Positions 1 to 32,038 of a DNA stretch of 32,038 bases are shown here, piece by piece. The DNA comes from Aequorivita sp. (GTDB lineage: Bacteria > Bacteroidota > Bacteroidia > Flavobacteriales > Flavobacteriaceae). The stretch is taken from NCBI GenBank assembly GCA_026646335.1, contig JAPKFY010000019.1, positions 1 to 32,038 on the forward strand. Reading direction: 5' to 3'. The notes under the pieces were generated by a model. The model ran no database searches. It was not told where the DNA came from and worked only from the letters and a program-made list of their open reading frames with translations. How positions within the stretch are numbered: position 1 is the first letter of the stretch; every line of letters starts with the position of its first letter. Position numbers and translations under genes: made by a program.

Positions 1-1524
1 GCGACTTTTGAAGCCGGATCAGATCTTGCCAAGTATTTTGAAATGCTTCCAGATGCAAGCGAACTTAAGGAAAAGTACCACGAATGGCTTTTTACATCAA
101 ATCCTGCAAAAAAGGGAATATTGGAAAAATTTCTACTTAAACTAGTGGTGCCCGGTGCTATTGAGGTCAATATAATGACCAAGGTTGACAAGGACAATCT
201 GGACAAAAACAAGGATATAATAGAAAATGGTTCCGATGCGCTGACTGCCTTAAAAGGATATGCCAAAAGCGAGCTGACCAATTCGTCCCTCATTTTTTCT
301 GCTGGAATGAACCCCCGTCTTTACAACTATATGGAAAGTTTTTCAGACTTTGATGCTTACCAATGGGGCTGTTTTCATAAAAAAGTAGTCATTAAGGTTA
401 GCGATTACCGTTCGGCCTTGATTCAAGGAAAATATTTGGCGAAAAAGGGAATTTGGGTCAGTGAGTTCCGAATAGAATCTGGGCTTAATTGTGGCGGCCA
501 CGTTTTTGCTACCCAAGGCTTGCTAATGGGGCCGATCCTTCAAGAATTTAAGGATAAAAAGCAAGAATTAGAGGACAGCCTTTTTGAGCTTTACAATCCT
601 GCTCTTATCGCTAAAGGAAAACCCAGTTTTACCCAACCCCATCCCATAAAAATAACGGTACAGGGTGGAATTGGCACTTATGAGGAAGACAGTTTGCTAC
701 GCGAATTTTACCAAGTGGACGGCACTGGTTGGGGCACGCCATTTTTGCTATGCCCAGAAGCGACAACCGTTGATGAAAATACGCTTGAGCTACTGCGCCA
801 ATCCAAAGAAAATGATGTAGTTCGCAGCAAAGCTTCGCCTTTAGGGGTGGAGTTCAACTATTTAAAGGGAACCACGGCTGAAAAGGAACGTCTGGACCGA
901 ATAGTGAAAGATAAACCTGGAAGTCCGTGTACAGAAAAACTATTGGTTTCAAACACAGAGTTTACCAAAGAACCAATTTGTACGGCGTCAAGTAAATACC
1001 AAAAGCTGAAACTGAAGCAATTGGAAACCCTAAATCTTTCCAAGGAAGAATTGGAACAGCAACGCGACGATGTTTTGAGCAAGGAATGTCTCTGTATAGG
1101 TCTGAGCAATGCGGCTGCCATTAGTTATGATGTTCCGTTTCTTAAAAAGTTGACTGCTGTTACAATATGTCCTGGGCCAAACATTGTCAATTTTTCAAAG
1201 GTTACCAGTTTGCGCGAAATGACAGACCATATTTATGGCCGAAAAGACAGTATGCAAAACCCCAATAGAGCCTCGATGTTTGTTACTGAATTAAGGCTCT
1301 ATATAGATTTTCTGAAAAAGGAAATAGGACGCGCTTTATCGCCCTCTGCGCGAGATTTTAAATCTTGGGAAAAATTTAGCGAGAACCTTCTGGATGGCAT
1401 TGAGCATTATCACGGCTTGGCAGCAAATTACATTTTAGGCAATAGAGCCCAATTTGAACAGGATTTGAAGGATGCCAAAATAGAAATCCTCCAAATACAG
1501 GAGTCTCAGTTACAGCTAGGGTAG
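1..1524 (+). CDS. Conserved hypothetical protein, 5'-truncated by window edge (possible nitronate monooxygenase/PfaD-like flavoprotein, weak)
   Basis: Frame is open from base 1 (ATFEAGSDLAKYFEM...) through the ORF-track Met at 43 to the stop at 1524. GAIEVNIMTKVD and ESGLNCGGHVFATQG are weakly reminiscent of TIM-barrel NMO/PfaD motifs. Confidence 0.6.
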   Translation, partial: ATFEAGSDLAKYFEMLPDASELKEKYHEWLFTSNPAKKGILEKFLLKLVVPGAIEVNIMTKVDKDNLDKNKDIIENGSDALTALKGYAKSELTNSSLIFSAGMNPRLYNYMESFSDFDAYQWGCFHKKVVIKVSDYRSALIQGKYLAKKGIWVSEFRIESGLNCGGHVFATQGLLMGPILQEFKDKKQELEDSLFELYNPALIAKGKPSFTQPHPIKITVQGGIGTYEEDSLLREFYQVDGTGWGTPFLLCPEATTVDENTLELLRQSKENDVVRSKASPLGVEFNYLKGTTAEKERLDRIVKDKPGSPCTEKLLVSNTEFTKEPICTASSKYQKLKLKQLETLNLSKEELEQQRDDVLSKECLCIGLSNAAAISYDVPFLKKLTAVTICPGPNIVNFSKVTSLREMTDHIYGRKDSMQNPNRASMFVTELRLYIDFLKKEIGRALSPSARDFKSWEKFSENLLDGIEHYHGLAANYILGNRAQFEQDLKDAKIEILQIQESQLQLG

Positions 1525-1567
1525 TGGTTTTGAAAATTGTGCATTTTCAAGCCTTAACAAAAAAAAT

Positions 1568-1592
1568 AAAGCCGCTTTAAGCGGCTTTTATT
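1568..1592. terminator. Rho-independent terminator hairpin
   Basis: aaaGCCGCTTTAAGCGGCtttt: perfect GCCGCTT/AAGCGGC stem flanked by A and T runs, just after the first CDS. Confidence 0.8.
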
Positions 1593-1651
1593 ATTTCGGT
1601 TTTTAAAAATTATGGGGTTGTGCGATGGTTATTCGTGTTGTGGTTAGTTTT

Positions 1652-2164
1652 TTATTCCGATTCAATTTGTTCATTTATAAATTCCAACACGTCATTAAAG
1701 TAATGTTCCAGATCTTTATATTCTACTTCTCCAGGTTGCCAAGAAGAGAATTTCCAATATATCCATTTTTCTAAATCAGATTTTGGGGGAATTATCAAAA
1801 AATATTGCTCTTCAGTAATTCCAGCAATTAAGATACTACGTTCTAATTGTTTTCCGATGTCAGCGATTCCTTGCTGATTCCATACTTCTACTAAAAAATT
1901 ATCTATATTTTTAAGATAATCAATTTTGCCAATCGATTCAAAAGTCGGTTCGATATCGTTTGGTGCAGAAAATCCGTTTGTAATTGATAAAAACTGTTTA
2001 AAGTCGGTTGGGAATTCAATTCCGAGTCTTTTTTCGGTCAGTTTTATTTCAGTTTCTGAAACAGGTTTTGTTCCTAACCATTTATTTTCAGTCTGCTCTT
2101 GAGTAAACTCAAAATCAGCTAATTCAATCGCTTTCTCTGATATTTGTTTTAGTAGACTGTTCAT
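1652..2164 (-). CDS. SMI1/KNR4 (SUKH) family protein
   Basis: 170 aa. NKWLGTKPVSETEIKLTEKRLGIEFPTDFKQFLSITNGF is the classic SUKH N-terminal pattern. Confidence 0.85.
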   Translation of the reverse strand: MNSLLKQISEKAIELADFEFTQEQTENKWLGTKPVSETEIKLTEKRLGIEFPTDFKQFLSITNGFSAPNDIEPTFESIGKIDYLKNIDNFLVEVWNQQGIADIGKQLERSILIAGITEEQYFLIIPPKSDLEKWIYWKFSSWQPGEVEYKDLEHYFNDVLEFINEQIESE

Positions 2165-2352
2165 TTTTCAAATTAACCACAACTTGTGGATAAACGCAAC
2201 TGTTGCATTTATCCCCATTGTATCTTTAACTTCAAATATACAAATTTACCCTTTCCAAACCCTTTTATATATGTTCCAAGCCCCACCACATACCTCCACC
2301 CACATCCGCTTTTATTAATTTCCCAAAAATTTCTTAAAAAATCTTACTTAAT

Positions 2353-2366
2353 ATGATAATGGTCAT
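2353..2366. promoter_or_regulatory. FNR/CRP-family-type box upstream of norC; -7-like box TTATTTTG at 2389-2396
   Basis: ATGATAATGGTCAT (TGA-N6-TCA), 22 bp before the -7-like box; norC ATG at 2444. Confidence 0.7.
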
Positions 2367-2443
2367 ACTCCATATTCACTGATTGTTTTTATTTTGTTTT
2401 AAGATTTAAAAGTCTTAATATACTTAACTTTAAACCAACCAAT

Positions 2444-2902
2444 ATGCTATCCAAACAACAAGCGCGGGCGTTTTTCTTAGTAGGAACGTTCGTAACCTTT
2501 TTGATTTTTATTGGCCTCACCATTTATTCCTTCAGTGATGGGCAAGATCAAACCAACTATGAAAACATTACACCTCAAGTAGTGCGAGGAAAAGTTATCT
2601 GGGAACAAAACAACTGTATGGGCTGCCATACCATTCTTGGCGAAGGCGCCTATTATGCGCCCGAACTTACCAAAGTTGTTGAACGAAGGGGTGAAGGCCT
2701 CATTAAGGCAATTTTGATGTCTCCCGTTGCCTGGGAACCAAACGGCCGAAAAATGGTCGCCTATGGCTTTACTGCCGAAGAAGCCGATGACGTTATTGCC
2801 TTCTTTAACTGGATAGGCGAGATAGACCTAAACGGCTTTGACCGCATTGTATCGCCTTTGGCAAAAGACAAACAACTACTTAATAAACAACCAGAAAATT
2901 AG
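2444..2902 (+). CDS. norC: Nitric oxide reductase cytochrome c subunit
   Basis: N-terminal TM anchor, NNCMGCHTILGEGAYYAPEL heme c motif, directly followed by norB. Confidence 0.93.
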   Translation: MLSKQQARAFFLVGTFVTFLIFIGLTIYSFSDGQDQTNYENITPQVVRGKVIWEQNNCMGCHTILGEGAYYAPELTKVVERRGEGLIKAILMSPVAWEPNGRKMVAYGFTAEEADDVIAFFNWIGEIDLNGFDRIVSPLAKDKQLLNKQPEN

Positions 2903-2906
2903 TATT

Positions 2907-4256
2907 ATGAAATATAAATCTCAAAAAGTAGCCTATTGGTTTTTTGCCCTATCAATGCTACTGCTCGTATTGCAGTTGACCTATGGTTTCATTATGGGTT
3001 TCGCCCGTATTGGGATGGACGGCCTGCACGAATATATTCCTTTTAACACGGCACGCGCCGTTCACACAAACCTACTTGTGGTTTGGTTGCTCTCCGGTTT
3101 TATGGGCGCCGCTTACTACATTATTCCCGAAGAAGCACAACGCGAACTCGTAAGTGTAAAATTGGCCTACGTTCAATTAATTTCCCTTGCATTGGTAGGC
3201 GTTGCCGCCATTGTTGGGTTTCACTTTAATATATGGGAAGGACGAAAGTTTTTGGAAATTCCGCATCAACTAGACTACCTTGTGGTAGCGAACGTTTTGC
3301 TGTTTTTGGCGCTTATTCTCTTGACACTTTTTAGAGGAAAAAGAAAAACTACAACGGCTTTGGTCCTTACTATGGGCTTGCTGTTTGCAGCTTTGCTCTA
3401 TTTGCCGGGAATGTTGCCATTTGACAGTCAAGTAACCGATAGTTTTTTCCGCTGGTGGGTAGTTCACCTTTGGGTTGAAGGCGTTTGGGAGCTTATTATG
3501 GGTGGTATTCTCGCCTTCCTATTAATTAAGCTTACCGGTGTGGATCGTGAGGTTATTGAAAAATGGCTCTATGTAATCGTAGGGCTTACTTTCCTTTCGG
3601 GCGTTCTTGGTACTGGTCACCACTATTACTATATAGGTGTAAACAAAATTTGGCTTGTTGTAGGTGGAATTTTCTCTGCGCTTGAGCCTTTAGCTTTCCT
3701 TGCAATGGCGCTTTTTGCTGTAAACATGTATCGCAAAGGTGAAAAGAAACACCCAAACAAAATTGCGCTGTTTTGGACGCTTGGAGCTGCCATTGTATCC
3801 TTTGTTGGTGCTGGACTTTTAGGCTTTGCGCATACATTGCCACAGACCAATCTCTACACCCACGGAACCTTGGTTACCGCAATGCACGCCCACTTGGCTT
3901 TTTGGGGCGCTTATGCAATGATTGTATTGGCTATCATTAGCTACAGTCTTCCCAATATGACCGGACGCAAACTGTATGACGGAACTCGCGGTCGCTTTGC
4001 TTTTTGGACCACCAATATAGGGATGATCGGGATGACGATGGCCTTTGGTGTAGCGGGTGTAGCACAAGTCTATCTAGAAAGAAAATACAAACTGGATTTT
4101 ATGGAAGTACAAAATGAAGTAAGCATCCACTTTGTGGTATTATTGCTTTGTGCCAGTTTGTTTGCCGTCGGAATTTTAACCTATATATACGATTTCTACA
4201 AACACGGTCTCCCTACGGATGAAGCTTTGGAGCCCGAGGAGAACAATTTTTTATAA
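2907..4256 (+). CDS. norB: Nitric oxide reductase subunit B, canonical cNOR type
   Basis: Start reassigned to ATG 2907 (MKYKSQK). Helix II RAVHTN, helix VI VVHLWVEGVWE, helix VII GTGHHYYYIG, helix X THGTLVTAMHAHLAFWG. Confidence 0.95.
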   Translation: MKYKSQKVAYWFFALSMLLLVLQLTYGFIMGFARIGMDGLHEYIPFNTARAVHTNLLVVWLLSGFMGAAYYIIPEEAQRELVSVKLAYVQLISLALVGVAAIVGFHFNIWEGRKFLEIPHQLDYLVVANVLLFLALILLTLFRGKRKTTTALVLTMGLLFAALLYLPGMLPFDSQVTDSFFRWWVVHLWVEGVWELIMGGILAFLLIKLTGVDREVIEKWLYVIVGLTFLSGVLGTGHHYYYIGVNKIWLVVGGIFSALEPLAFLAMALFAVNMYRKGEKKHPNKIALFWTLGAAIVSFVGAGLLGFAHTLPQTNLYTHGTLVTAMHAHLAFWGAYAMIVLAIISYSLPNMTGRKLYDGTRGRFAFWTTNIGMIGMTMAFGVAGVAQVYLERKYKLDFMEVQNEVSIHFVVLLLCASLFAVGILTYIYDFYKHGLPTDEALEPEENNFL

Positions 4257-4262
4257 AAACAA

Positions 4263-4373
4263 AAAAGGCCTGAATTCGGTTACGCTCTTATACCTGAAAA
4301 CCCTGGGAAGTCCAACTTCATATAAAACACTTAAAGTTTTCTTTCCAAAAAAAAACCGTTTTTCAGGCCTTTT
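4263..4373 (+). other. Intergenic structured segment closed by a 12-bp inverted repeat
   Basis: AAAAGGCCTGAA (4263-4274) pairs perfectly with TTCAGGCCTTTT (4362-4373); inner CGGTT/AACCG and GAAGT-cca-ACTTC helices. Confidence 0.55.
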
Positions 4374-4380
4374 AAATAGA

Positions 4381-4416
4381 CTGTTTATCTTGAGCGAAGC
4401 CGAAAGACTTGAACAG
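4381..4416. repeat. REP-like palindromic element (Bacteroidetes TGAGCGAAG-CGAA type)
   Basis: CTGTTtatCTTGAGCGAAGCCGAAAGacttgAACAG; TGAGCGMAG-YCGAA core shared with the element at 10602-10633. Confidence 0.5.
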
Positions 4417-4437
4417 ACAATTTAATATTGAAGAATT

Positions 4438-5280
4438 ATGGCAACAACAGAAACTATAAATACAAAACCAAAGGCGAAGATTTCTACTGAGGAAGTTTCG
4501 GGGAAAGGAATTATTCCTTTCTACAAACCCGTTCACCGCGAGATTGAAGTTTTTCAACACGCTTTCAAAAACAGATTGCCAATATTGCTGAAAGGTCCCA
4601 CAGGAACTGGAAAGACACGTTTTGTTGATTATATGGCACATCAGTTGGAGCAATCGCTCATAACCGTTTCCTGCCATGAAGAAACATCTTCCACAGACCT
4701 TATTGGGCGTTATATCATCAAAGGCGCAGAAACCATATGGGTGGACGGCCCGTTGACCAAAGCTGTGAAAGAAGGTGCCATTCTATATTTAGACGAAATA
4801 GCCGAAGCCCGCCCAGATGTAATTGTTTCAATACATTCACTTACAGACCATAGAAAGGAACTTTATATAGACAAACTAGGGATTACCGTGAAAGCCCACC
4901 CAGATTTTATGCTCGTGGCGTCTTTCAACCCTGGTTACCAAAAAGGATTTAAGGAACTAAAACCTTCCACCCGTCAACGTTTTGTGGCGCTTTCCTTTCA
5001 TTATCCAACTGCAAAGGACGAAACTGAAATAGTGGCAACTGAAACCGGGTTGGACAATGACACTTCAAAAAAACTGGTAAACATTGCCCACAAAATTAGG
5101 AATCTTACCGAATTAGGACTTACCGAAACCGTCTCCACCCGTTTGTTGGTTGATGCAGCAATGCTTATAAACAGTGGTCTTCCGAAGCGACTTTCCGTGA
5201 AAGTGGCAATTGTGGAACCTTTGACAGATGATCTTGAAATTACCCAAGCGCTAACAGATTTGTGCGATTTGATGATTTAA
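4438..5280 (+). CDS. norQ: NorQ/NirQ/CbbQ-type AAA+ ATPase
   Basis: Walker A GPTGTGKTRF, Walker B AILYLDEIAEA, located between norB and the VWA gene. Confidence 0.9.
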   Translation: MATTETINTKPKAKISTEEVSGKGIIPFYKPVHREIEVFQHAFKNRLPILLKGPTGTGKTRFVDYMAHQLEQSLITVSCHEETSSTDLIGRYIIKGAETIWVDGPLTKAVKEGAILYLDEIAEARPDVIVSIHSLTDHRKELYIDKLGITVKAHPDFMLVASFNPGYQKGFKELKPSTRQRFVALSFHYPTAKDETEIVATETGLDNDTSKKLVNIAHKIRNLTELGLTETVSTRLLVDAAMLINSGLPKRLSVKVAIVEPLTDDLEITQALTDLCDLMI

Positions 5281-5289
5281 GCCAAAGCC

Positions 5290-7059
5290 ATGTTCGAACC
5301 CGATGAGTTTATCTTTGCCAAGGTTGCAAAATTCCTAAAACACCGAAAAAAAAGTGCGAAGGAAGCAATTGCGCACACCGTAAAACTTAGCGAAATAAAA
5401 CCTCGGCTAACATTGGTAGCTCGCGCCGTTACAGGCCATGCAATAGAAATATTTGAGGCGGAACGCGAGGGTGGCTACAAAAACAACAGCTTCTTTTTGC
5501 CCGAACGCTTTTCAGGTTTTGACACTTCAGAAAACAATCTTGCATTTTATATTTTTAGGACGCTCTATCTTTCCATCCAGAAAAGTTTCCATCTCAATTA
5601 TGAATTGGGTGATGAACATACTTTGGAAGAAGCCCAAAAAATTTCCAAAGAGAATTCTGAAAAAGTCTTGAAGGAAATTTTCAACCAATTCCCGGGAACG
5701 GAGCAGATTTATACTGAATTATTGGTTCTAATTGAGGAAAATACTTCGGAAAAAAATCCACCCGATTATTCCTTTATTTATGGGAAATGGATGGAGAATT
5801 CCCCCGAAATTCCAAAGAAAAAAGTGCTTCAGAATATTTCAGAAAAAGTGAAATCCGCCATTGAAGAGGAGATAAACACCATTTTGAAAGCCAATGCGGT
5901 GGAAGAAATAAAATCCATTGAAGTTGATAAAAAGGCGCAGGAAGACTATGTACTTACCCATAACTTTGAAAAAGCAGAAACCGCAGAAGAATGGGAGGGC
6001 GGTTGGCGCGATTTTGATGGCGAGGACGAACTGGACGACCACGCCAATGCGCTGGAAGATTTGAATATGAAACAAACCGTGCGGGTGGATGATCCCACAC
6101 ATTCCATCTATCAAGCGGATTTTATTGAAAATACCACAATTTCAGAAAGTGCTGAAATTGCGACCACTGCCCATCATATTTTTTATGACGAATGGGATTG
6201 TTCCAAACGGGTTTATAAACCGGATTTCTGTAAAGTTTTTCCGCAAACGCAAACCGAAATCGATTCTGATTATTACAAAAATACCCTCCGAGAGAACGCT
6301 TCTACTTTGATGGGATTGCGGAAAATGCTCACTTCGGTAAACAATAAATATCAACAGCAACGCAGGCAATTGCAAGGCGAGGAATTTGATCTCGACGCAT
6401 TGACTGATTTATATGTGGACGTCCACACGGGGCACACGCCTTCGGAAAACATATATCTCTCAAAACGGAAAAAAGAAAAAGACCTTTCCATTTTAATGCT
6501 TTTGGACAGCAGCCTTTCCAGCGATGGATATGCCGATGGAAACAGGGTGATAGATGTTGAAAAACAGGTTTCCATCCTTTTTGGGGAAATTTTGGATGAA
6601 TTCAACGTGGATTTTTCCATCGCCGGTTTCTATTCCAAAACCCGCAACCACAGCACTTACTTGACTTTAAAGGATTTTGATGAACCGTGGCAAAAGGCAA
6701 GGCACAAAGTTGGCGCATTGCAGCCCAGCGGTTATACCCGAATTGGTACTGCGCTGAGACATTCTGGTGCTTTACTGGACAAACGCGACACAAAAAACAA
6801 ATGGGTGATCCTAATTTCAGACGGAAAACCCAACGATTACGATAAATACGAAGGTAAATACGGCATCAACGATGTGAAACAAGCACTTCGGGAATTGAAC
6901 CAGCGGAACATAAATTCGTATGCCTTGGCCATCGAAGCGCAGGCAAAATATTATTTGCCGCAAATGTTTGGGCAAAACCATTTCCAGATTTTGACTACGC
7001 CTGTGGAATTGCTGCAATCGCTGGTAAAATTGTACGATAAAATAAAACACCAAAGCTGA
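5290..7059 (+). CDS. norD: NorD-type VWA-domain protein (NOR activation)
   Basis: C-terminal VWA with MIDAS-like LLDSSLSSDG and ISDGKPNDYDKYEGKYGINDVKQAL; follows norQ. Confidence 0.9.
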   Translation: MFEPDEFIFAKVAKFLKHRKKSAKEAIAHTVKLSEIKPRLTLVARAVTGHAIEIFEAEREGGYKNNSFFLPERFSGFDTSENNLAFYIFRTLYLSIQKSFHLNYELGDEHTLEEAQKISKENSEKVLKEIFNQFPGTEQIYTELLVLIEENTSEKNPPDYSFIYGKWMENSPEIPKKKVLQNISEKVKSAIEEEINTILKANAVEEIKSIEVDKKAQEDYVLTHNFEKAETAEEWEGGWRDFDGEDELDDHANALEDLNMKQTVRVDDPTHSIYQADFIENTTISESAEIATTAHHIFYDEWDCSKRVYKPDFCKVFPQTQTEIDSDYYKNTLRENASTLMGLRKMLTSVNNKYQQQRRQLQGEEFDLDALTDLYVDVHTGHTPSENIYLSKRKKEKDLSILMLLDSSLSSDGYADGNRVIDVEKQVSILFGEILDEFNVDFSIAGFYSKTRNHSTYLTLKDFDEPWQKARHKVGALQPSGYTRIGTALRHSGALLDKRDTKNKWVILISDGKPNDYDKYEGKYGINDVKQALRELNQRNINSYALAIEAQAKYYLPQMFGQNHFQILTTPVELLQSLVKLYDKIKHQS

Positions 7060-7060
7060 T

Positions 7061-7645
7061 ATGGCTGATACTCTTAAAATAGATTACAAAAATGTTTTTT
7101 ACCCGCCGGGCGGGATATTGATGTGGATTGTTATTTACCTCGAACTCGTTACTTTCGGGATTGCCTTGGTCTTTATGGCGCTGAACGCAAGAGCCGAACC
7201 AGAGATGTTTCACGAGTCGCGTTTGCTTTTAAATACCGCTTACGGAGCAATCAATACTGTCTTCCTCCTTAGCAGTGGTTGGTGCATGGCGCAATCTGTG
7301 CATTTTCTGAAGAAAGGAAATTTCAGCAAAAGCAAATTATTTTTAAATCTAACTATTCTTGGAGGCTTTCTATTTCTCGCTTTAAAGAGTGTGGAATATT
7401 ACGATAAAGTGGAAGCCGGACTTACCATTGGCTATAATGATTTCTTTGGGTATTATTGGATGCTTACCCTGTTTCACGTGGTTCACGTAATTGTGGGAAT
7501 TGTGATTTTAGCATTGTCCGCAAGAACACTCCGCAAAAAACCTGAGACCCTAAAAATTGAAGATTACGAATCAGGCGCTACCTTTTGGCATATGTGCGAT
7601 TTGATTTGGCTACTGCTTTTCCCAATAATCTATTTACTGTTTTAA
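7061..7645 (+). CDS. Cytochrome c oxidase subunit III family / NorE-like protein
   Basis: Multi-TM CoxIII-like protein (FHVVHVIVGIVILALSARTLR, ATFWHMCDLIWLLLFPIIYLLF) in the nor operon. Confidence 0.8.
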   Translation: MADTLKIDYKNVFYPPGGILMWIVIYLELVTFGIALVFMALNARAEPEMFHESRLLLNTAYGAINTVFLLSSGWCMAQSVHFLKKGNFSKSKLFLNLTILGGFLFLALKSVEYYDKVEAGLTIGYNDFFGYYWMLTLFHVVHVIVGIVILALSARTLRKKPETLKIEDYESGATFWHMCDLIWLLLFPIIYLLF

Positions 7646-7647
7646 AT

Positions 7648-7881
7648 ATGGAAAGAAGTTTTAATATTACTTGGATATTTTTAATAGCTCTTACAATATT
7701 AACAGCCGTTTTCGCTAATCTCGATATGAAATATATCGCTATTATAATTCTTGGGCTGGCATTTCTGAAATTTATAGGAGTGGCGTTTTTCTTTATGGAA
7801 CTGAAAAAGGCGAATGTTTTTTGGAAAGTGCTTCTTGTAGCGTTTTTGGGGTTGTTGCTTACTGTTGTTTGGGCGGTTTAA
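7648..7881 (+). CDS. Small CoxIV/NorF-like membrane protein
   Basis: Start reassigned to ATG 7648 (MERSFNITWIF). FLKFIGVAFFFMELKKANVFWK is typical of short subunit IV-like proteins. Confidence 0.7.
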   Translation: MERSFNITWIFLIALTILTAVFANLDMKYIAIIILGLAFLKFIGVAFFFMELKKANVFWKVLLVAFLGLLLTVVWAV

Positions 7882-7895
7882 AGGTTCATCATCAT

Positions 7896-7924
7896 CTTTG
7901 ACAAAGTTTAAAACTTTGTCAAAG
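7896..7924. terminator. Perfect 29-bp palindrome between convergent genes (bidirectional terminator-like)
   Basis: CTTTGACAAAGTTT-A-AAACTTTGTCAAAG, abutting the stop of the minus-strand gene at 7925. Confidence 0.65.
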
Positions 7925-9982
7925 TTAATCTCCAATCTTTATACGTGCATCCACCGCTGTAATAGCCTTTTGCGTGCCAATCAATGGATTGAGATCCATT
8001 TCCGTGATTTCTGGGGCGGCTTCCGCCAAAGCGGAAAGCCTCTGGATAATATCCACAAATTGGTTTTCGTCCACACCCTGTTGGCCTCTCGCACCTTGAA
8101 TAAGTTTATAACCGCGAAGTGATTGCACCATTTTCTGTGCTTCTTCTTTTGATATGGGGCTTAATCCGGCAGCCACATCATTTAGCACTTCAATAAAAAT
8201 GCCACCCAAACCACAAAGAATGGTGTGGTTGAAACCAGGTTCTTTTATTACGCCCACAAACAATTCCAGTCCCGCCAATTGTGGCTGCACCATAACCGCC
8301 TTAGCGGAATCTATTTTCATCAATACATCAAAAGTTTCCGAAACTTCTTCTTTGGAAGTAATATTCAGCACCACACCTTTAGCGTCTGATTTGTGAAGCG
8401 GACCAACCACTTTCATCACCACTGGAAATTCCATGGAATCCATCGCGGCGAGCAATTTTTCTTTTGAATCTTCAACAATTTCCTTTACCCTTGGAATTCC
8501 TGCGGCGTCCAATAACTTTTCAGTTTCCGCGGCATTCAGATAGCCTTCAGGAGCAGGATCAATAACGGAGCGAATTTTTTTAATGTCTATTTTCGGAAGT
8601 GCAATCTTTTCTGAAATTGGTTCTGGTGTATTGAAAACCTGGGAAAGCGCTTTCCCCAAAACCACTTCGTCGGGAAAATTGATATGCCCTTTTTTCAAAA
8701 ATGATTGAATTTCGCGCTGTGCGTTCACCACGGAAGGCAATACGGGGAAAATTGGCTTGTTGCAGATTTCCAATTTCACACTCAAAACATTGTAAACATT
8801 TTCAACGTCGAAGAGCCCGGGACTGCCAAAAACCACGGCCATTGCGTCTATATTTTCAAATTTGTGTTCACAGTAATCGATGATGATGCCCAGCTGTTCC
8901 GCTGTTCCCGTGGCTAAAAAGTCTATGGGATTGCTAACGGACGATCCTGGGTAGAGGAACGACTTCAACTTTTCTGCATCAGGCCCTGATATTTCGGGAA
9001 CTTTTAGGCCTCCTTTTGAAAGCTCATCGGCCAGCATCACTGCAGAGCCACCCGCGTGGGTAATGATGGCGATGTTTTTCCCAACCAATTTTTTATAGTT
9101 GAAAATGGAAGCTACGCTCAACAGTTGCTCGCGGCTGCTGCAATAAACAATTCCCGCTTTGTTGAACAGCGCTCTCACCGTCATATCGCTACTGGCGATA
9201 GCACCCGTATGCGAAGTGGCGGCACGGCTGCCTTCCGCGGTACTTCCTGCTTTGATAGCCGCTATTTTCGCACCTTTTTTTATGAGTGATGAAGCGTGTT
9301 TCAATAGTTTTTTAGGGTTGGAAATGGTTTCCAAATAAAGCAATTTTATCAACGGGTCTGTTTCGGCGTTGAAATGTGTGTCCATATATTCCAAAATATC
9401 CTCAACACTTGTCTGTGCCGCATTTCCAACTGAAAATACATTTGCAAACGAAACGCCCAAAGCCATTCCCGCTTCCATAATAAAAACTGCAGTGGCACCC
9501 GAACCTGAAATTAGGTCGCAACCTTTCGGATTGAATTGTGGCACTGGAGCTGTAAAAACACCTTTGTAATTTTCAGTTATAACGCCTATACAGTTGGGGC
9601 CAATCAAACAACCTTTCACACTGTTAACCGTTTCTTTAATTTCCTCTTCCCATTGCTTTCCTTGTTCGTCACCTTCACCAAAACCTGCAGAAATTATGAT
9701 GAACGCTTTGGTGTTTTTTTCTTCTGCCAAAATTTTTACGGTCTCAGGACAAAATTTGGCGGGAATTGCAAGAATGGCCAGTTCTGTTGGTGGAATATCC
9801 TTTACTTCCGAATAACTTTTAATACCCTGTACCTTTTCTTCTTTTGGGTTAACAACGGACAAACTTCCACGGAAATCACCAGAAATGATGTTTTTCAGCA
9901 TATTGCCTCCAGGTTTTTTAGCATCGTTGGAAGCGCCTATTACTACAATGGATTTTGGATCGAGCAGTTGTTTGTTGACCAT
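7925..9982 (-). CDS. ADP-forming acetyl-CoA synthetase (acetate-CoA ligase, fused alpha/beta)
   Basis: CoA-binding and succinyl-CoA-ligase-like domains (VVIGASNDAKKPGGNMLKN, GPNCIGVI, ATSHTGAIASSD) plus C-terminal ATP-grasp. Start taken as internal Met MVNKQLL. Confidence 0.87.
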   Translation of the reverse strand: MVNKQLLDPKSIVVIGASNDAKKPGGNMLKNIISGDFRGSLSVVNPKEEKVQGIKSYSEVKDIPPTELAILAIPAKFCPETVKILAEEKNTKAFIIISAGFGEGDEQGKQWEEEIKETVNSVKGCLIGPNCIGVITENYKGVFTAPVPQFNPKGCDLISGSGATAVFIMEAGMALGVSFANVFSVGNAAQTSVEDILEYMDTHFNAETDPLIKLLYLETISNPKKLLKHASSLIKKGAKIAAIKAGSTAEGSRAATSHTGAIASSDMTVRALFNKAGIVYCSSREQLLSVASIFNYKKLVGKNIAIITHAGGSAVMLADELSKGGLKVPEISGPDAEKLKSFLYPGSSVSNPIDFLATGTAEQLGIIIDYCEHKFENIDAMAVVFGSPGLFDVENVYNVLSVKLEICNKPIFPVLPSVVNAQREIQSFLKKGHINFPDEVVLGKALSQVFNTPEPISEKIALPKIDIKKIRSVIDPAPEGYLNAAETEKLLDAAGIPRVKEIVEDSKEKLLAAMDSMEFPVVMKVVGPLHKSDAKGVVLNITSKEEVSETFDVLMKIDSAKAVMVQPQLAGLELFVGVIKEPGFNHTILCGLGGIFIEVLNDVAAGLSPISKEEAQKMVQSLRGYKLIQGARGQQGVDENQFVDIIQRLSALAEAAPEITEMDLNPLIGTQKAITAVDARIKIGD

Positions 9983-10058
9983 ATTTGCGAAAAAATTAAA
10001 ACGAAATCGACTCAATATCGAAGGTAAGCGAATTTAAAAGATACTTCCATCTTAAAAA

Positions 10059-10072
10059 CTGATAAAAGTCAT
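10059..10072. promoter_or_regulatory. FNR/CRP-type box, possibly bidirectional
   Basis: CTGATAAAAGTCAT; 22 bp to TATTTTTA (10095-10102, +) and 22 bp to TAAATTCG (10036-10029, -). Confidence 0.65.
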
Positions 10073-10124
10073 ATTTTTGGCAATTGTGAAGAGGTATTTT
10101 TAACGACAATTATGGTATTTCGAA

Positions 10125-10565
10125 ATGTCCACTGATTCAAGACCTTACATATTTGTAATTGCAATTTTACTTGCCCTATTTGGCTTTTACAATTACGTTG
10201 TTTACAACACTGATGGCTATGTTGCCGTTGAAAAACTATCGCCAACTGCAGTAAAAGGCCAACAATTGTTCCAAAGCAACCGTTGCTGGTCCTGCCATCA
10301 ACTTTACGGTTTGGGCGGTTATCTTGGACCAGATTTGACCAATATATATTCTTCCGAGGGCAAGGGTCCCAACTATATAAAAGCATTTTTAAACAGCGGT
10401 GTGAAAAGTATGCCACAGTTTAATTTTTCCGAAGAAGAAAAAGATGCGTTGGTGGAGTATCTGAGGCTGGTGGATGAAACAGGAATCTACCCCAACTACG
10501 ACGCCGAAATTGAAGCCTCGGGATGGGTAAAAATCAAGTATCGAAATGAAACATCCAAGGATTAA
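10125..10565 (+). CDS. Membrane-anchored cytochrome c, NorC-like paralog
   Basis: N-terminal TM, NRCWSCHQLYGLGGYLGPDLTNI heme motif; paired with the NorB-like protein downstream. Confidence 0.85.
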   Translation: MSTDSRPYIFVIAILLALFGFYNYVVYNTDGYVAVEKLSPTAVKGQQLFQSNRCWSCHQLYGLGGYLGPDLTNIYSSEGKGPNYIKAFLNSGVKSMPQFNFSEEEKDALVEYLRLVDETGIYPNYDAEIEASGWVKIKYRNETSKD

Positions 10566-10601
10566 TTTTTAAACACATAGCGGAATGACTAATTGGATGT
10601 T

Positions 10602-10633
10602 CCATACCTCTACTGAGCGCAGTCGAAGTATGG
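10602..10633. repeat. REP-like hairpin element
   Basis: CCATACctctACTGAGCGCAGTcgaaGTATGG: nested stems CCATAC/GTATGG and ACTG/CAGT. Confidence 0.6.
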
Positions 10634-10660
10634 GCTTAAAAAAACAAATATTATAGGCAG

Positions 10661-11986
10661 ATGAATAGTAAGGCCCCGATTTATTTTCTGGTATTTGCGA
10701 TGATCGCATTATTTTTGGGAATGTTCTTCGGAATGACCGCATCATTTCAATATTTGATGCCCGAATTTTTAAAAGAACAGATACCCTTTTCAAAACTGCG
10801 CCCTTTTCACGTTACATCGGTCATTTCATGGATTGTGCTCAGCGCTACGGGCAGCATCTATTTTTTCCTTACTTATGTTGAAAAATTCAAGCTTTTCTCG
10901 CCTTTGTTAGCGAAGATTCACTTCATCATTTTTCTCTTAACGGGCATCGTCATATATTTTTCGTTTGCTTTTGATTTTACGGAAGGGCGCGAGTATTTTG
11001 CCTTTGCACCAATTTTGATAATTCCTATTTTAATTGGTTGGATATTGTTCGGCATCAATTATTTCAAGACACTTTACGCCAATATGAGGGGCTGGCCCAT
11101 CTATTTTTGGATGTGGGGCACGGGCATCGCCTTTATGTGTTACCATTTGATGGAAGCGCACTTTTGGCTGTTCGATTTTTTTAGGCTGAATTTCATAAAG
11201 GATTTTTCCGTGCAATGGAAATCAACCGGTTCGTTCACGGGTTCGTGGAATATGCTGGTTTATGGAATTTCTATTTATTTGATGTCCAAAATAAAGAAGG
11301 ATAGCAATGTGGCTACAAACAAGGCCGCTTTTTTCTTTTACTTCTTGGGACTGACCAATTTGATGTTCGGCTGGGCGCACCACACCTATCTCTTGCCCAC
11401 ACAACCCTGGATTCGCTATGTGGCGTACGGTATCAGTATGACGGAGTGGATTGTTTTGGCATCGATCATTTACAACTGGAAAAGCTCGGTTTTAAAGGTT
11501 GAAAAGGATAATAATCCAATGGCATACCGTTTTTTACTGGCCACGGATTTTTGGATTTTTATAAATATCATTCTCGCATTGTTGTTTTCCATTCCCGCCA
11601 TCAATTTCTTTACGCACGGCACACATATAACGGTGGCACATTCCATGGGAACAACTATCGGGATTAACACGACAATTCTTTTTTCAGCATTATTTTTTAT
11701 AGTACATCAGCTTTATCCAGACTTTAGAACAGATAGAAAATGGGTGAAAAGAGGTTTTGTTTATTTCAATATTTCATTATTTATATTTTTTGTTTCCCTC
11801 ATAATTGCGGGAGCTAAAAGAAGTTATTGGATGTTTGTTTTAAAAGAGGGGGCATTTTCTGAAATGCAGGATTCGCTCATTCCATATTACATTTCGTTTT
11901 TTATCTTCGGGATTGCAATTTTCGTTTCGCTATCGATTGTAGCATACCCTTTATTCAAAGCATTTCTTCAAAAAATTAAATCATAA
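10661..11986 (+). CDS. NorB-like heme-copper oxidase superfamily protein with altered ligands
   Basis: By-eye alignment to the window's NorB: helix [16 protein letters not shown], helix [14 protein letters not shown], helix [20 protein letters not shown]; helix VI HLWVEG replaced by TGSFTG. Confidence 0.8.
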
Positions 11987-11988
11987 GT

Positions 11989-12918
11989 ATGATGGATCTA
12001 CATCAAAAAATAACCGAACTAAAAAAGAAAAAAAACGCCGTTATCCTTGCGCACTATTACCAAGTGCCCGAAATTCAGGAAGTGGCGGATTATGTGGGTG
12101 ACAGTTTGGGCCTTTCGCAAAAAGCGGCTGAAACGGATGCGGAGATTATCGTCTTCGCAGGTGTTCATTTTATGGCTGAAACCGCCAAAATATTGAACCC
12201 CACAAAAAAAGTTTTATTGCCCGACTTGATGGCGGGCTGTTCCTTGGCAGATTCTTGTCCGGCGGATGCTTTTCAGAAATTAGTTGAGGCCCATCCAGAC
12301 CATACGGTGATTACTTACGTTAATTGCTCTGCGGAAGTAAAAGCTTTAAGCGATATTATTTGCACTTCTTCCAATGCCGAAAAAATAGTGAATTCCGTTC
12401 CGAAAGATGTACCCATTATTTTCGCACCCGATAAAAATTTAGGAAAATATATCCAGAAAAAGACTGGAAGAAAAATGCTGCTTTGGGATGGCGCTTGCAT
12501 TGTGCACGAAGCATTTTCAATGGACAAACTTTTGAAGCTTTACAAAGAAAATCCCGGTTCCAAAATTATTGCACATCCAGAAAGTGAAAGCCATATTTTA
12601 GAAACAGCGACCTATGTCGGTTCCACTGCTGGCATGATTGATTATGTGAAAAAACATCCAACGGAAAAATTTATTGTAGCCACCGAAGCCGGAATCCTTC
12701 ATAAAATGCAGCAGGAAGTGCCGGAAGCCGATTTGATTCCCGCGCCATCAGAAGAGGACAACACTTGCGCCTGCAGCGAATGTGCTTTTATGAAAATGAA
12801 CACCTTGCAAAAATTGTATGACTGTTTGCTGAACGAAACCCCGCAGATAGAGGTTTCTGAAGAAATACGAAAAAAAGCTATTCTGCCAATTGAGCGAATG
12901 CTGGAATTATCAAAGTAA
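11989..12918 (+). CDS. nadA: Quinolinate synthase
   Basis: [58 protein letters not shown]. Confidence 0.96.
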
Positions 12919-14480
12919 TGCTGGAAACCAATTTTTTGATTATCGGTTCGGGAGCTGCGGGTTTAACACTTGCTGTGAAACTTGCCGAGAAATTTCCAAA
13001 GAAAAAAATAACGGTTGTAACCAAGGCCCACCAATCGGAATCGAACACCAAATATGCCCAAGGCGGCGTGGCGGCAGTTTTCGATTTAGAGGAAGATTCA
13101 TTTCAAAAACACATTGAGGACACGCTTATTGCTGGCGACGGACTTTGCGACAAAGCCGTGGTGGAAATGGTAATAAAAGACGGTCCCAAAAGATTGAAAG
13201 AACTCATGGAATGGGGTGCCAACTTTGACACCGATGCCGATGGCGAACTCACTTTGGGTATGGAAGGAGGCCATTCCGAATTTAGGGTAATCCACCATAA
13301 AGATACCACCGGCAATGAGATTGAGCGCGCGCTTTTGGAACGCAGCAACCAACTGAAAAATATTACAATACTTCCACATCATTTTGCCATAGATTTGATA
13401 ACGGAGCATCATTTTTCAGAAAGGGAACCTGAAGAACTTTCGTGTTATGGCGCCTATGTTTTAGACCAGATTTCGGGAAGTATTTTTGCGATAAAAGCAG
13501 ACTGCACAACACTTGCATCGGGCGGAATGGGACAGGTTTATGGTCACACCACAAATCCTGCTGTCGCCACTGGCGATGGAATTGCAATGGCTTACCGTGC
13601 AAAGGCGAGAATACAAAATATGGAGTTTATCCAATTTCATCCCACTGCGCTTTACGATGGAAAAAACGGAGCTTCCTTTTTGATTTCTGAGGCGGTTCGT
13701 GGGTTTGGAGCGTTTCTTCGGAATAAAAAAGGAGAGCGTTTTATGTTGAATTATGACGAAAGAGGCGAATTGGCTTCGCGGGATATCGTTTCGCGCGCCA
13801 TAGATTCCGAAATGAAAAAATCTGGGGATGAATGCGTTTATTTGGACTGTACCCATCTTGATATTGACGATTTCAAGCATCATTTCCCGAACATTTATGA
13901 AACTTGTTTGCAGCGAAACATCAATGTAGCAAATGATTGGATTCCCGTAGTGCCGGCATCGCATTATTTGTGTGGCGGAATTGTTGTTGATATGGACGGA
14001 AAAACTTCGTTGAAAAATCTTTTTGCCTGTGGTGAGTGTTCATGCACAGGTTTGCATGGCGCCAATCGATTGGCATCCAATTCGTTACTGGAGGCGTTGG
14101 TCTATTCGGACCGTATTTTTAATTATCTCTGTAAACATCTGCCTTCACGGACGACCAAGGCCATTCCTGAATGGAATGACGAAGGCACGGTTTTATTGAA
14201 AAGTTCTGAAACCCTTCAAAAAAAAACAGAGGAATTGCAACGGTTGATGCGGAGATTTGCTGGTGTTGTGCGCAATAATAAAGACTTAATGGAAGCTTCT
14301 GTCCAGCTTGAAATATTGTATTTTGAAACAGAAGCACTTTATCAAAAACACAAGCTCAACACGGTACTTTCACAGCTTCGGAATATGGTAAACGTGGCGC
14401 ATTTAATTATTCAGCAATCCTTAAAACGAAAAGAAAACCGTGGCGGATATTTTAATGAAGATTACGATAAAAACACTTAA
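12918..14480 (+). CDS. nadB: L-aspartate oxidase
   Basis: FAD motif IIGSGAAGLTLAVKLAE, NTKYAQGGVAAVFD, HLDIDDFKHHFPNIYETC, CGECSCTGLHGANRLASNSLLEALV. Confidence 0.96.
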   Translation: MLETNFLIIGSGAAGLTLAVKLAEKFPKKKITVVTKAHQSESNTKYAQGGVAAVFDLEEDSFQKHIEDTLIAGDGLCDKAVVEMVIKDGPKRLKELMEWGANFDTDADGELTLGMEGGHSEFRVIHHKDTTGNEIERALLERSNQLKNITILPHHFAIDLITEHHFSEREPEELSCYGAYVLDQISGSIFAIKADCTTLASGGMGQVYGHTTNPAVATGDGIAMAYRAKARIQNMEFIQFHPTALYDGKNGASFLISEAVRGFGAFLRNKKGERFMLNYDERGELASRDIVSRAIDSEMKKSGDECVYLDCTHLDIDDFKHHFPNIYETCLQRNINVANDWIPVVPASHYLCGGIVVDMDGKTSLKNLFACGECSCTGLHGANRLASNSLLEALVYSDRIFNYLCKHLPSRTTKAIPEWNDEGTVLLKSSETLQKKTEELQRLMRRFAGVVRNNKDLMEASVQLEILYFETEALYQKHKLNTVLSQLRNMVNVAHLIIQQSLKRKENRGGYFNEDYDKNT

Positions 14481-14490
14481 AAGAAACAAT

Positions 14491-15087
14491 ATGAAGAATT
14501 TGATAGAAAGTTCCACCAATAAAGCAATGGATTACGCGCAGTACAACTTGCTTTTCAAACAATTGGTAGAAGAAGGTAGAACTACTGGCGAGCAGACGCA
14601 GGAAAAGATTGATTATACAAAACTGAATTACAGTCGCACTAAAAGATTGGATAAAACAGCTGAAATTTCTGAAGAAAGTATTGCCGTTTTCAAAAACATT
14701 GCCGAAAAGCAAACCTGGCTAGTAATCAGCGAACCTTGGTGCGGCGATGCTGCACAAACGCTTCCTTTCCTGAATAAAATTGCCCAAATTTCAAAAAATA
14801 TAGATTTAAAAATTGTACTTCGCGATGAAAACCCAGAGCTCATGGATCAGTTTTTGACCAATGGCTCGCAGTCCATTCCCGTGGTTATTATGCTTGATGA
14901 AGATTTCAACGTGTTTCAAACTTTTGGTCCACGTTCCAAGGCTGCCACAAAATTAGTGAGCGATTATAAAATTCACCACGGAAAAATAGACGATGCTTTT
15001 AAGGAAATGCTGCAGGTTTGGTATAATAACGATAATGGGGTTTCTATTGTGAATGATATTACGGAAACTTTAGAGGTGAAGGCTTAA
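14491..15087 (+). CDS. Thioredoxin family protein
   Basis: Start reassigned to ATG 14491 (MKNLIESS). WLVISEPWCGDAAQTLPFLNKIA and SIPVVIMLDEDFNVFQTFGPR. Confidence 0.8.
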   Translation: MKNLIESSTNKAMDYAQYNLLFKQLVEEGRTTGEQTQEKIDYTKLNYSRTKRLDKTAEISEESIAVFKNIAEKQTWLVISEPWCGDAAQTLPFLNKIAQISKNIDLKIVLRDENPELMDQFLTNGSQSIPVVIMLDEDFNVFQTFGPRSKAATKLVSDYKIHHGKIDDAFKEMLQVWYNNDNGVSIVNDITETLEVKA

Positions 15088-15226
15088 AAGGAATCAGGAA
15101 CCCCGACTAAAGAGGACAAAGACTTTTTGTCTCAAGACAGATTGGGCATTATTATAAGAGCTACTATATTTTTAAAATCCCAGATCGTCCTGAGTCTTGT
15201 TTCAAAGCGTCCATTTTCGCAAATAT

Positions 15227-15240
15227 CTGACCAATATCAT
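15227..15240. promoter_or_regulatory. FNR/CRP-type box upstream of acetyl-CoA hydrolase; -7-like box AACCTTTG at 15263-15270
   Basis: CTGACCAATATCAT, 22 bp before AACCTTTG; gene start at 15319. Confidence 0.55.
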
Positions 15241-15318
15241 TTATAAAACGCAATAGATACCCAACCTTTGCATCTTCATTCTCCAAAGCCTTGATGGTGG
15301 AGTAAAAAAATTAAATTT

Positions 15319-16584
15319 ATGCAAATCGTTTCTGCCCAAGAGGCTGTATCTATAGTAAAATCAAATGATCGTGTTTTTTTTCAGGGAGCCGCAATGACGC
15401 CCAATCTGTTGATAGACACTTTGTGTGAAAGATACCGTGAACTGAAAAACGTTGAGATAATCCAAATCCATACCCATGGGGATGCAAAATATACCGTTGC
15501 TCCATATACCGAAGCTTTCCAGCTTGCAAGTTGCTTTGTGGGCGATAATGTTCGGAAAGGTGTAAATACTATTCACGGAGATTATATTCCTGTTTTTTTA
15601 AGTGAAATCCATTGGCTCTTCAGAAGAAATATTCTGCCGCTGGATGTTGCTTTCATTCAGGTTTCGCCACCGGATAAGCACGGCTATTGCTCTTTGGGGG
15701 TTTCGGTTGATGTTACTTTGCCTGCCATTCAAACTGCAAAACTTGTTGTTGCGCTCATAAATCCAAATGTTCCCAGAACTCACGGCGACGGAATTATTCA
15801 TATAAAAAATATAGATTTTGGAGTGGAAACAAACACACCAATCTATGCCTCCGTTATAGGAGAACCGACTGAAATTGAGTCTATAATTGGAAAAAATGTT
15901 GCTGGATTGGTTGAAGATGGTGCCACGCTGCAAATGGGCATAGGCAATATTCCAAACGCGGTACTTCACAATTTAGGCAACCATAAAAGGTTGGGAATAC
16001 ATACCGAAATGTTTAGTGACGGGATACTTCCTTTGGTAGAAAAGGGAATTATCACTGGCGAGGACAAAGAAATAAAAACAGGTAAAATAGTTACTTGTTT
16101 TGCGATGGGTACTAAGAAGCTATATGATTTTATTGACGATAACCCAATTGTACATTTTAAAGAAGCAGCCTATACAAATGATACTGCCATCATTCGGAAA
16201 AACCCAAAAGTGACGGCAATTAATAGCGCTATTGAAATTGATTTAACCGGACAGGTCTGTGCCGATAGTATTGGGATGTATCAATATTCCGGCGTTGGCG
16301 GACAGATGGATTTTATCCGAGGCGCTTCACTTTCGGAAGGAGGGAAGCCCATTATTGCTATGCCTTCTATTACCAATAAAGGTGTTTCCAAAATCACTCC
16401 ATTTTTAAAAGAAGGAGCCAGCGTCACTACCACAAGGGCTCACGTGCACTATGTGGTCACTGAATACGGAGTAGTGAATCTTTTTGGAAAAGGTTTGGAG
16501 CAACGTGCAAAAGCACTTATTTCCATAGCACACCCAGATCATCGGGAAACATTGGAGAGGGCTGCGAAACAACGGTTTCACTAA
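15319..16584 (+). CDS. Acetyl-CoA hydrolase/CoA-transferase family protein
   Basis: ISPPDKHGYCSLGVSVD-type motif (QVSPPDKHGYCSLGVSVD), GVGGQMDFIRGA, HVHYVVTEYGVVNLFGKGLEQRAKALISIAHPDHR. Confidence 0.92.
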   Translation: MQIVSAQEAVSIVKSNDRVFFQGAAMTPNLLIDTLCERYRELKNVEIIQIHTHGDAKYTVAPYTEAFQLASCFVGDNVRKGVNTIHGDYIPVFLSEIHWLFRRNILPLDVAFIQVSPPDKHGYCSLGVSVDVTLPAIQTAKLVVALINPNVPRTHGDGIIHIKNIDFGVETNTPIYASVIGEPTEIESIIGKNVAGLVEDGATLQMGIGNIPNAVLHNLGNHKRLGIHTEMFSDGILPLVEKGIITGEDKEIKTGKIVTCFAMGTKKLYDFIDDNPIVHFKEAAYTNDTAIIRKNPKVTAINSAIEIDLTGQVCADSIGMYQYSGVGGQMDFIRGASLSEGGKPIIAMPSITNKGVSKITPFLKEGASVTTTRAHVHYVVTEYGVVNLFGKGLEQRAKALISIAHPDHRETLERAAKQRFH

Positions 16585-16703
16585 TTTTTTTTAAATATAT
16601 TTTTTGTTTTCTTCAATTTAAGAATCTTCATACATAGACTTTAAGGTGTTTTTATACTTTTTAATTGCTGGAATTTTTTAAATTTGAACAAAACAAAAAA
16701 TAT

Positions 16704-17132
16704 ATGTTCTCAAAAGCGTGCGAATACGGAATAAGATCGGTCCTTTTCATAGCAGAGCAATCGCAACTAGATAAGAGACCCAATATTGTCGAAATTGCCA
16801 AAGCAGTTGATTCTCCGGAGCCATTTACCGCAAAAATCTGTCAGCAACTCGCGCGTTCGGGGATAATTCTTTCAAAGAAAGGTCCTAATGGCGGTTTCTA
16901 TTTAGAAAAAGGATCCAATCTCACTCTCGCGGAAATAGTTGCCTGTATTGATGGGGACTCTATTTTTAAAGGTTGTAGTTTAGGGCTTCCTGAATGTTCC
17001 TCAGCGCATCCTTGCCCGGTTCACGATCAGTTTAATGACGTACGGGAGGGCTTGAAAAAGATGTGTGAAAATACTACGGTTATGCAACTTTCTGAAAAAC
17101 TTCGGAAAGGGGAAACATTTTTGAAACTATAA
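16704..17132 (+). CDS. Rrf2 family regulator with three-Cys Fe-S-type motif
   Basis: MFSKACEYGIRSVLFIA, KGPNGGFYL, GCSLGLPECSSAHPC (C-x6-C-x5-C). Start set by homology to the paralog; TAAATTTG -7 box at 16679-16686. Confidence 0.9.
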   Translation: MFSKACEYGIRSVLFIAEQSQLDKRPNIVEIAKAVDSPEPFTAKICQQLARSGIILSKKGPNGGFYLEKGSNLTLAEIVACIDGDSIFKGCSLGLPECSSAHPCPVHDQFNDVREGLKKMCENTTVMQLSEKLRKGETFLKL

Positions 17133-17165
17133 TCATTATGACCACTCTAAAGATTTAAATAATTT

Positions 17166-17189
17166 ATTTCTGATAACTTTATCAGAAAT
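17166..17189. promoter_or_regulatory. Perfect 10-bp inverted repeat operator upstream of the second Rrf2 gene; -7 box TACCTTTG at 17202-17209
   Basis: ATTTCTGATA-ACTT-TATCAGAAAT, over the expected -33 region. Confidence 0.7.
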
Positions 17190-17227
17190 AGGGATTTTAC
17201 GTACCTTTGCTTAATAAAAAATTGGTA

Positions 17228-17662
17228 ATGTTCTCAAAAGCGTGTCAATATGGAATAAAAGCAACGGTATATATAGCCTCGCAATCCTCTTTGGGCAATC
17301 GCGTTAGTTTGAAGGACATCGCCTTTAATGTTAATTCTCCCGAAGCATTTACCGCAAAAATCCTGCATCAATTAGCCAAGAGCAACATTCTCGATTCGCT
17401 AAAAGGGCCCACGGGTGGTTTTGTAATACCTGAGGGTAGGGCAGCGACCATTAAGTTGAGTGATATTGTTTCTGCCATAGATGGCGATTCTATATATATG
17501 GGTTGTGCCCTCGGGTTTGATTCATGCGATGCACACCAACCTTGCCCTATGCACAACAAGTTTGCGGGAATACGGGACGACTTGAAAAGAATGCTTCACA
17601 ATACCAGTCTTTATGAACTAGCCCATGGAGTGGATGACGGAATGTCCTTTTTAAAGCGATAA
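17228..17662 (+). CDS. Rrf2 family regulator with three-Cys Fe-S-type motif (tandem paralog)
   Basis: MFSKACQYGIKATVYIA, KGPTGGFVI, GCALGFDSCDAHQPC. Start at ATG 17228, consistent with the -7 box at 17202-17209. Confidence 0.9.
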   Translation: MFSKACQYGIKATVYIASQSSLGNRVSLKDIAFNVNSPEAFTAKILHQLAKSNILDSLKGPTGGFVIPEGRAATIKLSDIVSAIDGDSIYMGCALGFDSCDAHQPCPMHNKFAGIRDDLKRMLHNTSLYELAHGVDDGMSFLKR

Positions 17663-17700
17663 TTTTTTTTTACAACTATTTATGATAAAAAGGTAAGAAA

Positions 17701-17997
17701 ATGGAAGCCTCAAACAAACCCGAAATGACACCGCTGAAAAAAGGTGAAATGTTCAAAATACTCGACATAACTGCCAAGACTGGAATGGAAATGCCAATTC
17801 ATCACAGCACCAAAGAAGCCGTGGTCGTTGTTTTGAGGGGCGAAGCAATTTTAAAAATGCAAGACAAACAGCATACGCTTTTTCAGGGTTCTACCTTTAT
17901 TATTCCGCAAATGGTAGAGCACAGCCTGAAGATTACTGCTGATTTTCACGCAATTGCGATCATGGAAAATGCTTCAATTATTGAATTTGAAAGTTAA
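17701..17997 (+). CDS. Cupin domain protein
   Basis: EMPIHHSTKEAVVVVLRGEAILKM, FIIPQMVEHSLKI. Confidence 0.8.
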   Translation: MEASNKPEMTPLKKGEMFKILDITAKTGMEMPIHHSTKEAVVVVLRGEAILKMQDKQHTLFQGSTFIIPQMVEHSLKITADFHAIAIMENASIIEFES

Positions 17998-18049
17998 GAC
18001 TTCATTAACTTGAATCAGGTTAGAATAATAATAATTTTATAAAATAAAA

Positions 18050-18391
18050 ATGATGGAAAACTCAGAAATGTTCCCAAAAACTACCCGCGAACTGGGAGAA
18101 AAAAAAGCAGCACTTGCTCCGCAGAATATAGAAGCTTGGCGAAATTTCAGTAAAACGGTATTTCAGGCCGGGGCCTTGGATGAAAAAACAAAACAGCTCA
18201 TTGCCGTTGCAGTGGCACACGTTACCCAGTGCCCTTACTGCATTCGTGCCCATACGCCACAAGCAATGCGCAAAGGCGCAAGCAAAGAAGAAATAATGGA
18301 AGCCATTTGGGTAGCCGCAGAAATGCGCGCAGGAGCTGCTTATGCACACGCCAGCCTTGCTATGGAGGAAATGGAGAAGCACAGCCATTAA
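18050..18391 (+). CDS. Carboxymuconolactone decarboxylase (CMD) family protein
   Basis: LIAVAVAHVTQCPYCIRAHTPQAMRKGASKEEIMEAIWVAAEMRAG. Confidence 0.9.
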   Translation: MMENSEMFPKTTRELGEKKAALAPQNIEAWRNFSKTVFQAGALDEKTKQLIAVAVAHVTQCPYCIRAHTPQAMRKGASKEEIMEAIWVAAEMRAGAAYAHASLAMEEMEKHSH

Positions 18392-18439
18392 AACTTTCAA
18401 TAGTTGAAAAGGTTTGGAGCAAATTAAACAATATTGATT

Positions 18440-19110
18440 ATGAAAAATGAACCCGTTAAAATAAAAACTATCAAGCGCCTTACACGCGATGTATTGCAGA
18501 TTGTAACAGAAAAACCCTTTGGAACCGATTTTACACCCGGTCAAGCAACTGAATTTTTATAGACAAAAAAGGCTGGCAAAACGAGGGCAGGCCCTTCACA
18601 TTTACCTGTCTTCCCAAGGATGACTATCTTGAATTTATTATAAAAACTTATCCCGAACTGAAAGGGGTTACCAATGAATTGCTGAGTTTGAAGGCAGGGG
18701 ACAGCTTGATAGTGAACGATATTTTCGGCGCCATCGAATATAAAGGCGAAGGGGTTTTCATTGCAGGTGGGGCAGGGGTTACTCCCTTTATTTCAATTTT
18801 CCGTTATTTAAGGGAAAAGAACTCACTTGGAAATAACAAACTCATTTTTGCCAACAAGACAAAGGCCGATATCATTTTGAAAGATGAATTTGAAAAGATG
18901 CTGGGCGATAAATTCATCAATATTCTTTCAAGTGAAAAAACTGAAAAATATGCTTATGGACAGATTTCGGAAGATTTTATAAAAAAGAATGGAACTCTCT
19001 CGAATTCATATTTTTATCTCTGTGGTCCACCATCGATGATGGATGCAGTGGAAAAACAATTGATAAATTTGAAAGTTCCGGCTGATAAAATTGTAAAAGA
19101 AGAATTTTAG
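18440..19110 (+). pseudogene. Flavodoxin/ferredoxin reductase (FAD/NAD(P)-binding), frameshifted
   Basis: Frame 2 reads MKNEPVKIKTIKRLTRDVLQIVTEKPFGTDFTPGQATEFL*. Continuing in frame 1 from 18559 gives IDKKGWQNEGRPFTFTCLPKDD...GVFIAGGAGVTPFISIFRYL...YLCGPPSMMDAVE. One base appears to be missing in the T5 run at 18554-18558. Confidence 0.75.
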
Positions 19111-19144
19111 GTTGTTTCTTATTAGTCCGTAAAAAACACACATT

Positions 19145-19597
19145 ATGCAAAAAAAGAGATTGGATTATTATGAAACGGATCCGAAAGCCATTTCGGGAAT
19201 GTTAGAAATCGAAAAGTATGTTGCGGGCTCAGGTCTTGAGCGCAGTCTTTATGAATTGGTAAAACTCCGTGCTTCGCAAATCAACGGTTGTGCTTATTGC
19301 ATTGATATACATTCCAAAGATGCGCGCAAAGCAGGTGAAACTGAGCAGCGACTTTATACACTATCGGCTTGGCGTGAAACCTCATTTTATTCAGAGAGAG
19401 AACGCGCTGCTTTAACTTGGACAGAGGCCCTGACATTAATTTCTGAGAACGATGTTGCCGATTCACTATATGAAGAAATGCGAAAACATTTCAGCGAAAA
19501 AGAGCAACTGGCGCTAACAATGACAATTATCGCCATCAATGGCTGGAACCGTTTGGCCATAGGATTTCGGGTAGAACCTGGAAGTTACAATCCTTAA
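19145..19597 (+). CDS. CMD/AhpD-like alkylhydroperoxidase family protein
   Basis: LVKLRASQINGCAYCIDIHSKDARKAGETEQRLYTLSAWRE. Confidence 0.9.
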   Translation: MQKKRLDYYETDPKAISGMLEIEKYVAGSGLERSLYELVKLRASQINGCAYCIDIHSKDARKAGETEQRLYTLSAWRETSFYSERERAALTWTEALTLISENDVADSLYEEMRKHFSEKEQLALTMTIIAINGWNRLAIGFRVEPGSYNP

Positions 19598-19635
19598 ATT
19601 GGTTTTCAGATAATTTATTTTAAATAATAACGAAG

Positions 19636-20349
19636 ATGAAAATTCCCAATAAAATTGCAATCGTCACAGGAGCCAGCAGTGGGTTAGGGGCAGCCATTTC
19701 CAATGCCTTGGTAGCAGAGGGCGCAACAGTTTACGGACTTGCTCGAAATAGTGATGCGCTTAAAGTGGTGCAAAAAAAATTGGGCAATGATTTTATTCCA
19801 ATAACGCTTGATATTTCAGAAGAAAAAGCTGTAAAAAATTGGGTTTTCGAAACTTTTTCAGATGAAAAATCCCCAGATATACTGGTCAACAATGCAGGAA
19901 CAGGTTGCTTCGGAAAAATTGACGAAATGCCTTCCGATGAATGGTACAAAATGATAAATACGAATCTCAACGGGATGTACTGTATCACTTCCCAAATTGT
20001 GAAGTTGATGAAAGCCAAAAAAGAAAGTTCGCACATTATTAACATTGGCTCCATTTTAGGCACCACAACTCGTGCCGAAGGTGCTGCCTATTGTGCAACA
20101 AAGTATGGGATAAGTGGTTTTAGTGAAGCGCTTTTTAAGGAATTACGGGAATACAATATTAAAGTAAGCTGCTTAAACCCTGGCTCCATCGATACCAGTT
20201 TTTTCAAAAGCTCTGGAATACAAGCTCATAGCAATATGCTTCAAGCTGAAGACATTGCGTCAACTATGTTGCACATTCTAAAAACACCGGACAATATGTT
20301 AATAAGCGAGATGACCGTTCGGCCATTAAACCCGAGAGCGCCTGAATAA
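19636..20349 (+). CDS. Short-chain dehydrogenase/reductase
   Basis: IVTGASSGLGAAIS, ILVNNAGTG, AYCATKYGISGFSEAL. Confidence 0.93.
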   Translation: MKIPNKIAIVTGASSGLGAAISNALVAEGATVYGLARNSDALKVVQKKLGNDFIPITLDISEEKAVKNWVFETFSDEKSPDILVNNAGTGCFGKIDEMPSDEWYKMINTNLNGMYCITSQIVKLMKAKKESSHIINIGSILGTTTRAEGAAYCATKYGISGFSEALFKELREYNIKVSCLNPGSIDTSFFKSSGIQAHSNMLQAEDIASTMLHILKTPDNMLISEMTVRPLNPRAPE

Positions 20350-20391
20350 TTTTATTTTAGGAAAAGTATTTGATTTTTTAATTTAACAGAA

Positions 20392-20685
20392 ATGGACTAT
20401 ATTCATCGTTTTCTTGCGTTTTTTAAGAATAAAGAGAAAGAAGAGACCAAAGAACCAGTTGGCGAGCAAAATTGTTCTTTTTGTTGGGGTTACCAAGAAT
20501 ATGATGAAAAAATAAGGTTGCTGCCAAAAGATAAGTATATAGATGTGAAAAACCATCAGGATAAATACGTTAAAGTTGGAAAATTTATGATGGAACATGT
20601 GGATGGATTTAAAAATAAAAAGAGAATCGTTGAGCGTTGTCCAGAATGTGGCGGTAAGCGAATTAAATATAAAGAAAACTCTTAA
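20392..20685 (+). CDS. Small hypothetical protein with paired CxxC motifs
   Basis: QNCSFCWGYQEYD ... ERCPECGGKRIKY. Confidence 0.6.
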   Translation: MDYIHRFLAFFKNKEKEETKEPVGEQNCSFCWGYQEYDEKIRLLPKDKYIDVKNHQDKYVKVGKFMMEHVDGFKNKKRIVERCPECGGKRIKYKENS

Positions 20686-20689
20686 ATCT

Positions 20690-21154
20690 ATGGAAAAGAA
20701 AAAACCTATAAAACGCCATAAAGCATTGCAACCGCTGAGTAGACAACATCATTTTGGGCTGCTGTTCAGTTGGAAGATTCGAAAAGGGTTTAGCAAAAAT
20801 ATTGACATCGACCGTATGCAGGAATATGCAAAGTGGTTTTATGAACACGAAATAAAACCCCATTTCAGGGACGAGGAAAAATATCTTTTTCCAATACTTG
20901 AGGAAGACAACGAATTAGTTGAACGCGCTTTGAAGGAACACAGACGAATAATGCGACTGTTTAATGATATAAGAAATCCTGAGAAGTCCCTAAATTGCTT
21001 GGAAGAGGAACTAGATGCTCACATTCGTTTTGAGGAACGCATACTTTTCAATGAAATACAAAAAGTTGCTACTGAGACACAACTTGAAAAAATTGAGAAA
21101 ATCCACAACGGTATAGAAAAATCTCCCGATTACCACGATCCCTTTTGGGAATAA
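20690..21154 (+). CDS. Hemerythrin HHE-domain protein
   Basis: Start reassigned to ATG 20690. SRQHHFGLL, HEIKPHFRDEEKYLFP, KEHRRIM, DAHIRFEERILF. Confidence 0.85.
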   Translation: MEKKKPIKRHKALQPLSRQHHFGLLFSWKIRKGFSKNIDIDRMQEYAKWFYEHEIKPHFRDEEKYLFPILEEDNELVERALKEHRRIMRLFNDIRNPEKSLNCLEEELDAHIRFEERILFNEIQKVATETQLEKIEKIHNGIEKSPDYHDPFWE

Positions 21155-21235
21155 CATCTTTTTATTAAATTATTTTATTTGTTAATTACTAATGAGTTAT
21201 ATGCAAAAATCTATTTCTGATAAAAATGTCATTTT

Positions 21236-21249
21236 ATGATTTAAGTCAT
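21236..21249. promoter_or_regulatory. FNR/CRP-type box upstream of ric; -7-like box GAAATTTG at 21272-21279
   Basis: ATGATTTAAGTCAT, 22 bp before GAAATTTG; gene start at 21305 (or 21311). Confidence 0.65.
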
Positions 21250-21304
21250 ACTTTATTACTTTTTTTCTAATGAAATTTGCGTCATTATTATTCATTAAAA
21301 TTAT

Positions 21305-22036
21305 ATGACAATGACAACACTTCAAGAACGAACCGTAGCCGATGTGGTTACCGAAAACATAAAAGCTGCACACATTTTCAAAAAACACGGCATAGACTTT
21401 TGCTGTGGCGGCGGAATCAGCATTAAAAGGGCTTGTGAAAAGGCGAAGATAGATCCTTCAATTTTAGAAGCAGAACTTCTAAATCTGGATACAGTACAGG
21501 ACCGCGCCTATGATTATAACAGTTGGAAACTCGACTTTTTGACGGACCATATCATAAATGTGCACCATCACTACGTTGAGGAAAGCAGCCCATTGCTTTT
21601 GCAATATTCAAAACGTGTAAACCATGTTCACGGACATCATTATACTGAACTTGCGGAGATAGAGAGTTTGGTAACAAAGGTTGTTCAGGAATTGGCCGCA
21701 CATTTGAAAAAGGAAGAATTGATACTTTTCCCTTTTATCAAAAAACTTGTAACCGCCGAACGCGAAAACAGCGAAGTGCCCACAATTCATTTCGGTACTG
21801 TTGAAAACCCTATAAAAATGATGGAGGAGGAACACGAGGAAGCTGGCGAGATTTTGCGTAGGATTTCAAAATTGAGCAACAACTATACCCCACCACAGGG
21901 CGCTTGCAACACCTATCGTGCATTTTACGCAAAGCTTGAAGAGTTTGAGCAGGATCTGCACCAACACATACATTTAGAAAATAATATCCTTTTCCCAAAA
22001 GCATTGAATTTGGAAAAGAAACTTAAAAAAAACTAA
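21305..22036 (+). CDS. ric: Di-iron RIC protein (ScdA/YtfE family, repair of iron centers)
   Basis: TVADVVTENIKAAHIFKKHGIDFCCGGGISIKRACEKA plus hemerythrin-like HHHYVEESSPLL and EEEHEEAGEILRRI motifs. Confidence 0.93.
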   Translation: MTMTTLQERTVADVVTENIKAAHIFKKHGIDFCCGGGISIKRACEKAKIDPSILEAELLNLDTVQDRAYDYNSWKLDFLTDHIINVHHHYVEESSPLLLQYSKRVNHVHGHHYTELAEIESLVTKVVQELAAHLKKEELILFPFIKKLVTAERENSEVPTIHFGTVENPIKMMEEEHEEAGEILRRISKLSNNYTPPQGACNTYRAFYAKLEEFEQDLHQHIHLENNILFPKALNLEKKLKKN

Positions 22037-22094
22037 TTCTATAAATTAGTATCCCCATCCCCAAATCTTGATTTTTATTTAATTGGTTTTTAGG

Positions 22095-22152
22095 ACAGTT
22101 CGGAAGTTTGGCAATTATGAATGTTTGCTGCCAAATTCCGGACTGTTTTTTT
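22095..22152 (+). terminator. Long terminator/attenuator-like hairpin
   Basis: ACAGTTCGGAAGTTTGGCA (22095-22113) pairs with TGCCAAATTCCGGACTGT (22129-22146; one G-U, one bulge), followed by a T run. Confidence 0.75.
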
Positions 22153-22163
22153 AATTTTACGGC

Positions 22164-23381
22164 TTGATAGATTTAAAAAAACATATAGGCATAGCCTTGG
22201 CTTATTTTTTGGTCGTAGCATTAATGGGTGTTCTGTTGAGGTTTTATGTTGTTACCTCACTTCCCTTCAATTATAAATTTCTCCTTCACGCACATTCCCA
22301 CACTGCTCTCTTGGGCTGGATTTATTTGGGATTGGCAACCTTGATTTACAAAATTTTTCTTTCTGTAGCAGAAAAATCGAAACATTACAAGCGCATCTTC
22401 CTCTTCACAAATATTTGTATTTTAGGAATGTTAGTAACCTTTCCCATTCAGGGTTATGCATTGTTCTCCATTATTTTTTCAACGCTGTTTTTGTTCGCTT
22501 CCTATTGGTTTGCCTGGTTTTCGATAAAGCACATTCCGCCCCATTTCAAAAATCGTTTTTCTTGGAAACTCATAAAGACTTCGCTTTGGTATCTTGTTAT
22601 TTCCAGCCTTGGGCCGTGGGCTATTGGCGGTGTGATGGCAACCTTGGGCACGGAATCCATTTGGTACAAAACATCCATTTATTTTTATCTTCATTTTCAA
22701 TATAACGGATGGTTTATCTTGGCGCTCTTGGGGGTTTTGTTTTATATTTTTGAAGAAAAGGGAATTCAGTTTGACCCTGAAAAACTGAAATCATTTTTCC
22801 TGCTTCTGAATTTTGGCGTGTTGTTTACCTTATTCCTTTCGGCACTTTGGTTTGTTCCGCCCATTGTTTTTTATTTGGTCGGATTAGCTGGGGCTGTGGC
22901 CCAAGGGCTTGCTTTTTATGAACTTTATTTGCTTCTCAAAGACCATTTTCCTCGCGTACAAAAATCATTTGCACCCGGAGCTTTTTTTCTCCTGAAAATA
23001 GCCGGAGGTTTACTTGTTGCAAAACTGTTGATTCAACTTTTCTCTGCCCACCCATATGTGGCAAGATTGGCCTTTCAGCTAAAAGATTTTGTAATAGGAT
23101 ATCTTCATTTGGTTTTTCTGGGCATCGTAATAACAACATTACTTGCTTTTTTGAACTATTTTAAATTAATAAAAATTCCCAAAAGCTTTATTTGGACCTT
23201 CATTTTTTCTCTTGCAACTACTGAACTTTTAGTCTTTTATAATGCCTTCGCTCTTTGGTTAAAACTTCCGTTTATTTCAAACTATTATATGTTATTGGCA
23301 ATTTTGAGTCTGAGCTTTCCGATAGCGGTGTCAATTCTTTTTTTTAAAAATATCTTTCCGGAGTATTCCAAAAATGGTTAA
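22164..23381 (+). CDS. Polytopic membrane protein with conserved-looking His motifs; possible divergent heme-copper oxidase relative
   Basis: About 12 hydrophobic segments; LLHAHSHTALLGWIYLGLATL, YFYLHFQYNGWFILALLG, VIGYLHLVFLGIVIT. TTG start. Confidence 0.6.
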   Translation: MIDLKKHIGIALAYFLVVALMGVLLRFYVVTSLPFNYKFLLHAHSHTALLGWIYLGLATLIYKIFLSVAEKSKHYKRIFLFTNICILGMLVTFPIQGYALFSIIFSTLFLFASYWFAWFSIKHIPPHFKNRFSWKLIKTSLWYLVISSLGPWAIGGVMATLGTESIWYKTSIYFYLHFQYNGWFILALLGVLFYIFEEKGIQFDPEKLKSFFLLLNFGVLFTLFLSALWFVPPIVFYLVGLAGAVAQGLAFYELYLLLKDHFPRVQKSFAPGAFFLLKIAGGLLVAKLLIQLFSAHPYVARLAFQLKDFVIGYLHLVFLGIVITTLLAFLNYFKLIKIPKSFIWTFIFSLATTELLVFYNAFALWLKLPFISNYYMLLAILSLSFPIAVSILFFKNIFPEYSKNG

Positions 23382-23449
23382 AATTGCTTACATTCAATTC
23401 TTTTATTTGCCACATTTACTGATGTTTATTAACCAATAAATTTCGAGAT

Positions 23450-23659
23450 ATGAAAAAAAACATGGGCGGCCCAGACCGTACAATTCGACTTCTAATAGCT
23501 GCAATTCTGGTGGCTTTGTATTATTTTGATGTTATTGACGGAACTTCGGCTATTGTATTGTTAGTAGTTGCTGCTATTTTTGTTTTAACTAGTTTTATTA
23601 GTTTTTGCCCGCTTTACACACTTTTGGGGGTAAATACATGTAAGGTCAGAAAGGGTTAA
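23450..23659 (+). CDS. DUF2892 (YgaP-like TM) protein
   Basis: NMGGPDRTIRLLIAAILVALYYF ... FISFCPLYTLLGVNTCK. Confidence 0.88.
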   Translation: MKKNMGGPDRTIRLLIAAILVALYYFDVIDGTSAIVLLVVAAIFVLTSFISFCPLYTLLGVNTCKVRKG

Positions 23660-23681
23660 AATAGCGTGATGATTAGGTTTA

Positions 23682-23695
23682 GTGATATTTATCAT
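23682..23695. promoter_or_regulatory. FNR/CRP-type box upstream of ccoI; -7-like box AAACTTTG at 23718-23725
   Basis: GTGATATTTATCAT (TGAT-N4-ATCA), 22 bp before AAACTTTG. Confidence 0.75.
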
Positions 23696-23755
23696 TTTTT
23701 AAAATGTGGACATTACCAAACTTTGCAACAGGTATAACGAGCAAATTTAAGATTG

Positions 23756-26161
23756 ATGGTAAACTGTTTCCATTGCGGCGATCCGTGTTTGGACGTTGAA
23801 ATTAAGCATGAGGAGAAATCCTTCTGCTGCTATGGCTGCAAGACGGTTTTTGATATTCTGCACGACAACGATTTAAGTTATTATTACGATCTTGAAAAAA
23901 CGCCGGGAATTTCTCCAAAGGAAATCGCCGGTAAATATGATTTTCTTGACAATGAGGCCATTGTTGAAAAACTACTTGAATTCAATGACGGAAGCACACA
24001 GATCGTTTCCTTTTTAATACCCTCCATACATTGCAGCAGTTGTATTTGGATTCTTGAAAACCTGAACAAACTTAATCCTGCCGTAAAATCTTCACTTGTA
24101 AATTTTCCTGAAAAGACAGTTCACATAACTTTTACGGCTAAGGAAAATTCACTCAAAAACCTTGTTGTTCTTTTAAGCCGAATTGGCTACGAACCCTACA
24201 TCTCATTAGACGACTCTGAAAAAAAGGAAAAATACATCAACCGAAGCCTTACTTATAAATTAGGTATCGCTGGCTTTGCCTTTGGAAATGTGATGTTCCT
24301 GTCTTTTCCCGAATATTTCGAACATTCTGAATTTTGGTTGGATCAGTTCAAACCCTTTTTCCGCTGGTTGATGTTCGCGTTTTCACTTCCAGTTGTATTT
24401 TATTCAGCAAGCGGATATTTCACTTCGGCCTATAAAGGACTTCGTTCCAAAATCTTAAACATCGATGTCCCCATTGCATTGGGCGTTGCAGTTCTATTTA
24501 TTAGAAGCACCATAGATATTGTGATGGATTTGGGCACGGGCTTTTTCGATAGCCTTACTGGCCTAGTTTTCTTTTTGCTTCTCGGGAAGTTTTTTCAGCA
24601 AAAAACCTACAGCTATCTATCTTTTGTACGCGATTATAAATCATATTTTCCAATTGCGGTTACGAGGCTTTTCAAAAATACAGCAGGAAAAACCGTGGAG
24701 GAACAAGCTGAGGTTTATAACGTGAAAAAAGGCGATCGTCTGCTAATTCGCAACAACGAAATTATTCCCGTTGACGCTATTTTAATCAAAGGAAACGCCC
24801 TTATAGATTACAGTTTTGTTACTGGCGAAGCGGAACCCATTTCCAAGCAAAGTGGCGACAAACTCTACGCTGGCGGCAAACAGCAAGCAGGGATTTTAGA
24901 AGTTGAAGTATTAAAACCCGTAGCGCAGAGCTATTTGACACAGCTTTGGAGCAACGATGTTTTCAGCAAAGACAAAACAGGGATTTTTGAGAATATAACT
25001 GATAGCATTAGCAAGCGTTTTACGGTGGTCCTTCTTTCAATAGCTTTTATTTCAACCATTTTTTGGCTGGTTGTTGATCCTTCAAAAGCATTTAATGTGT
25101 TCACTTCGGTGTTGATTGTGGCCTGTCCATGTGCAATTGCCCTCGCGGCACCGTTCACTTTGGGGAATGTACTGCGCATCTTCGGAAGGGAGAAATTATA
25201 TTTGAAAGAAGCTTCAGTAATTGAACAAATGGCGAAGCTGGACTCCGTTGTTTTTGACAAAACGGGAACGCTTACCACCAATCAAAAAAACCTGATTACG
25301 TATGAAGGTTTGGCGCTTTCTGCGGAAGAAAAGCAATTGCTGACCAGCACTCTTCGTGCATCCAGTCACCCGTTGAGCCGTTCGCTTTATAGTATTCTTG
25401 ATAAAAATGACATCCAAACTTTGGATGATTTTGAAGAAGAAGTTGGAAAGGGAATTTCAGCAACTTTCAACGATAATTCCATAAAAGTGGGTTCGTATGA
25501 ATTTGTTGGGTTTTATGATGAAATGACCTCCGAAGTAAAGAACAAAACCACCGTTCACATCAGTGCTAATCAAGTGTACAAAGGTTGCTACATTTTCAAT
25601 AGTGAATATAGAAAAGGTATTGCGGAACTTTTTGAACAGTTGGGAAATGACAAAGAAGTAATTGTGCTTTCCGGCGATAACGAAGGAGAGCGCAATCGTT
25701 TGGAAACCTTGCTTCCAAAAGGTACATTGCTCTACTTCAATCAAAAACCCGATGATAAACTCAGTTTCATTAAAGACCTTCAGCAAAATGGCAAAAAGGT
25801 ATTGATGATAGGAGATGGACTTAATGACGCTGGAGCGTTGAAGCAAAGCAATGTTGGGTTTGTAATTTCAGAAAACACAAACGTTTTTTCACCTGCTTGC
25901 GATGGTATTTTGGACGCATCCCAATTCAACAAAATTGCTGACTATTTAAACTTTTCAAAAAGTGGGGTTAGGATTATTAAGTGGGCTTTCATCTTTTCTT
26001 TGTTCTACAATTTAATAGGGTTGTCATTTGCCGTTACGGGACATTTAAGACCGGTAGTGGCCGCAATATTAATGCCTTTAAGTTCAATTAGTATTGTTAT
26101 ATTTACAACCGTTGCAACCCAATATATTGGCAAGAAATTAAGAACGGATATAAATAAGTAA
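23756..26161 (+). CDS. ccoI: Heavy-metal P-type ATPase, cbb3 oxidase copper-loading type (CcoI/FixI)
   Basis: N-terminal CFHCGDPC and CCYGC, IVACPCAIALA (CPC), DKTGTLT, GDGLNDAGAL; upstream of ccoS. Confidence 0.93.
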   Translation: MVNCFHCGDPCLDVEIKHEEKSFCCYGCKTVFDILHDNDLSYYYDLEKTPGISPKEIAGKYDFLDNEAIVEKLLEFNDGSTQIVSFLIPSIHCSSCIWILENLNKLNPAVKSSLVNFPEKTVHITFTAKENSLKNLVVLLSRIGYEPYISLDDSEKKEKYINRSLTYKLGIAGFAFGNVMFLSFPEYFEHSEFWLDQFKPFFRWLMFAFSLPVVFYSASGYFTSAYKGLRSKILNIDVPIALGVAVLFIRSTIDIVMDLGTGFFDSLTGLVFFLLLGKFFQQKTYSYLSFVRDYKSYFPIAVTRLFKNTAGKTVEEQAEVYNVKKGDRLLIRNNEIIPVDAILIKGNALIDYSFVTGEAEPISKQSGDKLYAGGKQQAGILEVEVLKPVAQSYLTQLWSNDVFSKDKTGIFENITDSISKRFTVVLLSIAFISTIFWLVVDPSKAFNVFTSVLIVACPCAIALAAPFTLGNVLRIFGREKLYLKEASVIEQMAKLDSVVFDKTGTLTTNQKNLITYEGLALSAEEKQLLTSTLRASSHPLSRSLYSILDKNDIQTLDDFEEEVGKGISATFNDNSIKVGSYEFVGFYDEMTSEVKNKTTVHISANQVYKGCYIFNSEYRKGIAELFEQLGNDKEVIVLSGDNEGERNRLETLLPKGTLLYFNQKPDDKLSFIKDLQQNGKKVLMIGDGLNDAGALKQSNVGFVISENTNVFSPACDGILDASQFNKIADYLNFSKSGVRIIKWAFIFSLFYNLIGLSFAVTGHLRPVVAAILMPLSSISIVIFTTVATQYIGKKLRTDINK

Positions 26162-26163
26162 AA

Positions 26164-26177
26164 TTGATAAATGTCAT
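26164..26177. promoter_or_regulatory. FNR/CRP-type box upstream of ccoS; -7 box TAATTTTG at 26200-26207
   Basis: TTGATAAATGTCAT, 22 bp before a full TAnnTTTG match. Confidence 0.78.
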
Positions 26178-26224
26178 ATTTTAAAGACGTTTACAACGAT
26201 AATTTTGAAAAATAAACTTCAGGT

Positions 26225-26452
26225 ATGACCATAATTTATATGCTATTGGCTATCAGTGTTTTTGTAGCACTCATTTTTTTTGTACTGTTTCTCTATTCAG
26301 TAAAAAATGGTCAGTATGATGATACTTACACTCCTTCCGTCCGTATGCTTTTTGAAGATGAACTTATAAAAGAGGGAGCTTCAGAGAAAAATAAAACTTC
26401 AACTAAAAAAGTAACCAATCCAGAAACCGAACCTGTCATAGCGCAGGAATAA
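26225..26452 (+). CDS. ccoS: cbb3 oxidase maturation protein CcoS
   Basis: MTIIYMLLAISVFVALIFFVLFLYSVKNGQYDDTYTPSVRMLFED. Confidence 0.92.
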   Translation: MTIIYMLLAISVFVALIFFVLFLYSVKNGQYDDTYTPSVRMLFEDELIKEGASEKNKTSTKKVTNPETEPVIAQE

Positions 26453-26465
26453 ATCAACGAAGACT

Positions 26466-28667
26466 ATGCAAACAGAACAATTTTATTACGACAACCAGAT
26501 TGTTAAAAAATTCATCCATGCAACCATTTTTTGGGGGCTCATTGGTATGAGTGTCGGCTTACTGCTGGCTTTTTTGTTTTTATTCCCAAACATGACTGAT
26601 GGCATTTCATGGCTGAGTTTTGGTCGTTTGAGACCGTTGCACACCAATGCTGTTATTTTCGCCTTTGTTGGGAACGCAATCTTTGCCGGAGTTTATTATT
26701 CATCGCAACGTTTGCTGAAAGCGCGAATGTGGAGTGATTTTCTCAGTAACCTAAACTTTTGGGGCTGGCAAGCCATAATCGTGGGTGCGGCAATAACGCT
26801 TCCGTTGGGATACACAACCTCAAAAGAGTACGCCGAACTTGAGTGGCCTTTTGATATTGCCATTGCAATTATTTGGGTAGCTTTTGGGGTTAACTTGATT
26901 ATGACAATGGTTAAAAGACGTCAACGCCATTTGTACGTTGCGCTTTGGTTCTATTTAGGGACTTGGGTAACCGTTGCCGTTTTGCATATTGTTAACAGTA
27001 TGGAAATCCCTGTAACTGCTTTAAAAAGTTATTCGATGTACGCTGGTGTACAGGATGCACTGGTGCAATGGTGGTACGGGCATAATGCGGTGGCGTTTTT
27101 CCTAACTACACCTTTCCTTGGTTTAATGTATTATTTTGTGCCAAAAGCGGCTAATAGACCTGTATATTCCTACCGTCTTTCCATTGTTCACTTTTGGTCT
27201 TTGATCTTTATATATATATGGGCGGGCCCCCACCATTTATTGTATACAGCACTTCCAGAGTGGGCACAGAACTTGGGGGTTGCGTTTTCTATAATGCTCT
27301 TGGCTCCGTCTTGGGGAGGTATGATTAACGGTCTTTTAACCTTGCGTGGTGCATGGGATAAAGTTCGTGTAGATCCAGTGTTGAAATTTATGGTAGTGGC
27401 TATTACCGGTTACGGGATGGCAACTTTTGAAGGGCCAATGCTTTCACTTAAAAATGTAAATGCCATTGCCCACTTTAGCGATTGGATTATTGCCCACGTT
27501 CACGTTGGCGCTCTTGCTTGGAACGGTTTTTTGGCGTTTGGTATGATTTACTGGTTGGTGCCCCGTCTTTTCAAAACAAAATTGTATTCCATCAAATTGG
27601 CCAACGCACATTTCTGGATAGGTACTTTAGGTATTATAATGTACGCATTGCCAATGTATGTTGCAGGATTTATGCAAGCTTCTATGTGGAACCAGTTTAA
27701 CCCAGATGGAACGCTTACTTACGGAAACTTCCTAGAAACTGTTACTCAAATTATGCCAATGTACTGGATGCGCGCTATTGGAGGAACATTATACATTACA
27801 GGAGCGTTCATTTTACTTTACAACATTGTAATGACGGCTAGAAGAGGTAGCAAGGTTACTGATGAGCTAGCTGAAGCGGCTCCGCTTTCTCCGGTTACTA
27901 AAAGACAAACTGCTGGCGAAGGATACCACACTTGGTTGGAGCGTCGCCCTATTAAATTGACTATTTACGCCACTATCGCTATTTTGATTGGTGGTATGGT
28001 ACAAATTATTCCATCGTTAATGGTAGACGACTATGTGCCAGCTATTTCTAGCGTCAAACCTTATACGCCCTTAGAATTAGAAGGGCGTGATATATACATA
28101 CGTGAGGGTTGTGTAGGCTGTCACTCACAGATGATCCGTCCTTTTAGAAGTGAAGTAGCGCGCTATGGCGAATATTCAAAGTCGGGTGAATATGTTTACG
28201 ACCACCCATTCCTTTGGGGCAGTAAACGTACCGGACCAGATTTGCACCGCATAGGTGGAAAATATTCAGACAACTGGCATTTAAACCACATGTACGATCC
28301 GCAAAGTACATCTTCCGGTTCCATTATGCCTTCCTATAAATGGCTGATAAATTCAGAATTGGACAAATCAGATACCGAAGCAAAAATGAGAGCGTTGGTA
28401 CTTCTTGGAGTACCTTATTCTGAGGAAGAAATAACCAATGCCCAAAAATGGATGGACGAACAGGGAACCAAAATAGAGAAAAACCTTTATAGCGACCCCG
28501 ATTTTGTGAGTTCTTATGAAGCCAGTAAAAAATATGCACAGGAGAACGGCGAAGATTTCATTGAGATGAAAAACCGTGAAATCGTGGCCATGATTGCTTA
28601 TTTGCAACGCTTAGGAACCGATATTAAAGTAGAAAACGCTGAAAACACTTCAGCCAAAAACCAATAG
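26466..28667 (+). CDS. ccoNO: cbb3-type cytochrome c oxidase, fused CcoN-CcoO
   Basis: Subunit I (LRPLHTNAVIFAF, WWYGHNAVAFFLT, GPHHLLYTALPEW, HFSDWIIAHVHVGALAWNG) followed by CcoO domain REGCVGCHSQMIRPFRSEVARYGEYS. Confidence 0.96.
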   Translation: MQTEQFYYDNQIVKKFIHATIFWGLIGMSVGLLLAFLFLFPNMTDGISWLSFGRLRPLHTNAVIFAFVGNAIFAGVYYSSQRLLKARMWSDFLSNLNFWGWQAIIVGAAITLPLGYTTSKEYAELEWPFDIAIAIIWVAFGVNLIMTMVKRRQRHLYVALWFYLGTWVTVAVLHIVNSMEIPVTALKSYSMYAGVQDALVQWWYGHNAVAFFLTTPFLGLMYYFVPKAANRPVYSYRLSIVHFWSLIFIYIWAGPHHLLYTALPEWAQNLGVAFSIMLLAPSWGGMINGLLTLRGAWDKVRVDPVLKFMVVAITGYGMATFEGPMLSLKNVNAIAHFSDWIIAHVHVGALAWNGFLAFGMIYWLVPRLFKTKLYSIKLANAHFWIGTLGIIMYALPMYVAGFMQASMWNQFNPDGTLTYGNFLETVTQIMPMYWMRAIGGTLYITGAFILLYNIVMTARRGSKVTDELAEAAPLSPVTKRQTAGEGYHTWLERRPIKLTIYATIAILIGGMVQIIPSLMVDDYVPAISSVKPYTPLELEGRDIYIREGCVGCHSQMIRPFRSEVARYGEYSKSGEYVYDHPFLWGSKRTGPDLHRIGGKYSDNWHLNHMYDPQSTSSGSIMPSYKWLINSELDKSDTEAKMRALVLLGVPYSEEEITNAQKWMDEQGTKIEKNLYSDPDFVSSYEASKKYAQENGEDFIEMKNREIVAMIAYLQRLGTDIKVENAENTSAKNQ

Positions 28668-28669
28668 TT

Positions 28670-28867
28670 ATGTTGAAATTTGTAAAAGGAAACCTCGAGA
28701 ACATTGATAATGTTCAAATATATCCAATGATTTCACTTTTAATATTCTTTGTCTTTTTTGTGGTGCTTTTCTATTGGGTAATCACAGCAAAGAAAGAACA
28801 CATTGCCGAAGTGAGCAACATTCCGTTGGAAGATGAAAATAACAACCAAAACGAAAATCAGTTATGA
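28670..28867 (+). CDS. CcoQ-like small membrane protein
   Basis: Single TM, located between ccoNO and ccoP. Confidence 0.75.
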   Translation: MLKFVKGNLENIDNVQIYPMISLLIFFVFFVVLFYWVITAKKEHIAEVSNIPLEDENNNQNENQL

Positions 28868-29841
28868 AAACCACAACAGCATATTTAAGGGTCATCGGTT
28901 TTATGGTCCTCGCCTTTTTTCTATTGGAACTAATCGTTGATTCCGGCGAAACGTGGGCAATCGTGAAATATCCAATTATTTGGGCAGTTTTGGGAATGGT
29001 GCTTTTAATCGCCATTGCTTTGGAAATAATTGCCGCAGCATTGCAGCGTATTCTTTTTTCGGGACTGTCTCCTGAGGTAAAAGAAAATTTTTTGGCTGCT
29101 GAAAAAGTGAGGGAAGAAAACCGTTTTGGATGGTTCAAAAGAAAATATGAAGAAATGCTCGGTGCCAAACCAATGGAGAAAGAGCAGGAAATTGTATTGG
29201 ACCACAATTATGATGGCATCCGTGAACTGGACAATAAACTTCCGCCGTGGTGGGTATATATGTTTTATGCCACCATCATTTTTGCAGTGGTTTACTTGCT
29301 CCGTTTTGAGGTTTTTGATGGCTACACCCAAATTGACGAATATCAAACTGATGTTGCACAAGCAAATGAAGACGTTGCCGAATTCAAGAAAAACAACAAA
29401 GATCTAATTGATGCTGAAACTGTTGAACAATTGACAGATCCCGCTGATATTGCTGCCGGAAAAACCATTTATACCGATAATTGCGTGGCTTGCCATAAAG
29501 ACTCCGGTGGTGGAGGCATTGGTCCAAACCTTACTGATGACCAATGGATTCTAGGAGGCGGTATTAAAAATATTTACCACAGCATCAGTGAAGGTGGCCG
29601 TGCTGGAAAAGGAATGATTGCCTGGAAAACCGATTTAAAACCTAGCGAAATGGCGCAAGTGGCAAGTTATGTTATGACGCTCCACGGCACCAATCCTGCT
29701 GACGGTAAAGAGCCTGAAGGGGAAATTTGGACCGACGGGAACACTCCAGTTGAGGTAAACGAAATGACGGTTGATTCTACACAAATTAATATTGAAGCAA
29801 CAAACAATTCGGTTTCTGATAACATAGAATCAGGGAATTAA
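28864..29841 (+). CDS. ccoP: cbb3 oxidase subunit CcoP
   Basis: YDGIRELDNKLPPWWVYMFYATIIFAVVYLLRF; single NCVACHKD heme c motif. Confidence 0.92.
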   Translation: MKTTTAYLRVIGFMVLAFFLLELIVDSGETWAIVKYPIIWAVLGMVLLIAIALEIIAAALQRILFSGLSPEVKENFLAAEKVREENRFGWFKRKYEEMLGAKPMEKEQEIVLDHNYDGIRELDNKLPPWWVYMFYATIIFAVVYLLRFEVFDGYTQIDEYQTDVAQANEDVAEFKKNNKDLIDAETVEQLTDPADIAAGKTIYTDNCVACHKDSGGGGIGPNLTDDQWILGGGIKNIYHSISEGGRAGKGMIAWKTDLKPSEMAQVASYVMTLHGTNPADGKEPEGEIWTDGNTPVEVNEMTVDSTQINIEATNNSVSDNIESGN

Positions 29842-29891
29842 TATTTTTCAATTTTCAATAACAGTCTAACTTCTAAAATCTAAGATCTAAA

Positions 29892-31313
29892 TTGGATACT
29901 CCAGAGAATGAAAGGTTCCGCGACAGTATAGGAACCATAAATGAAGAAGGCAAAAGAGCATGGGTCTATCCTAAAAAGCCTTCGGGCCGATTGTATCAGT
30001 ACAGAAAATATGTGAGCTATTTTCTGCTCGCCTTTTTGTTTGCCGCTCCTTTTGTAAAAATAAACGGCAACCAGTTTCTGTTGTTTAATGTGCTGGAGCG
30101 CCGTTTCAATATTTTTGGATTTCCTTTTTGGCCACAGGATTTTTACCTGTTCGTAATAATGATGATCATTGGCGTGGTTTTCATCATCTTTTTTACTGCT
30201 GCCTTTGGTAGAATTTTCTGTGGGTGGATATGCCCGCAGACCATTTTTATGGAAATGGTTTTCCGAAGAATAGAATATTGGATAGATGGCGATAGGGGCG
30301 CACAAATACGTTTGACCAAACAGAAGTGGAATGCTGAAAAAATAAAGAAACGCGTCTTGAAATGGATCGTATTCTTTATTATTTCATTTTTGGTTGCAAA
30401 TATATTTCTCGCCTATTTCATTGGTAGTGATAGGTTGATTCAATACGTTGTTGAAGGACCTTTGGAACACATAAGCACGCTTATATCGCTGTTTATTTTT
30501 ACAGGGGTTTTCTATTTCATTTTTGCATGGTTCCGTGAGCAGGTCTGTATCATAGCGTGCCCTTATGGAAGGTTGCAAAGCGTATTGCTCGATACCAAAT
30601 CTATCGTGGTGGCTTATGACCATAAACGCGGCGAAAAAGAAGTGGGTAGGGCAAAATTTAAGAAAAACGAAGACCGTGAAGCTTCCGGAAAAGGGGATTG
30701 CATCGATTGTTTTCAATGTGTAAACGTTTGTCCAACTGGGATTGACATTCGCAACGGAACGCAGTTAGAATGTGTTAATTGCACAGCCTGTATTGATGAG
30801 TGCGACAGTATTATGGAAGCCGTGAACCTTCCGAAAGGATTGATCCGCTACGCCAGTGAAGAAAATATTGAAAAGAAAGCACCGTTCAAATTTACGCCAC
30901 GACTGAAAGGTTACACAGCTGTCTTGGTTATTTTAATTGGTGTTCTCTCCGGACTGCTCTTTTTAAGAAGCGATGTGGAAGCAAACATTCTCCGCTTGCC
31001 GGGGCAGCTTTATGAACACAAGGCAGATAATATTATCAGCAATGTTTTCACTTATAAATTATTGAACAAAACCACAAAGAATATCGAGAATATTCACTTT
31101 AAATTGAAATCGCCCAAGGGAACAATCCATACCGTAAAACAGGGGGTAATTGTGGTTCCTGCGCAGGATTTGGCAGAAGGGACCCTCTTTATCGAAATAA
31201 ATAATGCAGCCCTTAGTGGTGATAAAAACCGTGCGGTCATTGAAGTTTACAGCGGTAATGATTTAATTGAAACAACGAGCGTTACGTTTTTGGGGCCGCG
31301 GAATTATAAGTAG
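29892..31313 (+). CDS. ccoG: cbb3 oxidase accessory ferredoxin-like protein CcoG
   Basis: TTG start; FCGWICPQTIFMEMVFRRIEYWIDGDRGAQIRL and GDCIDCFQCVNVCPTGIDIRNGTQLECVNCTACIDECD. Confidence 0.95.
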   Translation: MDTPENERFRDSIGTINEEGKRAWVYPKKPSGRLYQYRKYVSYFLLAFLFAAPFVKINGNQFLLFNVLERRFNIFGFPFWPQDFYLFVIMMIIGVVFIIFFTAAFGRIFCGWICPQTIFMEMVFRRIEYWIDGDRGAQIRLTKQKWNAEKIKKRVLKWIVFFIISFLVANIFLAYFIGSDRLIQYVVEGPLEHISTLISLFIFTGVFYFIFAWFREQVCIIACPYGRLQSVLLDTKSIVVAYDHKRGEKEVGRAKFKKNEDREASGKGDCIDCFQCVNVCPTGIDIRNGTQLECVNCTACIDECDSIMEAVNLPKGLIRYASEENIEKKAPFKFTPRLKGYTAVLVILIGVLSGLLFLRSDVEANILRLPGQLYEHKADNIISNVFTYKLLNKTTKNIENIHFKLKSPKGTIHTVKQGVIVVPAQDLAEGTLFIEINNAALSGDKNRAVIEVYSGNDLIETTSVTFLGPRNYK

Positions 31314-31325
31314 CAGGGTGCTTGG

Positions 31326-31353
31326 TGACAGCTGCTGGATGACAGCTGCTGGA
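31326..31353. repeat. Two tandem copies of a 14-bp unit
   Basis: TGACAGCTGCTGGA x2 in the ccoG-ccoH gap. Confidence 0.85.
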
Positions 31354-31393
31354 TGGCGGAAAAAAATATTATGAATAATCAATAAATAAAAGT

Positions 31394-31843
31394 GTGATGA
31401 AAATAAACTGGGGTTGGGGTTTGGCGATTGGAATGGTCCTTTTTGTTGCGTTCATTATGTATTTCGTGATTAAAATTAGCACCGACAAAAAGTATGATTA
31501 TGATTTGGTGACTGAAGAATACTATAAAAAGGAAATGGTGTACCAAAAAGAAATTGATGCTGAAGAAAATTCCAAATCTTTGGAAGGAAGTATTTCAGGC
31601 AAAAAAACGCCCGAAGGTTGGATGCTCACTTTTCCGGAAAATATAGATTTCTCAAAAATAGAGGGTACGGTCCTCCTTTATAGGCCATCCAACAAACATT
31701 TGGATTTTGAAATACCGTTGCAGCTCTCAGGTCCCAATTTGCTCATCCCCGACGAACGTTTGGTGGCAGGCCGCTGGAACACTATTGTTCGGTGGAAATA
31801 TTTGGGGGAAGATTATTTGTATAAAGAAGAAATTACATATTAG
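31394..31843 (+). CDS. ccoH: CcoH/FixH family protein
   Basis: WGWGLAIGMVLFVAFIMYFVIKISTDKKYDYDLVTEEYYKKEMVYQKEIDAEENS. Confidence 0.9.
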   Translation: MMKINWGWGLAIGMVLFVAFIMYFVIKISTDKKYDYDLVTEEYYKKEMVYQKEIDAEENSKSLEGSISGKKTPEGWMLTFPENIDFSKIEGTVLLYRPSNKHLDFEIPLQLSGPNLLIPDERLVAGRWNTIVRWKYLGEDYLYKEEITY

Positions 31844-31876
31844 AAATCGAAATCGAAATCGAACATTGAACATTGA
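31844..31876. repeat. Short tandem repeats before the last gene
   Basis: (GAAATC)x3-like run followed by (GAACATT)x2. Confidence 0.6.
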
Positions 31877-32038
31877 ATGCTGTACACCGCCCTCATATTC
31901 GGATTACTAGGAAGCTTCCACTGCGTGGGGATGTGTGGCCCTATTGCCTTTCTGTTGCCAGTAGACAGAAGCAATAATGTAAAAAAAATTGGGCAAATCT
32001 CTCTATATCATTTCGGGAGAATATTGGCTTACAGTATT
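31877..32038 (+). CDS. Sulfite exporter TauE/SafE family protein, 3'-truncated by window edge
   Basis: ATG 31877: MLYTALIFGLLGSFHCVGMCGPIAFLLPVDRSNNVKKIGQISLYHFGRILAYSI, open to the end. Confidence 0.85.
   Translation, partial: MLYTALIFGLLGSFHCVGMCGPIAFLLPVDRSNNVKKIGQISLYHFGRILAYSI

Follow-up and report, generated by a model that had tools for sequence, protein, structure and literature searches.

A fixed promoter layout at six genes of the window

Which regulator controls the six promoters that stand before the norC-like, second cytochrome c, acetyl-CoA hydrolase/transferase, ric, ccoI and ccoS genes of this Aequorivita locus, and through which promoter architecture? For the stretch of DNA analysed here (the window, 32,038 nucleotides), a sequence-only reading had proposed an FNR-type regulon in which each TGA-N6-TCAT box is followed at a constant distance by a TAnnTTTG-like -7 box. 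Checking the six pairs showed that all sequences are present at the coordinates given for them (Table 1), that the spacer between the two elements is 22 nt in all six, and that, as claimed, every -7 box matches at least five of the six defined bases (five at five of the promoters, six at ccoS). The annotations of the downstream genes were upheld as well, by family profiles above their cut-offs for CcoS and Ric and by Pfam matches for the CcoI-type ATPase, the acetyl-CoA hydrolase and the cytochromes c. The NAD synthesis gene nadA (window 11989-12918) lies directly 3' of the second cytochrome c/COX1-like pair and adjoins this nitric oxide reductase-like cluster.

Table 1 Predicted promoter elements and target genes in the window
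Feature	Sequence	Position	Strand	Basis or remark
norC activator box	ATGATAATGGTCAT	2353..2366	+	sequence check and orthologs; predicted site
norC -7 box	TTATTTTG	2389..2396	+	5/6
norC-like cytochrome c, target		2444..2902	+	Pfam Cytochrom_C
NorB-like COX1 protein, after norC-like gene		2838-4256		
Second cytochrome c gene activator box	CTGATAAAAGTCAT	10059..10072	+	sequence check; predicted site
Second cytochrome c gene -7 box	TATTTTTA	10095..10102	+	5/6
Second cytochrome c, target		10125..10565	+	Pfam
COX1-like protein, after second cytochrome c		10661-11986		
Acetyl-CoA hydrolase/transferase gene activator box	CTGACCAATATCAT	15227..15240	+	sequence check; predicted site
Acetyl-CoA hydrolase/transferase gene -7 box	AACCTTTG	15263..15270	+	5/6
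Acetyl-CoA hydrolase/transferase, target		15319..16584	+	Pfam
ric (iron-sulfur repair) activator box	ATGATTTAAGTCAT	21236..21249	+	sequence check and orthologs; predicted site
ric -7 box	GAAATTTG	21272..21279	+	5/6; first base non-T in most boxed ric orthologs
Ric/YtfE-type iron-sulfur repair protein, target		21305..22036	+	TIGR03652 above cut-off
ccoI activator box	GTGATATTTATCAT	23682..23695	+	sequence check and orthologs; predicted site
ccoI -7 box	AAACTTTG	23718..23725	+	5/6; first base non-T, conserved in ccoI orthologs
CcoI-type metal ATPase, target		23753..26161	+	Pfam
ccoS-ccoNO activator box	TTGATAAATGTCAT	26164..26177	+	sequence check and orthologs; predicted site
ccoS-ccoNO -7 box	TAATTTTG	26200..26207	+	6/6
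CcoS, first gene of cbb3 oxidase operon, target		26225..26452	+	TIGR00847 above cut-off
CcoNO fusion, target by operon		26466..28667	+	COX1 and FixO

The bare half-sites would by themselves be compatible with a chance or compositional artefact, as the 14 occurrences of TGAN6TCA in the window are no significant excess over the 9.2 expected (nine of 100 shuffles reach 14). Because this unenriched motif is nevertheless coupled to the -7 box, the signal of the window is the spacing. Indeed, TGAN6TCAT followed at spacer 22 by a -7 box with at least five matches was found seven times, namely the six pairs and the reverse reading of the ric palindrome, whereas none of the remaining spacers between 10 and 35 gave more than one pair, and 300 dinucleotide shuffles of the window averaged 0.07 pairs at spacer 22 and never exceeded 1. 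Together with the reversed pattern, the orthologs and the 296 genomes described below, these counts practically dismiss an artefact.

The spacing holds across the host genome and Bacteroidota

In the host genome (3.05 Mb, 163 contigs, 94.4% complete) we scanned for the strict pattern TGAN6TCA-N23-TAnnTTTG, in which spacing 23 is counted from TCA and equals 22 from TCAT. The scan, which the earlier reading had called for, returned 20 strict matches compared with one for the reversed pattern. Over 31 spacings there were 52 matches, 20 of them at spacing 23 and 32 distributed over the other 30 (Poisson p about 2e-17 versus the mean of spacings 11-20). Strict sites lie just 5' of hemN (family profile above cut-off), 5' of a cytochrome c gene with a divergent universal stress protein gene, and upstream of a second universal stress protein, the ribosome hibernation factor HPF and a PEP synthase whose gene is paired with a divergent dodecin-like one. 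Further strict sites precede, among others, the genes of a YceI-like lipoprotein and of a flavoprotein resembling thioredoxin reductase; gene names lacking family-profile support were read from the translated sequence. Two or three strict matches (L006, L019 and perhaps L007) look like chance occurrences.

The same box/-7 layout recurs across Bacteroidota. Among 80 cco loci from other, named genomes, mostly Flavobacteriaceae (the nearest being from Aequorivita, with 93% CcoNO identity), spacing 23 after TCA gave 80 matches versus 1.7 per other spacing, and half-site spacing N6 gave 80 matches versus none or one for other half-site spacings. Conservation in orthologous promoters, a test set beforehand, was passed at ccoS, ccoI, norC and ric: the best -7 box stands at exactly spacing 23 in 54 of 60, 35 of 50, 19 of 24 and 7 of 10 boxed promoters, respectively, where ties were assigned to spacing 23, which gives these four counts a slight lean and leaves the strict cco-locus counts unaffected. 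The ric arrangement is also kept in L085 and L086. Across 296 Bacteroidia genomes, this spacing yielded 1574 matches, compared with 361 on average for each of the others.

Comparison of the ccoI promoters of cco loci L085-L138 and of the ric promoters L248-L262 showed that nearly all boxed orthologs (in ric, most) begin the -7 box with G, A or C rather than T, with the remaining bases kept, whereas ccoS orthologs retain T. The proposed -7 consensus thus describes the six pairs and is incomplete, since the ccoI and ric boxes are conserved off-consensus at their first base. This deviation may be a conserved weakness that makes the promoter activator-dependent.

The box occupies a predicted class II position

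Class II activation by CRP and FNR is already known: in E. coli, their sites are centred at -41.5 on a TGA-N6-TCA-type palindrome that overlaps the -35 position, and such promoters render microaerobic genes activator-dependent. For Flavobacterium psychrophilum, the main text of PMC9723704 describes mapped starts that place TAnnTTTG at -12 to -5. A spacer of 22 combined with this -7 position puts the 12-mer box at -47 to -36 and its centre at -41.5, the class II position, so that the class II geometry suggested earlier for the Bacteroidetes promoter context is supported by the fixed spacer and the published -7 position. With the start placed by analogy to F. psychrophilum, the Bacteroidota sites resemble the E. 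coli ones in palindrome type and centre; they differ in the core promoter, with its TAnnTTTG -7 box, and in that the register was computed class-wide and holds with several regulator types. F. psychrophilum, with the same -7 box, is also similar in that its cbb3 oxidase and haem synthesis genes are induced by oxygen limitation (PMC9723704). The main text of that paper contains neither "Crp" nor "Fnr", and no mention of an activator box was found for the induced genes.

In the mechanism we propose, a dimer of the CRP/FNR superfamily would bind TGAY-N4-RTCA centred at -41.5, replace the -33 element and hold RNA polymerase on the often weak TAnnTTTG -7 box, which would make a single helical register obligatory. 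The data support a regulon of the CRP/FNR superfamily and, as the sequence-only reading had expected, a regulator acting in trans.

Receiver-CRP fusions are likely activators in the host

Four host proteins pass the cut-off of the HTH_Crp_2 profile, and two of them are receiver-cNMP-HTH_Crp fusions (contigs C104 and C119). Each of these fusion genes lies directly 3' of a PAS histidine kinase gene, and in relatives a kinase gene is found directly 5' of the fusion gene in 39 of 40 loci. All 42 fusions compared carry an E-x-x-I-R recognition helix, and the Glu and Arg of TGA-reading helices are present in these proteins as well as in the FNR-like proteins described below. Like two-component response regulators, the fusions combine an adjoining kinase gene with the receiver residues (phospho-Asp in 41/42, Thr/Ser in 42/42, Lys in 39/42); the R-S/T-A motif of the cAMP pocket, by which a cAMP-CRP would be recognised, occurs in 0/42.

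Sites cluster around the fusion genes themselves. In 40 neighbourhoods of up to 20 kb, reaching about 10 kb from the fusion gene, we found 39 strict sites versus 1.57 expected from the genome-wide density in the same genomes. The neighbourhoods of the host fusions hold several sites, one of them 24 nt downstream of the fusion gene on C119. Among sites near fusions with a box at spacing 45, 21 of 23 also have one at 23, which corresponds to tandem boxes 22 bp apart with centres at about -63.5 and -41.5 (neighbourhoods L177-L216). Such tandems are common in other families, and no complete tandem box in the 22-bp register was found in the host genome. A single box per promoter therefore describes the host and fails for many relatives, where two boxes stand in tandem near fusion genes.

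The six sites are probably class II sites of one microaerobic/NO regulon, with the two host fusions as its most likely activators. Speaking against this reading are the single sites of the host as opposed to the tandem boxes of many relatives, a third host regulator with an E-x-x-I-R helix, and the share of fusion-only genomes with individually significant spacing, which is only 47%. Upon a low-oxygen (or NO) signal, the PAS histidine kinase would control the CRP-type activator by phosphorylating its receiver, without a separate FixJ/FixK step, and the activated fusion would bind the boxes.

A further host protein with an E-x-x-I-R helix, a short CRP-type protein on contig C13, could be the activator instead, and genomes with this type and no fusion have a spacing ratio of 4.0. 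However, the C13-type protein occurs in only 38 of 296 genomes, its helix reads GQRVETVIR rather than GTATE-x-x-IR, most genomes with it and without a fusion also carry the FNR-like protein, and no copy was detected in G271, a genome with 20 sites; this candidate is accordingly a quite improbable one. Other CRP-type candidates were set aside: the C122 Crp-type protein has two boxes nearby but a recognition helix (SRVVVSR) without Glu, and two PF13545 matches below the cut-off look unlike Crp (L043) or have a different layout (L044).

A four-cysteine FNR-like protein probably reads the same box in relatives

A second spacing peak in the cco loci, at 9-10, drew attention to a further regulator, a Crp-type FNR-like protein that is encoded divergently from ccoI in 34 Flavobacteriaceae-type loci (intergenic examples include L094, L101, L113, L120 and L121); it has four invariant cysteines (4, 7, 53 and 106 in L117) and the recognition helix GTATES-x-IR, the same as that of the fusions. 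The ccoI box is flanked on both sides by promoter elements of the FNR-like gene, a repressing position, which suggests that one predicted box may activate ccoI and, by overlying the FNR-like promoter, provide built-in autorepression. In many relatives, the four-Cys protein would thus read the same box, alone or with a fusion.

The regulator had been classed as FNR-type, and this part of the proposal needs revising for the host: it has no detectable four-Cys ortholog and instead encodes the two receiver-CRP fusions with the same recognition helix. A classical Cys-containing FNR-like protein could nonetheless drive the regulon and be missing from the assembly, with the fusions regulating other genes. 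The shared, promoter-overlying ccoI box in the 34 relatives speaks for such a protein, as do Flavobacterium-type genomes that have the FNR-like protein, lack the fusion and keep the boxes; and since the assembly is 94.4% complete, absence from the host is not certain. Against this, no match at 1e-34 was obtained in the host genome or in G151 and G238, two genomes of the same family that keep both boxes and fusions, no four-Cys FNR-like protein emerged from a PF13545 scan of the host, the gene is absent beside ccoI in the window, and the fusion genes are ringed by sites. The combination of an N-terminal Cys cluster and a central Cys in a CRP fold, which marks a 4Fe-4S FNR, was likewise not found in the host. 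We therefore regard a missing FNR-like protein as unlikely, and the likely host activator is a CRP-type protein under kinase control, not a classical FNR.

Regulator content and spacing enrichment vary together. The fusion was detected in 146 of 296 Bacteroidia genomes, and, with FNR-like and fusion matches split at 1e-40 guided by open-frame length, spacing enrichment was 1.6 in genomes with neither protein, 4.5 with the fusion only, 3.9 with the FNR-like protein only and 8.1 with both, co-occurrence counts whose independence is overstated because the genomes are phylogenetically related. Genomes individually significant at p<0.01 made up 7%, 47%, 47% and 96% of these groups, respectively. 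Within the genus g26, ratios computed by hand were 3.0 with neither (3 genomes), 8.4 with the fusion only (4) and 12.6 with both (4).

The kinase signal and related systems

The axial His of haem-binding PAS domains is also seen in PAS domains whose ligand is unknown. The best solved relatives of the PAS domain in the C119 kinase, a candidate haem-PAS sensor, are DosP (E 2e-18) and FixL; in the alignment with DosP, His67 of the kinase matches His77, the haem ligand, and Arg87 matches Arg97. Counted by alignment, since a haem-PAS regular expression missed most kinases, the axial His is present in 38 of 38 aligned kinases and the distal Arg in seven of 38, the distal residue being mostly Met, Ile or Leu. 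In Mariniflexile (L090), a C119-type kinase gene is divergent from ccoI.

Oxygen is the likeliest signal and NO a possible one. A general respiratory-stress regulon run by the same fusions, in which the kinase senses NO, redox state or membrane energy rather than oxygen, is sizeable as a possibility though clearly short of probable: axial His and distal Arg occur together in only 7/38 aligned kinases, norC and ric are among the targets, and the second host kinase (L045:8780-12049; about 1089 residues) combines several PAS domains and a GAF domain with a LOV-like domain whose photoactive cysteine is replaced by glycine (NGQFLQ). The His/Arg alignment of the C119 kinase with DosP, its FixL relationship and the low-oxygen genes cbb3 and hemN argue instead for oxygen. 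Tentatively, with a probability not far below even, we propose that a haem-PAS kinase and a receiver-CRP activator form a one-step oxygen relay, in which FixL-FixJ-FixK would be collapsed into two proteins, and that its DNA code is shared throughout Bacteroidia with an independent Cys-based FNR-like sensor, each able to replace the other.

In rhizobia, a PAS-kinase route (hFixL-FxkR-FixK) and an FNR route (FnrN) converge upstream of fixNOQP, and a single box can serve as the activator site of one gene while overlying the start of a divergent gene (PMC7888657). The Bacteroidota loci resemble this arrangement in the predicted convergence of both routes upstream of a cbb3 oxidase and in the box shared with a divergent gene; they differ in that a single polypeptide unites the receiver with the CRP-type DNA-binding protein, and in their boxes and core promoter. 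No description of the phylum-wide rule, the shared code or the fusion as likely activator was found in full-text searches of open-access literature, an absence that is no proof of novelty. Little has been described of how Bacteroidota regulate genes in response to oxygen and NO. The promoter rule is exact enough for reading regulons from sequence class-wide, in gut, marine and fish-pathogen species, and names candidate regulators for deletion. Two sensor types exchanged on one DNA code would also offer a clean case of regulatory rewiring.

On host contigs C56 and C136 (L050, L051), near PEP synthase and other genes, several boxes of a GC-rich subclass, TGACCTGGRTCAT, lie close together, in contrast to the AT-rich boxes at cco; one of the two host fusions may prefer this subclass.
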